Source of the DNA: Cellulosimicrobium terreum
Lineage (GTDB): Bacteria; Actinomycetota; Actinomycetes; Actinomycetales; Cellulomonadaceae
Assembly (NCBI GenBank): GCA_014803435.1
Contig: JACYFD010000002.1
Location: forward strand, 1 to 64,000
Direction: 5' to 3'
DNA length: 64,000 nt
The translations under genes were made by a program, and so were the position numbers. Each line of letters opens with the position of its first letter. The first letter of the stretch is position 1. Shown here in pieces: positions 1-64,000 of the stretch. Below the pieces are notes generated by a model. The model was not told the origin of the DNA and ran no database searches. It was given only the letters and a program-made list of their open reading frames with translations.

Positions 1-165
1 GTCGCCGGACTCACGGGCCTCGGCGAGCTTGTCGAGCGCGGTGTTCGCGCCCGTGACGTACGCCTGGTGGTGCTTGTCGTGGTGCAGCTCCATGATGCGC
101 CCGGAGATGTGCGGCTCCAGTGCGGCGAAGTCGTAGGGCAGCTCAGGCAGGGTGTACACAGGCAT
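1..165 (-). CDS. sodA: Superoxide dismutase (Fe/Mn family), N-terminal part only
   Basis: The first 55 residues of a cytoplasmic Fe/Mn superoxide dismutase, which disproportionates superoxide to oxygen and hydrogen peroxide; the rest runs off the left edge. The start [13 protein letters not shown] and the stretch [12 protein letters not shown] are hallmarks of the alpha-hairpin domain, and His28 (first His of HHDKHH) matches the first metal ligand of the family. The ATG at 165 is preceded by GAGG a few bases upstream, which supports this start. Metal specificity (Mn or Fe) cannot be judged because the C-terminal signature is missing. It is divergent from the DUF1801 gene. Confidence 0.96.
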
Positions 166-337
166 GGTTCCTCGGATCCTTCCGTCGGTGTGCTTGCCAC
201 GCTAGGACCTCGACCACGGTTGAGGTCAAGGCAGCGGCGGTGTGATCTTGCAGGTCGGACGCCCGACCGGCCTCCCGACCGGCCTCCGGTCCACCCTCCC
301 GCGTGCCGCGACGACTCGCGAGCGCGAGCATGGACGC

Positions 338-694
338 ATGGGGACGGTCACGGAGTACCTGGAGTCGCTCGCCGAGCCCGACCGCGGAGCGCTGACGCGC
401 GTCGTCGGCCTCGCGCGGGAGGCCGTGCCGGACGCCGACGAGGGCACGAGCTACGGCATGCCCGCGCTGACGTACCGGGGCAAGGCGCTGCTCAGCGCGA
501 TGTCGTCGGCGAAGCACCTCGCCGTCTACCCGTTCAGCCCGGCCGCGATCGAGGCCGTCGCGGCGCGCCTGGACGGCTACTCCCACGCGAAGGGCACGGT
601 CCGCTTCAGCGCCGACCATCCTCTGCCCGACGACGTCGTGCGCGACCTCGTCGCCCGCCGCGTGGAGGAGATCGACGCGCAGCTGGCCCGTTGA
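338..694 (+). CDS. DUF1801 domain protein
   Basis: A 118-residue soluble protein of the DUF1801/YdhG-like fold. The pattern LAREAVPDADEGTSYGMPA, then a basic/aromatic strand (KHLAVYPF) and a late strand GTVRF, is typical of the family. The family is small, often binds or is linked to iron or nucleic-acid proteins, and has no agreed function. An in-frame upstream start at 242 would add 32 low-complexity residues that are not part of the family, so the ATG at 338 is preferred, although its ribosome binding site is weak. It lies 18 bases before arfB and is probably co-transcribed with it. Confidence 0.82.
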   Translation: MGTVTEYLESLAEPDRGALTRVVGLAREAVPDADEGTSYGMPALTYRGKALLSAMSSAKHLAVYPFSPAAIEAVAARLDGYSHAKGTVRFSADHPLPDDVVRDLVARRVEEIDAQLAR

Positions 695-712
695 GCACGG
701 GATGATGGGACC

Positions 713-1150
713 GTGCCCGACGTCGCCCGCCCCGGTCTGCGCGTGACCGCGCAGCTCGTCCTGCCCGACGCCGAGCTGTCGTGGCGCTTCTCGCGCTCGT
801 CCGGCCCGGGCGGGCAGGGCGTCAACACCGCCGACTCGCGGGTCGAGCTGTCGTGGGACGTGGCGCGCTCCGCCGTCCTGTCGGCGGCGCAGCGCGAGCG
901 GATCCTCGAGCGCCTCGACCGGCGGCTCGTCGACGGCGTGCTCACCGTCGCCGCGTCGGAGCACCGCGCGCAGCTCCGCAACCGCGACGCCGCGCGGACC
1001 CGCCTCGCCGCGCTGGTGGTGGACGCGCTCGCGCCACCCGGCCCGCGGCGTCGGGCGACGAGGCCGACGCGCGGCTCGGTGGAACGACGCCTCGGGGCGA
1101 AGAAGCGCCGCACCGAGACCAAGCGCATGCGCAAGCCCCCGCGGGACTGA
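713..1150 (+). CDS. arfB: Peptidyl-tRNA hydrolase ArfB (ribosome rescue)
   Basis: A 145-residue release-factor-like protein that hydrolyses peptidyl-tRNA on ribosomes stalled without a stop codon. The RF-1 catalytic domain is clear: SSGPGGQGVNTADSRVEL carries the GGQ motif at residues 33-35. The C-terminal 25 residues are very basic (GAKKRRTETKRMRKPP), which in the family forms the tail that enters the empty mRNA channel. Length matches ArfB/YaeJ (about 140) and is far too short for a canonical release factor. The start is GTG at 713. Confidence 0.94.
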   Translation: MPDVARPGLRVTAQLVLPDAELSWRFSRSSGPGGQGVNTADSRVELSWDVARSAVLSAAQRERILERLDRRLVDGVLTVAASEHRAQLRNRDAARTRLAALVVDALAPPGPRRRATRPTRGSVERRLGAKKRRTETKRMRKPPRD

Positions 1151-1161
1151 GGCCTCCCGGC

Positions 1162-1800
1162 CTAGCGGTCGGTGAGGCGGATCCAGCCGCGCTGTGCGGC
1201 GCGGACGCCGGCCTCGAACCGGCTCGTGGCGCCCAGGCGGACCATGAGGGTGGACGCGACGCGACGCACGGTGCGGGGGGAGATGCCGAGCCGGTTCGCG
1301 ACCGCGGTGTCGGTCTTGCCCTCGGCGAGCAGGTGGAGCACGGCCTGCTCGTCCGGCGCGAGGCCGAGGTCCGGCTGCGCGGCCTCCCACGTCGACTCGG
1401 CGAGGGTGCGCAGCGCGTGGACGGCCACGCGGTCGACCACCGCGCGGGTGCGCCCGGGCAGCGCCACGAGCACGGCCGTCGAGTCCAGCACGACGAGGGT
1501 GAGACGCAGGTGCGGGTCGACCCGCAGGTTCGCGGGGACACCGTCGCCGGCCTGAAGCTCGGTCCACGGCGAGCGCGACACGACGACGCGCACCCGCGCC
1601 TGGTCGTGCGCACGTTCGTGCACGCGGACCCACAACGGCGACGTACCGGTGCTTGTGGTGCCGGACGTTCCCGGGCCACCGGCGTCGAGCACGAGCACCT
1701 CGCGCGCTCGGCGCAGCACGGCGCCCCGGGCCGACCGGGACGGCCCGAGCACCGCGTCCTGGTCGCGCCCTGTCACGAGTCCGGACTGTAGTCGACCCAT
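1162..1800 (-). CDS. LuxR-type HTH transcriptional regulator, divergent from the biosynthetic operon
   Basis: A 212-residue protein with a C-terminal LuxR helix-turn-helix at about 145-205 (LLAEGKTDTAVANRLGISPRTVRRV). The N-terminal part has no receiver Asp pattern and resembles the short effector region of stand-alone actinobacterial LuxR regulators found beside natural-product genes. It starts at the ATG at 1800; the open frame continues upstream but only through the intergenic DNA. Its divergent position, 183 bases from the acyl-AMP ligase gene, makes it the likely pathway-specific regulator of the 1984-17215 operon. That role is inferred from position; the ligand is unknown. Confidence 0.8.
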   Translation of the reverse strand: MGRLQSGLVTGRDQDAVLGPSRSARGAVLRRAREVLVLDAGGPGTSGTTSTGTSPLWVRVHERAHDQARVRVVVSRSPWTELQAGDGVPANLRVDPHLRLTLVVLDSTAVLVALPGRTRAVVDRVAVHALRTLAESTWEAAQPDLGLAPDEQAVLHLLAEGKTDTAVANRLGISPRTVRRVASTLMVRLGATSRFEAGVRAAQRGWIRLTDR

Positions 1801-1878
1801 GTGCACCGAGATGCCCTGTCCACACCTGCACGTCCCACATGCCGAGATCAACCGCAGTGTCCGCTTTAGGCCATCTCG

Positions 1879-1907
1879 TTTACACGGCCGTGCCCGGCTG
1901 CAATATT
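1879..1907 (+). promoter_or_regulatory. Possible sigma-70 type promoter of the biosynthetic operon
   Basis: TTTACA (1879-1884) and AATATT (1902-1907) lie 17 bases apart in an unusually AT-rich patch upstream of the GTG at 1984. The intergenic stretch also holds GTGCA (1801-1805) and TGCAC (1827-1831), an inverted pair that could be part of a regulator site. The match is moderate, so this is a prediction only. Confidence 0.35.
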
Positions 1908-1983
1908 TCTCAACGGCCTGCGTGACGCGGCGGGGCACGACGACACGTTCGACGACACCATCGACGACACCCGGGGGGACGCT

Positions 1984-3888
1984 GTGGCACGCGACGACGC
2001 AGCGCCGACGCTCGTGCGACGCGTCCTGGACCACGCGTCCGCCCGCCCCGACCACCCGGCGGTCGTCGTCGTGCGCGAGTCGGGCGACGACCTCCCGCTG
2101 ACGTATCGCGACCTCGCCGCCCGGGCCCGCGCGCTCGCCGACCACGTGCGAGCCGTGTGCGAACCGGGGGACCGCGCCCTGCTGCCGTACACGACGGGGC
2201 ACGCGTTCGTCGTCGGGCTCGTGGCCTGCCTCGACGCCGGGGTGGTCCCTGTCCCCGTCCCGCCGCCGGGTGGGCACGCCCACCAGCAGGCGCGGGTCGC
2301 CGGGATCGCGACGGACTGCGACGCGGCCGCGGTGCTCGTGGACGCGGCCGACGCGCCCGACGTCGCAGCCTGGGCCGCCACCGTCACCCACCCGGGCGGG
2401 GGAGGGCTCGTCGTCGTCCCCGTGCCCGACGAAGGCCCGCCGGTCCCCGTGGACGGCGCAGCAGGCGACGTGGTCGGGGGCGGGACGGTCCGCCCGGACC
2501 CGCTGCCCGGCGACCCGGCGTTCCTGCAGTACACGTCCGGGTCGACGAGCGACCCCAAGGGCGTCGTCGTCACGCACGCGAACGTCGCGCACCATCACGA
2601 GGTGTTCGTGCGCGAGCTCGGGCTCACGCCGCGCGACCGGTTCTGCAGCTGGCTGCCGGCGTACCACGACTTCGGGCTCGTCGGGATGCTGCTCGTCCCG
2701 CTCATGCTGGGCGCGACGACGTTCCTCATGTCCTCGTCACACTTCCTCAAGCGCCCCGCGCACTGGCTGACGCTGATCGACCGCGCAGGCGTCACGGTGA
2801 CCGCGGCGCCCAGCTTCGGGTACGAGCACTGCGTGCGGCGCGTGCGCGACGAGCAGGTGGCCGGTCTCGACCTGAGCCGCCTGCGCTGGGCGCTCAACGG
2901 CGCCGAGCCGATCGACCCGCGCACGCTCGAACGCTTCACCGAACGGTTCCGGCACGCGGGCTTCCGTCCGACGGCGCACGGCCCGGGCTACGGCCTCGCG
3001 GAGGTCACGCTCACGGTGTCGTACCCGACGGGCGCCGAGCCGCTCGTCGTCGAGGCCGACGTGGACGCGCTCGCCGCGCGGCGCTTCGAGGTCCGGCCCG
3101 GCGACGCGACCCTCGGCCCTGACGGCACCGACGACGACGGCCGCGGGGATGGTCCGGACGGCGCGCTCCGCCTCGTGGGGTGCGGCGTGCCGCGGGGGCT
3201 CGAGGTCCTGCTCGCGGACGACGCCGGCGCACCGGTGGGCGCGGGCCGGGTCGGCGAGATCTGGCTGCGCGGCGCCGCCGTGGCGGCCGGGTACTGGGGA
3301 CGGCCGGACGCGACGCGCGAGACCTTCGGCGCGACGGCCGCGGACGGCAGCGGGCCGTGGCTGCGCACCGGCGACCTCGGGGCCCTGCACGACGACCAGC
3401 TCGTCGTCACCGGCCGCATCAAGGAGCTCCTCGTCGTCGGTGGCCGCAACCTCTACCCGTACGACCTCGAGCGCGAGGTCCAGGCGGTCCACACCGGCGC
3501 GGACGGTCGCCCGGGTGCCGTCTTCGAGACCGCGGACGCGCCCGGCGTGATCGTCGCGGTGCAGGAGTTCCGCGCGCCGCGGGGGAACGGGGCGGCGGGC
3601 GGCGCGTCCGACGCGCTCGCCGAGGTCGACGCCGCGGTGCGGGCCATGGCCGCCCGTCTCGCGCAGGTGTCCGGCGCCCCGGTGGGCGACGTCGTGCTCG
3701 TGCGACCCGGCCAGGTCCGGCGCACCACGAGCGGCAAGATCCAGCGCGGCCGCACGCGCGACGCGTTCGTGCGCGGCGACCTCGACCCGATCCACTCCCT
3801 GCGCGACGCCCGCGCCCGCAGCACGTCCACGACCACCGGCCGTCCCCGGGTCCACGAGGCCCCTGACCATGCAGGGAGCCCCGCATGA
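1984..3888 (+). CDS. Fatty acyl-AMP ligase (FAAL)
   Basis: A 634-residue ANL-superfamily enzyme expected to activate a fatty acid as acyl-AMP and pass it to an ACP. The adenylation P-loop is YTSGSTSDPKG at about 183-193, and GPGYGLAEVTL is the second core motif. The catalytic lysine of the C-terminal subdomain is Lys585 in RTTSGKIQRG. SWLPAYHDFGLVGMLL is typical of FAALs rather than acyl-CoA ligases, and length fits FAAL (580-630). The start is GTG at 1984 after a GGGGGA ribosome binding site. It opens the operon, and its stop overlaps the ATG of an ACP, its likely acceptor. Confidence 0.93.
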   Translation: MARDDAAPTLVRRVLDHASARPDHPAVVVVRESGDDLPLTYRDLAARARALADHVRAVCEPGDRALLPYTTGHAFVVGLVACLDAGVVPVPVPPPGGHAHQQARVAGIATDCDAAAVLVDAADAPDVAAWAATVTHPGGGGLVVVPVPDEGPPVPVDGAAGDVVGGGTVRPDPLPGDPAFLQYTSGSTSDPKGVVVTHANVAHHHEVFVRELGLTPRDRFCSWLPAYHDFGLVGMLLVPLMLGATTFLMSSSHFLKRPAHWLTLIDRAGVTVTAAPSFGYEHCVRRVRDEQVAGLDLSRLRWALNGAEPIDPRTLERFTERFRHAGFRPTAHGPGYGLAEVTLTVSYPTGAEPLVVEADVDALAARRFEVRPGDATLGPDGTDDDGRGDGPDGALRLVGCGVPRGLEVLLADDAGAPVGAGRVGEIWLRGAAVAAGYWGRPDATRETFGATAADGSGPWLRTGDLGALHDDQLVVTGRIKELLVVGGRNLYPYDLEREVQAVHTGADGRPGAVFETADAPGVIVAVQEFRAPRGNGAAGGASDALAEVDAAVRAMAARLAQVSGAPVGDVVLVRPGQVRRTTSGKIQRGRTRDAFVRGDLDPIHSLRDARARSTSTTTGRPRVHEAPDHAGSPA

Positions 3889-4172
3889 CGACCCTCTCGA
3901 CCGCCACCCAGGACGCCGACCCCGTCCGGTCCGCCGTGCGCGACCGGGTCGTGGCGCGCGTCGCCGACGTTCTCGGTTGTGCCCCCGCCGACGTGGACCC
4001 CGCCGCGGGCCTCGCGGAGCTGGGCCTCGGTTCGGTGCAGGTCCTCGCGCTGTGCGGCGACCTCGAGGACGAGTTCGGCGTCGACGTCGACCCGGCCCTC
4101 GTCGTCGACCACCCGACGCCGGTCGCGCTCGCGGACCACCTCGCCGCACTCGGCGCGCAGGTGGCGTCGTGA
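3885..4172 (+). CDS. Acyl carrier protein (first copy)
   Basis: A 95-residue acidic carrier protein. The phosphopantetheine site is Ser50 in ELGLGSVQVL, where the usual Asp before Ser is replaced by Gly (GS instead of DS). The rest follows the four-helix PP-binding pattern, ending in VDHPTPVALADHL. The start codon overlaps the end of the FAAL gene (ATGA) and its stop overlaps the next GTG, so translation of the three genes is probably coupled. The most likely role is to receive the fatty acyl chain from the FAAL; it would be primed by the transferase at 15117. Confidence 0.9.
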   Translation: MTTLSTATQDADPVRSAVRDRVVARVADVLGCAPADVDPAAGLAELGLGSVQVLALCGDLEDEFGVDVDPALVVDHPTPVALADHLAALGAQVAS

Positions 4173-6526
4173 CCACCACCGTCGTCGACGTCGGCGCGTA
4201 CGTCCCGACCACGAGCGTCTCGATCCACGACGTCGCGACCGAGCTCGACCTCGACCGCACCGAGTTCGGCGTGTTCGAGCGGTTCTTCGGCCTCAAGGAG
4301 ATCCGCGTCGCGCCCGGCGAGGACCTCGCGGACATCCTGGTCGCCGCGGGGCGTGCCGTGCCGGGGCTCGCGGGCAACGAGCACCGCGTGCGGTACGTGC
4401 TCGGCGCCCGGACCATCGCGACCGTCGCGCCCGTCGGTCGCAACCCGCTGCACGAGGCCGCGGACCGGCTCGGCCTGGACCACGCCGTCGTGCTCACGTT
4501 CACCCAGCACGCGTGCGCATCCGCGCTCCTCGCCGTGCACCTCGCCGGGCGCATGCTCGCCGCCGACGGCGACCCGGAGGGCCTCGCCCTCGTGCTCACG
4601 GGCGAGAAGGCGTTCAGCCCGGGGTCGCGCACCATCCCCGGCACCACCGTCATGGGGGAGGGCACGGCCGCGTGCCTCGTGTCCGCGCACGCGCCGGGCG
4701 ACGAGCAGCTCGCGTACGCGACCCGCACGCTCGGCGAGTACCACCAGGTGCCCCTGCCCCCCGAGCTGCTCGCGCCCTTCGGCGCGCTCTACACGTCGGC
4801 GCTCGCGGAGGTCGTGGCCGAGGCGGTCGAGCAGGCCGGGCTGACCATCGACGACGTGCGCCTCGTGCTGCCCCACAACGTCAACCGCGTGTCCTGGAAG
4901 CGCGTGAGCCGGACGCTCGGGCTGCCGCTGGAGCGCGTGTTCCTCGACAACGTGCCGGTGACGGGCCACTGCTTCGGCGCGGACCCGCTCATCGGCTACG
5001 CCCACGTCCGGTCCACGGGCGTCCTGCGCGACGGCGACCCGTACGTCCTCGCCGCGGTCGGCCTCGGTGCCACGTTCTCCGCCATGGTCCTGCGCTACCG
5101 CGACGGGGGCCCCGGTGCCGGCACGCCCGACGACGCAGGGTCCGCGACGACCGGGGCGCAGCCGTTCGTCGCGCGGGTCAAGGAGGCGCTGACGGGCGAC
5201 GCCGAGGCGCCGCTGGTCCTGCTCGGCAACTTCGAGGTCGAGGACGAGTGGGCCCGCGGAGAGGTGGGGCTCCCATCTGTGGGCGGGTCGACGGCGACCA
5301 CCGCGCTCGTGAACCGCATGGACGAGCTGGCCGTGCTGCTCGCGGGGGCCGGGGACCACGTCGTGCTCAAGGGCACGCCGGACCCGGCCCACCTCGCCTA
5401 CCTCACCGAGCTCGGCCTGGACCTGCCGACCGTCCACGTCGCCGAGGACAGCGAGCCCGACCGGACGGTCACGCGCGACGCGCTCGCCTCGCCGGTGCTG
5501 CTGGAGCGGCTGCGCGGGCTCGCCGCGGACGGCGTCTGCCTGCTCGCGCACGGCACGTCCGAGGCCGAGGAGCAGCTCGCGGCCGCCACGGGGCTCACGT
5601 CGGTGCTCACCGGCGCCGCCACGACCAAGGCCGTGAACAGCAAGGTCTACAGCCGCGAGGTGTGCGACGAGCTGGGGATCGAGCAGGCCCGCGGCTGGGC
5701 GTGCCGCACGGTCGCGGACCTGGAGGACGCCGCGGTCGAGGCGCGCGCCGTCGTCGAGGCCGGCGGGACGGTCGGCGTGAAGGACGCCTATGGCGTCTCC
5801 GGCAAGGGCATCCTCGTCGTCGACGACGTGCGCCGGCTCGACCAGCTCGTCCGCATGGTCCAGCGCCGGGCCGCGCGATCGGGCGACGACCGGCTCGCCG
5901 TCGTCGTGGAGGTCTGGGCGGACAAGGCGACGGACCTGAACTACCACTTCACGGTCGCGCGCGACGGCGGCGTGACGTTCGACTTCGTCAAGGAGGCGAT
6001 CACGCAGGGCGGCGTCCACAAGGGGCACCGCATCCCCGCGCGCCTGCCCGCGGCGCACGTCGAGCAGATCGAGCACCATACGCAGCTCCTCGGTGCACGG
6101 CTCGCGCGTGACGGGTTCCACGGCGTCGTGGGCGTCGACGCGCTCGTGCGGACCGACGGCTCGCTGCTGCCCGTGCTCGAGATCAACGCGCGCAACAACA
6201 TGTCCACCTACACGGTGCGCCTCCAGGAGCGCCTCCTGCCCGACGACTGGGTCGCGCTCGCGCGCCAGTACCCGCTCGTCCTCGACGCACCGCTGCCGTT
6301 CGCCGTCCTGCGGGAGCGTCTCGGGGACCTGCTGTACACGCCGGGCACGGGGCAGGGCCTGGTCGTCCACGGCACCGGGACGGTGAACGCGGGCGCCGCG
6401 ACGCGGCGCGAGGGCGAGCCGTTCGCCGGACGGCTGCACGGCCTGCTCGTCGCGCCCGACGACGCCGGGCTGGCCCGGCTCGACGCCGCCGTCGCGGCGT
6501 GCCTCACCGAAGGAGACGCCCGATGA
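4169..6526 (+). CDS. Fusion of a KASIII-type ketosynthase and an ATP-grasp ligase
   Basis: A 785-residue two-domain protein. Residues 1 to about 315 are a FabH/KASIII-like condensing enzyme with a complete triad: Cys116 (TQHACASALL), His236 (LPHNVN) and Asn261 (DNVPVTGHCFG). Residues about 340-785 are an ATP-grasp ligase of the preATP-grasp type seen in BtrJ and PGM1: Lys538 and the glycine loop YGVSGKG bind ATP, and Glu671, Asn673 and Arg675 (LEINARNN) form the metal site. KASIII usually acts alone on an acyl thioester plus malonyl-ACP; BtrJ-like ligases join an amino acid to an ACP or peptide through acyl phosphate. No stop or frameshift lies between the domains, so the fusion is real in this sequence. 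The start is GTG at 4169 overlapping the ACP stop. Substrates are unknown. Confidence 0.88.
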   Translation: MTTTVVDVGAYVPTTSVSIHDVATELDLDRTEFGVFERFFGLKEIRVAPGEDLADILVAAGRAVPGLAGNEHRVRYVLGARTIATVAPVGRNPLHEAADRLGLDHAVVLTFTQHACASALLAVHLAGRMLAADGDPEGLALVLTGEKAFSPGSRTIPGTTVMGEGTAACLVSAHAPGDEQLAYATRTLGEYHQVPLPPELLAPFGALYTSALAEVVAEAVEQAGLTIDDVRLVLPHNVNRVSWKRVSRTLGLPLERVFLDNVPVTGHCFGADPLIGYAHVRSTGVLRDGDPYVLAAVGLGATFSAMVLRYRDGGPGAGTPDDAGSATTGAQPFVARVKEALTGDAEAPLVLLGNFEVEDEWARGEVGLPSVGGSTATTALVNRMDELAVLLAGAGDHVVLKGTPDPAHLAYLTELGLDLPTVHVAEDSEPDRTVTRDALASPVLLERLRGLAADGVCLLAHGTSEAEEQLAAATGLTSVLTGAATTKAVNSKVYSREVCDELGIEQARGWACRTVADLEDAAVEARAVVEAGGTVGVKDAYGVSGKGILVVDDVRRLDQLVRMVQRRAARSGDDRLAVVVEVWADKATDLNYHFTVARDGGVTFDFVKEAITQGGVHKGHRIPARLPAAHVEQIEHHTQLLGARLARDGFHGVVGVDALVRTDGSLLPVLEINARNNMSTYTVRLQERLLPDDWVALARQYPLVLDAPLPFAVLRERLGDLLYTPGTGQGLVVHGTGTVNAGAATRREGEPFAGRLHGLLVAPDDAGLARLDAAVAACLTEGDAR

Positions 6527-7938
6527 TCGCGCACGCCCCGAGCCCGGGACAGGCGGCCGAGGCATCGCCGGCCCCTGCCGCCGTCGACCGCACCCCGCCC
6601 GGCCCGGCGCCGCACGGGCCGGACGACGCGTTGTTCGCGGACGTCGCGGAACGGTTCGGCACCCCTGTCTACGTGTACGACGCGGGCGTCATGGCGACGC
6701 ACTTCCGCCGCCTGCGCGAGCGCCTGCACCCGGCCCTGGAGATCTTCTACTCGCTCAAGGCCAACCCGAACGTGAGCGTGTGCGGGGCGCTGCGCGCGCT
6801 CGGTGCCAACGCCGAGGTGTCGTCGCTCGCGGAGCTCCGCACGGCGACGGCCGCCGGCGTCCCGCCGCACGACGTGCTGTTCCTCGGGCCGGGCAAGAGC
6901 CGCTCCGAGCTGGTCGCGTGCCTCGAGGTCGGGGTGCGCGCGATCATCGTCGAGTCGTTCGGGGAGCTCGCGCTCGTCGACGAGATCGCGGCGGCCTCCG
7001 GCCGGACGGCGCGCGTCGTGCTGCGCGTCAACCCGTCGTTCGCGGTCAAGGGCAGCGGCCTGACGATGGGCGGCAAGCCGCGGCAGTTCGGCATCGACGA
7101 GCAGCAGCTGCTCGACCGGCCGGGCACCTGCGCGGACCTCCGCGCGGTCCACGTCATGGGCGTCCAGGTGTACATGGGCACCCGCATCCTCACCGAGAGC
7201 ACCGTCGTGGAGAACACGCGGCGCATCTTCGACCTCGCCGAGCGGATCGCCGCGCACCTGGGCTTCCCGCTGGAGCTCGTGGACGTCGGCGGCGGGCTGG
7301 GGGTCGCGTACTTCGAGCGCGAGTCGGACCTCGACGTCGACGTCCTGACCGAGCACCTCAACCCGGTCGTCGAGGAGTTCGCCGCCGCGCACCCCGCGAC
7401 GACGCTCGTGATGGAGCTCGGCCGCTACCTCGTCGCGACCTGCGGGACGTACGTCGCGCGCGTGCGGTACGTGAAGGAGTCGATGGGGGAGCGGTTCGCG
7501 GTCGCCGACGGCGGCACCAACCACCACATGGCGGCCGTCGGGATCGGGTCGTTCGTCAAGCGCAACTTCCCGGTGCGGCTCGTCGGGCGCGAGTCGACGG
7601 CCGAGGAGGTGCCGTGGAACGTGACCGGTCCGCTGTGCACCCCGAACGACACGATCGGCAAGGCGGTCGCCCTGCCGTCCGACGTCGGGCCCGGGGATCT
7701 CGTCGCGGTCGACCGGTCCGGCGCCTACGGACCGAGCGCGTCCCCCGTGAACTTCCTCAGTCACGGGCACCCGGCCGAGGTGCTCGTCGTCGACGGCGAG
7801 CCGCTCCTCGTGCGGCGGGCCGACACCGTCGACGACCTGCTCTCCCACCAGGTGTTCCACGACGTGACCGACCGGGTCGCACCCGCCGGGGCGCCGGAGC
7901 CGGCACCCGCCGGACGACGGGTCCCCGCACCTGCCTGA
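6523..7938 (+). CDS. PLP-dependent fold-type III decarboxylase (LysA/BtrK family)
   Basis: A 471-residue alanine-racemase-fold decarboxylase. Lys79 in FYSLKANPN is the expected PLP Schiff-base lysine; DVGGGLGV and GPLCTPNDTIG are the phosphate-binding and C-terminal active-site motifs of the diaminopimelate/ornithine decarboxylase family. The first 35 residues are a Pro/Ala-rich extension. The family includes BtrK, which decarboxylates glutamate while it is bound to the ACP BtrI. Position between an ATP-grasp ligase and an ACP gene favours a carrier-bound substrate over a role in lysine synthesis. The ATG overlaps the previous stop (ATGA). The true amino acid is not readable from the sequence. 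Confidence 0.88.
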   Translation: MIAHAPSPGQAAEASPAPAAVDRTPPGPAPHGPDDALFADVAERFGTPVYVYDAGVMATHFRRLRERLHPALEIFYSLKANPNVSVCGALRALGANAEVSSLAELRTATAAGVPPHDVLFLGPGKSRSELVACLEVGVRAIIVESFGELALVDEIAAASGRTARVVLRVNPSFAVKGSGLTMGGKPRQFGIDEQQLLDRPGTCADLRAVHVMGVQVYMGTRILTESTVVENTRRIFDLAERIAAHLGFPLELVDVGGGLGVAYFERESDLDVDVLTEHLNPVVEEFAAAHPATTLVMELGRYLVATCGTYVARVRYVKESMGERFAVADGGTNHHMAAVGIGSFVKRNFPVRLVGRESTAEEVPWNVTGPLCTPNDTIGKAVALPSDVGPGDLVAVDRSGAYGPSASPVNFLSHGHPAEVLVVDGEPLLVRRADTVDDLLSHQVFHDVTDRVAPAGAPEPAPAGRRVPAPA

Positions 7939-8010
7939 CCGTCGTGACCTGACCGCACGACCCGCAGACCAGCGCCCGCCGGGGCGCACGAGACACCACC
8001 GGAGGACCCC

Positions 8011-8283
8011 GTGAGCATCACCACCGAGCTGGACCGCGAGCGCGTCGTCAGCGCCATCGTGGAGGCGCTCTCGAGCGTCCTCGGCCGCGCGCTGCCCGAC
8101 GTCACGGAGAGCACACGCCTGTTCGCCGACCTCGACCTCGACTCCACGAGCGTCCTCGGGCTCCTCATGGCGCTCGAGGACACGCTCGAGATGGAGGTCG
8201 ACCCCGAGGCGCTCGAGCAGCACCACCTCGAGAGCGTGGGCTCGCTCACCGACTTCGTGGTCGAGCACTCGACCCCGGCCTGA
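8011..8283 (+). CDS. Acyl carrier protein (second copy)
   Basis: A 90-residue carrier protein with the phosphopantetheine serine at Ser45 in DLDLDSTSVL, a standard DS site. It is more acidic than the first ACP and differs at the recognition helix, so the two carriers probably hold different intermediates. It follows the decarboxylase by 72 bases, the largest gap in the operon, and starts at GTG 8011 after GGAGGA. By analogy with BtrI it may carry the amino acid added by the ATP-grasp domain; this is inferred from gene order. Confidence 0.9.
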   Translation: MSITTELDRERVVSAIVEALSSVLGRALPDVTESTRLFADLDLDSTSVLGLLMALEDTLEMEVDPEALEQHHLESVGSLTDFVVEHSTPA

Positions 8284-8285
8284 TC

Positions 8286-9212
8286 GTGCGCCCCACCACC
8301 GCCGACGGCGCCCCGCTGAGCATCGAGCTGGTGCTCGACATCCCCCTCGACGACCTCCCGCGCGGCGGCGAGACCGCGCGGCGCGGCATCGCCGAGGACC
8401 TGCGGTACGTCTACGGGCACGAGCTCGACGGGGACTGGCTCGAGCGGGGGAGCGGCCGCGACTACCCGACGATGATCGCGGCGGCACACCGCGCCCTCGT
8501 CGCGCTCGACGTGCTCGACGACGTCCGTGCCGTCGTCCTCGCCGTGACCATCCCCGACCTGCAGCACGAGCGGTTGCTCGGCGGGTACGTCGCCGACCTG
8601 TTCGGCGGCCGGCCGTTCACCTACTCGGTCACCGAGCAGGGCCTCGCCGGCCCGTTCACCGCGCTGCGCCTCGCGCACGAGACGCTGTGCGAGACGGGCG
8701 GGCGCGCCGTCGTCCTCGCGTTCGAGCAGAGCACCGTCCCGCCCGGGACGGCGCGGCTCCCCGCGCGCGACCGCATCGTCGCGACCGTCGTGCGGCACGG
8801 GTCCGACGCCGGCCGGCCCGTCCTCGACCTCGACGTGCGGCGCGTGCCCCGCACCAGCGCCGCCGATCCCGTGGACCTGCCGCCCACGCCCGCGGGCGCC
8901 GACCTCGCAAGCACGGGTGCCGCGGCCGTGGTCGGCAGCGGGGTCGTCCTCGCCGCCGAGGATCTGGCGCCCGACGTGCACCGCGCCGACCCGGGGGCCT
9001 GCACGACCGGCGTCTGGGAGACGCTCGCCGTGCAGTCGGCCGCGGAGCCCGACCGCGCCGTCGTGGTGGTCGACGCGTGCACCGAGCTCGGCTACCGGTG
9101 CGGACTGGTCCTCGGGCCGGTCGTGACCGCCTCGGCCCCGACGGCGTCCCCGGCCGCCGAGGAGGACGCGGACCGTGTCGGTGCGCCCGCCCTGGCGGGG
9201 GTGCAGGGATGA
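8286..9212 (+). CDS. Thiolase-fold (ketosynthase-like) protein without an obvious catalytic cysteine
   Basis: A 308-residue protein. Segments such as VTEQGLAGPFTALRLAHETL, GAAAVVGSGVVL and the short core strands resemble the duplicated thiolase fold. At the place where ketosynthases carry the nucleophile before an AG/SG turn, the sequence reads EQGLAG, with no cysteine. No HN or GN motif for the second and third catalytic residues is visible either. It may be a chain-length or partner subunit for the KASIII domain encoded at 4169. GTG at 8286 is only two bases after the ACP stop. The fold assignment is tentative. Confidence 0.6.
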   Translation: MRPTTADGAPLSIELVLDIPLDDLPRGGETARRGIAEDLRYVYGHELDGDWLERGSGRDYPTMIAAAHRALVALDVLDDVRAVVLAVTIPDLQHERLLGGYVADLFGGRPFTYSVTEQGLAGPFTALRLAHETLCETGGRAVVLAFEQSTVPPGTARLPARDRIVATVVRHGSDAGRPVLDLDVRRVPRTSAADPVDLPPTPAGADLASTGAAAVVGSGVVLAAEDLAPDVHRADPGACTTGVWETLAVQSAAEPDRAVVVVDACTELGYRCGLVLGPVVTASAPTASPAAEEDADRVGAPALAGVQG

Positions 9213-11116
9213 CGTCGACCTCCGGGACCGCCGTGACGGAGCCGATCCCCACGGTCCGGAACCCGGCCTCCGTCGACGCGATTCCGGTGGCCGCCGCGGA
9301 CGTGCGGGAGTCGGCGCGTGCGTCCGGTGCGGCCGCGGCGCTCGCCGTGCTCGCGTCGACCGTCCCGGTCGCGTGCCCGCCCGGCGGGTACGTCCTGCTC
9401 CCGGGGACGGTCGCCCCGCCGTCGGGCGCGCGCGAGGTCGAGCAGGTCCTGACGGACGACGCTCCGCTGAGCGTCTGGCACGTCCCTGCGGACGCCCCGT
9501 CCATGGGCTCGACCGCGCTCTGGCGGGCCGGTGTCGCGCGCGTGCGCCTCGGGCTGTGCGACCGGCTCCTCGAGCGTGCCGTGGAACGTCTGCGCGGTCG
9601 GACCGTCGCGGACACCCCGACGATCAACCTCGCGCCCGTGCGCCTCACCGTGGCGGACGCCGCGGCCGCGCACCTGGAGGCGCAGGTCCTGCTCGACCAG
9701 CCAGATGTCCCCGGAGCGGCGCGGCTCGCGACGGTCGACGCCGCGCTCGACCGGTCCCTGCGCCTCGTGCACAACCTGTTCGGCGCCTCCGGGTACGTCG
9801 ACGACGAGCCCGCGCGCCTCGCTCGCACGATCGACCTGCTCGGGCACGTCAGCGACTCGGACGCCCGGGAGGCCTCGGAGCTCGGGGAGGCCCCGGAGGT
9901 CGCGAGCCCGGAGCGCCCGCGGCCCGCGACCTGGTCGGGCCGCACGACCGGGGAGCCGGGCGACGTGGACGTCGACGCGCTGCGCGCGCACGTGCGGCCC
10001 TTCGCCAGGACACTGCGCGAGCACGCGCTGCGCATCGACCGCGACCCGGCCGCGTTCGGGGACCTGCTCGACTCGGGCGACGTCCCGTTCGCCCAGCTCG
10101 GCGGGTTCCCGCCCGGCTACCTGGACGACCCGCTGCACCTGGGCGGGCGACCGGTCTATGTCTCGACGTGCCTGGAGCGCGCCGTCGTCGCGGAGACGAT
10201 GGCGTGGGGCGACGCGTCCGTCGTCGTCGGGGCGCCGGGGCCGTCGATGTCGGGCGTGGTCGTCGACGACCTCGCCGACGCGTTCCAGCGCGACCGCTTC
10301 TACAGCCGGGTCGCCGAGCCCGGCACGTGGACGTACTTCGCCCTGACCGAGCCGGAGCGCGGGTCCGACGCGGGCGCGCTCACGACGCGCGTCGAGCAGC
10401 AGGACGACGGGTCGCGCGTCCTGCGCGGGCACAAGAAGTACGTCGGGAACGCGGCGCGCGCGAGCATCGGCGTCGTGTTCGCGCGGCACCGGAACGGGCC
10501 GCTCGGCGTCGGGATCCATCTCGTCGAGACCGACCGTCCGGGCTTCGACGCCCACGCGCTGCCGATCCTCGGGATGCGTGCCGTCCAGCTCAGCGAGATC
10601 CACCTGCGCGGCGTCCCGCTCGACCCGGCCGACACCCTGGGCGGCCACCTGTCGCCGTCCCGCCGCGGCCTCCTCGGCGCCGTGCGGACCTTCAACCGGC
10701 TGCGTCCGGTGGTCGGCGCGCTCGCCGTCGGGGTGACCCAGGCGGCGCTCGACTATGTCCACGCCGAGCGCCGGACCCTGCGCGCGGACGAGCAGCAGCG
10801 CCTCGACCGATACGCCGAGCGGCTCGTCGCCGCCCGCGCGCTCGTCCTCGCAGCCGCCGCCGCGGCCGACCGCGACGCGTCCGACGGCACGCTGTCCGCC
10901 GCGGCCAAGGCCGCCGCCGTCGGGCTCGCCGAGGAGGTCACCGCAGCGGCGCCGACCTTCCTCGGCCGTGGCGCCCGGTGGGAGCACCCGTACCTCGACA
11001 AGCTCGTCCGCGACGTGCCCGGCCTGGAGATGATGGAGGGCACGCGGACGATCCAGCGCCTCACCCTCGCGCAGGGATGGTTGCAGGGCAGGGCGCGTCG
11101 TGTCGATCTCGACTGA
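9209..11116 (+). CDS. Acyl-CoA/acyl-ACP dehydrogenase with an extra N-terminal domain
   Basis: A 635-residue protein. Residues about 250-635 are a full acyl-CoA dehydrogenase: TEPERGSDAGAL is the flavin/substrate region and Glu610 in MMEGTRTIQ matches the catalytic base of the YEGT motif. Residues about 100-230 look like a second, degenerate copy of the C-terminal helical domain (helices, then NLFGASGY), which makes the protein about 250 residues longer than usual. In FAAL/ACP clusters such enzymes introduce a double bond into an acyl-ACP; that is the likely job here. The ATG overlaps the previous stop. Confidence 0.88.
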   Translation: MTSTSGTAVTEPIPTVRNPASVDAIPVAAADVRESARASGAAAALAVLASTVPVACPPGGYVLLPGTVAPPSGAREVEQVLTDDAPLSVWHVPADAPSMGSTALWRAGVARVRLGLCDRLLERAVERLRGRTVADTPTINLAPVRLTVADAAAAHLEAQVLLDQPDVPGAARLATVDAALDRSLRLVHNLFGASGYVDDEPARLARTIDLLGHVSDSDAREASELGEAPEVASPERPRPATWSGRTTGEPGDVDVDALRAHVRPFARTLREHALRIDRDPAAFGDLLDSGDVPFAQLGGFPPGYLDDPLHLGGRPVYVSTCLERAVVAETMAWGDASVVVGAPGPSMSGVVVDDLADAFQRDRFYSRVAEPGTWTYFALTEPERGSDAGALTTRVEQQDDGSRVLRGHKKYVGNAARASIGVVFARHRNGPLGVGIHLVETDRPGFDAHALPILGMRAVQLSEIHLRGVPLDPADTLGGHLSPSRRGLLGAVRTFNRLRPVVGALAVGVTQAALDYVHAERRTLRADEQQRLDRYAERLVAARALVLAAAAAADRDASDGTLSAAAKAAAVGLAEEVTAAAPTFLGRGARWEHPYLDKLVRDVPGLEMMEGTRTIQRLTLAQGWLQGRARRVDLD

Positions 11117-12575
11117 CCAGGAGCCCGTCCGGGAGCCCGTGGGCGAGCAGGACCGGAGCACGGCCGCCGACCCGACTCCCGGCGAGCTGCGACGCAGCGT
11201 CGTCCGGCTCGCGGGGCCGGTGTGCCTCGCGCTCGTCGTGGGCGCGCTCGCGCAGCTCGCCGTCGCGGCGCTGCTGGGCCACATGGGCGACGACGCGCTG
11301 TACGTGCGCTCGCTCTACATCCCGGTCGCGTTCCTCGTCCTCGCGCTGCAGGAGGGCCTCGACGTCTCGACACAGGTCGGCTTCGCGCGCCTCCGCGGGT
11401 CGGGCGGGCGCGTGCGACCCGCGCGCAGCCTGCTCGTGCTCGGCGTCGCGGGCACCGCGCTGCTCGTCGTCGTGGCGCTCGCGGTCCTGCTCGTCGCGCC
11501 GGCGCTGGCGGGACTCCTCGACGTCCCGGCCGAGCGTGCGCGCGACTTCGTGACCTTCACCCGCTGGATGGCGCTGACGAGCGTGCTGTCCGTGCCGACC
11601 GTCGTCGCCGCCGCCGCGCTGCGTGGCTGGGGCCGCACCACGCCGTCGGCCCTGCTCTCGCTGCTCGCGGCCGGTGTCCAGGTCGGCGGGGTGTGGCTGG
11701 TCGGGCTCGTGGGCGGGACGGGTGTCATGTCCGTCCCCGTCTCCGCCGCGCTGTCGGCGGTCGTCGCCGGCGGGGCAGCCCTCGTCCTGCTGCGTCGGCA
11801 CGGGCTCCTCCAGTCCCCGACCGTGCGCCTGACCACGGTACGCACGCCGACCGAACGACGCACGACCCTGCACCTGTCCACGCCGCGCCTGCCGGCGTCG
11901 CTCGTCCGACCGGGCGACGGTGTCGTGGACGCCCGGGCGCTCCTGCTCGGCATCGGTCTTCCTGTCGGTCTGTCCTACCTGCTGCTCACGGTGACGAACC
12001 TCGTCACGGTGTGGGTGGTCGGCCCCTGGGGGACGGACGTCGTCGCGGGCTACGGTGCGGCCGCGACCGTGCAGACCCTGCTCGTCGTGCCCGCCATCGG
12101 GTTCGCCGCGGCGACGAGCGTCGTCATGAACCAGCAGTGGGGCGGCGGCCTGCTGCGGCTCCTGCCCGTGACCCTGCGCGCGGCCACCGTCGTCGTCGCG
12201 GGGATGTACGTCGCGATCGGCCTCCTCGCCCTGCTCGCCGCACCGGCTGTCGCCCGACTCATGGCCGCGGACCCCGCGGTCACGGAGCAGACCACGCTCT
12301 ACCTGCGGATCGTCGGTCCGTCGCTCGCCGGCACGGGGATCGTGCTGTTCCTCATCACGGTGCTGGAGCAGCTCGGGTACGGGCGCACGGCGGTGCTGCT
12401 CAACGTCGTGTACTTCGCGACGTCGCTCGGCGTCGGTGGGGTGCTCGCCCGGTCGGGTGGCGGACCCGTGGCGCTCTACTGGACGATCGCGGCGGTGAAC
12501 GCGGTCGCCCTGGCGGTCGTGCTCCCGATCGCCGTGCGGCTCGTGCGCCGCCGGGCCGACGAGGCGACGCCATGA
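11100..12575 (+). CDS. MATE-family multidrug/metabolite exporter
   Basis: A 491-residue polytopic membrane protein with about twelve hydrophobic segments in two similar halves, as in the MATE family of cation-coupled exporters. A 35-residue hydrophilic N-terminus precedes the first segment, and a loop near 235-265 separates the halves. The start at GTG 11100 overlaps the dehydrogenase gene by 17 bases. As the only transporter in the operon it is the likely exporter of, or self-protection against, the product. The ATGA overlap with the next gene keeps it in the translationally coupled chain. Confidence 0.88.
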   Translation: MSISTDQEPVREPVGEQDRSTAADPTPGELRRSVVRLAGPVCLALVVGALAQLAVAALLGHMGDDALYVRSLYIPVAFLVLALQEGLDVSTQVGFARLRGSGGRVRPARSLLVLGVAGTALLVVVALAVLLVAPALAGLLDVPAERARDFVTFTRWMALTSVLSVPTVVAAAALRGWGRTTPSALLSLLAAGVQVGGVWLVGLVGGTGVMSVPVSAALSAVVAGGAALVLLRRHGLLQSPTVRLTTVRTPTERRTTLHLSTPRLPASLVRPGDGVVDARALLLGIGLPVGLSYLLLTVTNLVTVWVVGPWGTDVVAGYGAAATVQTLLVVPAIGFAAATSVVMNQQWGGGLLRLLPVTLRAATVVVAGMYVAIGLLALLAAPAVARLMAADPAVTEQTTLYLRIVGPSLAGTGIVLFLITVLEQLGYGRTAVLLNVVYFATSLGVGGVLARSGGGPVALYWTIAAVNAVALAVVLPIAVRLVRRRADEATP

Positions 12576-14413
12576 CCGCCGCCCGACGACGCGGCGTGCC
12601 GTCCGTCGTCGACGACCCGGTGCTCAGCGTGGTCGTCATGCACCACCCGGCGCGCGGGTCGGTGGCGGACCTCGTCGCGGCGTGCCTGCCCCTCGACGCC
12701 CGCGTCGTCGAGGACCCCGACCCCGACGGCCCGCCGAGCCCGTTGCGGACCGCGAAGCTCGCGTGGGCCGCGGTCGCGCCCGGCGCGACGCACCACCTCG
12801 TGCTGCAGGACGACGTCACCCCGGCACCCGATCTCGCCGCCCACCTGCTCGGCGTCCTGCGGCACCGGCCGCGGCACGCCGTCGCGCTCTACACGAACTG
12901 GAACAGCCCCCACAACTCCTACCTGGTGCGCTCGGCCGCGGTCGCCGGGCAGGCGTGGGCGCCGCTCGGCCACGACGAGTGGGTCCCGACGCTCGGCCTC
13001 GTCCTGCCCGCCGACGCCGCACGACGTCTCGCCGCGTACCTCGCGACCTTCCCCGACGACTACCGGGACGACGACGAGGCGGTCCTCGCGTTCTGCGCCC
13101 GCGAGGGCCTGCCCGTCGTCGCGACCGTGCCGCACCTGCTCGAGCACGGCGCCGGACCGAGCCTCGCGGGGAACGAGGCGCACGGCCCGCGGCACGCCAC
13201 GGTCCCGCCCGTCGCGACGCCCGCGGACCGGTGGGCCGCGCCCGGTCACGACGCCTTCCCGGCCCGCCGGCCCGCGCTCGCGCACGGTGCGGCGGTCGAG
13301 CTGCGCGACTCGCGCTGCACCGTGCGCGTCCTGCGTCCGCACGCGGGCGAGCCGCTGGAGCACCCGTTCGGCTGGGACTGGGCGCACTGGTCGTGGTGGC
13401 TCGGGCACGACCCGGCGGACGTCGTCGCGGGGGTCGCGGGGATCACCCGGCCCGACGACGTCGCGCACCTTCCCGCGCACGTACCGGCGGAGGTGGGCGC
13501 GGCGTGCTGGTTGCTCGGTGCCGACGCCGCGCGGACGGACTGGCTGACCCCGGCACGCACGGGCACTCCCGCTCGCGCGGGTGAGCCGTCGGACCCGCGG
13601 ACCCTCGCGGTGCGCACGTGGGTGCTGTCGGGCGTGTCCGCCGCGGACCTCGGCCCCGACCCCGCGCTGTCGGTCGACGCGCTCGTGCGCGTCGGCCTCG
13701 ACGCCCTCGCGGCAGGCGAACGCGCCGCCACCGCCGACGGAGTACCCCAGTCCACCGGGGTAGGACCGCAGTCCGTGGCGGGAGGGCAGGCCGTCGACCC
13801 CGTGACCGCGGCCGTGGACGTGCTCGCGCGCGGGGAGGCCGAGGTCCTGTGCGGACCGGCGCACGACGGCGTCCCCGCGGACGTCCACGTCCTGCCCTGC
13901 CCGGGGTGCGCCGTGGACCCTGCCCAGGCCGCTGCCGTGCTCGCCGCGTCCTGCGGTGCGGGCGGCGTCGTGCGCTACCGCGCAGGTTCGCCCCCGACGA
14001 CGCCGCCCGCCGGGCCGTCGGTCGCCGCCCCGACGTCGGGCCGGGCGACCGTCGAGCTGCTCGCGTGCGAGCGGCCGCCGGTGCGCGGATTCCTCGCGCT
14101 CGAGCCGGGCCGCCACCACGTGACGCGCGCGGTGTGGCTCGCGGCCTCGCACGACGACGCACCGGGCAGGTCGCAGGACCCTGCGGACGCGATCGTCCGG
14201 CTCGCCGCCGCAGAGTCGGCGCAGGCGCTCGCACCCGGCAGCGGAGGCACGGCCGCGACGGGAGGTGCGGTCGACGAGTCGTGGTCGCCCCGGATCCTGC
14301 CGCTGCAGACGGGCACGTCGCCGTTCGGGCAGCCGCACCACGACGGCGCGAACCCCGGGCTCGCACGGCGCTACGCAGCCGTCCGGCTCGCACGTGCGCG
14401 GGAGCTGCTGTGA
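12572..14413 (+). CDS. Glycosyltransferase-like protein with a long uncharacterised C-terminus
   Basis: A 613-residue protein. Residues 1 to about 215 have GT-A features: an initial strand LSVVVMHHP, a DDxxP-type metal site in HLVLQDDVTPAPD, and a downstream TLGLVLP acceptor region. The remaining 400 residues are Ala/Pro-rich, contain a Trp-rich patch (FGWDWAHWSWW) and a segment AAVDVLARGEAEVL that resembles ketosynthase cores, but no complete domain is recognised. A sugar donor or acceptor cannot be named. It is coupled to its neighbours by ATGA overlaps on both sides. The glycosyltransferase call is moderate; it could be a catalytically dead relative. Confidence 0.55.
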   Translation: MTAARRRGVPSVVDDPVLSVVVMHHPARGSVADLVAACLPLDARVVEDPDPDGPPSPLRTAKLAWAAVAPGATHHLVLQDDVTPAPDLAAHLLGVLRHRPRHAVALYTNWNSPHNSYLVRSAAVAGQAWAPLGHDEWVPTLGLVLPADAARRLAAYLATFPDDYRDDDEAVLAFCAREGLPVVATVPHLLEHGAGPSLAGNEAHGPRHATVPPVATPADRWAAPGHDAFPARRPALAHGAAVELRDSRCTVRVLRPHAGEPLEHPFGWDWAHWSWWLGHDPADVVAGVAGITRPDDVAHLPAHVPAEVGAACWLLGADAARTDWLTPARTGTPARAGEPSDPRTLAVRTWVLSGVSAADLGPDPALSVDALVRVGLDALAAGERAATADGVPQSTGVGPQSVAGGQAVDPVTAAVDVLARGEAEVLCGPAHDGVPADVHVLPCPGCAVDPAQAAAVLAASCGAGGVVRYRAGSPPTTPPAGPSVAAPTSGRATVELLACERPPVRGFLALEPGRHHVTRAVWLAASHDDAPGRSQDPADAIVRLAAAESAQALAPGSGGTAATGGAVDESWSPRILPLQTGTSPFGQPHHDGANPGLARRYAAVRLARARELL

Positions 14414-15120
14414 CGGCGCTGCGGGCCGTGTGGGAGTGGTCGGGGTCGGGACTGCTCCTCGACCTCGACGGGACGCTCGTGGACTCGGCCGCAGCGATCG
14501 AGCGGCACACGACGTGGTGGGCGCAGCGGCTCGGGCTGGACCCCGCGACCGTCATCGAGGCGTCGCACGGCCGCCGGGACGCCGAGATCGTGCCGCTCGT
14601 GGCGCCGTGGGCGGACACCGCGGCCGAGGTTGCCTGGCTGCACACGCTGTCCTGCGACGACACGTCGGACGTGGTGGCCGTCCCCGGCGCGGCGGACCTG
14701 CTCGCGGCGCTCGCGCCCGAGGCATGGGTCGTCGTGACCTCGGCGGCGCACGACGTCGCGCTGGCCCGGCTCGACGCCGCCGGCCTCCCGCGGCCCCGGT
14801 TCCTCGTGTGCTCCGAGGACGTCCTGCACGGCAAGCCGGACCCCGAGGGGTTCCTGCGGGGCGCGGCGCTGCTGGGGCTCGACCCGCGGTCGTGCCTCGC
14901 GCTGGAGGACTCGGACGCGGGCGTGAGCGCCGCCGTGCGTGCCGGCGCGAGCGTGGTCTCCGTGGGACCGTCGCCGGTCCCGGGCGCGGACTGCGGGGTG
15001 GTGGACCTCGCGGCGGTCACGGTCGAGCCCGACGGCGACCTGACCCGGGTGCGGGTCCTCCGCGGCGCAGGCGCAGCATCGGCCGGGCCCGCGCTGACCG
15101 CGGCGGTCGGCCGACCATGA
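14410..15120 (+). CDS. HAD-superfamily phosphatase (subfamily IA)
   Basis: A 236-residue haloacid-dehalogenase hydrolase. Motif I is DLDGTLVDS with the nucleophile Asp of DLDGT, motif II is the Ser/Thr of VVVTSAAHD, motif III Lys lies in HGKPDPEGF and motif IV is LALEDSDAGV. The sequence is closest in style to sugar-phosphate and glycerol-phosphate phosphatases with an alpha-helical cap. In this operon it may remove a phosphate from a sugar or alcohol intermediate. The start is GTG at 14410 overlapping the previous TGA. The substrate is unknown. Confidence 0.88.
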   Translation: MTALRAVWEWSGSGLLLDLDGTLVDSAAAIERHTTWWAQRLGLDPATVIEASHGRRDAEIVPLVAPWADTAAEVAWLHTLSCDDTSDVVAVPGAADLLAALAPEAWVVVTSAAHDVALARLDAAGLPRPRFLVCSEDVLHGKPDPEGFLRGAALLGLDPRSCLALEDSDAGVSAAVRAGASVVSVGPSPVPGADCGVVDLAAVTVEPDGDLTRVRVLRGAGAASAGPALTAAVGRP

Positions 15121-15824
15121 CGTCGCCCGAGCCGCGCGCGACCGCGGTCGACGTGTGGGAGGTGGACCTGACGGACCCGGCGCGCCGCTCGCCGGGTGCG
15201 TCACCCGCCGAGCCGCGGACGGAGCTCGTCGACCGCCTGGGCGGGCGGGTCCTGGGACCGGCCGAGCGCCGTCGGGCAGCGACGTTCGCGTCGGAGGACG
15301 CCGCGCGCCGGTACGTGCTCTCCCACGTCGCGGTCCGCGACGTCCTCGCGCGCCGGACGGGCGTGCCCGCGGGGCGCGTCGAGTGGGCGGTCGGCACGCA
15401 CGGCAAGCCCGGGCCCGTGGGCGGTGTCCGCTGGAACCTGAGCCACAGCGGGGAGCGCGCGCTCGTCGCGGTGAGCGCCGCGCGGGACGTGGGGGTCGAC
15501 GTGCAGCACGCGGACCCGGCGGTCGACGTCGACCGGCTCGCCCGGCGCTACCTGCCCGGGTCCGTCGGCGGGGACCGGGCGGCGACGTGGGCGGCGTTCG
15601 CGCGGCTCGAGGCGTGCGTCAAGGCGATCGGCTGCCGGCTGCTCGACCTGCGCACGCTCGACGTCCGCGCACCCGGGCTCGTGACCTGCACGGACGGTGC
15701 GCTCGCCGGCCGGCGGTGGTGGGTGACCGACCTCCCCGCCCTCGACGGGTACGTGGCGGCGTGCGCGACGCCCGGACCCGCGCCCCACACGACCCGCCGC
15801 CGACCAGCGAGGAACCTCCCGTGA
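15117..15824 (+). CDS. 4'-phosphopantetheinyl transferase (Sfp type, divergent)
   Basis: A 235-residue protein of the Sfp family that would transfer phosphopantetheine from CoA to the two ACPs of the operon. The core WNLSHSGERALVAVS and the motif VGVDVQ are clear. The usual GxDxE metal motif has Gln in place of Glu, and the WxxKEAxxK motif reads FARLEACVKAIG, keeping the Glu but not Trp or Lys. These changes may reflect altered metal binding or reduced activity. The last 20 residues are Pro/Arg-rich. The ATG overlaps the phosphatase stop. Confidence 0.85.
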   Translation: MTSPEPRATAVDVWEVDLTDPARRSPGASPAEPRTELVDRLGGRVLGPAERRRAATFASEDAARRYVLSHVAVRDVLARRTGVPAGRVEWAVGTHGKPGPVGGVRWNLSHSGERALVAVSAARDVGVDVQHADPAVDVDRLARRYLPGSVGGDRAATWAAFARLEACVKAIGCRLLDLRTLDVRAPGLVTCTDGALAGRRWWVTDLPALDGYVAACATPGPAPHTTRRRPARNLP

Positions 15825-17215
15825 CGACGACCCTCGAGCCCCCCTGCACCCTGCACCGCGTCGAGGTCCTGGGTGCGTCGTCGGGCACCGCACCGGCGAC
15901 GTGGGGCCAGACGGCGATCCGCCGGGCGCTCGCCGCGCTCGCACCGCTCGATCACCAGTTCAACGTCGTGTGGGGTGGTGCCGTCCCGTCGCCCGTGCCG
16001 GTCGACGACGCCCTGGGCGTGCTGCGCGACCTGCTCCTCCTGCACGACGCGCTGCGCACCGTGCTGCGTGACGACGACGTCGTCGGTGGCACGGGCTACG
16101 TCCAGGTGCTCCACGGCGACGGTGGGATCGACGTCACCGAGCGCGCGGTGGAGCGGCCCGACGACGCGGCCGAGGCCGTGCAGCACCTGCGGGACGCGCT
16201 CTGGGGGCGCCCGTTCGACCACGCGCACGAGTGGCCCGTCCGCGCCGGCCTGGTCACGGTCGACGGCCTGGTCCACCACGTGGTGGTCGTCGTGTCCCAC
16301 ACGGCACTGGACGGATGGGGGCTGCCCGTCCTCGACGCGTCGCTCACGGCGCTCGCGGGCGGCACCGACCTGGCGACCGTGCGGGCGCGGCAGCGCGCCC
16401 GCACCCCGCTGGAGGAGGCGCGGTGGCAGGTCTCGCCCGAGGGTGAGCGTCACGACGCGGGCGCCCGGGAGCGCGCGCTGCGGACCATGCGCGCGGCGCC
16501 GGTCGAGGTGTTCCCGCTCCCGGGGATCGGTCCGGTGGGCGCACCGAGGTACCGGCAGGCGGTCCTGCGGAGCCGCCGGCTCGCCACCGCCGCGGACGCT
16601 GCGGCCGCGCGGCTGGGGACGACGGCCTCCACGGTGCTGCTCGCGGCGTCGAGCCTGGCGCTCGCCCGGGCCGGCGGTCGCGACGACTGCGTGCTCCAGG
16701 TCATGGTGAGCAACCGTTTCCTGCCGGGGCTCGCGCGCGTGGTCGCGCCGATCGCGATGGAGGGCCTGCTGCACGTCGACGGGCTCCGTTCGACGGCGTT
16801 CGACGACGTCGTCCCCCGGGTGTGGGGCGCGTGCATGACGGCGTACCGGTCGGCGTACTACGACAAGGACCGACTCGTGCGCGACGCCGCGGCGGACCCG
16901 GACGCGGTGTTCGACGACTCCTGCTGGTTCAACGACCGGCGCGGTACCGGCCCCGACCCGCACCTGCACGCGGACCCCACGCCGCGGCGTCGGCTCGCGT
17001 GGGGGGACGCGCCGGAGAACCAGGGCGGGATCACGCTCGCCTTCCACCACGTCGACGCGCCGCCGCGCGCCGACGGCCGTCCCGGCGGGGTCGACCTGGT
17101 CCTGACGGTCGACACGCGCCGGATCGACGAGGCCACCGCGGAGACCGTGCTGCGCGACACCGAGCGGCTCGTGCTCGACGCGCGCGCTCACGCCCGGCGC
17201 GCGAGCTCCGGGTAG
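15821..17215 (+). CDS. Stand-alone condensation-domain protein
   Basis: A 464-residue single-domain member of the NRPS condensation/chloramphenicol acetyltransferase superfamily. The core motif reads SHTALDG: the catalytic second His is His160 and Asp164-Gly165 are kept, while the first His is Ser159. The C-terminal half ends in a bridging-region pattern (QGGITLAFHHVD). Free-standing domains of this type join an acyl or aminoacyl group on one carrier to an amine or alcohol. It is the last gene of the operon and could link the fatty acyl and amino units. GTG at 15821 overlaps the transferase stop; its 3' end overlaps the convergent gene by 28 bases. Confidence 0.85.
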   Translation: MTTTLEPPCTLHRVEVLGASSGTAPATWGQTAIRRALAALAPLDHQFNVVWGGAVPSPVPVDDALGVLRDLLLLHDALRTVLRDDDVVGGTGYVQVLHGDGGIDVTERAVERPDDAAEAVQHLRDALWGRPFDHAHEWPVRAGLVTVDGLVHHVVVVVSHTALDGWGLPVLDASLTALAGGTDLATVRARQRARTPLEEARWQVSPEGERHDAGARERALRTMRAAPVEVFPLPGIGPVGAPRYRQAVLRSRRLATAADAAAARLGTTASTVLLAASSLALARAGGRDDCVLQVMVSNRFLPGLARVVAPIAMEGLLHVDGLRSTAFDDVVPRVWGACMTAYRSAYYDKDRLVRDAAADPDAVFDDSCWFNDRRGTGPDPHLHADPTPRRRLAWGDAPENQGGITLAFHHVDAPPRADGRPGGVDLVLTVDTRRIDEATAETVLRDTERLVLDARAHARRASSG

Positions 17216-17817
17216 TCGACGACGATCCCGTGGGCGTCGACGGTGAGGTCGGCGGTGAAGTCCCGGGTCGCACTCGTGTACGTCACGGCTCCATGCCCCG
17301 TCGCCGGGTCGACCGACGAGCGGGCGGCGTAGAGCTGGTCGCTGCGCAGCACGCGCAGCGACGGGACGTCGACCCAGGCCATGACGAACGGCGTCTCGCC
17401 CGCGGGGGCGTCCGGTCCCAGGAGCTCGAGCCGGCGGATCGGCATCGTGTTCGTCACCGGGCACAGCGCGATGTCGCAGTCGACGGCGCCGTCCAGGTCG
17501 GAGGGGTCGTCGATCCCCGGCGGTCCGAGACCGTCGGGCGCGTCACCTGTCGAGCTCGCGTCGGCGTGCCACCGGCCGTCGGGCGCGCGGGTGAGCGTCA
17601 GCTGCCGCGACCACCCGTCCCCGTGCGCCGAGATGTCGAGGCGCTCGGTGACCCATCCGGGCCCGGTCGTCAGCGCCCAGGCCGTGACCCAGCCGGTGGC
17701 GCGCGAGGTGCCCAGTGCCGTGAGCCGGTCCTCGTGGAGGGTGATGGTCGCCGCCTCGAGCCGGTGCGGGTCGTCGTCCCACCCCGACCAGGCGACGTGC
17801 CGCGTCGTCGTGGTCAT
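17188..17817 (-). CDS. Putative glycolipid-binding family protein
   Basis: A 209-residue soluble protein resembling the putative glycolipid-binding family (PF06475 type): it opens with HVAWSGWDDDPHRLEAATI, alternates short strands, and ends with TSATRDFTADLTVDAHGIVVDYPELARRA. Family members are thought to bind glycolipids on the basis of one structure; there is no enzymatic motif. It lies 7 bases after the cupin gene and forms an operon with it. Its 3' end overlaps the condensation gene tail-to-tail. The family call rests on overall pattern. Confidence 0.65.
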   Translation of the reverse strand: MTTTTRHVAWSGWDDDPHRLEAATITLHEDRLTALGTSRATGWVTAWALTTGPGWVTERLDISAHGDGWSRQLTLTRAPDGRWHADASSTGDAPDGLGPPGIDDPSDLDGAVDCDIALCPVTNTMPIRRLELLGPDAPAGETPFVMAWVDVPSLRVLRSDQLYAARSSVDPATGHGAVTYTSATRDFTADLTVDAHGIVVDYPELARRA

Positions 17818-17824
17818 CGTGCCC

Positions 17825-18193
17825 TCAGCGGAGCTCGCGCAGGTGCGCCGTCATGTCGCCGCCGGCGTCACCGGTGTTGACCGTGCCTTGTGGCTCGACG
17901 AGCACCGCGTGCACCTCCTCGGTTGCCTGGGGACAGTGCTCGACCCCGCGCGGGACGACGAAGACGTCGCCCGGGCCGAGCACCACGTCGCGGTCGCGCA
18001 GCTGGATCGTCAGCTCCCCGCTCATCACCAGGAAGAGCTCGTCCGTGTCGGGGTGCGTGTGCCAGACGAACTCGCCCTGCAGCTTCACGACCTTCACGTC
18101 GTAGTCGTTGACGCTCGTCAGCCGGTGGGGCTGCCACTGCTCGGTGATCGTGGCGAGGGCAGCCTGGATGTTGCGCACGTCGTCGCTCATCAT
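17825..18193 (-). CDS. Small cupin-domain protein
   Basis: A 122-residue single cupin barrel. HTHPDTDELFLVMSGEL holds the first metal motif (HxH...E) and PGDVFVVPRGVEHCP the second (His). Such proteins include small dioxygenases, isomerases and metal- or ligand-binding proteins, and the substrate cannot be chosen from sequence. Two adjacent ATG codons (18193 and 18190) could both start it; the longer open frame upstream lacks cupin sequence. It lies 34 bases downstream of lysG on the same strand and 7 bases before the glycolipid-binding gene. Confidence 0.85.
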   Translation of the reverse strand: MMSDDVRNIQAALATITEQWQPHRLTSVNDYDVKVVKLQGEFVWHTHPDTDELFLVMSGELTIQLRDRDVVLGPGDVFVVPRGVEHCPQATEEVHAVLVEPQGTVNTGDAGGDMTAHLRELR

Positions 18194-18227
18194 CGGATCG
18201 TAGGTCCCGCGACGCCGGGCGGGAAGG

Positions 18228-19181
18228 TCAGGAGAGCGTCGCCCGCGCGGCCCCGGCGACCGCGCGGGCGACGCGGTCGAGCGACGCGGAGTGCAGGCGC
18301 CACTGCTGCCAGTGCTGGGGCACGTCGACGGCGCGCGCGTCGTCGAACCCGACGAGGCGCCCGGCCTGCTCGCCCGTCGCGCTCTGCAGGTCCGGCAGCA
18401 TGCCCCAGCCCATGCCGAGCTCGATCGCGCGGCGGAACTCGTTCGACGCGGGGACGTGGTGGCGGGGCGGGTCGAGCAGCGGGTCCGCCGATGGTCCGGA
18501 CGTCGATGTCCCGGCATCCTCGGCGCGTCCCCGCAGGTAGCGCTCCTGCAGGTCGTCCTTGCGGTCGAACGCGAGCACGGGTGCGGTGGCGAGCGCGCGG
18601 GGCGTGGGGCCGTCGGGGAACCAGCGCGCGACGAACTCGGGGCTCGCCATGGGGCGGTAGCGCATGTGCCCGAGCAAGGTCGACCGGCAGCCGGGCACCG
18701 CCGCGGCGACCGACGTCACGGCGGCGACCGCGGTACCGTCCCGCAACAGCCCGATCGAGTGCTCCTCGTCCTCGCGCAGCACGTCGAGCCGCGCCCACGC
18801 GGACGCCTCGACGAGCGCGGGGAGCGCCCACGTCGTGAGCGCGTCGCCCGACACGACGAGGGTGATCTCCGGCAGCGGCGCCGCGGGGTCGTCCGCCAGG
18901 TCCGCGGTCCGGGCGGAGCCGTCGATCCCCAGCTCGGCAAGCACGTCTGCCTGCTGGAGCGCGAGGTGGCGGGCGTGGCGGACCAGGACCTGTCCGGGCG
19001 GGGTGAGCTCGGCCGGGCGACCGCGGCGCACGAGGACCTGCCCGACGGCAGCCTCGAGCGCGCGCATGCGCTGGCTCACCGCCGACGGCGTGACACCGAG
19101 CTCGCGCGCTGCGGCGTCGAACGTCCCGGTCGAGGCGATGGCCGCGAGCGCGCGGAGCTGGTCCGGCTGGAGTTCCACCAT
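18228..19181 (-). CDS. lysG: LysR-type regulator LysG/ArgP
   Basis: A 317-residue LysR regulator. The winged HTH is at about 5-62 (QLRALAAIASTGTFDAAARELGVTPSAVSQRM), and the C-terminal effector domain carries family patterns such as ITLVVSGDALTTWALPAL and LGMGWGMLP. The divergent gene is a LysE exporter, the standard arrangement of lysG/lysE in actinobacteria, where LysG senses basic amino acids and turns on the exporter. A length of about 290-320 is normal for the family; a short Gly/Ser/Asp insert (GTSTSGPS) lies near residue 225. Confidence 0.9.
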   Translation of the reverse strand: MVELQPDQLRALAAIASTGTFDAAARELGVTPSAVSQRMRALEAAVGQVLVRRGRPAELTPPGQVLVRHARHLALQQADVLAELGIDGSARTADLADDPAAPLPEITLVVSGDALTTWALPALVEASAWARLDVLREDEEHSIGLLRDGTAVAAVTSVAAAVPGCRSTLLGHMRYRPMASPEFVARWFPDGPTPRALATAPVLAFDRKDDLQERYLRGRAEDAGTSTSGPSADPLLDPPRHHVPASNEFRRAIELGMGWGMLPDLQSATGEQAGRLVGFDDARAVDVPQHWQQWRLHSASLDRVARAVAGAARATLS

Positions 19182-19250
19182 CAGATGATCTTACGATCCA
19201 CCAGAATCCTTCGCTGTACTGAAGTGAGCGAGCGGCCTACCGTCGATCGC
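19182..19250. promoter_or_regulatory. Divergent lysG/lysE control region
   Basis: The 69 bases between the two start codons are relatively AT-rich and contain GATGATCTTACGATC, a partly symmetric stretch next to the lysG start. LysG-type regulators bind in such divergent regions. The exact operator is not identified. Confidence 0.35.
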
Positions 19251-19907
19251 GTGACCATCCTCGCCACCGCGCACCCCGCGCTCGCCGGTCTCGGTGCAGG
19301 CCTGTCCCTGATCGTGGCGATCGGCGCGCAGAACGCGTTCGTCCTGCGGCAGGGGATCCGGCGCGAGCACGTGCTGCCCGTCGTGGTCGTGTGCGCGGTG
19401 TCCGACCTCGTCCTCATCGCCGCCGGCACCGCCGGTCTCGGCGCGCTCGTCACGGGCGCGCCCGCGCTGCTCACGGTCGTGCGCTGGGTCGGCGGGGTGT
19501 TCCTCCTGACGCTGGCGGTGCTCGCTGCACGCCGTGCCGTCCGCCCCGGGGTGCTCGACGCCGTGGGGCAGGGCGCGTCGTCGGGCCGGTCCGCCGTCGG
19601 CACGGCGCTCGCGCTGACGTGGCTCAACCCGCACGTCTACCTCGACACGGTGCTGCTCCTGGGGTCCCTCGCCGCGGGCTACGCGGCCGTGCACACGACC
19701 GGGGCGGGCGTGCCCGGGCCCGACGCCGTCCGCTGGCTCTTCGGTGCCGGTGCGGGACTCGCGAGCATCGTCTGGTTCGCCGCGCTCGGGTTCGGTGCGC
19801 GGCTGCTCGCCCCGGTCTTCGCCCGCCCCGTGGCGTGGCGGGTGCTCGACGGCGCGATCGCCGTCGTCATGGCCGCCATCGGGCTGTCGCTCCTGCTGGG
19901 CGCCTGA
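19251..19907 (+). CDS. lysE: LysE-family basic amino acid exporter
   Basis: A 218-residue inner-membrane protein with about six hydrophobic segments. The signature GLSLIVAIGAQNAFVLRQGI near the N-terminus and WLNPHVYLDTVLLLGS in the middle are diagnostic of LysE/ArgO exporters of lysine and arginine. The start is GTG at 19251; the open frame extends far upstream only as antisense of lysG. Regulation by the divergent LysG product is expected from the arrangement. Length fits the family (about 205-235). Confidence 0.94.
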   Translation: MTILATAHPALAGLGAGLSLIVAIGAQNAFVLRQGIRREHVLPVVVVCAVSDLVLIAAGTAGLGALVTGAPALLTVVRWVGGVFLLTLAVLAARRAVRPGVLDAVGQGASSGRSAVGTALALTWLNPHVYLDTVLLLGSLAAGYAAVHTTGAGVPGPDAVRWLFGAGAGLASIVWFAALGFGARLLAPVFARPVAWRVLDGAIAVVMAAIGLSLLLGA

Positions 19908-19916
19908 GGTCCGGTG

Positions 19917-20759
19917 TCAGGTCAGGTGGTCGAAGTCGCCGCGCACCCAGGCGGCGTGCCGCTGGGCCGAGCGCAGCACGACGCCGCGGGCGTCGACCGG
20001 GATGGTCTCCTCGAAGTTGTTGTAGAGCCGGTCGAACGGGCGCCGGGCGACGTGCTCGGCCACGCGCAGCGCGACCGCGCCGGACAGCGGGAGGCGGTTG
20101 GGGTAGGAGCGCATGAAGCTCACCGAGACGCGGTCGGGGTTCGCCATGATCGTGTCGCCGCTGAGCAGGACGCCGCGACCCTCGGCCCCCGCCGCCCAGT
20201 GCACGACCGCGCTGCCGGGGAAGTGCCCGCCCGGCTGGGACAGCACCACGCCGGGCAGGACCTCCCGCTCGCCGGACCAGGTCTCGATCGCGGCGTCGGA
20301 CCGGGCGACCCACCCGGCGTCGGCCTCCGCGACGAGCACGGGGACGCCGCCGAGGCGCCTGCTCCACTCCACCTGGACCCCGTACATGTGCGGGTGGCTC
20401 GCGGCGATCGCGACCACGGGCCCGAGCGCGAGGACGGCCGCGGCGGCGGCGTCGTCCACGAAACCCAGCGGGTCCCACAGGAGGTTGCCCGCCGGCGTCC
20501 GCACGACCTTGGACTGCTGCCCGATCCCGACGCGCGGGGCGCTCGTCAGCCCCACGAGGTCCGGCTCGAGCTCGGTGAGCGTGATCTGCTCACCGTCCGC
20601 CGCGAGCTCGTCCAGCGTGGTCCATGCCTGCCCTGTCGCGGGTACCCACTGCCGCTCGTCTGCGCAGATCGCGCACACCTCGGGCCGGTCCGCGTGCTCG
20701 ACGGCGCACGTGCGGCAGATCCACCAGGTGCTGGTCTGGTTGTTCGCGGAGTTCGTCAT
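19917..20759 (-). CDS. MBL-fold hydrolase with N-terminal zinc ribbon
   Basis: A 280-residue protein. Residues 13-35 hold two CxxC pairs (CRTC and CAIC), a rubredoxin-like zinc ribbon. The rest has metallo-beta-lactamase features: SHPHMYG (a shortened HxH motif), GGHFPGSAVVHW (His) and LLSGDTIM (Asp), then a C-terminal His/Asp-poor helix region. The canonical HxHxDH is incomplete, so activity is uncertain. It may be a detoxification hydrolase of unknown substrate. It converges on lysE with nine bases between the stops and is divergent from the catalase gene. Confidence 0.8.
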   Translation of the reverse strand: MTNSANNQTSTWWICRTCAVEHADRPEVCAICADERQWVPATGQAWTTLDELAADGEQITLTELEPDLVGLTSAPRVGIGQQSKVVRTPAGNLLWDPLGFVDDAAAAAVLALGPVVAIAASHPHMYGVQVEWSRRLGGVPVLVAEADAGWVARSDAAIETWSGEREVLPGVVLSQPGGHFPGSAVVHWAAGAEGRGVLLSGDTIMANPDRVSVSFMRSYPNRLPLSGAVALRVAEHVARRPFDRLYNNFEETIPVDARGVVLRSAQRHAAWVRGDFDHLT

Positions 20760-20880
20760 GACACGTTCTTACCCCCGCCCGACCGGGTCCCGCCAGGAGT
20801 GCGAGCGAACCGGTCCACCCTGAGCCTGGGAGAGCGCCTGAAGACGGCCGGGCGCGCGGCACTTCCCGAGGAGCATCACG

Positions 20881-23031
<2,151 letters not shown>

Positions 23032-23032
23032 G

Positions 23033-23851
23033 GTGAGCGTCGGACACGATCCCGGCTTCCTCGGCGTCCCCGTGCCCTTGCCAGGCGTGGGGCGCGAGGT
23101 GCGCGGGCTGCCGTCGACGCACTTCACCGTCCTGCTCGACCCGGTACGTCGGCTGGCCGCGGCGACCGTCGTGGACGTCGACGGCGCGCTCCTGCGAGAC
23201 GTCCCCCGCGACGACGACTGGCACCTCGACCCGCGGGTGCCCGCCGACGAGCAGACCGGACCCGAGCTGTACGCGCGCAACGACCTCGACCGCGGCCACC
23301 TCGTCCGCCGCCGCGACCCGGTCTGGGGCGACGCGGCCACGGCGGCGCGCGCGAACACCGAGACGTTCGCCTACCCGAACGCCGCGCCCCAGGCCGCGCG
23401 ATTCAACCAGTCGCTCGAGCTGTGGAACGGCCTGGAGGACCACGTGCTCGGCCATGCCGAGACCGTGGGACTGCGGCTCGTCGTGCTCACCGGCCCCGTG
23501 CTCGCACCGGACGACCCGGTGTACCGCGGCGTCGGCATCCCGCGGCTGTTCTGGAAGGTCGTCGCGTGGGCGACCGGTGCCCAGCCGGCCCTCGCCGCGA
23601 CGGCGTTCGTCCTCGACCAGTCGCCGCAGCTGGGCGAGCTCGAGCTGCAGGTCGCCGACGCCCGCGCGCTGGCCGCCGGCGACGTCCCGCCGCTCGGCCC
23701 GTTCCGGACGTTCCAGGTCCCCGTCGCGGAGGTCGCCTCGCTCACCGGGCTGGATCTCGGCCCGCTCGTCGGGGCGGACGTCCTCGCCCCCGCGGTTCCC
23801 GCCGCGGCGCCCACCGAGCTGCACGACCTCGCGGACGTGCAGCTGCGTTGA
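23033..23851 (+). CDS. DNA/RNA non-specific endonuclease (NUC1 family)
   Basis: A 272-residue beta-beta-alpha-metal nuclease. The catalytic motif is DRGHLVRR (DRGH), followed by NAAPQAARFNQSLELWNGLE, in which the Asn that binds Mg is expected. No signal peptide is evident, unlike many secreted relatives. GTG at 23033 is one base after the catalase stop; an in-frame GTG at 23015 would overlap the catalase gene. It is probably cotranscribed with katE. Its role (nutrient use, defence or DNA turnover) is not determined. A hairpin repeat follows 17 bases after the stop. Confidence 0.88.
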   Translation: MSVGHDPGFLGVPVPLPGVGREVRGLPSTHFTVLLDPVRRLAAATVVDVDGALLRDVPRDDDWHLDPRVPADEQTGPELYARNDLDRGHLVRRRDPVWGDAATAARANTETFAYPNAAPQAARFNQSLELWNGLEDHVLGHAETVGLRLVVLTGPVLAPDDPVYRGVGIPRLFWKVVAWATGAQPALAATAFVLDQSPQLGELELQVADARALAAGDVPPLGPFRTFQVPVAEVASLTGLDLGPLVGADVLAPAVPAAAPTELHDLADVQLR

Positions 23852-23868
23852 CGCCGCGACCGGGTTCT

Positions 23869-23927
23869 GCCGAACACGACCTGGGGGTCGTCATCCACCA
23901 GATGGCGACCCCCAGGTCGTGTTCGGC
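23869..23927. repeat. Hairpin repeat, subtype A (perfect 22-bp stem)
   Basis: Arms at 23869-23890 and 23906-23927 are perfect inverted copies of 22 bases starting GCCGAACACGACC, separated by a 15-base loop. It sits just after the endonuclease stop and before a LacI gene. There is no T-tract, so a classic intrinsic terminator is not obvious, but the stem could still stop transcription. A near-identical copy lies at 30091. Confidence 0.9.
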
Positions 23928-24109
23928 GGGCAGCGGCGCACGAATGGGCGACCACGTGCTTGTCGGAGAGCGCTCGCTGGGGGCAGACGCACGACAGGGC
24001 ACCTGGTGGCGACGACACGGTGGGAACGCTTCCACGAACCGCCCCTGGCGGGATAGCGTGGTCCTCGCGGGTGCCGCCCGTCACCGTGGACCGGCCCGGG
24101 GAGGACCTC

Positions 24110-25081
24110 ATGCCGCCGACGACGCTCGCCGACGTCGCCGCTGCCGCGGGCGTCTCCCGGTCGACGGCCTCGCGCGTGCTGCGCGACTCGGGCTACGTCT
24201 CGCCCGCGGCCCGACGCGCCGTGCTCGATGCCGTGGACGGGCTGGGCTACGTGGCGCACCCCGGCGCGCGCTCCCTCGCGAGCGGGAAGGGCGAGCGCGT
24301 CGTCGTGGCCGTCGGGTCGCCGTCGTCGGACCTCATGACCGACCCGTACGTCAGCCGTGTCGTCGTCGCCGCGAGCCGGACCGCGGACGAGCACGGCGTC
24401 GGCATCGCCCTGCGCTGGCTCGGCGTGGACCCCGTGCGCGAGCTCGACCGCCTCGCCCGCGATCCCGGCGTCGGTGGCGTGCTGCTCGTCGACTACTCCG
24501 CCGCGGTCCTCGCCGCCGTGCCGCGCGACCTCGACGGGCGCGTCGTCGCGATCGGGCCTGCGGACGGCCGCGTACCGTCGTTCGACGTCGACGCCGCAGG
24601 CGGGATCGCCGCGCTCGTGGAACGGGTCGTGCTGGACGGGCGCCACGAGGTCGTCATGCTCGCCGGGCCGCCGTGGCTGCCGGGGACGCGCCGCGCCGTC
24701 GACGCGTACGCGGCCGTCGTGCACGACGCCGGTCTGCCGCACCGGGTCGTCACCGCCGGCCTCACGTCCGCGGCGGGCGCGGCGGGCGCGCGCGAGGCGC
24801 GCACCCGCTGGCCCGGCACCGACGCGCTCGTCGCCATGAGCGACACGTCCGCGATCGGCGCGCTGCGGGCCCTCGTCCAGGACGGGGTCCGCGTGCCGGA
24901 CGACGTCGCCGTCACCGGGTTCGACGACGCACCCCTCGCGGGGGAGCTTGCGCCCGGCCTGACCACCGCGACCCACCCCGTCGAGCTGATCGCCGCAGCG
25001 GCCACGGCCGACCTGCTCGCCCGGAACCGCGGGGAGGGACGCACCTTCGGGTCCGTCGTCGTGCCGCGGGCGACCGCGTAG
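24110..25081 (+). CDS. LacI-family transcriptional regulator
   Basis: A 323-residue regulator with the N-terminal LacI HTH (TTLADVAAAAGVSRSTASRVLRDSGYVSP) at about 3-50 and a periplasmic-binding-protein-like effector domain ending in VTGFDDAPLAGELAPGLTTATHP. ATG at 24110 follows GGGGAGGA. It converges on the ManD-like gene, with 16 bases between the stops. The controlled sugar pathway is unknown; nearby sugar-acid catabolism (the ManD-like gene) is a candidate but is on the other strand. Confidence 0.9.
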   Translation: MPPTTLADVAAAAGVSRSTASRVLRDSGYVSPAARRAVLDAVDGLGYVAHPGARSLASGKGERVVVAVGSPSSDLMTDPYVSRVVVAASRTADEHGVGIALRWLGVDPVRELDRLARDPGVGGVLLVDYSAAVLAAVPRDLDGRVVAIGPADGRVPSFDVDAAGGIAALVERVVLDGRHEVVMLAGPPWLPGTRRAVDAYAAVVHDAGLPHRVVTAGLTSAAGAAGAREARTRWPGTDALVAMSDTSAIGALRALVQDGVRVPDDVAVTGFDDAPLAGELAPGLTTATHPVELIAAAATADLLARNRGEGRTFGSVVVPRATA

Positions 25082-25097
25082 CCGGGCCGGCGCGACG

Positions 25098-26324
25098 TCA
25101 CCAGTCGTGCACGGTCCCGTCCTGCAGCCGGTTCACGGGCAGGTACGCCGGGGCGTAGGGGTGCGCCGCGGCCAGGTCCTCGTCGAGCTCGACGCCGATC
25201 CCCGGCTCCTCGCCGGGGTGGAGGTGACCGTCGTCGAACGTGAAGGCGTGCCGGAACACCTCGTGCGTACGGTCGGTGTAGCCGGAGTACTCCTGGATCC
25301 CGAAGTTGTGGATCGCGAGGTCGAGGTGGATCGCCGCCGCCATCCCGACGGGGGAGATGTCCTCGGGCCCGTGGATCGCGCTCTTGACCTGACGCGTCGC
25401 GGCGTAGTCGAACAGCTTGCGCAGCGGGCTCACGCCGCCGAAGTGCGTCACGGCGGAGCGGACGTAGTCGATCAGCTGCTCGTCGATCAGGGTCTGGTAG
25501 TCGAAGAACGAGTTGAAGACCTCGCCGATCGCGAGGGGCGTCGTCGTGTGCGCACGCACGAGCCGCAGGCCCTGCTGGTTCTCCGCGGGGGTGCAGTCCT
25601 CGAGCCAGAACAGGTCGTACGGCTCGACGTCCTTGCCGAGGCGCGCGGCCTGCTGCGGCGTGAGGCGGTGGTGGGCATCGTGCAGCAGCGGGAGGTCGGG
25701 GCCGAACTCGCTGCGCACCGCCTCGAGGACCTTCGGCAGGTGGCGCAGGTAGGCCGCCGTGTCCCAGTCCTCCACGACGGGACGCGGGCGCTGGTCCAGG
25801 CGCGCGCCGTCGGACTCCGCGGCGATCGCCGTGCCCGCGTGCACGCCGTACACCGCCTGCAGGCCGGGAACCCCGGTCTGCACGCGTACGGCGGTGTACC
25901 CCTCGGCCAGGCGGGCACGGACCGAGTCGAGCAGCTCGGGCACGTCCGCGCCGTTCGCGTGCCCGTACGTGCGCACGCGGTCGCGCGAGGCGCCGCCGAG
26001 CAGCTGGTAGAGCGGCAGCCCTGCTGCCTTGGCCTTGATGTCCCACAGTGCGACGTCGACCGCGGCGATCGCCGCCATCGTCACCGGCCCGCGACGCCAG
26101 TACGCGCCGCGGTAGAGCGACTGCCACGTGTCCTCGATGCGGTGCGGGTCCAGGCCCACCAGGAGCGGGGCGACGTGGTCGCGCAAGTAGGAGACGACGG
26201 CGAGCTCGCGGCCGTTGAGGGTCGCGTCGCCCAGACCGGTCAGGCCCTCGTCGGTCGTGATCCTCAGCGTGACGAAGTTCCGGCCGGGGCTGGTGACGAC
26301 GACCTGTGCGTCGACGATCTTCAT
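25098..26324 (-). CDS. manD: Enolase-superfamily sugar-acid dehydratase, ManD/RspA type
   Basis: A 408-residue enolase-superfamily enzyme. [32 protein letters not shown] is a signature of the D-mannonate dehydratase (ManD) subgroup once called RspA, and [36 protein letters not shown] is the N-terminal capping pattern. The likely reaction is dehydration of D-mannonate to 2-keto-3-deoxy-gluconate, though many subgroup members act poorly or on D-gluconate. Its ATG overlaps the stop of the SRPBCC gene (ATGA), so it is translated from the ArsR operon, an unexpected partnership. Confidence 0.88.
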
Positions 26325-26872
26325 GCGGGTCCTTCCTCGGTCGACGAGACGGGTGGCGTGCGCCCAGGTCCCGGCTCGTCGGTGGTGCGGTCGATGAACG
26401 GGGCGAGGACGACGTCCCAGCCGGTCTCGTACCGGGCGCGCGCGCTCGGGGCGTCGCTCCGCGCGTCCCAGCCCGAGTGGGTGAGCACGACCAGGGTGCT
26501 CGACGACCCGTCGTGGTCCGCGCGGCCGTCACCGGTGTCGTCGGAGGTCGCCGGGGCGAAGGTCACCTCCACCTGGGTCGCCGCGTCGGCCCGCGCACCC
26601 GGGTGCCACGTGAACGCGACGGCGTGGGGCGGGTCCCAGGCCGTGACCGTCCCCCAGTCGGTGGTCGTGCCGTCGGCGAGGGTCTCGACGAGGCGGGCCG
26701 GGCGACCGTCCGGGGCGCGTTCGAACGCGACCGACGAGTCCGCGCCGCCGCTCGAGAAGCCGGCGAGCGGCCACCACGCGCCGATCTCGTCGACGAAGAG
26801 CGCGAACGCGCGGTCGGGTCCGGTCGGGACGGTGACCTCCGTGACGAGGTCCGGGAGCTGGTCGGTGCTCAT
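26321..26872 (-). CDS. SRPBCC (AHSA1-like) domain protein
   Basis: A 183-residue START/Bet-v1-like protein. It begins [27 protein letters not shown], the AHSA1 family pattern, and ends its barrel with [34 protein letters not shown]. Such proteins are often encoded just after an ArsR regulator in actinobacteria, as here. No enzyme activity is assigned to this type; a small hydrophobic ligand is possible. Both ends overlap neighbours by four bases, so the three genes form one coupled unit. The C-terminal 20 residues are disordered. Confidence 0.88.
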
Positions 26873-27213
26873 GGTGTCCTCCGTGCGGTGTCGGGTGCCG
26901 TGCCGTCGTCGACCTGCTGCGCGGCGACGTGCTGCGCGTACGCGTCGAGCGACGTGGTCCAGAGCTCGTCGAGCCAGCGCCGCACGTCCTCGGCCCCGGC
27001 GGGGTCGAGCCGGTAGAGGCGGCGCGTGCCCACGGCGTCGTGCCGGACGAGGCGTGCCTCCTCGAGCACGCGCAGGTGCTGCGAGACGGCCGGCCGGCTG
27101 ACGGGGAGACGGGCCGCGATCTGCCCGACCGACGCAGGTCCGGCGCGCAGGTGCTCGAGGATCGCCCGACGACGTGCGTCGCCGAGCGCGTCCAACGTTC
27201 GGTAAGTCTGCAC
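26869..27213 (-). CDS. ArsR-family winged-helix repressor
   Basis: A 114-residue ArsR/SmtB-type regulator. RRRAILEHLRAGPASVGQIAARLPVSRPAVSQHLRVLEEARLV is the winged HTH at about 15-60. There is no CxC or His metal-binding cluster, so it is not an obvious metal sensor and belongs to the non-metal branch usually paired with SRPBCC proteins. It opens the operon and probably represses it. The start lies in TTCGGTAAGTCTGCACTTACCGAAC (27199-27223), a near-perfect inverted repeat TCGGTAAGT/ACTTACCGA that may be its operator. Confidence 0.9.
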   Translation of the reverse strand: MQTYRTLDALGDARRRAILEHLRAGPASVGQIAARLPVSRPAVSQHLRVLEEARLVRHDAVGTRRLYRLDPAGAEDVRRWLDELWTTSLDAYAQHVAAQQVDDGTAPDTARRTP

Positions 27214-27223
27214 TTACCGAACG
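27199..27223. promoter_or_regulatory. Inverted repeat at the ArsR gene start (likely operator)
   Basis: TTCGGTAAGT (27199-27208) and ACTTACCGAA (27214-27223) are inverted copies separated by five bases (CTGCA), 10-bp arms. The repeat overlaps the ArsR start codon region. Its symmetry and AT content stand out from the surroundings. Autoregulation by ArsR-type repressors at such sites is common, so it is a good operator candidate. Confidence 0.6.
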
Positions 27224-27276
27224 GTACGCCGAGCGGGTCGTCCGGGCAAGGGTGTGCCGGGTCCCGCCAGGCGGCG

Positions 27277-28404
27277 TCAGGGCCCAGGCGGTGCCGGCCG
27301 TGCTGTCGATGCGCGCACGACGAGCCGGACGTCGATCCGCTCGACCGTCCCCGGCTCCCGCGCCGGGGGCTGGTCGGAGCCGTCCTCGCCCGGGCCGGTC
27401 GCGGTCCGCGTGCCCCGGCCGCGCCCGGTCGGCAGCCCGTCGATCGTCTCCAGCAGCAGGTCGGCGGCCGTGCGCCCCTTGAGGACGGTGTCCTGCGCGA
27501 CGGTCGTGAGCGGCGGGTCGACGTACCGCGCGATCTCGGCGTCGTCGAACCCGACGACCGACACGTCCTGGGGCACCCGGACCCCCGCGGCGGCGAGGCC
27601 CCGCGCGATCCCGGCGGCGAGGACGTCCGCGGTCGCGAACACGGCGCTCGCCCCCGGGTGCTCGGCCGCGATCAGTGCGGCGGCGGCGAGGCCGTCGTCG
27701 TAGGTGGTGTTGGCGGGGACCAGGTGGAGCGTGACCGGGCCGTCGGGGCCTGGTGCCGCTGCGGCGTCGGGCGCGATCCCGAGCGCCGTGCGGAAGCCCG
27801 CGACGCGCTCGCGGACGACCTGGCTCGTGGTGCCGACCGGCCCGCACAGCACGACGTCGCGGTGCCCGAGCCCCCGCAGGTGCTCGCCGGCGAGGCGGCC
27901 GCCCTCGAAGTCGTCGGCGCGCACGGTCGCCGCGCCGGGGGCGTCGACGTACGTGTCGACGACGACGGCCGGGACGCCCGTCGGCAGGTCGAGCTGTCCG
28001 AGCTCGTCGTCGGTGAAACCCATCGCGACGATCCCGTCGAGGTTCCAGCGCTGCACGGAGTCGAGCACGTCACGGTGGTCCGCGACGCCGCGCAGCATGA
28101 GGTGGTGGTCGCGCTCGCGCAGCCGGGCCTCGACCGCCCCGGCGACCGCGACGTCGTGCGGGCTGCCGAGGAGGGAGCCGTCGTCGGACCGGTCGGGCAG
28201 GAGGAGCCCGACGAGCCGGGTCCGACGGGCCGCCAGGCTCTGCGCCGGGCCGTTGGGCACGTAGCCGCGCTCGGCGACGATGCGCTCGACCTGCTGCGCG
28301 GTGGCGGGGGAGACGCGTCCGAGGTTGCCGTTCACCACGTTGGAGACGGTCATGACGCTGACGCCGGCCTCGCGCGCGATGTCCTTGAGCGTGACGCGTG
28401 GCAC
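27277..28404 (-). CDS. LacI-family regulator of the alpha-glucan locus
   Basis: A 375-residue LacI regulator. The HTH (VTLKDIAREAGVSVMTVSNVVNG) is at about 4-26, the hinge helix follows at about 50-60 (GPAQSLAARRT), and the effector domain ends with VVGFDDAEIARYVDPPLTTVAQD. The last 40 residues are a Gly/Pro-rich tail not typical of the family. It is divergent from a sugar-binding lipoprotein gene, with two 12-base operator-like palindromes in between, so it probably represses that locus until a maltose- or nigerose-type sugar is present. Confidence 0.9.
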   Translation of the reverse strand: MPRVTLKDIAREAGVSVMTVSNVVNGNLGRVSPATAQQVERIVAERGYVPNGPAQSLAARRTRLVGLLLPDRSDDGSLLGSPHDVAVAGAVEARLRERDHHLMLRGVADHRDVLDSVQRWNLDGIVAMGFTDDELGQLDLPTGVPAVVVDTYVDAPGAATVRADDFEGGRLAGEHLRGLGHRDVVLCGPVGTTSQVVRERVAGFRTALGIAPDAAAAPGPDGPVTLHLVPANTTYDDGLAAAALIAAEHPGASAVFATADVLAAGIARGLAAAGVRVPQDVSVVGFDDAEIARYVDPPLTTVAQDTVLKGRTAADLLLETIDGLPTGRGRGTRTATGPGEDGSDQPPAREPGTVERIDVRLVVRASTARPAPPGP

Positions 28405-28706
28405 CGGCGGTCTCCTTCGATCGGGCAGGACGGTTCGGCCGGACCGGTCCGACGTCGTGGGTCCGGTCCTCGCGGATCGTAGCGGCCGCGTGGTCCGGGG
28501 GCGCTCGGAGAAGCCGTGACCAACTCGTGATGTCCGAGCGCTTGACCACTGACACTACTCGGATTTAGCGTTAAACGTGTAGCGCTAAACCAGACGGGAA
28601 CGACCCGCCCGGCCGAGGGTGGCCGCGGGTCGAGGGGCAGCGCGTTCACCGCACAGCAGACCGCGGGCCATCATGGTCCGCGGAGAGTCCTCAGCGAGGA
28701 GAGACG
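28405..28706. promoter_or_regulatory. Divergent control region with tandem LacI-type operators
   Basis: This 302-base gene-free stretch holds two operator-like 12-mers, TTTAGCGTTAAA (28564-28575) and TGTAGCGCTAAA (28578-28589), each one base off the perfect palindrome TTTAGCGCTAAA and spaced 14 bases centre to centre. A TTGACC element (28542-28547) lies 17-18 bases upstream of the first site, so the sites would cover the -10 region of a rightward promoter. A GAGGAGAGA ribosome binding site precedes 28707. Nothing else was recognised in the stretch. Confidence 0.6.
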
Positions 28707-30083
28707 ATGAAGTCAGCAACGACGGCGGGCGCGTTCGCGGTCACCGGTGCCCTGGTCCTGACCCTGACCGCGTGCAGCTCGGCCGGGTCCGACGAGCCCG
28801 GCGAGGCGGAGACGACCGGCGGCCCCGTCGCGATCGAGGTCTCGATCGACGCGGGTCTCGACGACGACGCCCGGGCCAAGTTCGACGAGCGCGCCGAGCA
28901 GTTCGAGGCAGAGCACGACGGCATCACCGTCGAGGCGCGCGAGTTCACGTGGGACGGGACCACGTTCGCGACCGAGCTCGCGGGCGGCACCCTGCCCGAC
29001 GTCTTCCCCATCCCCTTCACCGACGGCCGCGGGCTGATCGAGCGTCAGCAGATCGCTGACATCTCCGACCTCGTCGCGGACCTCCCGTACGCCGCGGACT
29101 TCAACCCGAACGTCGCTCAGGCGGGGCAGGACGCCGACGGCAACATGTGGGCCGTGCCGATCGCTGCCTACGGCCAGGGGCTGCACTACAACCGCACGCT
29201 GTTCGAGCAGGCCGGGCTCGACCCCGACCAGCCGCCGACGACCTGGGACGAGGTCCGCGAGGCCGCGAAGACCATCGCGGACGAGACCGGCGTCGCCGGC
29301 TACGCGACGATGACCACGAGCAACACCGGCGGGTGGATCCTCACGACGCTCACGGACGCGTTCGGCGGCTCGGTCCAGGACTTCGACGGCGAGACCGCGA
29401 CGGCGACGGTGGACACGCCCGAGGTCGAGGAGGTCCTCGACCTCCTGCACGAGATGCGGTGGGCCGACAACTCGATGGGCTCCAACTTCCTGTACGACTG
29501 GGGCGGCATCAACCAGGACTTCGCCGCCGGGCAGATCGGCATGTACGTCTCCGGCGGCGGCAACTACGGCAACCTCTTCACGCAGAACGGCATGAAGCCG
29601 GACGACTACGGCGTCACCGTCATCCCGCTGGAGGACGGCGGCGGTGTCCTCGGCGGCGGCACGCTCGCGGCGGTCAGCGCGACGGCCTCGGCGGACGAGC
29701 AGGCCGCGGCGCTCGAGTGGATCGACTTCTACTACATGGAGAAGCTGACGAACGAGGAGGCGGCGAAGCTCGACGCCGAGACCGCGGTGGCGAACGACCA
29801 GCCTGTCGGCGCCCCCGAGCTTCCGGTGTTCGACCAGGCGACGTACGACGAGTCGCGCGCCTGGATCGAGGAGTACGTCAACGTCCCGGTGGACCAGATG
29901 GCCCCGTACACGGACAGCATCTTCGACCAGCCCCTCGTGCCCGAGCCGGCCCGCGCGACGCAGGAGATCTACGCGCTGCTGGACCCCGTGGTCCAGGCCG
30001 TCCTGACGGACGAGGACGCCGACATCCCGGCGCTCCTCGCGGACGCCCAGACGCAGGCCCAGGCGCTCCTCGACGCCTCCTGA
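28707..30083 (+). CDS. ABC sugar transporter substrate-binding lipoprotein (orphan)
   Basis: A 458-residue family-1 solute-binding protein. The signal peptide ends in a lipobox LTACSS, with the lipidated cysteine at Cys23, so it is anchored to the outer face of the membrane. The mature chain has the sugar-binding pattern (AAYGQGLHYNRTLFEQAGLDP and PTTWDEVREAAKTI). The permease and ATPase genes that normally follow are absent: the next genes are glycosidases. It would have to work with permeases encoded elsewhere. Likely ligand: an oligosaccharide from alpha-glucan. Regulation by the divergent LacI is likely. Confidence 0.92.
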   Translation: MKSATTAGAFAVTGALVLTLTACSSAGSDEPGEAETTGGPVAIEVSIDAGLDDDARAKFDERAEQFEAEHDGITVEAREFTWDGTTFATELAGGTLPDVFPIPFTDGRGLIERQQIADISDLVADLPYAADFNPNVAQAGQDADGNMWAVPIAAYGQGLHYNRTLFEQAGLDPDQPPTTWDEVREAAKTIADETGVAGYATMTTSNTGGWILTTLTDAFGGSVQDFDGETATATVDTPEVEEVLDLLHEMRWADNSMGSNFLYDWGGINQDFAAGQIGMYVSGGGNYGNLFTQNGMKPDDYGVTVIPLEDGGGVLGGGTLAAVSATASADEQAAALEWIDFYYMEKLTNEEAAKLDAETAVANDQPVGAPELPVFDQATYDESRAWIEEYVNVPVDQMAPYTDSIFDQPLVPEPARATQEIYALLDPVVQAVLTDEDADIPALLADAQTQAQALLDAS

Positions 30084-30090
30084 CCCTCCC

Positions 30091-30149
30091 GCCGAACACG
30101 ACCTGAGGGTCGTTGTCGACACGACAGCGACCCTCAGGGCGTGTTCGGC
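30091..30149. repeat. Hairpin repeat, subtype A (second copy)
   Basis: Arms 30091-30112 and 30128-30149 (22 bases each, one mismatch) flank a 15-base loop, the same geometry as at 23869. The arm begins GCCGAACACGACC. It lies 7 bases after the lipoprotein stop and 34 bases before the next start, so it may reduce read-through into the glycosidase gene. Confidence 0.9.
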
Positions 30150-30183
30150 GAGCCCTCGACCGCAATGACCGAAGGAGATCGTC

Positions 30184-33162
30184 GTGCGTCGCAGCCTCAC
30201 CACCACCCTGACTGCCGTGTGCCTCGTCGCGAGCGGGCTCGTCGCCGCCCCGGCAGCGTCCGCGGCGGACCTGCCCATCGAGCTCGAGGCCGAGGATGCC
30301 GTCCTGGCCGGCGGCGCCGGCGTGAACGACAACCACCTCGGATTCTCGGGGACCGGGTTCGTCGACGGGTTCGTCATCGACCACACCGGCACCGCGAGCG
30401 TGACGTTCACGCTCGACGTGCCTGCCGCCGGCGAGTACGGCCTCAACCTGCGGTACGCCAACGGTCTCGGCTCGGACATGACGCTCTCGCAGGTCACGAC
30501 ACCTTCCGGGCCCGGCGGCGGCACCGCGGTCGAGGACCGGCAGGTGACCCTCCCGTCGGCGGTCGGCGCGTCGTGGAGCACGTGGTTCGTGCACCAGGAG
30601 GTCGTGACCCTCGCGGCGGGCGAGCAGGAGGTCATGTACCGGTTCGACGCCGACGACACGGGCAACGTCAACATCGACGCCGTCGCGCTGACGACCGTCG
30701 GCGACCTGACCACGCCGGGCGGTGGCGCGACCGAGCCGGGCCAGGAGCCCGGCGCTGGCCCCGACACGAGGTACGACGACGTCGCGACCGTCCTGCGGAC
30801 CACGACCCCGCGGTCCGGGGTGCGGTTCGAGGCGGAGGGCTCTTTCGCCGCGAACGGCGCGGTGACGCGCGACGCGACCGACGACGTCTCCGGCGCCGTC
30901 GACCTCGCCGGCCCGCGGGCACGCCTCGGCGTCGCGGTGAACGCGACTCGCGCAGGCGACCAGACGGTGACGGTCCGCTACCGCAACACGACGGGTGCGG
31001 CGCAGGACGTCGTCGTGCTGGTCGACGGCCTGCCCCAGGGCCGGCTCACCCTCGCGCCGAGCGCCCGCTGGGCGGACGTCGGTCTCACCCTCCCCCTGCG
31101 AGCGGGTGTCGGCAGCGTCGAGCTGCGCCGGACGCTCCCCGTCGACGATACGACCGCGGACGCCCCGGCGTCGGGCCTGGAGGTCGACCGGGTCACGCTG
31201 CAGCGCGGCGCGCCCCTGGCCGCTCGCGGCGCGACGTCGCCGGTCACGGCGTACGAGGCGGAGCACGCGCGGACGTCGGGCGAGGTGCTCGACCCGAGCC
31301 GGGAGTTCCGCACGATGGCTGCGGAGGCGTCGGGCCGGCAGGCCGTGACGCTCGACGCGCGGGGCGAGGACGTCGCGTGGACGCTCACCGCCCCCACGAA
31401 CGCGCTGGTGGTGCGCGCGTCGATCCCCGACTCCGCCGGCGGCGCGGGCCAGGACGGCTCGCTCGGCGTCTACGCCGGGAAGCAGAAGGTCACGGACGTC
31501 GAGCTCTCGAGCGTGTACTCGCACGTCTACGGCGGCTACCCGTACGGCAACGAGCCGTCCGCCGGCGGCGAGCAGCGGTTCTTCGACGACGCGCGCGTCC
31601 TCCTGCCGCGCGAGCTGCCCGCGGGCACGACCCTGCGCCTCGTGCGCGACGCCGCGTCCGCGGACCTGCCGTACACGGTCGACCTCGTCGAGACGGAGGT
31701 GGCCCCGACGCCGTACGTCGTGCCCGCCGGGTACGTCGACGTGCGCGAGGTCGGCGCGACCGCGGACGACGGCACCGACGACACGGCCGCGTTCGACGCC
31801 GCCGTCGCCGCGGCACGCGACGCGGGCACGGGGGTGTGGGTCCCGCCGGGCCGCTTCACGCTGACCGACCGGGTGCGCGTGCACGACGTCACGGTCCGTG
31901 GCGCCGGCCCCTGGTACTCGGTGGTCGAGGGCCGCGACGGCACGGGCGGCTTCTACGCGCAGGGCTCGGGCGTGACGGTCGCCGACCTCATGGTCGACGG
32001 CGACGTCCGGTACCGCGACGACGCCGCGTCCGACGCCGCTCTCGAGGGCAGCTTCGGCCAGGGCTCGCTCCTGCAGAACGTGTGGGCGAGCCACACCAAG
32101 GTGGGCCTCTGGGCCGACGCAGGCACCGACGGGCTGCACGCCCTCGGCCTGCGGGTGCGCGACACGTTCGCCGACGGCGTCCACCTGCACGGTCGCGTGA
32201 GCGACACGCGCGTCGAGCACGCGCTCGTGCGCAACACCGGCGACGACGCGATGGCCATGTGGTCCGCGGGTGGTGCGGTGACGCGGTCGTCGTTCGTGCG
32301 CAGCACCGTCGAGGTCCCGCTGCTCGGCAACGGGGCGGCGATCTACGGCGGCGACTCGAACCAGGTGTCCGGCCTCCTGGTCCGCGACACCCTGACCGCC
32401 GCGGCCGGCGTGGCCGTGAGCACCCGGTTCAACCCGGTGCCGTTCTCCGGCACCACGACGGTCGAGGACACGACCCTGATCCGCACGGGCGGCTGGGAGC
32501 CCAACTGGAACACGTCGTTCGGCGCGGTCTGGGTGTTCGCGGACACGAGCCACATCACGACGCCCGTGGTGCTGCGCGACGTCGACATCCTCGACTCGAC
32601 GTACGAGGGCGTGCTCGTCAGCGGCGGGAGCTGGGTCAACGACCTGCGCCTCGACGACGTGTCGGTCGAGCGCACCGGGTCGTACGCGGTCGCGGCCCGG
32701 GTCGGCGGGGACCTGCGCCTGCACGACGTGCGGGCGGCCGGGATCACCGCGCAGCCCGACGGCACCACCCAGCTCTGGGGGACCGTGATCGACGACGGCG
32801 GCAACGACTCGCTCCTCGGCGACGCCGCGCCGGTCTGCGCCGCCCAGGTCCGCACGGTGACCCTCGGCACGACCACGCTCACGACCGTCCGCCTCACCAA
32901 CACCGGTGACGCGCCGCTCCCCGTCAGGGACCTGGCCTGGTACGCCCGGCCGGGCGACGCGGTCGCCGCAGGCATCGGCGCGACCACGACCCAGGACGGG
33001 ACCCGCGTCGCGACCACGCCGTGGCTCGACCAGACCGTGCGCCCGGGCCGGAGCACGTCGTTCGTCGTCGCCGGGTCGGTGCACGACTCCTGGTCCCGGG
33101 TGCCGGCCCCGGAGCTCGTGACGCTCGACGGACGGGCCTGCACGGTGTCGTCGCTGTCGTAG
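30184..33162 (+). CDS. Secreted GH87-like beta-helix glycosidase (alpha-1,3-glucanase/mycodextranase type)
   Basis: A 992-residue secreted protein. The signal peptide is cleaved near AASA-AD (residue 28). Residues about 29-180 are a CBM35-like carbohydrate-binding module (ELEAEDAVLAGG), about 215-350 a second beta-sandwich, and about 355-515 a third. Residues about 520-880 form a right-handed beta-helix that begins DVREVGATADDGTDDTAAF. Asp687-Asp688 in RNTGDDAMAMWS fit the catalytic acid cluster of family GH87, which splits alpha-1,3-glucan or nigeran. An Ig-like domain closes the protein. The GH87 call rests on motif and layout and is less certain than the glycosidase call. The start is GTG at 30184 after GAAGGAG. 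Confidence 0.75.
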   Translation: MRRSLTTTLTAVCLVASGLVAAPAASAADLPIELEAEDAVLAGGAGVNDNHLGFSGTGFVDGFVIDHTGTASVTFTLDVPAAGEYGLNLRYANGLGSDMTLSQVTTPSGPGGGTAVEDRQVTLPSAVGASWSTWFVHQEVVTLAAGEQEVMYRFDADDTGNVNIDAVALTTVGDLTTPGGGATEPGQEPGAGPDTRYDDVATVLRTTTPRSGVRFEAEGSFAANGAVTRDATDDVSGAVDLAGPRARLGVAVNATRAGDQTVTVRYRNTTGAAQDVVVLVDGLPQGRLTLAPSARWADVGLTLPLRAGVGSVELRRTLPVDDTTADAPASGLEVDRVTLQRGAPLAARGATSPVTAYEAEHARTSGEVLDPSREFRTMAAEASGRQAVTLDARGEDVAWTLTAPTNALVVRASIPDSAGGAGQDGSLGVYAGKQKVTDVELSSVYSHVYGGYPYGNEPSAGGEQRFFDDARVLLPRELPAGTTLRLVRDAASADLPYTVDLVETEVAPTPYVVPAGYVDVREVGATADDGTDDTAAFDAAVAAARDAGTGVWVPPGRFTLTDRVRVHDVTVRGAGPWYSVVEGRDGTGGFYAQGSGVTVADLMVDGDVRYRDDAASDAALEGSFGQGSLLQNVWASHTKVGLWADAGTDGLHALGLRVRDTFADGVHLHGRVSDTRVEHALVRNTGDDAMAMWSAGGAVTRSSFVRSTVEVPLLGNGAAIYGGDSNQVSGLLVRDTLTAAAGVAVSTRFNPVPFSGTTTVEDTTLIRTGGWEPNWNTSFGAVWVFADTSHITTPVVLRDVDILDSTYEGVLVSGGSWVNDLRLDDVSVERTGSYAVAARVGGDLRLHDVRAAGITAQPDGTTQLWGTVIDDGGNDSLLGDAAPVCAAQVRTVTLGTTTLTTVRLTNTGDAPLPVRDLAWYARPGDAVAAGIGATTTQDGTRVATTPWLDQTVRPGRSTSFVVAGSVHDSWSRVPAPELVTLDGRACTVSSLS

Positions 33163-33174
33163 CCCAGAAGTCTC

Positions 33175-33240
33175 GCTGCCGAACCCCGGTCTGCCCGCCG
33201 ATCGGCCCCCGGAAGGCCCTGTAACCCGGGGTTCGGCAGC
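33175..33240. repeat. Hairpin repeat, subtype B
   Basis: GCTGCCGAACCCCGG (33175-33189) is repeated inverted at 33226-33240, a perfect 15-bp stem with a 36-base spacer. It shares the GCCGAAC tip with the subtype A hairpins but has a different body and longer loop. It occupies the gap between the two glycosidase genes. A related copy is at 49349. Confidence 0.85.
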
Positions 33241-33292
33241 TCGAGGAACCACCCCAGAACCTCCCGGACCACCAGAACCAGGAACCACACCC

Positions 33293-35866
33293 ATGACGCC
33301 CCCCGGCTTCCCGCCCCGCATCCCGACGAGCCCCGTCGCCCGGCCCGCCGCCGTCGTGCAGGGCGACCGCTACCGGATCACCGTGCTCGCGGACGGGCTC
33401 GTGCGGCTCGAGCACGCCGAGGACGGGGTGTTCGAGGACCGGGCGTCGGCGTTCGCGCTGCACCGCGACCTGCCGGTCCCGGAGTTCCGGGTCACCGAGA
33501 CGTCCGCGGGTGTCGAGCTGGTCACCGACCGCCTGCGCGTGCGCTACGACCGTGGCCCGTTCAGCGCGAGCGGCCTGAGCGTCGAGGTGCGCGGCGCACA
33601 CTCGGCGTACCACGGGGTGTGGCGGTACGGGCTGCGCGGGATCGGTGTCGGCGACGGGCCCCAGGACGCGGTGGGCAACGGGCCGGGCAACCTCGGCGGC
33701 ACGGCGCGCACGCTCGACGAGGCCGACGGCGCGGTACCGCTCGACCCGGGCGTCGTCTCCCGCGACGGCTGGGCCGTGATCGACGACTCGCGCACGCTCG
33801 TGCTCGACGACGACGGCTGGGTCGCGCCGCGCGACGGGTCCCGCCAGGACCTGTACGTGTTCGCCTACGGTCACGACTACCGCGCTGCGCTGCGCGCGTT
33901 CTACGCCGTCTCCGGCCCGCAGCCGGTCCTGCCGCGCTACGCGCTCGGCACGTGGTGGAGCCGGTTCCACCGCTACTCCGCCGACTCGTACGCCGAGCTG
34001 CTGCGCCGGTTCCGGCGCGAGGGCGTCCCGCTGTCCGTCGCGGTGCTCGACATGGACTGGCACCTGACCGACGTCGACCCGCGGCACGGCAGCGGGTGGA
34101 CCGGGTACTCGTGGAACCGCGACCTCTTTCCCGACCCGGCCGCGTTCCTGCGGTCCCTGCACGACGACGGCCTGCGCGTCACGCTCAACGTGCACCCCGC
34201 GGACGGTGTGCGCGCGTTCGAGGACGCGTACCCGGCGATGGTGACGGCGCTCGGCGGCGACGAGCGCGACGTCGCGGCCGGTGACCCCGTCCCGTTCGAC
34301 GCGACGGACCGCGACTTCCTGCGCGCCTACACCGAGGTCCTGCACCGCGGGCTCGAGCGCGACGGCGTCGACTTCTGGTGGGTCGACTGGCAGCAGGGCG
34401 GCGTCTCGCGCGTGCCCGGGATCGACCCGCTGTGGGTGCTCAACCACGTGCACTACCTCGACAACGCGTCCGCGGCGTCGCGCGCGGCCGCCGGCCGGGC
34501 GACGCGCCCGCTGACGTTCTCCCGCTACGCCGGGCCGGGCAGCCACCGCTACCCGGTCGGGTTCTCCGGCGACTCCGTCATCTCGTGGGAGTCGCTCGCC
34601 TTCCAGCCGTACTTCACCGCGACGGCGAGCAACGTCGGCTACGGCTGGTGGAGCCACGACGTCGGCGGTCACATGCACGGCGTCAAGGACGACGAGCTCG
34701 TGACGCGGTGGGTCCAGTACGGCGTCCTCTCGCCGATCATGCGCCTGCACTCCGCGGGCAACCCGTTCACGCGCAAGGAGCCGTGGACCTTCGGCCCCGA
34801 GGCGCGCGACGCGCAGGTCGCCGCGCTGCGCCTGCGGCACCGGCTCGTGCCCTACCTGCACACCATGAACCACCGGGCCGCGCGCGAGGGCGTGCCTCTC
34901 GTGCAGCCGCTCTACCACGAGTGGCCCGAGCAGCCGGAGGCCTACGAGGCGCGCAACCAGTACCTGTTCGGGTCCCAGCTCGTCGTCGTACCGATCACGT
35001 CCCCCGCCGACCCCGAGGCCGGCGTCGGCGCGGTGCGCGCGTGGCTGCCCGAGGGCACCTGGGTCGACGTGCTCGACGGCCTCGTGTACGACGGCGGCCG
35101 CGAGACGTGGCTGCACCGCGACCTCGCGGGCGTCCCGGTGCTCGCACGCGCCGGGGCGGTCGTGCCGCTCGACGGCGCCGAGGTCCCCGGCAACGGCGTC
35201 GCGCTGCCCGAGCACGTCGAGGTCCTCGTCGTCGTCGGGGCCGACGGCGCGTTCGAGCTCGTCGAGGACGACGAGTCGGCCCTGGCCACGGACGGCACCC
35301 GACCCGGTGCGCCCGACGGCGCGGGCGACGTCGTGCCCGAGGCGCGGACCCCGGTCCGGCTGGAGCAGGCGGCCGGACGCGTCGCCGTCGGCCCCGTGAC
35401 GGGCGACGCGGGCGTCGTGCCCGCCGCCCGCCGCTGGACCCTGACGTTCCTGGCGCTCGCGGACGACGGGCACGCGCCCGTCGTCACGGTCGACGGCGCC
35501 ACGGCCGACGCCGTCGTGGAGCGTTCCGCGCGCGGCCTGCACGTGACCGTCGAGGGCGTGGCCGCGACGTCGCGGCTGGAGGTCGAGGTCGGCCAGCACC
35601 CGGGGCTCGCGCCGAACGACGTGCCCGGCCGGGTGTTCGCCGCGCTCGACCGCGCGAGCATCGCGTACGACGACAAGGAGCGCGCCCACCGGGTGCTCAC
35701 GACGGACCGCCCGCTCACGGTGCGGCTGTCGCACCTGCAGACGCTCGGGCTGCCGGCGGCGCTCACGTCGGCGCTCACCGAGATACTCCTGGCGCACGCG
35801 CCGGGGAACGACCTCCTGCGAGGGGAGGCCCCCTCCGGTCTGTCGGAATCCGTCCGACCGGTCTGA
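33293..35866 (+). CDS. Glycoside hydrolase family 31 alpha-glucosidase
   Basis: An 857-residue GH31 enzyme without a signal peptide, so probably intracellular. The nucleophile is Asp365 in FWWVDWQQG and the acid/base Asp427 in GFSGDSVISW; the substrate-site pattern WWSHDVGGH follows. An N-terminal beta-sandwich (about 1-210), the TIM barrel (about 215-560) and C-terminal beta domains are in the usual order. It would hydrolyse alpha-linked oligosaccharides taken up after cleavage by the secreted glycosidase encoded upstream. Linkage specificity (alpha-1,3, 1,4 or 1,6) is not resolved. Confidence 0.93.
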   Translation: MTPPGFPPRIPTSPVARPAAVVQGDRYRITVLADGLVRLEHAEDGVFEDRASAFALHRDLPVPEFRVTETSAGVELVTDRLRVRYDRGPFSASGLSVEVRGAHSAYHGVWRYGLRGIGVGDGPQDAVGNGPGNLGGTARTLDEADGAVPLDPGVVSRDGWAVIDDSRTLVLDDDGWVAPRDGSRQDLYVFAYGHDYRAALRAFYAVSGPQPVLPRYALGTWWSRFHRYSADSYAELLRRFRREGVPLSVAVLDMDWHLTDVDPRHGSGWTGYSWNRDLFPDPAAFLRSLHDDGLRVTLNVHPADGVRAFEDAYPAMVTALGGDERDVAAGDPVPFDATDRDFLRAYTEVLHRGLERDGVDFWWVDWQQGGVSRVPGIDPLWVLNHVHYLDNASAASRAAAGRATRPLTFSRYAGPGSHRYPVGFSGDSVISWESLAFQPYFTATASNVGYGWWSHDVGGHMHGVKDDELVTRWVQYGVLSPIMRLHSAGNPFTRKEPWTFGPEARDAQVAALRLRHRLVPYLHTMNHRAAREGVPLVQPLYHEWPEQPEAYEARNQYLFGSQLVVVPITSPADPEAGVGAVRAWLPEGTWVDVLDGLVYDGGRETWLHRDLAGVPVLARAGAVVPLDGAEVPGNGVALPEHVEVLVVVGADGAFELVEDDESALATDGTRPGAPDGAGDVVPEARTPVRLEQAAGRVAVGPVTGDAGVVPAARRWTLTFLALADDGHAPVVTVDGATADAVVERSARGLHVTVEGVAATSRLEVEVGQHPGLAPNDVPGRVFAALDRASIAYDDKERAHRVLTTDRPLTVRLSHLQTLGLPAALTSALTEILLAHAPGNDLLRGEAPSGLSESVRPV

Positions 35867-36020
35867 GGGGAGCACGGGTGCCGCGCCGTTCGTGCTGGGG
35901 CGGCGCGGCGCCCGGGTGTGGTCGTCCGCGCGCTCTCACGCGATCGACATGATGCGAGGGACAGGTCCGCGGTGTCGACTGGGGGCGTGGCGGTGCGCCG
36001 CAGGACGGAGGCTTGTCGTC

Positions 36021-36362
36021 GTGGACTACGCGGAGACCTTGCGGCGGCTCATGATCAACGACGCACGCATCGTGGACGGGCGCGGTCTCGATCCCGAGGC
36101 CCTTCCTCCTCGGACGCTCGCACTCGTCCGGCTCGCCGCGCTCGTCGCCGTCGGAGGGTCCGAGCCCACCTACGGCACGGAGATCGACGCCGCGGTAGGG
36201 GCGGGCGTCTCCGCGGCCGAGGTGGTCGACGTGCTGTGCGCCGTCGTGCCGATCGTCGGGCTGCCGAACGCTGTCGCTGCGGCGCCCAGGGTCGCACTCG
36301 CCCTGGGCCTCGAACCGGTCGAGGGGATGTGGGACGAGGCAGGGCCTCCGGCGCGCACCTGA
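36021..36362 (+). CDS. Carboxymuconolactone decarboxylase family protein
   Basis: A 113-residue all-helical CMD/AhpD-like protein (LPPRTLALVRLAALVAVGG and a second helix pair AAEVVDVLCAVVPIVGLPNAVAA). The redox CxxC of AhpD is absent, with only one Cys in the second half, so peroxidase activity is unlikely; it may be a decarboxylase-like or a regulatory member. GTG at 36021 follows AGGACGGAGG, a strong ribosome binding site; a longer frame upstream lacks family sequence. It lies 50 bases before the large LuxR regulator gene. Confidence 0.82.
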   Translation: MDYAETLRRLMINDARIVDGRGLDPEALPPRTLALVRLAALVAVGGSEPTYGTEIDAAVGAGVSAAEVVDVLCAVVPIVGLPNAVAAAPRVALALGLEPVEGMWDEAGPPART

Positions 36363-36412
36363 CCTCCGTGGTTGCTGTTGAGGACTCCCTGGGCCGAACC
36401 TAGGCTGCAGAC

Positions 36413-38650
36413 GTGTCCGTGGGCAGTCGGGACCCGATCACCGCCCGACCCGACCTGAGCCACGCGCTCCTGGCGGGGAAGGTCGAGGTGCCCCGGCCCA
36501 GGCCCTCCGGCGTGTCGCGACGCGGCCTCGTCGACGGCGCGCGCGAGAGCCGGTCGCGGATCGTGGCGGTGACGGCACCTCCGGGGTACGGCAAGTCGAC
36601 CATGCTCGCGGAGTGGGCGGACGCGGAGGACCGTGCGGTCGCCTGGGCCACGCTCGACCGTCTCGACGACGATCCCGCGGCCCTGCTCGCCCTCCTCGCG
36701 CTCGCGTGCTCTACGGTGTCTCCGCAGGTGGCGGAGGTGGCGGCCGAGATGCGCGGGCCCGGACCCACCACGCTGGGCCGGTCGGCCCCGCTCCTCGCCT
36801 CCGCCCTCGCGCGGACGGCCACGCCCTTCGTCCTCTTCGTCGACGACCTGCACGAGGCCGGCTCCCCGGGCTGCCAGGACGCGCTCGGGATCGCCCTGGG
36901 CGGTGTGCCCGAGGGGTCCCAGGTGGTGGTCGCGAGCCGGCACGAGCAGGCCTACCTCGCCCGCCGACGGGTCGAGGGCGACGTCCTGGAGATCGGCGCC
37001 GACGACCTGCGGCTGGACGGCGTCGGAGCGCGCACGGTCTTCCGCGGTGCCGGGGTCGAGGCCTCCGACGGTGAGCTCGCCACGGTGGTGGACCGCTGCG
37101 AGGGCTGGCCCACGGGCGTGTTCCTCTGCGCGCTCCTGGTGCGCGACGGCGGGCCCGCGTCCGCCCTGGCGGGCGACGACCGGTTCATCGCCGACTACCT
37201 CTACCGCGAGTGCCTGGCGAACCTCTCCCCGCAGACACAGCACTTCCTGCGCTGCACCGCCGTGCTGGACCAGCTGTCCGCCACGGTGTGCGACGCGCTG
37301 CTCGGCGCGCACGACTCCGCGGCGCGGCTGCGTGAGCTCGAGGCGGCGCACCTCTTCCTCGTGCCGCTGGACCACCGGCGCGGGTGGTTCCGCTACCACG
37401 CGCTGTTCCGCGAGTTCCTGCTCGCCGAGCTGGAGCGTGTCGAGAGCGCGCACGTCCCCGAGCTGCACCGGCGCGCCGCGCAGTGGTTCACCGCGAACGG
37501 GCTCGCCGCGCGCGCCGTCGAGCACCTCCTCGCGGCGGCCGACCGCGACGCGGCCGCGCTGCTCGTCGCCGACCTGGCGCTGCCGGCCTACCAGGACGGG
37601 CAGGTCGACGTCCTGGCACGCTGGCTCGCCGCGGTGGGCGACCCCGCGATCGAGGCCTGCCCGCCGCTCGTGGTCGTGGCGGTGTGGAAGGCCCTGCTCC
37701 TGGGAGAGACGCGCGACGCCGAGCGGTGGGCGGCCGTCCTCGAACGGCTCGACGAGGACGGGCTGCCGGACGCGGACCGGGTCGCCCTGGCGTCGGCGCG
37801 CTGCCAGGTCCGCGCCGCCATGTGCGTCCAGGGCACGGAGGCGGCGCTGGAGTGCGCGCGGTTCGCGGTCGAGCACGAGCCCGCGTGGAGCCCGTGGCGC
37901 GACCAGGCGCTCCACCTGCTCGGCTCGGTGCACCTGCTCGTCGGCTCCGTGGACGCGGCGCGCGCCGCGTTCGTCGAGGGCTCGCAGTGCGCGACCGCCG
38001 CGGGGAACACGGACTCGGTGCTGCTCTGCGAGGCCGAGCTCGCGGTGCTCGCGATCGAGGAGGGCCGCTGGAGCGACGCGGGCGAGCACACCCGGGCGGC
38101 GGTCGACGCGATCGACGCCCACCACATGGAGGGCTACTCGACCACGGCGCTCGCCCTCGCCGCGCACGCCCGGGTGGCGCTGCACCGGGGGGAGACCGCT
38201 GTCGCCGAGCGGTCGCTGACCCGCGCGATGCTGGCACGCGTCCAGTGCACGTACGTCCTGCCGTTCCTCGCGCTGCGGGTCCGGCTCCAGCTCGCGCAGG
38301 CGTACGCGACCCTCGGGGACCGGACGGTCGCGATGCACCTCGCGCACGAGATGGACGAGATCCTGCGCCGCCGACCGCACGTCGGTCTGCTCGCCCAGGA
38401 GATCGCGGCGTTCCGGGATCGGCTCGAGGAGGCCGCGGCGTCCCCGGGGGTGCCGCCGCTCACCCCTGCGGAGCTGCGGCTGCTGCCGTACCTGCAGACC
38501 CACCTGACGATGGCCGAGATCGGCCGGCGGCTCTTCGTGTCCCGGAACACCGTCGGCTCGCAGGTGGGCTCGATCTACCGCAAGCTCGGCGTCACGACGC
38601 GCGGCGGGGCCGTCGAGCGCGCCGTCGGGCTGGGTCTGCTCGGCGGCTGA
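36413..38650 (+). CDS. Large LuxR-family ATPase regulator (LAL/MalT type)
   Basis: A 745-residue signal-transduction ATPase. The P-loop is APPGYGKST at about 45-53 and the Walker B region is PFVLFVDDLHEA near 139-149. The middle (about 330-650) is helical TPR-like repeats that usually bind the inducer or partner. The C-terminal LuxR HTH (LTMAEIGRRLFVSRNTVGSQVGSIYRKLGV) ends the protein. The start is GTG at 36413. It is followed by a sulfatase gene 139 bases downstream, which it may control, as LAL genes often sit beside their targets. The inducer is unknown. Confidence 0.92.
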   Translation: MSVGSRDPITARPDLSHALLAGKVEVPRPRPSGVSRRGLVDGARESRSRIVAVTAPPGYGKSTMLAEWADAEDRAVAWATLDRLDDDPAALLALLALACSTVSPQVAEVAAEMRGPGPTTLGRSAPLLASALARTATPFVLFVDDLHEAGSPGCQDALGIALGGVPEGSQVVVASRHEQAYLARRRVEGDVLEIGADDLRLDGVGARTVFRGAGVEASDGELATVVDRCEGWPTGVFLCALLVRDGGPASALAGDDRFIADYLYRECLANLSPQTQHFLRCTAVLDQLSATVCDALLGAHDSAARLRELEAAHLFLVPLDHRRGWFRYHALFREFLLAELERVESAHVPELHRRAAQWFTANGLAARAVEHLLAAADRDAAALLVADLALPAYQDGQVDVLARWLAAVGDPAIEACPPLVVVAVWKALLLGETRDAERWAAVLERLDEDGLPDADRVALASARCQVRAAMCVQGTEAALECARFAVEHEPAWSPWRDQALHLLGSVHLLVGSVDAARAAFVEGSQCATAAGNTDSVLLCEAELAVLAIEEGRWSDAGEHTRAAVDAIDAHHMEGYSTTALALAAHARVALHRGETAVAERSLTRAMLARVQCTYVLPFLALRVRLQLAQAYATLGDRTVAMHLAHEMDEILRRRPHVGLLAQEIAAFRDRLEEAAASPGVPPLTPAELRLLPYLQTHLTMAEIGRRLFVSRNTVGSQVGSIYRKLGVTTRGGAVERAVGLGLLGG

Positions 38651-38789
38651 CCCGCGCCCGCGACCCGTCGTCGCGGCCCTGCGGGGGTTCGTGCGATCTG
38701 GGTGATGAACCGCGCGCCGAGCCCGACCTACCGTGAGGCGGTCACCGTCGCCGCACCCCCGGGGAGGGGGAGGACAGGAGCGAGGAACG

Positions 38790-41138
38790 ATGAGCGAGGA
38801 CATGTCGCAGACGATCGTCGGCCGGCCGCTGCCCCCCGAACGGACCCTGCCCTTCCCGCCGAAGCGCTCGGGCAGCTTCGCGGGCCGCACGATCGGTGAG
38901 TCGACGTACTCCCCGAAGCCGCCGGAACCGCACCTGCCCGACGACGCACCGAACGTCGTCGTCATCCTCATCGACGACGCCGGGCCCGCCCTGCCGACCA
39001 CGCTGGGCGGGCTGGTCCGGACTCCGACGCTCGACCGCGTGCGTGCGGGCGGCGTGGGCTACAACCGGTTCCACACGACCGCGATGTGCTCGCCCACGCG
39101 CGCGTCGCTGCTCACGGGACGCAACCACCACCGGATCGGCAACGGGCAGATCGCCGAGCTCGCCAACGACTGGGACGGGTACTCCGGGCACATCCCGAAG
39201 ACCACCGCGACGATGGCCGAGGTGCTGCGCCAGTACGGGTACTCGACCGGGGCGTGGGGCAAGTGGCACAACACGCCGGCCGAGGAGACCACTGCGGCAG
39301 GCCCGTTCGACCGGTGGCCGACCGGGTACGGGTTCGAGTACTTCTACGGGTTCCTCGCGGGCGAGGCGTCGCAGTACGAGCCCAACCTGGTGCGCAACAC
39401 CTCGACCGTCCTCCCGTCCAAGACGCCCGAGGAGGGCTATCACCTCAGCGAGGACATCGCCGACGACGCGATGCGGTGGTTGCGGGACCACAAGGCGTCC
39501 GCGTCCGACAAGCCGTTCTTCGTCTACTGGGCGACCGGTGCGCTGCATGGGCCCCACCACGTCATGAAGGAGTGGGCGGACCGGTATGCCGGGATGTTCG
39601 ACGACGGGTGGGACGCCTACCGCGAGCGCGCGCTGGAGGGCGCGAAGGAGGCGGGCTGGGTTCCTCAGGACACCGAGCTCACGCCCCGGGACGAGAACCT
39701 CGACGCGTGGGACGACATCCCGGACGACCAGAAGGCGTTCCAGTCCCGCCTCATGGAGGTGGCTGCCGGGTTCGGCGAGCACGCCGACGTGCAGGCCGGG
39801 CGGGTGCTCGACGAGGTCGAGCGGCTGGGGTACGCCGACAACACGATCGTCGTCTACATCTGGGGCGACAACGGTTCGTCCGGCGAGGGCCAGAACGGGA
39901 CGATCAGCGAGCTCCTGGCGCAGAACGGGATCCCGAGCACGGTCGAGCAGCACATCACGGCGCTCGAGGACCTCGGTGGGCTCGACGTCCTCGGCACCTC
40001 GGCGACCGACAACATGTACCACGCGGGGTGGGCGTGGGCGGGCTCGTCGCCCTATCAGGGGATGAAGCTCCTCGCCTCCCACCTGGGCGGCACCCGCAAC
40101 CCGATGTTCGTGGACTGGCCCCGGCGGATCCGGCCCGATCTGACGCCGCGCACCCAGTTCCACCACGTCGTCGACCTCGTGCCGACGATCTACGAGATCC
40201 TGGGCATCTCCCACCCCGAGACCGTCAACGGGATCCCGCAGGTCCCGATCGACGGGACGAGCTTCGCGTACTCGCTCGACGACCCGGACGCGGAGGGCCG
40301 GCACCGCACGCAGTACTTCGAGATCATGGGCAGCCGGTCCATCTACTCGAACGGCTGGATGGCGTCGGCGATCGGGCCGCGCCTGCCGTGGGTCCCCGGG
40401 ACACCGGCCGGGATCGCGACGTGGACGCCGGACCAGGACACGTGGGAGCTCTACCACCTGGACGAGGACTGGAGCCAGGCTCACGACCTCTCCGCCGAGC
40501 ACCCCGACAAGCTCGCCGAGCTCAAGGAGCTCTTCGCCATCGAGGCCGCCCGCAACGAGGCCATGCCGATCGGTGGCGGTCTCTGGGTGCTGCTGCACCC
40601 CGAGGACCGCATCACCCCGCCGTACTCGGAGTGGGAGATGTCCGGGGACACGGTGCGGGTGCCGGAGTTCTGCGCGCCCGCGCTCGGCAACCGGCCGAAC
40701 GTCGTCACGATGACGGTCGACGTCCCGGAGCACGCGGAGGGCGTGCTGTACAAGCTCGGCGGCGCCGGTGGCGGGCTCACCTGCTTCCTGCTCGACGGCG
40801 TGCTGACCTACGAGTACAACCTGTTCCTGATCCAGCGGACCGTCCTCCGGTCGGACGGCCCGATCGCACCGGGCGAGCACACGATCGAGATCGAGACGAC
40901 GTACGTCGAGACGCGCCCGGCCGGGCCGCTCCACGTCGTCCTGCGGGTCGACGGCGAGGAGTTCGCGTCCGGGACGGTCCCGGTGAGCGCTCCGCTGCTG
41001 TTCTCCGCGAACGACTGCCTCGACATCGGCCGCGCGTACGGGGGCGCGGTGTCGCGTGCGTATGCGGACCGCATGCCGTTCGCCTTCACGGGCCGCATCG
41101 ACGACGTCCGCATCGCCTACCTGGTCCCGGGTGCCTAG
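38790..41138 (+). CDS. Arylsulfatase-type sulfatase
   Basis: A 782-residue alkaline-phosphatase-superfamily sulfatase. The sulfatase signature is CSPTRASLLTGR, with Cys100 of CxPxR the residue converted to formylglycine. NVVVILIDDAGPA binds the metal, and GAWGKWHNTP continues the active site. No signal peptide is visible, and the C-terminal 200 residues are a lectin-like beta domain. Such enzymes remove sulfate from aryl or sugar sulfate esters. A formylglycine-generating enzyme must be encoded outside this window. ATG at 38790 is preferred to an upstream frame of low-complexity sequence. Substrate unknown. Confidence 0.93.
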   Translation: MSEDMSQTIVGRPLPPERTLPFPPKRSGSFAGRTIGESTYSPKPPEPHLPDDAPNVVVILIDDAGPALPTTLGGLVRTPTLDRVRAGGVGYNRFHTTAMCSPTRASLLTGRNHHRIGNGQIAELANDWDGYSGHIPKTTATMAEVLRQYGYSTGAWGKWHNTPAEETTAAGPFDRWPTGYGFEYFYGFLAGEASQYEPNLVRNTSTVLPSKTPEEGYHLSEDIADDAMRWLRDHKASASDKPFFVYWATGALHGPHHVMKEWADRYAGMFDDGWDAYRERALEGAKEAGWVPQDTELTPRDENLDAWDDIPDDQKAFQSRLMEVAAGFGEHADVQAGRVLDEVERLGYADNTIVVYIWGDNGSSGEGQNGTISELLAQNGIPSTVEQHITALEDLGGLDVLGTSATDNMYHAGWAWAGSSPYQGMKLLASHLGGTRNPMFVDWPRRIRPDLTPRTQFHHVVDLVPTIYEILGISHPETVNGIPQVPIDGTSFAYSLDDPDAEGRHRTQYFEIMGSRSIYSNGWMASAIGPRLPWVPGTPAGIATWTPDQDTWELYHLDEDWSQAHDLSAEHPDKLAELKELFAIEAARNEAMPIGGGLWVLLHPEDRITPPYSEWEMSGDTVRVPEFCAPALGNRPNVVTMTVDVPEHAEGVLYKLGGAGGGLTCFLLDGVLTYEYNLFLIQRTVLRSDGPIAPGEHTIEIETTYVETRPAGPLHVVLRVDGEEFASGTVPVSAPLLFSANDCLDIGRAYGGAVSRAYADRMPFAFTGRIDDVRIAYLVPGA

Positions 41139-41245
41139 GACGGACGCACTTCATGCGTTCTGCGTGAGGACGTCCGCCCGGCCCCGGGGGAACCTGGGCA
41201 GGAGGCCTGTGGGCGATCGTCTCGGCTCGTCGGAAGGATCGAAGG

Positions 41246-42616
41246 ATGACTGACCAGGGACACGTGCTGCGCCCGACCTACACCCGTGACGGGGTGCGCT
41301 CCGTCGCGCCACGTCTCGCGATGCCCGACGGCGAGATGGAGCCGACGTCCGCATACCAGCTGGTGCACGACGAGGTCATGCTCGACGGGAACTCCCGGCT
41401 GAACCTCGCGACCTTCGTCGCGACGTGGATGGGCGACGAGGCGGACCGTCTCTACGCCGAGGTCTACGACAAGAACATGGTCGACAAGGACGAGTACCCG
41501 CGGACCGCCGCGATCGAGGAGAACTGCTGGCGCATCCTCGGGTCGCTGTGGAACGTGCCCGACGTGACGGCGTGCATCGGCACGTCGACCGTGGGCTCGT
41601 CGGAGGCGTGCATGCTCGGCGGCCTCGCGCTCAAGCGCCGGTGGCAGCTCGCGCGTCGGTCGGCGGGGATGTCGGCCGAGCGGCCGAACCTCGTGATGAG
41701 CTCGGCCGTGCAGGTCTGCTGGGAGAAGTTCTGCAACTACTTCGAGGTCGAGGCGCGATACGTCCCGATCACCGCGGAGCACCCGTGCCTCGACGGCAGC
41801 GCGATCGACGAGTACGTGGACGAGAACACCATCGGCGTCGTCGCCATCATGGGCGTCACCTACACCGGCATGTACGAGCCGGTGCAGGAGATCGCGGCCG
41901 CGCTCGACGCGCTGCAGGAGCGGACGGGGCACGACGTGCCGATCCACGTCGACGGGGCGTCGGGGGCGATGATCGCGCCGTTCATCCAGCAGGACGTCGT
42001 GTGGGACTTCCGGCTCGAGCGCGTGCACTCGATCAGCACGTCGGGGCACAAGTACGGGCTGGTGTACCCGGGGGTCGGGTGGGTCGTGTGGCGCACGCTC
42101 GACGCGCTGCCCGAGGAGCTGATCTTCCGGGTGAGCTACCTCGGCGGGGACATGCCGACGCTCGCGCTGAACTTCTCGCGTCCCGGTGCCCAGGTGCTGC
42201 TGCAGTACTACCAGTTCCTGCGGCTCGGGCGGGAGGGGTACGCCGCGATCCAGCAGGAGTGCCAGGACGTCGCGAAGTACCTCGCGCAGGGCATCGCGGA
42301 CATCGGCGCGTTCGACCTGTGGAACGACGGGTCCGACATCCCCGTCTTCGCCTGGCAGCTCAAGCAGGGTCACACCGAGAACTGGAGCCTCTACCACCTC
42401 TCGGACCGGCTCCGGATGAAGGGGTGGCTCATCCCGGCGTACCCGATGCCCGACAACCTCGGCGACGTCACCGTGCAACGGATCGTCGTGCGCAACGGCG
42501 TGAGCCGGGACCTCGCCGACGACCTGCTCGCCGACATCCGGACCGAGACCGAGTGGCTCGACGGCCTCACCTCGCCGATGCCGGTCGAGGGGCTTCGCCC
42601 GAGCTTCCACCACTGA
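41246..42616 (+). CDS. gadB: Glutamate decarboxylase
   Basis: A 456-residue PLP fold-type I decarboxylase that turns L-glutamate into GABA, consuming a proton. Lys269 in STSGHKYG is the PLP lysine, and PIHVDGASGAMIAPF and GSSEACMLGGLA are family motifs. Length fits bacterial GadB (about 460). A GABA antiporter gene is not next to it. It may contribute to acid tolerance or nitrogen flow. It follows the sulfatase by 107 bases and is followed by a YrhK-like membrane gene after 13 bases, with which it probably forms an operon. Confidence 0.95.
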   Translation: MTDQGHVLRPTYTRDGVRSVAPRLAMPDGEMEPTSAYQLVHDEVMLDGNSRLNLATFVATWMGDEADRLYAEVYDKNMVDKDEYPRTAAIEENCWRILGSLWNVPDVTACIGTSTVGSSEACMLGGLALKRRWQLARRSAGMSAERPNLVMSSAVQVCWEKFCNYFEVEARYVPITAEHPCLDGSAIDEYVDENTIGVVAIMGVTYTGMYEPVQEIAAALDALQERTGHDVPIHVDGASGAMIAPFIQQDVVWDFRLERVHSISTSGHKYGLVYPGVGWVVWRTLDALPEELIFRVSYLGGDMPTLALNFSRPGAQVLLQYYQFLRLGREGYAAIQQECQDVAKYLAQGIADIGAFDLWNDGSDIPVFAWQLKQGHTENWSLYHLSDRLRMKGWLIPAYPMPDNLGDVTVQRIVVRNGVSRDLADDLLADIRTETEWLDGLTSPMPVEGLRPSFHH

Positions 42617-42629
42617 GCGACCGGCGCCC

Positions 42630-43355
42630 GTGTCCGGCACCGACAGGAGGGCGAGCGCCCCCGCGGGACCCCAGGAGGCGACGCGACGCCTGCGCCGCGA
42701 GGCCTGGGGCTTCGCCGTCGGGTCGCTGTGCTTCCTCGTCGGCGCGCTCCCGCCCTACGCCGACGCCGTCGGTGCCGTGACCGTCGGCGTGACGTTCTTC
42801 GTCGGGTCGCTGTTCTTCACGGCGGCGGCGTTCGTCCAGCTCGCCCTCAGCGGACGACGACCCCCGCGTGCCGGCACGTACCCCGCGGACCGGTGGGACT
42901 GGTGGGGTGCGGCGGTGCAGCTCGTCGGGACGGTGTGCTTCAACGTCAGCACGGCGGCGGCGCTCGTCGCGGCGATCGCCGAGCCGTCGCTGACGGGCGC
43001 CGGCTGGCGGCCCGACGCCTACGGTTCCGTCGCCTTCCTCGTCTCCTCCGCGTTCGCGGTCGTCGCGACCCGGGACCGCGGGCACCTCTGGGACACCGAC
43101 GCCCGCACCTGGCACGGCACGTGGCTCAACATGCTCGGCTCCGTCGCGTTCGCCGCGTCGGCCGTCGGGGCGTACGTCAACCCGTCGACGGGGACCTACG
43201 TCAGCTCGTGGTGGGACGACGCCGGCACGATCGTCGGGGCGGTCTGCTTCCTCGTCGCCGCGCTGCTCTCTCGCCGCTCCGCGGACGCGCCGCCCACGGG
43301 GGATGGTCCGACGCAGCCCCTCAGCCCGCCTGTCCGACGCCGTCGAACGGGGTGA
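42630..43355 (+). CDS. YrhK-like domain membrane protein
   Basis: A 241-residue integral membrane protein with six hydrophobic segments arranged as pairs. The recurring pattern LRREAWGFAVGSLCFLVGALPPY...FFVGSLFFTAAAFVQL resembles the YrhK domain; WHGTWLNMLGSVAFAASAVGAY repeats it. There is no catalytic motif. The role is unknown. The start is GTG at 42630, 13 bases after gadB, so co-expression with GadB is likely. Its 3' end overlaps a convergent lipoprotein gene by 35 bases. Confidence 0.75.
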   Translation: MSGTDRRASAPAGPQEATRRLRREAWGFAVGSLCFLVGALPPYADAVGAVTVGVTFFVGSLFFTAAAFVQLALSGRRPPRAGTYPADRWDWWGAAVQLVGTVCFNVSTAAALVAAIAEPSLTGAGWRPDAYGSVAFLVSSAFAVVATRDRGHLWDTDARTWHGTWLNMLGSVAFAASAVGAYVNPSTGTYVSSWWDDAGTIVGAVCFLVAALLSRRSADAPPTGDGPTQPLSPPVRRRRTG

Positions 43356-43797
43356 TGAGCGACCAGCCCTCGGCCGTGTCGGGGAGGGCTGGCGCGTCCG
43401 TGAGGTAGAGGCGGACCGTCTCGTCGACGTCGAGCGGGTCCCCGGCCGGGTAGACGTCCTCCCCGGTGCAGGTCGTGGGCGTCGACGCGACGCTCAGCAG
43501 GCCGCCCGGGTCGGCGTCGCCCTGCACGACGTCGACGACCTCGACCACCCAGGCGTGCGCCGTCGTGCCGAGCATCGTCCGGTCGCGGTCCTGCCCGACG
43601 ACCCGCGCATCGATCACGAGCGTCGACGCCTCCTCGCGCTCGGCGTCGGTGGCGAGGTCGGCCCACGAGACGCACGACTCCGCCTGCGGTGCCCCGGCCA
43701 CCGCGGCGCACGACGCGAGCGCCGGCAGCGCGAGCGGGAGGGCGAGGAGCGGGAGCGCCGCTCGAGCTCGGGGCACCACGACGTCACGAGCGTTCAT
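43321..43797 (-). CDS. Small lipoprotein of unknown function
   Basis: A 158-residue lipoprotein. The signal sequence ends LALPALASC, a lipobox with Cys at about 30. The mature part has no family motif recognised here and contains two more cysteines (SCVSW and TTCTG), possibly a disulfide. The start at 43797 is preceded by AAGGAGG directly upstream. It converges on the YrhK-like gene, overlapping its 3' end. Function cannot be assigned. Confidence 0.75.
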   Translation of the reverse strand: MNARDVVVPRARAALPLLALPLALPALASCAAVAGAPQAESCVSWADLATDAEREEASTLVIDARVVGQDRDRTMLGTTAHAWVVEVVDVVQGDADPGGLLSVASTPTTCTGEDVYPAGDPLDVDETVRLYLTDAPALPDTAEGWSLITPFDGVGQAG

Positions 43798-43975
43798 GCC
43801 CTCCTTGTGTGCCGGGCCGAATGAACCTTGCGGCGCTCGCAACCAGGACTGCGGCTCACGTCGCGCGGCGCTCGGACCCGTGTCCCACCTCTTGACAGCG
43901 CAAAGTCGCGATGCCCTACCTTCGGCGCAGCGCGCCCGGGCCGGGCGCCATGAGCAGCCAGGGGGACGAACAGTG

Positions 43976-44915
43976 ATGTCGTCGAGCAACACCGTCGAGC
44001 CGGCCGGGTACACGGACCTGCTGGCGGACCTCAAGGCACGTGTGCGCAGCACGCAGCTCCGTGCGGCGCGCGCTGCGAACACCGAGGTGCTGCGCCTGTA
44101 CTGGTCGATCGGGCGCGACATCCTCGACCGGCAGCAGACGTCCGGCTGGGGGAGCAAGGTCGTGACGCGGCTCGCCGCGGACCTGCAGCGCGCCTTCCCC
44201 GACCAGCGCGGCTGGTCGAGGTCGAACCTGCTGTACATGCGTCGGGCGGCGGAGACGTGGCCCACCGAGGAGGAGTTCGTCCAGCACGTTGCTGGACACG
44301 CGCGAGGAGCGCGACTGGTACGCCGCGAGGTGCGCCGAGGAGGGGTGGACACGCAAGGTCCTCGAGGCCAAGATCGCGTTCGGCCTGCGGCGGGCGCTCG
44401 GCGCCGCTCCGACGAACTTCGCGGCGACGCTCGGGGAGTCGGACTCGGAGCTCGCGCAGGCGATCATCAAGGACCCGTACGTGTTCGAGCACCTGGGCCT
44501 CGTCACGACGCGCGCCGAGCGCGACGTCGAGCAAGCGCTCATGGATCGTCTGCAGGACACGATGCTCGAGCTCGGTCGCGGCATGACGTTCGTGGGTCGC
44601 CAGGTGCGCCTGACCGTCCCGGACGACGCGAGCGACGCAGTGGACGAGTTCTACGTCGACCTGATGTTCTTCCACGTGGAGCAGCTCCGCTACGTCGTGG
44701 TCGAGCTCAAGATGGGAAAGTTCGAACCCGCCCATCTTGGCCAGCTCGGCACGTACGTCGCGATCGTCGACGACCTGTACCGCAAGGCCGAGATCCACGC
44801 GCCGACCGTCGGGATCCTGCTGTGCACGGGGCGGAGCGGTCCGGTGGTGCGCTACGCGCTGGGCAGCACCGACGTGCCTGTCGCCGTCGAGGACGAGCTG
44901 GAGCAGCGGCCCTGA
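43976..44915 (+). pseudogene. Broken PDDEXK nuclease gene of the YhcG/DUF1016 family
   Basis: The first part (43976 to about 44285) encodes the DUF1016 N-terminal domain (RLYWSIGRDILDRQQTSGWGSKV...). At about 44285 the frame ends in unrelated sequence, while the rest of the family (LLDTREERDWYAARCAEEGW onward, to 44915) continues in another frame. Roughly 12-18 residues normally found at the junction (around the LPWGH motif) are missing, so a small deletion with frameshift is likely. The nuclease core is intact, FYVDLMFFH and VVVELKMG giving Asp and ExK. Whether the second part is expressed from the TTG at 44289 is unknown. Start uncertain by one codon (GTG 43973). Confidence 0.72.
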
Positions 44916-44919
44916 AGGG

Positions 44920-45435
44920 TCAGGCTCGGCCGGTGCGCTCCAGGACGCCGCGCACGTAGGCCGCCTGGCCGGCGTGCTGGAGGCTGTCGACGGCGATGCT
45001 CACGAGCCGGGCGCCGAGCGTGACGGGTGGGTCCCAGCCCTCGTCGACCACACGGTCGAGGTCGTCGTCGGCGAGGGACGCGAGCACGTCGTGCGACTCG
45101 ACCTGGACGGCGTGCACGTACCCGAGCAGCAGGTCCTCGCTCACCTGAACCTGCGCGACGTCGTCGGGCGACTGGCCGTAGCCGGACGCGGAGTCGTCGA
45201 ACGGCAGGTCGAAGCGTCGTGCCCACCCGTCGCGGGTCCACACCTCGTCCCGCCCGACGGCGGCGGCGACCTGCGTGTCCTGCCCGCGAGCGAGGTGCCA
45301 CGCGAGCCAGGCGATCGTGTTGGCCTCGGGGTCGAGCCGCGCGACGAGCGCGTCGTCGTCGAGGCCGTCGACGGCGCGGGTGACGGTCGGGCCGATCCGT
45401 CCGAACAGGTCCTCCAGCAGTGCGTTCGCGTCCAC
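44920..45435 (-). CDS. DinB/DUF664 family protein (mycothiol-transferase type)
   Basis: A 171-residue four-helix-bundle protein. NTIAWLAWHLARGQDTQVAAAVGRDEVW and AVDSLQHAGQAAYVRGVLER supply the two His positions that usually bind a metal. In actinobacteria related proteins act as mycothiol-dependent transferases or detoxifying enzymes. No thiol-dependent chemistry is shown by sequence alone. The start is GTG at 45435 preceded by GAGAGGTGG; upstream in-frame sequence is antisense of other genes. The stop is four bases from the end of the broken nuclease gene (convergent). Confidence 0.8.
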   Translation of the reverse strand: MDANALLEDLFGRIGPTVTRAVDGLDDDALVARLDPEANTIAWLAWHLARGQDTQVAAAVGRDEVWTRDGWARRFDLPFDDSASGYGQSPDDVAQVQVSEDLLLGYVHAVQVESHDVLASLADDDLDRVVDEGWDPPVTLGARLVSIAVDSLQHAGQAAYVRGVLERTGRA

Positions 45436-45530
45436 GTGTCCACCTCTCGTCCGACGGGTCCGTCCTTCGCCAGGGTCTCCCGACGGTGCGGGTCCCCGCG
45501 ACCGGAGCGGCAGGTCGTGTCTCGCGACGG

Positions 45531-46505
45531 TCAGTCCAGCAGCACGACGACGGTCCCTGCCTTGTGGTCGTGCTCGACGTGGCGGTGCGCCTCCACGATC
45601 TCCTCGAGCTGGTAGGCGTGGTCGACGACGGCGGCCAGCTCTTCCGCCCGGCCCAGCTCCAGCGCGGTCCGTAGCGTCTCGAGCTGCTGGTCGGCCGGGC
45701 GCAGGCCCGTGAACGCGACCACGCCGCGCCGCCCGTGCGTGCGCCTGCTCGTCCACAGGCTTCGCAGCAGGATCAGGACGGACGGGACCGTCGTCAGGTA
45801 CGCGCCGTCAGCGGTGAGCAGGTGGCGGCACCGCCGGTAGGAGCTCGCGCCGGCGACGTCGAGCACGACGTCGAACCGTGCGTCCCGACTCGTGACGTCC
45901 TCGACCGTCCGGTCGACGACGTCCTCGGCGCCGAGGTCCCGGACGAGCGCGAGACCGCGCGGGCCGGACACCGCCGTGACGTGCGCGCCCGCGCGTGCGG
46001 CGAGCTGAAGTGCAGCCGCGCCGACGCACCCGGACGCACCGATCACGAGCACTGACTGCCCGGCGGCCACGCGCGCGCTCTCGAGGAACGGCAGCGCGGT
46101 GAGGGGCCCGGCGGCGAGGACGGCGGCGTCGACGTCGGACAGCTCGTCGGGGGTCGGCACCGCGACCCCGTCGGCGCGCAGCACGACCTGCTCGGCGTGC
46201 GCGCCCGCGCCCATCCGCGTGAGCCCGACGACGCGGTCGCCGACGGCGAACCGGGTCACGCCTGGGCCGAGGGCGACGACCTCCCCGGCCACCTCGCCGC
46301 CGAGGACGGCGTTGCGTGGTCGGCGCAGCCCGAACGCGAGGCGCGCGAACCACGGCGTCCCGGAGCGGGCTGCAACGAGCGCCGCGGCGAGCGTGCTCGC
46401 CCGGTTGCGCACGAGGATCTCGCCCGGCCCCGGCTGAGGCGTCGGGACATCGCGTACCTGCACGACGTCGGGCGGTCCGTAGGCGGTGGAGACGGCGGCT
46501 CTCAT
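45531..46505 (-). CDS. MDR-type NAD(P)-dependent oxidoreductase (quinone reductase-like)
   Basis: A 324-residue medium-chain dehydrogenase/reductase. The start MRAAVSTAYGPPDVVQVRDVP, the middle GEVAGEVVALGPGVTRFAVGDRVVG and the Rossmann loop VLVIGASGCVGAAALQLA are typical of zinc-independent quinone oxidoreductases. No zinc ligand cysteines are present. The substrate is probably a quinone or enone. Its ATG overlaps the XRE regulator stop (ATGA), so it is the third gene of the 47177-45531 operon and may be the regulated effector. Confidence 0.88.
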   Translation of the reverse strand: MRAAVSTAYGPPDVVQVRDVPTPQPGPGEILVRNRASTLAAALVAARSGTPWFARLAFGLRRPRNAVLGGEVAGEVVALGPGVTRFAVGDRVVGLTRMGAGAHAEQVVLRADGVAVPTPDELSDVDAAVLAAGPLTALPFLESARVAAGQSVLVIGASGCVGAAALQLAARAGAHVTAVSGPRGLALVRDLGAEDVVDRTVEDVTSRDARFDVVLDVAGASSYRRCRHLLTADGAYLTTVPSVLILLRSLWTSRRTHGRRGVVAFTGLRPADQQLETLRTALELGRAEELAAVVDHAYQLEEIVEAHRHVEHDHKAGTVVVLLD

Positions 46506-46756
46506 CGGGGTGACCTCTCGTCGGGGGCAGCCGCGTCCTCGTCGGGGTAGTGGAAGACCTCGTCGAGCGGTGCCCGCAGCGCGCGGGCGATGAGGAACGC
46601 GGTCTCGAGCGACGGCGAGTAACGCCCCTGCTCGATGGCGATGACGGTCTGCCGGGTGACGCCGACCTGCTCCGCGAGCTGGGCCTGCGTCATCTCGTCG
46701 CGCGCGAAGCGCAGCGCCCGGATGCTGTTGGTGACCCGGGTCGGCCTGCCGCCCAT
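46502..46756 (-). CDS. XRE-family HTH regulator
   Basis: An 84-residue single-domain XRE/Cro-CI regulator: LAEQVGVTRQTVIAIEQGRYSPSLETAFLIARALRAPLDEVFHYP is the HTH. Close relatives of this short YozG-like type are encoded beside a small membrane protein and repress their own operon. It starts one base after the membrane gene and overlaps the oxidoreductase gene. The inverted repeats at 47195-47245 upstream are the likely binding sites. Confidence 0.92.
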   Translation of the reverse strand: MGGRPTRVTNSIRALRFARDEMTQAQLAEQVGVTRQTVIAIEQGRYSPSLETAFLIARALRAPLDEVFHYPDEDAAAPDERSPR

Positions 46757-46757
46757 G

Positions 46758-47177
46758 TCAGAGTCCCCGCCGGTAGGCGACGATCGTCGTCACCGACGAC
46801 AGGACGGCCGAGACGACGAAGCCCAGGTAGACGGCGTTCGCGATCCAGAAGTAGTCCGCCTCCGCCATCGCGAGCACCAGCGCCGCGAGGGCGCCCCCGA
46901 CGACTCCCCACCAGCCGGCGGCGACACCGCGCCGCGCGAGCTCGCGATCGCGCTCGTCGCTGCGGTAGCTGTCGCTGGGCCGGACGATCTCGACCGCGAT
47001 CCGCACGACGATCGAGGCGACGACGGACGCCGCGACGGTCCACAGCAGCGGCGCGACGTACGCGACGTCGGTGAGCGGGCCACCGCCGGCGCGCGACAGC
47101 ACGACACCCACGTAGACGCCGTAGACGACGACGCTCACGACGAGGTAGACCCACGTGCCCTTCTCCTCGTACGACAT
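46758..47177 (-). CDS. Small membrane protein encoded with an XRE regulator
   Basis: A 139-residue protein with four predicted membrane segments and a short basic connector (PSDSYRSDERDRELARRG) in the middle. It resembles uncharacterised membrane proteins that accompany YozG-like regulators. ATG at 47177 follows GGAAGGA; an upstream start at 47216 would lie inside the operator region. It is the first gene of the operon and might be the signal sensor. No enzyme motif was found. Confidence 0.8.
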   Translation of the reverse strand: MSYEEKGTWVYLVVSVVVYGVYVGVVLSRAGGGPLTDVAYVAPLLWTVAASVVASIVVRIAVEIVRPSDSYRSDERDRELARRGVAAGWWGVVGGALAALVLAMAEADYFWIANAVYLGFVVSAVLSSVTTIVAYRRGL

Positions 47178-47194
47178 GGCATCCTTCCGCTCGA

Positions 47195-47245
47195 TGTCAA
47201 GTATTCCTGACATCACGAAGGTAAACCGGGCCTGACATCATGTCA
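47195..47245. promoter_or_regulatory. XRE operon promoter with inverted-repeat operators
   Basis: TGTCA-N8-TGACA (47195-47212) and the perfect palindrome TGACATCATGTCA (47233-47245) lie directly upstream of the membrane gene start. On the minus strand TTGACA (47246-47241) and TACCTT 17 bases on form a good sigma-70 promoter, so regulator binding would cover both the -35 and the transcript start. Confidence 0.6.
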
Positions 47246-47311
47246 AGGATTCTTTACTTCGCTGCATCGAGGCCGACGGCGGTCGGCCGAGGGCGGGCGT
47301 CCCGACGAGGG

Positions 47312-47968
47312 CTACCGGACGAGGCCCGACTCGTACGCCGCGACGACGAGCTGGACGCGGTCGCGACAGCCGGTCTTTCGCAGCGCCTCCGACACGTGCG
47401 ACTTCACCGTCTGCTCGGTGATGAACAGCTCCGCGCCGATCTCCGCGTTCGACAGCCCGCGCGCGACAGCCAGCACGACCTCGCGCTCGCGCGGTGTGAG
47501 CTCGTCGAGACCGGGGAACGAGACCTGCGTCGCGGCGCGGACGGCGAAGTCGCCGACGAGCCGCCGCGTGACGTTCGGACCGAGCAGCATCGACCCGTCC
47601 GCGACGAGCCGCACGCCCTCGACGAGCCGTGTCGCGGGGACGTCCTTGAGCAGGAACCCGCTGGCACCGGCGCGCAGGGCGTCGTACACGTACTCGTCGA
47701 GGTCGAACGTCGTCAGGACGAGCACGCGCGTGCCCGGGTGCTCCGCGGCGATGCGCCGGGTCGCCGCAATCCCGTCCAGGACGGGCATGCGGACGTCCAC
47801 GACCGCGACGTCGGGGGAGTGCTGCGCGACGACGTCGAGCAGCTCGCGTCCGTCGCCCGCGGAGGCCACGACCTCCAGGCCGGCGGCGGCGTCGAGGATG
47901 GCGGCGAAGCCGTGCCGGACGACGGGCTGGTCGTCCGCCACGACGACGCGGGTCGGCTCCGGGCTCAA
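47312..47968 (-). CDS. NarL-type response regulator
   Basis: A 218-residue two-component regulator. The receiver phosphoacceptor is the Asp of AVVDVRMPVLDG, with RVLVLTTFD (Thr) and FLLKDVP (Lys) completing the switch. The C-terminal LuxR HTH is LTPREREVVLAVARGLSNAEIGAELFITEQTVKSHV. The start is uncertain: TTG at 47968, overlapping the kinase stop (TTGA), gives the correct N-terminus for the receiver domain and is preferred. It works with the histidine kinase encoded upstream. Confidence 0.88.
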   Translation of the reverse strand: MSPEPTRVVVADDQPVVRHGFAAILDAAAGLEVVASAGDGRELLDVVAQHSPDVAVVDVRMPVLDGIAATRRIAAEHPGTRVLVLTTFDLDEYVYDALRAGASGFLLKDVPATRLVEGVRLVADGSMLLGPNVTRRLVGDFAVRAATQVSFPGLDELTPREREVVLAVARGLSNAEIGAELFITEQTVKSHVSEALRKTGCRDRVQLVVAAYESGLVR

Positions 47969-49428
47969 TGCGCCGACCTGGCGGCCGTCCGGGCTGTGGG
48001 CTCGGCCAGCGGTCCGGCAGCCGTCCCGCCCGGTACCGCAGCGAGCGGGATCCGTGCCTCGACGACGAACGTCCGATCGTCCCCGCACGTGCCGGTGCAC
48101 AGCGTCCCGCCGAGCGCCTCGACGCGCTCCCGCATCCCCGCGAGGCCGCGCCCGGGCTCGTGCTCGTCGGGGACGCCCGCGGCGTCGGGCACCAGGTTGG
48201 TGACCCGCAGGACGGCGGTGCGGTCCCGGCCCTGCCCGGTCAACTCCAGGTCGAGGGTCGTCGCGCACCCGGGTGCGTGCCGGCGTGCGTTCGTCAGCGC
48301 CTCCTGCGCGGCGCGGAACAGCGCGTACCCAGGGGCGGCGGGGACGGCGTCGAGCACCGCGGGGTCTGCGTCGAGCGCGACGTCCTGGCCTGCCGCGCGT
48401 GCCGCGTCCACGAGCCCGACGACGTCCCGCGCACCGGGCTGCGGTGCGAGGTCGGGCGCGGCGGCAGTGCCGTCCATGCTCCGTTGGAGGACGGCGAGGA
48501 CCTGGCGCAGCTCACCGAGAGCCTGCCGGGCGTCCTTCGCGATGTCGGCGAGGACGGCACGCGCGGTGTCGTCGAGCTCGGGGTGAACGTACGGCGCGGA
48601 CTCCGCGCGGACGGCGACGAGGGAGACGTGGTGCGCGACGACGTCGTGCAGGTCGTGCGCGAGCCGTGCCCTCTCCGCCGTGCGGGCCTGCGCCTCGGTC
48701 GCGTTGCGGGTCGCGGAGACGGCCTCCCGCGACGCCGCGCGCCACCGAGAGGCGGTACCGAGCGAGGCGGCGACGGCCACGGCGGCGAAGACCCAGAACG
48801 TGTAGAGCCCGGTGATCGACAGGTGGGCTCCGATCGCCGGGTCGACCGCGACGTCGTAGTCCGCGTACCGGGGGATGTCCGAGGACACCGCCCACACCGC
48901 GCCGATCGGGAGGATCGCCGGAATCCCGGTCCAGACGTAGACCGCGGCCAGCGCGACCGCGGACAGCGACGGAAGCACCGCGCGACGCCAACCGTCGACG
49001 GCCGCGACCACCGCGACGGACAGTGCCGCGAGCCACCACCCCCAGACGACGGCACCGGTCAGCGCGGCGGAGGCGAACGGCAGCGCAGCAAGAAGCGTGG
49101 CCCACCCCGACGCGCGACGGGCGAGCAGCACCGCTGCGACCGCGAGCAGATCGAGCGTCCACCCGACCAGCAGCGGGATCCCGAACGCCTGCCCACCCCA
49201 CAGCCCCATGGGGCCCGCGCTCCAGCTGGCGCCGCCGTCGGGGTAGGTGCTGATCATCAGCCCGTGCGGTGTCGCGAGCAGGAACAACGCGACGACGAGG
49301 GCGAGGAGGCCGGGCAGAGCCCAGGGTCGTAGGCGGCTGCCCGCACTCGCCGAACCCCGGGTTGTGCCCCGATCAGCTGCGCGAACGGGAGACAGCCCGG
49401 GGTTCGGCAGGGGGCGGGTCGTGTTCAT
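47965..49428 (-). CDS. NarL-class sensor histidine kinase
   Basis: A 487-residue membrane kinase. About six hydrophobic segments occupy residues 35-245. The HisKA_3 dimerisation region is RARLAHDLHDVVAHHVSLVAV, with the phospho-His in HDLHD; the HATPase part has QEALTNARRHAPG (N box) and GRGLAGMRERV (G box). The ATG at 49428 follows AGGATCGGCGG. Residues about 7-27 are encoded by a copy of the hairpin repeat (49349-49408), so the kinase N-terminus includes repeat sequence or the true start is further downstream. Confidence 0.88.
   Translation of the reverse strand: MNTTRPLPNPGLSPVRAADRGTTRGSASAGSRLRPWALPGLLALVVALFLLATPHGLMISTYPDGGASWSAGPMGLWGGQAFGIPLLVGWTLDLLAVAAVLLARRASGWATLLAALPFASAALTGAVVWGWWLAALSVAVVAAVDGWRRAVLPSLSAVALAAVYVWTGIPAILPIGAVWAVSSDIPRYADYDVAVDPAIGAHLSITGLYTFWVFAAVAVAASLGTASRWRAASREAVSATRNATEAQARTAERARLAHDLHDVVAHHVSLVAVRAESAPYVHPELDDTARAVLADIAKDARQALGELRQVLAVLQRSMDGTAAAPDLAPQPGARDVVGLVDAARAAGQDVALDADPAVLDAVPAAPGYALFRAAQEALTNARRHAPGCATTLDLELTGQGRDRTAVLRVTNLVPDAAGVPDEHEPGRGLAGMRERVEALGGTLCTGTCGDDRTFVVEARIPLAAVPGGTAAGPLAEPTARTAARSAH
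49349..49408. repeat. Hairpin repeat, subtype B, inside the kinase gene start
   Basis: GCCGAACCCCGGG (49349-49361) is repeated inverted at 49396-49408 with a 34-base spacer, matching subtype B at 33175. It lies within the first 27 codons of the histidine kinase gene (on the opposite strand) without breaking the frame. It probably inserted into, or was captured as, coding sequence. Confidence 0.8.
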
Positions 49429-49599
49429 GCCGCCGATCCTCCCGTGCGAGACGTGACGAGGACCACCTCCCTGGGAGGGATGTGTCGTCCTTCGCCGGAC
49501 TGACCGACGGCAACCGGACGCCGTCGGGCTCCCGCCTCGATAGGTTGGTCCGGGGTCGGTACGGGCCGGGCCGCAGCCGCACGCAGTCAGGAGGGGCGG

Positions 49600-51528
49600 A
49601 TGGACTTTCTGTTCCAGCTCACGGAGGACGAGATCCTCTCGATCATCTCGGTGGCGGTGGCGCTCGTCGTGGCGATCGTGCTGGTCAACGTCCTCGCGCC
49701 CCGGGCGGGTGTCGCCGCCCCGCTGGTCCTCGTCCTGCTGGGCATCGCGATCAGCTTCGTCCCCGCGGTCCCGGCGCTCGACGTCGAGCCGGAGTGGATC
49801 CTGGCCGGCGTCCTCCCACCGCTCCTGTACTCCTCGGCGGTGAGCCTGCCGACGATGGACTTCCGGCGCGACTTCACCGCGATCGGCGGGCTGTCCGTCG
49901 TCCTCGTCGTCGTGAGCTCCGTCGGGCTGGGGTTCCTGTTCACCGCGCTCGTCCCGGGGATCCCGCTGTCCGTGGGGATCGCGCTCGGGGCGATCGTCAG
50001 CCCGACGGACGCGGTCGCGACGTCGATCGTCAAGCGGCTCGGCGCGTCCCCGCGCGTCGTCACGGTCCTCGAGGGCGAGAGCCTGCTCAACGACGCCTCG
50101 GCACTGGTCCTGCTGCGCTCGGCCATCGCCGCGACGGCGGCGAGCGTGTCCCTGTGGTCGGTCGCGGGGGACTTCGTGCTCGCGGTCGTGATCGCGGTCG
50201 TGATCGGGTTCGCGGTGGGTCTCGTCGGCCTGTTCGTGCGCGCACGGCTCGGGCGACCGTCCCTCAGCGTGGCGGTGTCGTTCGTCGTGCCGTTCATCGC
50301 CTACCTGCCGACCGAGGAGCTGGGTGCGTCCGGACTCGTCGCCGTCGTCACGGCGGGACTCGTCACGGGCAACGGGTCGGCGAAGTACCTCAAGCCGCAG
50401 GACCGGTTGTCCGAGGAGTCGAACTGGCGCACCATCGAGCTCATCCTCGAGGGTGGTGTCTTCCTGCTCATGGGGCTCGAGCTGTTCGCCCTCGTGGAGG
50501 ACGTGGTCGACGAGCGCGGGGACCTCTGGGGCGCGGTGGGGATCGCCGCGCTCACCATCGTCGCGGTCCTGCTCGTCCGCGCCGCCTACGTGCTGCCTCT
50601 CGTGCGCTCGGCGGGGCGACGGGCGCGGCGCGGCGAGCAGGTGCGCGGGTACATCGAGGGCATGCAGTCCACGCTCGACGCGAAGTACGCGCCGGACGGG
50701 ACCCCGCTCCACCCGGGCACCGGCACCGGCGTCACGGCCCAGTTCCAGGCCGTCGCGGGTCCGCACGTCCCCGGGGCGATCCCGTCTGTGGCCCGCCGCG
50801 GGATCCGCAAGGGCGCGTCCGCGCTGCCCGAGTCGGCGAAGCGGCGCATCCGGTCGGGCGGACCGGGCGCCGACCCGCAGCAGCGGGTCGGGCGCATCCG
50901 CAGCGCGCTGCGCCGCCGCACCGCGGACATCGACTACCTGCGCGCTCAGCCACTAGGGCCGCGCGAGGGAGTCCTCCTCGTCTGGGCGGGCATGCGTGGC
51001 GTGGTGACGGTCGCGGCGGCGCAGACGCTCCCGTCGGACACGCCGCACCGCTCCTTCCTCGTGCTCGTCGCGTTCGGCGTCGCCGTGGGCAGCCTCATGC
51101 TCCAGGGCAGCACGCTGCCGCTGGTGGTGCGGTGGCTCGGCCTCGCCGGCGGTGCGTCCCCCGGGGACAACGACCGGGGCGCGGTCCGTCGAGAGCTCGA
51201 CGCCGCGGCTGCCGCGGTGATCGACGACGCGGACCTGCGTCGGGCGGACGGGCGGAAGTTCGACCCCGGCGTGATCTCGCGCGTGCGGCGCGACGTCGTG
51301 CGCGAGCTCGAGAACCGCGACACGGACGCCGCGACCTCCGCGGACGTGTTCGACCAGTACAAGGAGCTGCGGCTGCGCGCGATCGCGGCCCAGCGCGGCG
51401 TCCTGCTCGAGGCGCGGGCGTCCGGCGTGTACAGCTCGCAGGCGCTGCGGCACGCGCTCGCACTGCTCGACGCGGAGCAGATCGACCTGGAGCTGCGCAA
51501 GGGGCCCGTGGCCGACGAGGACGACTGA
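49600..51528 (+). CDS. CPA1-family Na+/H+ (monovalent cation/proton) antiporter
   Basis: A 642-residue membrane protein with about twelve hydrophobic segments in the first 400 residues. GAIVSPTDAVATSIVKRL and LEGESLLNDASALVLLR (the ND ion-binding pair) are CPA1 signatures, and WAGMRGVVTVAAAQTLP continues the conserved core. A hydrophilic insert (about 345-445) splits the last segments, and the C-terminal 130 residues are a soluble tail. It exchanges cytoplasmic sodium or potassium for protons. ATG at 49600 follows GGAGGGG. Exact ion specificity is unknown. Confidence 0.93.
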   Translation: MDFLFQLTEDEILSIISVAVALVVAIVLVNVLAPRAGVAAPLVLVLLGIAISFVPAVPALDVEPEWILAGVLPPLLYSSAVSLPTMDFRRDFTAIGGLSVVLVVVSSVGLGFLFTALVPGIPLSVGIALGAIVSPTDAVATSIVKRLGASPRVVTVLEGESLLNDASALVLLRSAIAATAASVSLWSVAGDFVLAVVIAVVIGFAVGLVGLFVRARLGRPSLSVAVSFVVPFIAYLPTEELGASGLVAVVTAGLVTGNGSAKYLKPQDRLSEESNWRTIELILEGGVFLLMGLELFALVEDVVDERGDLWGAVGIAALTIVAVLLVRAAYVLPLVRSAGRRARRGEQVRGYIEGMQSTLDAKYAPDGTPLHPGTGTGVTAQFQAVAGPHVPGAIPSVARRGIRKGASALPESAKRRIRSGGPGADPQQRVGRIRSALRRRTADIDYLRAQPLGPREGVLLVWAGMRGVVTVAAAQTLPSDTPHRSFLVLVAFGVAVGSLMLQGSTLPLVVRWLGLAGGASPGDNDRGAVRRELDAAAAAVIDDADLRRADGRKFDPGVISRVRRDVVRELENRDTDAATSADVFDQYKELRLRAIAAQRGVLLEARASGVYSSQALRHALALLDAEQIDLELRKGPVADEDD

Positions 51529-51535
51529 CGGCGCC

Positions 51536-52222
51536 TCAGGTCGTGACGTCCGCGGCAGCCAGGGGCCGCTCGATGCCGGTGACGCCCAGCTCCAGGCGCG
51601 CGATCCCCTCCACGGGGATCGCGGATGACGCACCGAGCCCGTCGGAGCGCCCCGCGTCGGTGGCGGACCAGGTCGCCACGACCTCGCGCGTGCCGGCCTC
51701 GTCGACGAGCACGAGCTCGTACGTCGCCTCGCGGTCCCCGGTCCCCGCCGGGTAGGAGCACGACCAGTCGAGCCGCGTCCCCCAGTCCTCGGACGTGAGG
51801 ACCAGCTCGGCGTGCACGTCCGTGCCCTCGACGGGCAGGAGCTCGACGGTCGTGCCGCTCGTGCCCGCCCGGTCCGTCACCGAGGCGCCCGTGACCCCGC
51901 CGGCCACGACCAGCGCGACGGCCGCCGCCGCGAGGAGCCCGCGGCGGCGGACGCGACGACGCCGCGTCGTCGCGGCGAGGGAGGCCAGCGGCACGACGTC
52001 CCCGCTCCCCGCCCGGTCCGCGGGGACGAGCGCGACCGCCTCCTCGGCGTCGACGCCGGCGAGGAGCCCGGGCAGGCCGGCGAGCTCCGCGACGGCCTCG
52101 CGGCAGCCGTCGCACGAGGCGAGGTGCTGCTCGAACACGCGGCGGTCCCCGGGGCCGAGCGCACCGAGCACGTACGCGGCGTCCCACTCGCGGTACGGGT
52201 CCTGACCCGGGGGGACGGTCAT
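51536..52222 (-). CDS. Zinc-finger anti-sigma factor
   Basis: A 228-residue transmembrane anti-sigma factor. The cytoplasmic zf-HC2 motif is EQHLASCDGCREAV (H-x3-C-x2-C) near 33-43; one membrane segment (LLAAAAVALVVAGGVTGASV) follows at about 97-116; the extracytoplasmic part resembles RskA-type sensor domains. It is the last gene of the YceI/sigma/anti-sigma operon and overlaps the sigma gene by four bases (ATGA). It would hold the sigma factor inactive until a membrane or redox signal. Confidence 0.9.
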   Translation of the reverse strand: MTVPPGQDPYREWDAAYVLGALGPGDRRVFEQHLASCDGCREAVAELAGLPGLLAGVDAEEAVALVPADRAGSGDVVPLASLAATTRRRRVRRRGLLAAAAVALVVAGGVTGASVTDRAGTSGTTVELLPVEGTDVHAELVLTSEDWGTRLDWSCSYPAGTGDREATYELVLVDEAGTREVVATWSATDAGRSDGLGASSAIPVEGIARLELGVTGIERPLAAADVTT

Positions 52223-52722
52223 GGCGTGACTCCCTTCTCCTGCAGCGTCAGCCGCAGCGCGCGCAGCGCGTAGTGCAGACGGGACTTCACCGTCCCGGGC
52301 GGGACCCCCTGCTCGGCAGCGAGCTCCGCGACCGACCGGCCGCGGTAGTAGGCCCCGACGACGACGGCCCGGTGGTCCGGCGAGAGCGCGACGAGCGCGT
52401 CGGTGACGAGCCACGTGTCGAGCACGGACTGCGTCGCGTCCGCCTCGCCGCGTTCCGGCAGGCGTTCGCTCGGGAGCTCGCGGCGGTGGTGCGCGCGCCG
52501 CAGGTCGTCGACGACGAGGTTGCGCGCGACCGTGAACAGCCACGCCCGCACCGAGCCCTCCGGACGTTCCAGGACCTCCGGGTGGTTCCACGCGCGGAGC
52601 AGCGTCTCCTGCACGACGTCCTGCGCTCGCGCGTCGTCACCCGTCATGTGCACGACGTACCGGTGGACCGCCGCGCCGTGGTCGGCGTGCACCGCGCGCA
52701 GCAGCTCGTCGTCGGTCTGCAC
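52219..52722 (-). CDS. ECF-type RNA polymerase sigma factor
   Basis: A 167-residue sigma-70 family factor. Region 2 is AQDVVQETLLRAWNHPEVL...RAWLFTVARNLVVDDLRRAH and region 4 is LSPDHRAVVVGAYYRGRSVAELAAEQGVPPGTVKSRL. No region 3 or 1.1, as expected for the ECF class. It starts four bases after the YceI gene and overlaps the anti-sigma gene. The sigma factor may activate its own operon; a matching promoter was not identified with confidence. Confidence 0.93.
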   Translation of the reverse strand: MQTDDELLRAVHADHGAAVHRYVVHMTGDDARAQDVVQETLLRAWNHPEVLERPEGSVRAWLFTVARNLVVDDLRRAHHRRELPSERLPERGEADATQSVLDTWLVTDALVALSPDHRAVVVGAYYRGRSVAELAAEQGVPPGTVKSRLHYALRALRLTLQEKGVTP

Positions 52723-52726
52723 GCGG

Positions 52727-53401
52727 TCAGGCTGCGGGGGTCAGGGCCAGGCTGAACTCGACGGCGCCGGTGTCCTCGACCTCGACGAACCCGAGGCTCG
52801 GGGCGTCGACGTCGAAGTCGGCGAACGTGACGGGGACGGAGCCGACGACCTGTACCTCCTCGTCCGACCCGCCGATCTCCGCGTCGACCGTCACGGGCTG
52901 CGTGACGCCGTGGATCGTCAGGTCGCCCGTGAGCTCGACCGCGCCCGCTGCCTCGGGCACCGGGACCGGCTCGGTGAGCGCGAACGTGGCGGTCGGGAAC
53001 TCGGACACCTGGAGCGCGGTCCCGCGGAAGTACTCGTCCCGCGGCGGCGCGTCGGTCGCGACCGAGGCCATGTCGACGACGACCTCGGCATCGGTCAGGG
53101 AACCTGCGTCGAGGGTGACCGAACCGGTCACGTCCTCCGTCCTGCCCGTGACCGTCACGTTCTCCCCTCGCAGGACCTCGTCGAGCCGGTACCCGGCGAA
53201 CGAGCCGGCGCCGACGTCCCACACCCCGTCGAGGCCCGCGACGTCGAGAGCGGTCCCGGTGGCGGTGTCGAGGGCCGGTGCCGCGTCCGCGCGGTCCTCC
53301 GCCCAGTCCGCGTACAGGCCGGGCCCGAACACGATCGCAGCACCCCCCAGCACGACCACCGCCGCGCCGACCCCCAGCAGGACCGTCGTCCTCGTGCGCA
53401 C
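52727..53401 (-). CDS. YceI-like protein
   Basis: A 224-residue secreted or membrane-anchored lipocalin-like protein. A single membrane segment (TVLLGVGAAVVVLGGAAIVFGP) is near the N-terminus. The YceI barrel follows: DAAPPRDEYFRGT-type loops, TGDLTIHGVTQPVTVDAEI and FADFDVDAPSLGFV. Family members bind isoprenoids or fatty acids, and in this setting it may protect the envelope. GTG at 53401 follows AAAGGGAGA; the ATG at 53449 adds residues with no family match. It starts the operon with the ECF sigma factor. Confidence 0.88.
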   Translation of the reverse strand: MRTRTTVLLGVGAAVVVLGGAAIVFGPGLYADWAEDRADAAPALDTATGTALDVAGLDGVWDVGAGSFAGYRLDEVLRGENVTVTGRTEDVTGSVTLDAGSLTDAEVVVDMASVATDAPPRDEYFRGTALQVSEFPTATFALTEPVPVPEAAGAVELTGDLTIHGVTQPVTVDAEIGGSDEEVQVVGSVPVTFADFDVDAPSLGFVEVEDTGAVEFSLALTPAA

Positions 53402-53513
53402 GTGCGTCTCCCTTTGTCGTGGGTCGTCGCGCTCACGCGACGCCGTCACCCGGTAGACGGGGTGGAGTGCCGATCGGTTCGATCTGCGTCCGACAGGTGC
53501 GGCGACGGGAGCC

Positions 53514-53933
53514 TCAGGCGGGGGCGCACAGGCAGAAGGGGTGCCCCTCGGGGTCGGCGTAGACGCGGAACGGGTCGTCCGGGTGCCCCTCCTCGGCGGG
53601 CGTCCCCGTGAGCGGCGTCGCGCCGCAGGCGAGAGCGTGCTCGTGCCCCGACCCGAGGTCCGGGACCGTCAGGTCGACGTGGACGCGTGCGCCGCCCGGC
53701 CACGGCGGGACCGTCGCGTCGGACCGCTGGAACCCGAGCCGGGTCCCGCCGGGCGCGTCGAGCGTGAGCCACTCCTCGCCGTCCGGGTCGGGCGTCTCGT
53801 GGCCCGGCGTGAACTCCCAGCCGGTGAGGCGGCGGTAGAAGTCGGCCAGCGCGCGCGGGTCGCGCGAGTCCAGCACCACGTTCCGCAGGGGCAGCGGCAG
53901 GGGGACCGGCACGGGGGTCCGCTCCGTCGTCAT
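53514..53933 (-). CDS. VOC-fold (glyoxalase-like) protein
   Basis: A 139-residue vicinal-oxygen-chelate protein with two beta-alpha-beta modules. It opens RNVVLDSRDPRALADFYRRLTGWE and closes DPFRVYADPEGHPFCL, the family ends. The metal-ligand Glu/His pattern of true glyoxalases is only partly present, so catalysis cannot be assumed. Members of this branch bind small hydrophobic compounds and drugs. It is 5 bases downstream of the endonuclease IV gene. Confidence 0.85.
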   Translation of the reverse strand: MTTERTPVPVPLPLPLRNVVLDSRDPRALADFYRRLTGWEFTPGHETPDPDGEEWLTLDAPGGTRLGFQRSDATVPPWPGGARVHVDLTVPDLGSGHEHALACGATPLTGTPAEEGHPDDPFRVYADPEGHPFCLCAPA

Positions 53934-53938
53934 GTCGC

Positions 53939-54721
53939 TCAGGCCAGGTTCTCGCGCAGCCAGGCGACGTCGACCGGCACGTCCGCATGGGTCTCGCACA
54001 CGACGGACGTCCCTGCGGCACGCACGACACCGAGCAGCAGGTCCGTGTCGATGGTCCCGGCGGTGAGGCCTGCGTGCCGGTCTGCGCCGGAGCCCGCGGT
54101 GTCGCGGCTGTTGTTGAGGTGCACGAGGTCGACACGCCCGGTGATCGCGCCGACGTCGTCGACGGCGGTCGCCAGGTCGATCCCGCCCGCCCACGCGTGA
54201 CACGTGTCGAGGCAGAATCCGACGTTCTCGGCGCCGTCCGCCTGCTGGACCGCGGCCCACAGGCCCTCGATGCGGTCGAGCCTGCGGGCCATGGAGTGGT
54301 CACCGCCCGCGGTGTTCTCGATGTAGACCGTGACATCGGTCCGGAGGGCGTCGATCGCCTTGCGCCAGTTGTCGAAGCCCTTCGCAGGGTCGGTGTCGGC
54401 GGTGACGTGCCCGCCGTGCACCACGACGCCGACGGCACCGACGGCGGCGGCACCGTCGACGATCTGCTGCAACAGCTTGCGGCTCGGGATGCGGATGCGG
54501 TTGTTGGGGCTCGCGACGTTGATCACGTAAGGGGCGTGGACCACCAGCTCGAGGTCGGCCGCCGCGGCCGCCTCCTTCAGCGCGTCCGCACCACCCGGGT
54601 ACGTGAACTCTGGTCCCTTCCAGGACTGGGGGTCGCCGAGGAAGATCTGCGCGACGTCCGCGCCGATCGCCTGCGCCTGGGAGATGACGTCCGACTGGTC
54701 GAGGTGTGCTCCGATCCGCAT
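53939..54721 (-). CDS. nfo: Deoxyribonuclease IV (AP endonuclease)
   Basis: A 260-residue AP-endonuclease family 2 protein that cleaves the DNA backbone 5' to abasic sites in base-excision repair. The zinc-cluster positions appear in [55 protein letters not shown] and the final CETHAD. The TIM barrel is complete and the length matches bacterial Nfo (about 255-285). ATG at 54721. It is divergent from nothing close; the DUF11 gene lies upstream on the same strand. Confidence 0.95.
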
Positions 54722-54773
54722 GGGGACAACCTACGGCGTGCGACCCACGCGACGGGTGAAAGACAGGGTGAGC

Positions 54774-57700
54774 TCAACCCTCGCGGCGTCGGTGCGCTCG
54801 GGCGGTCAGTGCGCTGCCGACCGCGAGCAGCAGCATCGTCACCACCAGCGTCGACAGGACCGCGGCCCCCGTCGCCGGGAGCGGACCGTCTCCGGCCTCG
54901 GTCACCGCTCCGTCCCCGCTCCCCGGTCCGGGCGCCGGTCCCGGACCCGGTCCCGGGGGACCTGGCTCCGGACCAGGACCGGGTCCCGGATCCGGCGGGC
55001 CGGGCTCGGGGACGACCGTCACGTCGGCCGACGCGGTGTTGTTCTCGAGCACCTCCTCCGGTGAAGTCGTCGAGACCGCGGCCGTGTTGGTCACGGTGCC
55101 GGGGGTGTCGGCGCTCGCGACGACGTGGATCGTGACCTCGTCGCCCACGACGAGATCGCCGAGATCGCACGTGAGGTCCTGCCCCCTGATCGCGCAGCCC
55201 TCGCCCAGCTCGGGGGAGACGTCGACCGACACGGGCGTGAGGCCCGCGGGGAAGGTGTCCGCGAGCTCGACGTCGTCCGCGTCGCCCGGGCCGGAGACGG
55301 TCACGGTCAGGGTGAAGCCGACCTGGCCGCCCACCTGCGCCGACGCCGGGTCGGCGGTCTTGGTGACCGCGACGTCCGTGGGTGGCTCCGTCGCGACGAC
55401 GGTCACGGACGCCGTGTTGTTCGTGAGCAGCGGGTCGAACGGGAACGCGTCGGTGCGGTCCGACGTCGCGGTGTTCTCGAACGTCCCGGCGCGCTCGACG
55501 AGCGCGACGACCTCGAGCGTCGCCTGCGCGGGCGGGGCGTCGGGGACCCGGTCACGCGGGTCCAGGTCGCCGCCCGTCCAGATGCCGGTCGCCGGGTCGT
55601 AGGTCCCGACCGACGGTGTCGCCGAGACGAACGTCAGGCCGTCGGGCAGCAGGTCGTCCACCGTCACGACCGTGGCCCGGTCCGGCCCGCCGTTCGTGAG
55701 GCCCACCGTGAAGGTCACCTCGTCGCCGACCAGCGGGGCGGCGTCGTCCACCGTCTTGGTGACGGCGATGTCTGCCACGGGGACGAACAGCGTCGCGGAC
55801 GCGGTGTTGTTCGACAGGTCCGGGTCGGGCAGGCGCGCCTGTGAGTTCAGCACCTCGTTGCGGAACGACCCGCCACGGGTGCTGACTCGGACCAGCACGT
55901 CGAGGGCCTCGGTCTGCCCGACGGCGAGCGGGCCGACCGACCACAAGCGCGCGTCCTGGTCGAACGTCGTCGCGCCGGAGGCCTCGTACCCGACGATGTC
56001 GGCGGCGATGGGCAGCGGGTCGACGACCTCGATCGAGTCGTCGTCGTTGGGGCCGAGGTTCGTGACGGTCACGGCGTAGGTGATGACGTCGCCGGGCTGC
56101 GCGACGCCCTGCGGGAGCTCGTCGCGGGGCGTGATCACGGTCTTGGTGACCGCGATGTCGGCCTCCTCGACGACGGTCACGCTCGCGGTCGCGCTGTTGT
56201 TCGTCGGGTTGGTGTCGCGCTGGTCGAGGCTGCTGAGCGACACGGAGTTGATCTGCTGGCCCACCGTGACGGCACGCGCGACGATCTCCCGCGTCACGGT
56301 CGCGCCGGGCGCGATCTCGTCGAAGGTCCAGCGCCCTGTCGCGTCGTCGAACGAGCCGTCCCCGGTGCTGCTCACGTACGTGAGACCGGCGGGGAGGGTG
56401 TCGAGCAGGACCACCGAGGTCGCGACCTCGTCCGCCGCCGCAGGGTCCGGGGTGTGGGTCGCGCTGATCGTGAACGTGACCGTCTCGCCGAGCGGGATCT
56501 CGTCGAGCGGCGCGCCCGTGTCGGACGTGACCGCCTTGGTGACGCCGAGGTCGAGCGGCGCGACCTGGGTCGTCACCGTGGCCGTGTCCGTGTTGTTCTC
56601 GGGCGTCGGGTCGACGAGGTTCGGCGCCCCGACGGTCACCGTGTTCGTCTGGGTCCCCTCGGTGTCGATCGTCGCGGTGAGGGTGGCCCGCGCGCTCGCG
56701 CCCGGTGCGAGCGTCCCGACGGCCCATGTGAGCCCCACCAGGTCGATCGTGCCCTGCGACGCCTCGCCGTCCAGCACGGTGATCCCCTCCGGGCGGTCGT
56801 CGGTCACGAAGATCCCGTCGACGGTCTCCGGGCCGAGGTTCGTCACGGTCGCGCTGTACGTGGCGGTGTCTCCCACGAACGCGGACTCCGGCAGCACGCC
56901 CTTGACGATCGCGAGGTCGGCCTGGGGAGCGCGCACCGTCAGGTCGGCGCTCGCCAGGTTGTTGCTCGGGTTCACGTCCACCGGGCTGACCGCCTCCAGG
57001 CGCGCGGTGTTGGTGTAGCGGCCGATCGCCTGCGGCTCGACGAGGAGGTCCAGCGTGACGGACTCGTCCAGTGCGAGGTTCCCCACCGTCCACACGCCCG
57101 AGCCGGCGTCGAACGTGCCCTGACCGGGTTCCGCCGAGACCAGGGTCAGCCCGCTCGGCAGCAGGTCGCGCAGCACGACGCCAGTGGCGGCGAACGGCCC
57201 GTCGTTGCGCGCCGTCACCTGGAACCGAGCCGTCGTGCCGATGGGGACGTCGTCCGCGCCGACGACCTCCTTGAGGACCGCGATGTCCGTCGCCGGGCGC
57301 ACCGGGTTCAGCGTCACCGACGCGCTGTCGTTGCTCGGGTCGATGTCACGCTGCGTCATCGCCGAGCGGGTCGCGCTGTTGGCGACCTCGGCGCTCGTGC
57401 TCACCGACGCGACCATGGTGAGCGTCGCGGACGACCCGACGGCGAGGCTCGCGAGCTCCCACCGGCCGGTCACCGGGTCGTACGTGCCCGACGACGTCGC
57501 GTGGCTGACGTAGGTCAGCCGCCCGGCCGGGAGCTGGTCCGCGACGACGACGGACGTCGCGAGGCTCGGGCCGTTGTTCGTGGCGGTCACCGTGAACGTG
57601 ACCTGGTCGCCGACGAGCGGCGTGGGGTCGTCGACGGTCTTCGCCACGCCCACGTCCGTGAACACCGGGATCTGCGCGTCGTCCGGGTCCGAGACGACGC

Positions 57701-59357
57701 TCTGGCCGACCGGCGTCGTGCCGCGCGCGACGGCGGTGTTCACGACGAACCCCTGCCCGTCCACGTCCTCGGCCCGCACCGTGTACGTGCCCGTGCACGT
57801 GGTCGACCCGCCCGGATCGAGCACGTCCGTCTGGCACACGACGCCTGGCACGGGGACACGGTCGTCCGTGACGCCCACCGTCGCGAGCGTGGACCCGCCG
57901 GCGTTCGTCACGTCGTAGGAGTACTGCACCTGCTGCCCGACGGCGTACGGCGGGCCGGTCACCACGGCCTTGGTGAGCGTGAGGGCGGAGACGAGCGGGA
58001 GTGTCGTCGTCGCCTCGTTCGACTCGACAGGGGTCGTGCCGGCGACCCCCGCCGCGACGGCCGTGTTCGTGACGGAACCGGCAGCGACGTCGGCGGCCGT
58101 CACGGTGTAGGTGGCGTGGCAGACCGTCGTCGAGGTGGCCGCGGGCGCCGGGGCCAGCGTCGTCGCGTCGCACGTGACCGCGCCCGCTCCGGGCAGCCGG
58201 TCGTCGTCGATCGTCATATTCGTGATGGTCTCCTGGCCCGCGTTCGTCACCGTGTACAGGTAGGGCACCTGGGTGCCGACGGTGACGACGGGAGGGAGGG
58301 GCGTGCCCGCGCGGTCGATCTGCTTCGCGAGCTCCAGCTCCGCGAGCGGGAGGATGGAGGCGACCGTCGCCGTCCGGACGAGGTGGACGTCGTTCGAGCC
58401 GCCGGTCGACGCCGAGAGGCCGATCTTGTACGTGCTGGGCGGGTTGGGCGGCGCGGCGATGTCGAGCTCGCGGACCCACGGGCCGCCCGCGGAGTACTGC
58501 ACCTCCACGATGATCCGCGGGTCCGGTGCGGGCGTGATCTGGACGTTGACCATGCGGCTCGCCGCGGCCGGGGACTGGGTGTTGACGCGCAGCGTCCCGG
58601 CGAGCGTGCTCTGCGGGCGGGCCACCGCGCTGACCACCGTCGCGCCCTGCCAGCAGTAGCCGTCGAGCCCGGCGCCCGGACCGCGGACCGTGATGATGTT
58701 GGGCGCGTTCGCGCCCTCGGCCCGCTGCGGGGACTGCTGGCCCGCCGGGCACGACCGCCCTCGGTCCTCACCGTCGCCGTAGTAGTTGCCGTACGCGTCC
58801 AGCCCGACGCCGACGTACCCGCCCTGGACCCCCGGCTCTCCGCCGCGCTGGGCGTACCCGAGGCTTCCGCCGAGCCCGCCCGTGGCGTCGAGGTTCGTCG
58901 CGCCGTCGACCAGGTAGACCCCGATCCCGTCGGCGCCGTTCCCGCCGTACTGGAACTGCTCGAACGTCAGCGAGATCCCGGCGCTCGCGGGGATCGGCCG
59001 GTTGTAGAGGAGGCTGCCGGCCTGGTTGCCCTGCGCGTCCGTGAGCTGGAGGTAGCCCGGCGTGACGCCCATCGCCGGCACGGGCCCGACGCGGTGCGCG
59101 GCGCAGCTCGGCACGACGCCCGTGCCACCGGTCGCCGGGCGACCGGTCAGGCACGCGGACCCGAGCACCTGCCACGCCGGGTCGGTGACGGAACTGCCCT
59201 GGAACGTCTCGTCGACGATCATCGACCCCGTGTCCGGGGGGTCGGCAACGGCGGCCGGTGTCGATGGCGGGGAGAGGGCGAGCCCGACGGAGCCGAGCAG
59301 CACGGCGAGCCCGGCCGCCAGCGCACGGCGACGCCTCGTCGTTCCGGTCCGGCGCAT
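54774..59357 (-). CDS. Large LPxTG-anchored surface protein with lectin-like domain and DUF11 repeats
   Basis: A 1527-residue cell-wall protein. A signal peptide covers about residues 1-38. Residues about 45-330 form an L-type-lectin-like beta-sandwich (SLTFEQFQYGGNGADGIGVYLVDG). Then about nine DUF11-type repeats of about 120 residues follow, each starting near IAVTKTVDD and containing VTFTVTATNNGP-like strands. A Pro/Gly linker leads to the sortase motif LPATG (1493-1497), a membrane helix and a basic tail. It is probably an adhesin or cell-surface scaffold. No sortase gene is in the window. Repeat similarity may cause recombination. Confidence 0.92.
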   Translation of the reverse strand: MRRTGTTRRRRALAAGLAVLLGSVGLALSPPSTPAAVADPPDTGSMIVDETFQGSSVTDPAWQVLGSACLTGRPATGGTGVVPSCAAHRVGPVPAMGVTPGYLQLTDAQGNQAGSLLYNRPIPASAGISLTFEQFQYGGNGADGIGVYLVDGATNLDATGGLGGSLGYAQRGGEPGVQGGYVGVGLDAYGNYYGDGEDRGRSCPAGQQSPQRAEGANAPNIITVRGPGAGLDGYCWQGATVVSAVARPQSTLAGTLRVNTQSPAAASRMVNVQITPAPDPRIIVEVQYSAGGPWVRELDIAAPPNPPSTYKIGLSASTGGSNDVHLVRTATVASILPLAELELAKQIDRAGTPLPPVVTVGTQVPYLYTVTNAGQETITNMTIDDDRLPGAGAVTCDATTLAPAPAATSTTVCHATYTVTAADVAAGSVTNTAVAAGVAGTTPVESNEATTTLPLVSALTLTKAVVTGPPYAVGQQVQYSYDVTNAGGSTLATVGVTDDRVPVPGVVCQTDVLDPGGSTTCTGTYTVRAEDVDGQGFVVNTAVARGTTPVGQSVVSDPDDAQIPVFTDVGVAKTVDDPTPLVGDQVTFTVTATNNGPSLATSVVVADQLPAGRLTYVSHATSSGTYDPVTGRWELASLAVGSSATLTMVASVSTSAEVANSATRSAMTQRDIDPSNDSASVTLNPVRPATDIAVLKEVVGADDVPIGTTARFQVTARNDGPFAATGVVLRDLLPSGLTLVSAEPGQGTFDAGSGVWTVGNLALDESVTLDLLVEPQAIGRYTNTARLEAVSPVDVNPSNNLASADLTVRAPQADLAIVKGVLPESAFVGDTATYSATVTNLGPETVDGIFVTDDRPEGITVLDGEASQGTIDLVGLTWAVGTLAPGASARATLTATIDTEGTQTNTVTVGAPNLVDPTPENNTDTATVTTQVAPLDLGVTKAVTSDTGAPLDEIPLGETVTFTISATHTPDPAAADEVATSVVLLDTLPAGLTYVSSTGDGSFDDATGRWTFDEIAPGATVTREIVARAVTVGQQINSVSLSSLDQRDTNPTNNSATASVTVVEEADIAVTKTVITPRDELPQGVAQPGDVITYAVTVTNLGPNDDDSIEVVDPLPIAADIVGYEASGATTFDQDARLWSVGPLAVGQTEALDVLVRVSTRGGSFRNEVLNSQARLPDPDLSNNTASATLFVPVADIAVTKTVDDAAPLVGDEVTFTVGLTNGGPDRATVVTVDDLLPDGLTFVSATPSVGTYDPATGIWTGGDLDPRDRVPDAPPAQATLEVVALVERAGTFENTATSDRTDAFPFDPLLTNNTASVTVVATEPPTDVAVTKTADPASAQVGGQVGFTLTVTVSGPGDADDVELADTFPAGLTPVSVDVSPELGEGCAIRGQDLTCDLGDLVVGDEVTIHVVASADTPGTVTNTAAVSTTSPEEVLENNTASADVTVVPEPGPPDPGPGPGPEPGPPGPGPGPAPGPGSGDGAVTEAGDGPLPATGAAVLSTLVVTMLLLAVGSALTARAHRRREG

Positions 59358-59464
59358 GACCCTCCCGCGTGCCGCGTCGGCATCGGGCCTGCACCGGCGG
59401 AGCAGCCCTCAGGCCACTATCCGCGCCCCGCGCCCGACCAGCAACAGCGCGCCCGGGTGAACGG

Positions 59465-59704
59465 TCAGCGCGTCGTGTCGCGGCGGATCGTGTCGCGCCG
59501 CAGGTCGAGAAGAGCCGCACGGGCGCGGCGACGCCGGTCGGTCGGGTCGACGGTGAGCTCGTCGCCCGGGTTGGCACGACGACGTGGCTCGCCGTGCGTG
59601 TTCAGGCCGAGGTCCGGGACGGACGAGGTCCGGCCGGCCGAACGGCGAGGGGTCGACGGGGCAGGCGGGGCGTCCGGCGCCGAGAAGAGCAGGCTGTGGT
59701 CCAT
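59465..59704 (-). CDS. Small hypothetical protein
   Basis: A possible 79-residue Arg/Pro/Ser-rich soluble protein starting MDHSLLFSAPDAPP. No family is recognised. The start is uncertain; ATG at 59776 would add 24 low-complexity residues. An AGG about ten bases upstream of 59704 is a weak ribosome binding site. Codon bias looks coding, but the composition is unusual. Regarded as a weak gene. Confidence 0.4.
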   Translation of the reverse strand: MDHSLLFSAPDAPPAPSTPRRSAGRTSSVPDLGLNTHGEPRRRANPGDELTVDPTDRRRRARAALLDLRRDTIRRDTTR

Positions 59705-59810
59705 GCAGACCATCCTGCGAGCGGCAGGTTTCGGCGGCCGGCGCCCGACGTTTCGTCCGTGTTGCAGCCTGTCCACCCGGTCGCCCGTGCCGGACCGTCC
59801 GCGAGGAACG

Positions 59811-60974
59811 TCAGGACCAGGTGCCGCCCTCGGCCTCGCTCCCGGCGCACGTCGCGATCTCTGACCCGTCCACCCGGACCGACGTGTGCCACGTCCACCC
59901 CGGCTCCAGGCCGACGAGCATCGACTCCTCGACGTGCACGGAACCCGGTTCCGGTGCCGAGACCGCGGTGGCGCGCTCCTCCCACGTGGCCGCGCCGCCG
60001 TCGAACGACACGCGGTACGACCCCGTCCGCTGGGTCACGCGGTGCCCGTCGGCGTCGTCGACCGTGAGGACGAGGTCGGCGTCCACAGCGCCTCCGGGTG
60101 CCGGTGTGGTCGCGCCGTCGATGGCGAACGCCGCGGTCAGCCCCGGCCGGCCGGGGCCGAACGCGTCCTCGGACGACATGCCGAGGTCTGGGGTCGGGTA
60201 CGTGCGCGAGACGCCCCACCGGGTCGCGGTCGTCGTGCCCGGCGTGTAGGCGACCTCGGTCGTGTCGACGACGAGCGGTGCCGGTGCCGACAGGTCCGCC
60301 GCGGTCCGGGTGCACCCCGAGACCCACCCTCCGGAACCGCTCCAGGTCGTCGGGCCGACCGCGAACGCCACGCCCGTGCCGCACAGGACCATCCCACCCG
60401 CCGTCACCAGCGCGGACGCACGGCGCCGCGTGACCGGCCACGCGGCGTCGGGCGCGGGCCGGTGGACGACGACGGTGCCCGCGAGCGAGTCGGCGAACGT
60501 CCTGCGCTGCGCGTGCCACAGCGGCCGGAGGTAGCCGATGAGCAGGATGCAGTCGAGGAGGTGCGCCAGCCAGCGCAGCACAGTGACGACGAGCCCGGCC
60601 GGGCGACGGGTCGACGTCCGCAGGACGACGATCCCCGTGACGCGCTTGCCCGGCGTCGCACCCGTGTACGCCTGCAGCAGGGCGAAGCCCAGCGCTGCCG
60701 TGGCGACCCAGCCGCTGTCCGTGAGGGCGACGTCCGGTCCGGAACCGAACGTGATCCCCGGAAGGAGCGAGAGGACGCCGACGGGGCCGATCGCGAAGAA
60801 CATGACGCCCGAGAGGACCGCCGTGTCGAGGAGGTACGCGACGACCCGGCGGACCCAGCTCGCGTACGGGGGAAGGAGCGGGTCCTCGCCGATCTCCGGG
60901 AGGCTGGGTCGGAGCCGGACCGCCTCCGAGCCGTCGTCGAGGATCGTCGCCCCGGTGCGCGCGTCGTCGGTCAC
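59811..60974 (-). CDS. RDD-family membrane protein with C-terminal extracytoplasmic domain
   Basis: A 387-residue protein. The RDD domain starts at PPYASWVRRVVAYLLDTAVL and includes AYTGATPGKRVTGIVV, with about three hydrophobic segments in residues 45-160. A further segment (about 195-220) is followed by a 160-residue domain with Ser/Gly/Asp-rich beta segments outside the membrane. RDD proteins are of uncertain function and some affect ion exchange. GTG at 60974 is chosen; AGGATCGG precedes it. The C-terminal domain has no recognised family. Confidence 0.8.
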   Translation of the reverse strand: MTDDARTGATILDDGSEAVRLRPSLPEIGEDPLLPPYASWVRRVVAYLLDTAVLSGVMFFAIGPVGVLSLLPGITFGSGPDVALTDSGWVATAALGFALLQAYTGATPGKRVTGIVVLRTSTRRPAGLVVTVLRWLAHLLDCILLIGYLRPLWHAQRRTFADSLAGTVVVHRPAPDAAWPVTRRRASALVTAGGMVLCGTGVAFAVGPTTWSGSGGWVSGCTRTAADLSAPAPLVVDTTEVAYTPGTTTATRWGVSRTYPTPDLGMSSEDAFGPGRPGLTAAFAIDGATTPAPGGAVDADLVLTVDDADGHRVTQRTGSYRVSFDGGAATWEERATAVSAPEPGSVHVEESMLVGLEPGWTWHTSVRVDGSEIATCAGSEAEGGTWS

Positions 60975-61051
60975 GGTGCCGATCCTGGCAGACGGCACCC
61001 TCGACGTCACGCGTCCCGGCACGCCCGCGATCGACGGACCGACGCCGGTAG

Positions 61052-62473
61052 TCAGGAGCCGAACGGGAACCGGACCGCCGGGTCGTAGGCCGAGCGCACG
61101 GACCGCAGGCGCGCGGCCGTCTCCGGCGACCAGGCACGGGCGAGCGTCTCGTCCGTCCACGGGCCGGGGAGGAAGTTGACGTTCGTCTCGCTCGCGGCCC
61201 AGGGGGCGGACCACTGCGCGAACGACGCGGCGCTCGCGACCATGTCCGGGACGCGCGGCGGGTTCATCCCGACGTGGCTCACCAGGTAGCCCGCGGTCCG
61301 GCCCCCTGCCGCCGAGCCGCCGTCGACGTCGTGCGTCGAGGCGCCGCCGAGGTGACGGACCTCCGCAGCGAGGAACGGCGACGGGCTCGCCGGCCCGTAC
61401 TCGGCGAGGAACCGTTCCACGAACGCGTCGTCGAGCGAGCGCAGCGCCGCGCCGGAGACCCACGACGGCCCGGCGTCCTCCGGGTCGGCGTGGATCGACG
61501 CGACGGCCGTCGTCGGGATCGTCGCGATGGTGTCGGCGAGCGCGGGCGCGAGCGCCCGCAACGGTGCGGCGCGGTCCTCGCCCTCCGTGGCGTCGCCCGG
61601 GTAGGCGAAGCGGAGCGTGAGGACGTTCTGCCCGCGCAGCGGCTCCGGGACGAACGGGAGGTCGGGCAGGGCGAGCAGGACGACCGACGTCGAGACGTCG
61701 TCGGGCGCGGTCGCCGTCCAGTCCGCCCAGCCGCGGAAGACGTCCTCGACGTGCTCCGCACCGAACGTCAGAGAACCCGCGTAGAGGGAGGCCAGCGGCG
61801 CGAGCTCGACGTCGACGCGCGTCACGACGCCGAGACCGCCCTTGCCGCCGCGCAGCGCCCAGAACAGGTCCGGCTCGGAGTCGGCGCCCGTCTCGACGAC
61901 CGACCCGTCCGCGAGGACGACGCGAAAGCCCCGCACCCAGTCCGAGGTCAGGCCGTGGCTGCGCACGAGCGGGCCGAACCCGCCGCCCAGGGTGTAGCCG
62001 ACGACGCCCACGTGCGTCGACGAGCCCGTGACCGGCGCGAGGCCGTGCTCGCCCGCGGCGTCGACCACGGCCTGCCAGCGCGTGCCGGCGCCGATCCGTG
62101 CGATGCGCGTGCCGGGGTCGACCGTGACCCCGGCGAGGCCCTCGGTCGCGACGACGACGCCGTCGGTGACGGGCCACGCCGCGCCGTGACCTGTCGCGTG
62201 CAGGCGGACGGGCAGGTCGTGGAACCCGGCGAACCGCACGGCCTCGACGACGTCGGCCTCCGTCGCGGCGACGACCACGACGGCGGGGTCGTGGGTGACG
62301 AGCGTGCTGTGCGCGGCGATCGCCTCCGCGGCGGTCGGCCCGCCGTCGGGCGCGTCGTCGCGGACGAGCACGGTGCCGGTGACGCGGGCGCGGAGGCCCG
62401 CGACGGAGTCGGGCGGCGTGGCGGTCGTGGCCGTGGTCGCGGCGATGGTCTGGCTGGGCGTGCTCTCACTCAT
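61052..62473 (-). CDS. FAD-linked oxidase of the BBE/berberine-bridge type
   Basis: A 473-residue FAD-binding PCMH/VAO-family oxidoreductase. The covalent-flavin His is in RLHATGHGAAWP; the second flavin-binding region GSSTHVGVVGYTLGGGFGP lacks the Cys that makes bicovalent FAD in berberine-bridge enzymes, so only single attachment is expected. NVNFLPG in the BBE C-terminal region completes the fold. Typical substrates are sugars, polyphenols or alkaloids; here it is unknown. ATG at 62473 follows GAGGGA; an extension to 62557 is less likely. Confidence 0.9.
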   Translation of the reverse strand: MSESTPSQTIAATTATTATPPDSVAGLRARVTGTVLVRDDAPDGGPTAAEAIAAHSTLVTHDPAVVVVAATEADVVEAVRFAGFHDLPVRLHATGHGAAWPVTDGVVVATEGLAGVTVDPGTRIARIGAGTRWQAVVDAAGEHGLAPVTGSSTHVGVVGYTLGGGFGPLVRSHGLTSDWVRGFRVVLADGSVVETGADSEPDLFWALRGGKGGLGVVTRVDVELAPLASLYAGSLTFGAEHVEDVFRGWADWTATAPDDVSTSVVLLALPDLPFVPEPLRGQNVLTLRFAYPGDATEGEDRAAPLRALAPALADTIATIPTTAVASIHADPEDAGPSWVSGAALRSLDDAFVERFLAEYGPASPSPFLAAEVRHLGGASTHDVDGGSAAGGRTAGYLVSHVGMNPPRVPDMVASAASFAQWSAPWAASETNVNFLPGPWTDETLARAWSPETAARLRSVRSAYDPAVRFPFGS

Positions 62474-62640
62474 GGCGTCCCTCGAGCTCTCGGCGGATCT
62501 CGTGACGCCCGTTGGCGTCACCCCCCTCTGACGTGCGGTACCCGCAGGAATGGACATCGCGGCCGCAACGAGGAGAGAGGGGCACCGGTGCGACTCGTGC
62601 CACGACGACCGGATGAATGTGGCAGGGAGCGGCCCCGTCC

Positions 62641-63678
62641 TCAGGCGGTGGCTTCCTGGAACGCGTCGAGCACGCGCTGCACGGACGAGCCCAGGCCCCA
62701 GCGATCGGTGAGCTCGGCGAGCGCGTCGGGGTCGGCGGGAGCGGCGGGCAGCGCGTCGACGACGTCACCGACCGGCGCGTCCCTCGCCACCTGCACGACG
62801 ACCGGCGCGACGTCGAGATAGTCGGCCGCCTCCGTGAGCCGCCGGAGCTGGGTCGCGGTGAGCCCGGGGTCGCCTGCATCACGGGCAGCGAGCACACCCG
62901 CGAGGTCGCCGAACCGGTCGAGCAGCGCGACCGCCGTCTTCTCCCCGATGCCCGGCACGCCCGGCAGCCCGTCGCTCGGGTCGCCGCGGAGCACCGCCAT
63001 GTCCGCGTAGGCCTGGCCGGTGGGCAGCCCGTACCGCTCCGCGAGGCGCGCCTGGTCCACGACGTCGAGGTTCCGCACTCCCTTGGTCGGGTAGAGGATG
63101 CGTACTCTCGCGGAGTCGTCGACGAGCTGAAACAGATCGCGGTCCCCGGTGACGACCTCGACCACCGCCCGCTGCCCGGGCCCGACCGGCTCGGCGTCCG
63201 CCGTCGGGCCCCGAGCCGCCCGACGCGCGACCTCGCGCGTCGCGAGCGTGCCGATGACGTCGTCCGCCTCGTACCCCGGCGACCCGACGCGCGCGATGCC
63301 GAGCGCGGCGAGCACCTCGACGATGACCGGCACCTGCGCCGACAGCTTGGCGGGGACCTCCTCGACCCCGGTCGTCCCCGGTTCCTCGCGCGCCACGCGG
63401 TGCGCCTTGTACGACGGGATCGCCTCGACACGGAACGCGGGCCGCCAGTCGTCGTCCCAGCACGCGACGAGCCGGTCGGGGCGCCGGTCGGTGACGAGCG
63501 TCGCGATCATGTCGAGCAGCCCGCGGACGGCGTTGACCGGCGTGCCGTCAGGAGCCTTGATCGAGTCGGGCACGCCGAAGAACGCGCGGAAGTACAGGCT
63601 CGCGGTGTCCAGCAGGAGGAGGTCCGTGCCCGCGGCGACCGGTTCCGGCGCGGCGGTGCTCTCGGTGCTCGCGGTCAT
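62641..63678 (-). CDS. 5'-3' exonuclease (Pol I N-terminal-like FEN family)
   Basis: A 345-residue protein with the T5/FEN-1 nuclease core of DNA polymerase I but no polymerase domain. DTASLYFRAFFGVPDS holds the first metal Asp; DRLVACWDDDWRPAFR, YEADDVIGTL and VTGDRDLFQLV supply more acidic residues; GVPGIGEKTAVALL is the helix-hairpin-helix. It removes flaps or RNA primers. ATG at 63678 follows AGGATGG. It is probably a stand-alone repair exonuclease common in actinobacteria. Confidence 0.93.
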   Translation of the reverse strand: MTASTESTAAPEPVAAGTDLLLLDTASLYFRAFFGVPDSIKAPDGTPVNAVRGLLDMIATLVTDRRPDRLVACWDDDWRPAFRVEAIPSYKAHRVAREEPGTTGVEEVPAKLSAQVPVIVEVLAALGIARVGSPGYEADDVIGTLATREVARRAARGPTADAEPVGPGQRAVVEVVTGDRDLFQLVDDSARVRILYPTKGVRNLDVVDQARLAERYGLPTGQAYADMAVLRGDPSDGLPGVPGIGEKTAVALLDRFGDLAGVLAARDAGDPGLTATQLRRLTEAADYLDVAPVVVQVARDAPVGDVVDALPAAPADPDALAELTDRWGLGSSVQRVLDAFQEATA

Positions 63679-63842
63679 GCGGCCATCCTGCCGCACGCCC
63701 CCGACAGCGCCGCCCGACGAGGTCGACCGATGAGCGGACGTGCGCCGGACGGTCGACCCTGGGGGAGAGGCCGGGCGACCGCGCCCGACCGATCCCGTGC
63801 AGACCCACCCAGACCTACCCAGACCCCAACCCAGGAGTAACC

Positions 63843-64000
63843 ATGCTCGACAAGGCGTTCAGCGGATTCTCGGTCGACGACGTCGACGCGGCCCGGCAGT
63901 TCTACGGCGAGACCCTCGGCCTGAGCATCCGGGGCGACGACATGCTGTGGCTCGACCTCCCCGGGACGACGGGCGTACTCGTCTACCCGAAGGGCGACGC
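63843..64000 (+). CDS. VOC-fold (glyoxalase-like) protein, N-terminal part
   Basis: The first 52 residues of a vicinal-oxygen-chelate protein cut by the right edge. KAFSGFSVDDVDAARQFYGETLGLSI is the opening beta-alpha unit, followed by WLDLPGTTGVLVYPKG. ATG at 63843 follows CAGGAG. Substrate unknown. Confidence 0.85.
   Translation, partial: MLDKAFSGFSVDDVDAARQFYGETLGLSIRGDDMLWLDLPGTTGVLVYPKGD

Follow-up and report, generated by a model that had tools for sequence, protein, structure and literature searches.

In the butirosin pathway, carrier-bound glutamate is converted to GABA by BtrI, BtrJ and BtrK, with BtrK acting on glutamyl-ACP. A BtrK-like enzyme, BolN, also occurs in the bolagladin (bol) pathway of Burkholderia gladioli, together with the ACP BolC, KASIII homologues and the acyl-CoA-dehydrogenase-type enzyme (ACAD) BolQ, all of which have counterparts in the locus described here; the bol enzymes make one dehydro-beta-alanine beneath the fatty acyl cap, and the pathway uses a VinN-type A domain, a tetramodular NRPS and a citrate-derived fatty acid (PMC7756342). 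Deletion of bolN abolishes bolagladins, and BolN has been proposed to act on carrier-bound aspartate, whereas deletion of bolQ gives dihydro compounds saturated in the beta-alanine and not in the chain (PMC7756342). The AFC-BC11 (afc) pathway of Burkholderia has neither a modular NRPS nor a C domain and shares with our locus a fatty acyl-AMP ligase (FAAL), a free carrier, a PLP decarboxylase, KASIII-like acyltransferases and an ACAD-type dehydrogenase, with a VinN-type A domain activating Asp (PMC12186527). Its FAAL, carrier, A domain and decarboxylase have been reconstituted in vitro, where the decarboxylase acted on carrier-bound aspartate, the FAAL itself N-acylated carrier-bound tri-beta-alanine, and the KASIII-like AfcL held and transferred the peptidyl chain, acting at release; AFC-BC11 contains three dehydro-beta-alanines, and light-driven isomerisation and decay hampered its isolation (PMC12186527). 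In Streptomyces, enamidonin, autucedine and olenamidonin are cyclic lipopeptides with acyl-dehydro-beta-alanine; published peptides of D-Dpr, L-Dpr, Gly and Phe carry this group, with a 3-oxoacyl-ACP synthase as the proposed enzyme for attaching the acyl chain (PMC11204786).

The window analysed here (64,000 nucleotides of a Cellulosimicrobium-type genome) contains 12 co-directional ORFs at 1984-17215, all on the plus strand. The twelve same-strand genes of the original prediction are thus present, and its ATGA/GTGA junctions hold, from the coordinates, as 4-base overlaps at 8 of the 11 junctions; the other 3 are a 17-base overlap between the ACAD and MATE genes and gaps of 72 and 2 bases flanking the ACP2 gene. 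The predicted divergent LuxR gene above the operon (1162..1752, minus strand; start uncertain, with the frame open further upstream) matches GerE at 37.9 bits (cut-off 23.5), and a LuxR-type gene lies divergent to the FAAL gene in all 12 same-genus loci read. Pfam families were matched above cut-off for the FAAL, both ACPs, the decarboxylase, ACAD, MATE, HAD and condensation proteins, as predicted. The locus is present in 12 of 16 other genomes of the genus, 2 of these copies (L032 and L043) ending at contig ends, and the search for the same gene order that had been suggested as a check found it whole in the remaining 10 (L031, L033-L041). With the order kept in these genomes, the arrangement is more than chance; pN/pS was below 1 for all 14 modules in each of 3 pairwise comparisons.

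The first gene encodes the FAAL (1984..3888; start GTG at 1984 or 2014), which matches Pfam AMP-binding at 224 bits; its best NCBIfam model, fatty-acid--AMP ligase, scores 354 bits, below the cut-off of 775. Among the 17 PDB sequences listed for it, 7 are FadD23, FadD28, FadD32 or a fatty acyl-adenylate ligase, the top three carry the name polyketide synthase and two amino-acid adenylation domains close the list. The ACP1 gene (3885..4172; PP-binding 60.9 bits, Ser in GLGSVQ), for the likely fatty acyl carrier, overlaps the FAAL gene by 4 bases, and the ligase is predicted to be of the FAAL rather than the acyl-CoA-ligase type, with a partner ACP. The FAAL is the sole AMP-binding match on the 728-kb contig holding the window, so that there is no modular NRPS beside the operon, and the VinN-type L-Asp-activating A domain is absent from an operon in which an ATP-grasp protein is present.

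This protein forms the C-terminal half (5120..6526) of a 785-aa ORF whose N-terminal half (4169..5119, boundary approximate) is KASIII-like; Pfam ACP_syn_III_C (58.9 bits) and PreAtp-grasp (67.9 bits, cut-off 27.5) lie above cut-off and ATP-grasp itself below. Because the ATP-grasp profile matched nothing in the PDB and the protein's matches to Asp-Met ligase and other ATP-grasp families are weak, the substrate of this proposed aminoacyl-ACP2 ligase is not fixed by sequence. A profile of its close relatives matches 1 of 396 sampled genomes of the phylum, its own, and distant homologues exist elsewhere. The next gene (6523..7938) encodes a PLP decarboxylase with BtrK (7ru7/2j66) as best PDB matches (318 bits; the next family, diaminopimelate decarboxylase, reaches 172); this places it in the BtrK type, and a carrier-bound amino acid is its predicted substrate. 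ACP2 (8011..8283; PP-binding 39.2 bits, Ser in DLDSTS), the proposed aminoacyl carrier, is 82-83% identical to both relatives compared. The PDB matches to BtrK and to FadD23/FadD28/FadD32 thus bear out the proposal that one operon joins a FAAL/ACP arm to a BtrK-type arm for a carrier-bound amino acid.

The KASIII half contains Cys116, His236 and His267; the Cys is kept in the window, whereas the bol homologues have Ser/Thr. His267 falls on the Asn of KASIII chains in the alignment, a position partly selected by our search pattern GHCFGAD. THL (8286..9212), identified from profile matches, lacks the catalytic Cys and is a proposed partner of KASIII. For this protein, earlier labelled thiolase-like, neither Pfam nor NCBIfam gave a match at E 0.1; a broad profile weakly matches the N-halves of KASIII chains (best E 2.6e-4), and a narrow profile matched no PDB chain. 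Downstream lie a half-ACAD (9209..9913, boundary approximate), comprising the acyl-CoA-dehydrogenase C-terminal helical domain only, and a complete ACAD (9914..11116; Acyl-CoA_dh_M and _1 above cut-off), which retains the Glu of MMEGTRTIQRL that we take to be catalytic. The half-ACAD profile matches the C-terminal region of SCAD (E 7.5e-7), although it gave no match to the profile of the operon's own ACAD.

Relatives carry 14 genes for the 12 ORFs of the window. KASIII and ATP-grasp are separate genes in all 11 relatives read, and half-ACAD and ACAD are two genes in all 9 examined (L040 was excluded from this comparison); at both sites the relatives' junction is ATGA, where the window is fused. 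The KASIII/ATP-grasp fusion of the original prediction is therefore present but peculiar to this lineage, as is the half-ACAD/ACAD fusion, and we gave the former no mechanistic weight. Sequencing error is an unlikely source, because at both junctions the ATG is missing and not shifted, and because another locus, L074, also has a fused half-ACAD/ACAD ORF, of 643 aa.

The distal genes encode a MATE exporter (11100..12575; MatE 109.9 bits), an accessory protein (12572..14413), a HAD-family phosphatase (14410..15120; Hydrolase 57.9 bits), a phosphopantetheinyl transferase (15117..15824) and a free-standing condensation domain (15821..17215; 49.3 bits, cut-off 30.6) with SHTALDG in place of HHxxxDG. 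The transferase call remains provisional, its ACPS match of 21.4 bits being below the cut-off of 25. The accessory protein, conserved over its first 200 aa, had been called glycosyltransferase-like; neither a recognised fold, nor a match in Pfam or NCBIfam at E 0.1, nor a credible PDB match was found for it. It occurs in 2 of 396 genomes of the phylum, its own included, and had no match in the Pseudoclavibacter genome. An acyl-amino-acid-type product remains the best guess from the joined arms; its glycosylation finds no backing in the HMM or PDB matches.

Outside the genus, the core of KASIII, ATP-grasp, BtrK-type decarboxylase, ACP, the degenerate KASIII-like THL, half-ACAD and ACAD was found, whole or in large part, in 23 loci. 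Three Streptomyces loci (L066, L067 and L070) contain a homologous core (decarboxylase 66-69% and ATP-grasp 54% identical to the window's) after which come a CysK/SbnA-like gene and the beginning of an NRPS; NRPS and diaminopropionate-type (SbnA-like) genes adjoin the core in L066, L067 and L112, and the SbnA-like gene of L066, its start possibly cut, reaches 341.8 bits with the SbnA model, whose cut-off is 349.95. The NRPS layout, fully read in S. nigrescens alone, is C-A-T-E-C-T / C-A-T-C-A-T-TE, with the E domain deduced from a C-like domain plus TIGR01720; it fits enamidonin/autucedine, an assignment made by gene layout and not from the sequence of the published aut cluster. The S. nigrescens strain of L067, HEK616, is a streptoaminal producer. 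A streptoaminal/5-alkyl-tetrahydroquinoline assignment was rejected: the published stm cluster, of nine genes, contains two KS/CLF sets and an aminotransferase (PMC12187902). Acyl supply varies around the core: the window and Pseudoclavibacter have FAAL and ACP1, S. aculeolatus has a type I PKS with AT-ACP, and in other loci the core lies next to NRPS genes.

The BtrK-type decarboxylase, KASIII-like acyltransferase, free ACP and ACAD by which dehydro-beta-alanine lipopeptide pathways are recognised in sequence are all found in the window, which we do not file under the bolagladin/AFC-BC11 branch but which would work like it. The window differs from afc in its ATP-grasp enzyme, second ACP and C domain, and its genes include no citrate-synthase arm. 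It shares the core run from KASIII to ACAD with the layout-assigned enamidonin-type loci but lacks their NRPS and has its own FAAL, ACP1, free C domain, MATE, accessory protein and HAD. The combination of ATP-grasp, ACP and BtrK-type decarboxylase follows butirosin logic, with ACAD, KASIII and FAAL added and the aminoglycoside context missing. The earlier statement that no named pathway has this gene set thus holds for the whole set as far as searched, whereas the core can be recognised within dehydro-beta-alanine lipopeptide pathways; no Cellulosimicrobium product structure was found in searches of open-licence literature.

We propose, with a probability of roughly 0.6, that the product of the operon is an N-acyl dehydro-beta-alanyl (enamide) compound assembled with no modular NRPS, the best reading being an NRPS-free variant in which ATP-grasp replaces the VinN-type A domain. 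The FAAL would activate a fatty acid and load ACP1, and the ATP-grasp enzyme would load an acidic amino acid, most likely L-aspartate via its beta-carboxyl, onto ACP2, where the BtrK-type enzyme would decarboxylate it to beta-alanyl-ACP2. KASIII and its degenerate partner THL would move the acyl group from ACP1 onto the free amine, ACAD and half-ACAD would desaturate N-acyl-beta-alanyl-ACP2 to the dehydro-beta-alanyl enamide, and the C domain would hand the thioester to an amine or alcohol acceptor, which the accessory protein and HAD phosphatase may shape. The role of the C domain is a guess, since no strong match to a free C domain lies within the 10 kb read on each side of the NRPS-type loci L066, L067 and L070. 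MATE would export the product, the phosphopantetheinyl transferase would arm both ACPs and LuxR would control the operon. The KASIII role may be wrong, because in AFC-BC11 the FAAL performed N-acylation and AfcL acted at release.

This proposal draws on the BtrK-like decarboxylase, on the bolagladin and AFC-BC11 experiments as precedent, on the varying acyl supply around the same core, and on the homologous Streptomyces core beside an SbnA-like gene and an NRPS fitting acyl-dehydro-beta-alanine peptides. It is weakened by the missing match between half-ACAD and the operon's own ACAD, and by the best-matching decarboxylase itself, since BtrK acts on glutamyl-ACP: glutamate loaded via its gamma-carboxyl would give GABA-ACP2 and, once ACAD had acted, an N-acyl-4-aminocrotonyl compound able to cyclise to an acyl pyrrolinone. 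We consider glutamate unlikely, given that carrier-bound aspartate is the proposed substrate of the bolagladin BtrK-like enzyme and the substrate demonstrated in vitro for the AFC-BC11 decarboxylase, and that one of the Streptomyces clusters with the homologous core has an NRPS layout predicting a dehydro-beta-alanine peptide. Somewhat less probable still is the original prediction, read as modification of the fatty acyl chain by ACAD (and KASIII), with no desaturation of the decarboxylated amino acid and with amide formation by the C domain that is indeed present in the operon. ACADs usually act on acyl chains, but an 814-aa protein in the related locus L084 combines decarboxylase and ACAD, ORFs of the same kind probably occur in five more loci, and the ACAD-containing core is kept in some loci that show no FAAL in the up to 10 kb read on each side. 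This fusion, which also speaks for the enamide, and the published precedent, including the saturated beta-alanine after ACAD deletion in the bolagladin producer, make action on the amino-acid part more likely (PMC7756342; PMC12186527).

Least probable of the alternatives, and by our estimate a long shot, is that KASIII and THL form a heterodimer like PqsBC and make a C-C bond, extending or joining acyl groups to a keto-amine or heterocycle. The Cys-His-His set, with His at the KASIII Asn position, would suit such chemistry, and THL resembles a KASIII N-half and adjoins a KASIII gene in L042 too; PqsBC is a heterodimer, and Cys-His-His triads are known from other ketosynthases. However, holding acyl or peptidyl groups and passing them to amines is the role proposed for related KASIII-like enzymes, and demonstrated in vitro for AfcL, and the similarity of THL to KASIII is weak (profile-comparison probability 2.9%, no match with the narrow profile), which also weakens the THL-KASIII partnership within the enamide proposal.

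A Dickeya locus, L085, contains homologues of the decarboxylase, THL (2), KASIII (2), ACAD (2), ACP and phosphopantetheinyl transferase, and a THL profile trained without proteobacteria matches its proteins at 52-80 bits. It is the vfm locus, which serves quorum sensing in this plant pathogen: in ORFs 4606-6180 and 6143-7714, the core-motif residues match the codes published for VfmO2 and VfmP2 of strain ZYY5, as compared by eye over part of the code positions. Solanimycin was rejected for the Dickeya matches, its gene set being different (PMC9765074). The vfm locus has three A domains, the first VinN-like, instead of the window's ATP-grasp and FAAL, as well as a sensor kinase and response regulator recognised by eye; no C-domain or MATE match was found in the 20.9 kb read. 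The Vfm signal, for which no structure was found in searches of open-licence literature, may contain beta-alanine or dehydro-beta-alanine. Tentatively, and at less than even odds, both loci could represent a widespread and hitherto unrecognised enamide-lipid module, in which VfmM, the BtrK-like decarboxylase and the ACADs would convert aspartate to beta-alanine/dehydro-beta-alanine, ATP-grasp would replace the A domain in Cellulosimicrobium, and the product of the operon there would be an enamide lipid of that family, secreted and under LuxR control.

Enamide (acyl-dehydro-beta-alanine) lipids were found described for few natural products only, and instability to light like that of AFC-BC11, if general, might explain why such molecules escape detection (PMC12186527). 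The analysis gives a pathway conserved in a genus but so far uncharacterised a testable structure class, puts forward a route to carrier-bound beta-alanine by way of ATP-grasp and makes the chemistry of the Vfm signal a matter of concrete prediction. The findings further point to the dehydro-beta-alanine module as portable, combining with fatty acyl, polyketide or peptide partners.

Open reading frame (ORF) coordinates and Pfam searches confirmed the predicted twelve-gene operon with overlapping junctions: 12 co-directional ORFs occupy positions 1984–17215 on the forward strand of the window, with 4-base overlaps at 8 of the 11 junctions and a LuxR-type gene diverging from them. Matches above the Pfam cut-off identified the FAAL (AMP-binding), two ACPs, KASIII with PreATP-grasp, the decarboxylase, the acyl-CoA dehydrogenase (ACAD), the MATE exporter, the HAD protein, and the condensation (C) domain. 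The phosphopantetheinyl transferase (PPTase) scored under its cut-off, and neither the degenerate KASIII-like protein (THL; 8286–9212) nor the 12572–14413 protein, earlier called glycosyltransferase-like, matched any family in the Pfam/NCBIfam search. Genes encoding glycolipid-binding, DUF1801, and RF-1-domain proteins border the operon (17188–17817 and 338–1150); some flanking genes lie on its opposite side in relatives, indicating that the flanks have been shuffled.

The original prediction of a KASIII/ATP-grasp fusion holds for the window, where both parts lie in a single ORF, but not for the 11 relatives read, all of which carry separate genes divided by an ATGA junction. An ATGA junction likewise divides the ACAD gene from a preceding half-ACAD gene in 9 of the 9 relatives examined, and the start codon/stop is missing at both fusion junctions in the window. 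The locus in relatives thus comprises 14 genes rather than the 12 of the window. The half-ACAD covers the helical C-terminal portion of an ACAD, with SCAD as its closest PDB match (E 7.5e-7). This suggests that it forms a two-subunit dehydrogenase with the ACAD, although comparing its profile with that of the ACAD in the operon gave no match. A Kitasatospora locus contains a 643-aa half-ACAD/ACAD ORF (L074:14768–16699) resembling the fused ORF of the window.

Searching 59 genomes, including the source genome, with the fusion protein yielded matches in 14: the source genome, 12 of the 16 other congeneric genomes, and a genome from another genus of the family (G029), in which only the KASIII part was matched. 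The four same-genus genomes without a match were G003, G008, G013, and G014, the last being 83% complete. The gene-order search recovered all 14 modules, in order, in ten loci (L031 and L033–L041); loci L032 and L043 stop at contig ends, and the divergent LuxR gene is present at all 12 same-genus loci. In three pairwise comparisons among the window, L031, and L033, pN/pS was below 1 for every module, ranging from 0.27 to 0.61 for KASIII, ATP-grasp, decarboxylase, ACP2, and ACAD and from 0.49 to 0.85 for THL, half-ACAD, PPTase, and the 12572 protein; these ratios are probably biased upwards, because G+C-rich codons restrict synonymous change. The C-domain motif reads SHTALDG in the window, AHTAADG in L031, SHLALDG in L053, and LHAAVDG in L061, and the catalytic second His is present in all four rows in which the motif was located; in the other 5 of 9 rows, the simple pattern hit a different stretch or nothing. 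Contig QAPD01000069.1 (L045), labeled Sphaerisporangium cinnabarinum ATCC 31213, carries the Cellulosimicrobium operon, and its name looks wrong.

A scan of genome contigs based on the KASIII alignment, which demands the patterns QHACASAL and GHCFGAD and therefore misses relatives lacking them, yielded 66 loci. These were scored with module profiles whose training rows came from Actinomycetota, apart from a single one from Bacillota. An ATP-grasp gene was found in 31 of 37 Actinomycetota/Bacillota loci, many of whose rows were also in the training set and some of which are cut by contig ends; 23 of the 31 belong to genera other than that of the window. With the same overlap with the training set, decarboxylase was detected in all 31, THL in 28, ACAD in 24, and the run KASIII–ATP-grasp–decarboxylase in 27. 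The 29 proteobacterial loci, none of them in the training set, contained decarboxylase (26), THL (23), and ACAD (25), and none matched the ATP-grasp profile, trained without proteobacterial rows.

Surroundings of the core vary. Pseudoclavibacter L053 has the order FAAL–KASIII–ATP-grasp–decarboxylase–ACP2–THL–half-ACAD–ACAD–MATE–PPTase–C, with ACP1 detected by tblastn; nothing in this genome matched the N-terminal 233 aa of the 12572 protein, and HAD matches were weak and on contigs other than that of the C domain. S. aculeolatus and Streptomyces sp. CNH099 have, in the position of FAAL and ACP1, an AT-type ORF and a large PKS ORF (AT-ACP and KS-KR-DH by Pfam in L054), with HAD upstream and a 12572-type protein after C. 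A CysK/SbnA-like gene and the beginning of an NRPS come after the core in three other Streptomyces strains: S. nigrescens, S. endophytica, and Streptomyces sp. NRRL S-337. A KASIII–THL pair also occurs at L042:9238–10895 and in L075 and L077 (Myceligenerans), with ATP-grasp and decarboxylase unmatched within the stretch read around it; in L042 it lies, by eye, near an adenylation/ammonia-lyase-like ORF and may serve another pathway. Another genome of the class encodes a 43% relative of the first 200 aa of the 12572–14413 protein (L044:8676–10628), by eye near two IucA/IucC-like ORFs.

The S. nigrescens NRPS layout (C-A-T-E-C-T / C-A-T-C-A-T-TE), in which the first of four carriers precedes an inferred epimerase, one module has no A domain of its own, and a thioesterase is present, would closely fit enamidonin/autucedine-type peptides. 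For such lipopeptides, PMC11204786 proposes acyl attachment via a 3-oxoacyl-ACP synthase. In PMC7756342, deletions showed that bolagladins require the BtrK-like BolN for production and the ACAD BolQ for the double bond, and N-acylation of beta-alanyl-ACP was proposed for a KASIII homologue. For AFC-BC11, PMC12186527 describes in vitro reconstitution of Asp loading and decarboxylation, with the KASIII-like AfcL storing and transferring the chain, whereas the FAAL, not the KASIII enzyme, makes the N-acyl bond, acylating a tri-beta-alanyl carrier.

By sequence, the window decarboxylase is BtrK-type and the ligase FAAL-like, and its KASIII retains Cys116 and His236, with His267, partly selected by the scan pattern GHCFGAD, at the Asn position of KASIII. 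Decarboxylase and ACAD form a single 814-aa protein at L084:11253–13697, Pfam-checked in that locus, and the other alphaproteobacterial loci L091, L094, L098, L101, and L102 have ORFs of similar length (~810 aa), which argues that both enzymes act in sequence on one carrier. Together with the precedents, these features favor a product passing through an N-acyl-dehydro-beta-alanyl thioester, and the earlier interpretation of a fatty acyl-amino acid-type product is supported in part. The main rival has glutamate, rather than the aspartate proposed here, as the amino acid loaded.

A related module occurs in Dickeya quorum-sensing loci. The vfm loci of D. oryzae ZYY5 (L085:427–15753) and D. undicola 2B12 (L087) encode a decarboxylase, two THL, two ACAD, two KASIII, an ACP, and a PPTase, and L085 has, by eye, three stand-alone A-domain ORFs and a kinase/regulator pair. 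Residues in two of these A domains match the codes published for VfmO2 and VfmP2 of ZYY5; the first of the three would by elimination be VfmM. Its best single-stretch PDB match is 3wvn (VinN), at 224 bits, against 245–287 bits summed over two stretches for multi-module synthetases. An Arg follows YGLTECH in this domain, as in each of the 8 vfm-like first A domains selected, and follows YGLTEAF in all three of L104, L106, and L107; VfmO and VfmP of L085 lack the corresponding Arg. AfcQ is reported to use such an Arg, Arg311, with Lys503 lying 192 residues further (PMC12186527); compared by residue spacing, the Arg–Lys distance is 184–194 in the 9 of 11 rows in which the Lys pattern was found. 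Two papers of 2022 (PMC9306890 and PMC8860905) gave the structure of the Vfm signal as unknown, and our search of open-licence literature found none. The vfm module and its Arg-bearing, VinN-like A domain predict that this signal would contain a beta-alanine or dehydro-beta-alanine unit. The outcome is a sharper, testable product class for the operon and a wider link worth following.
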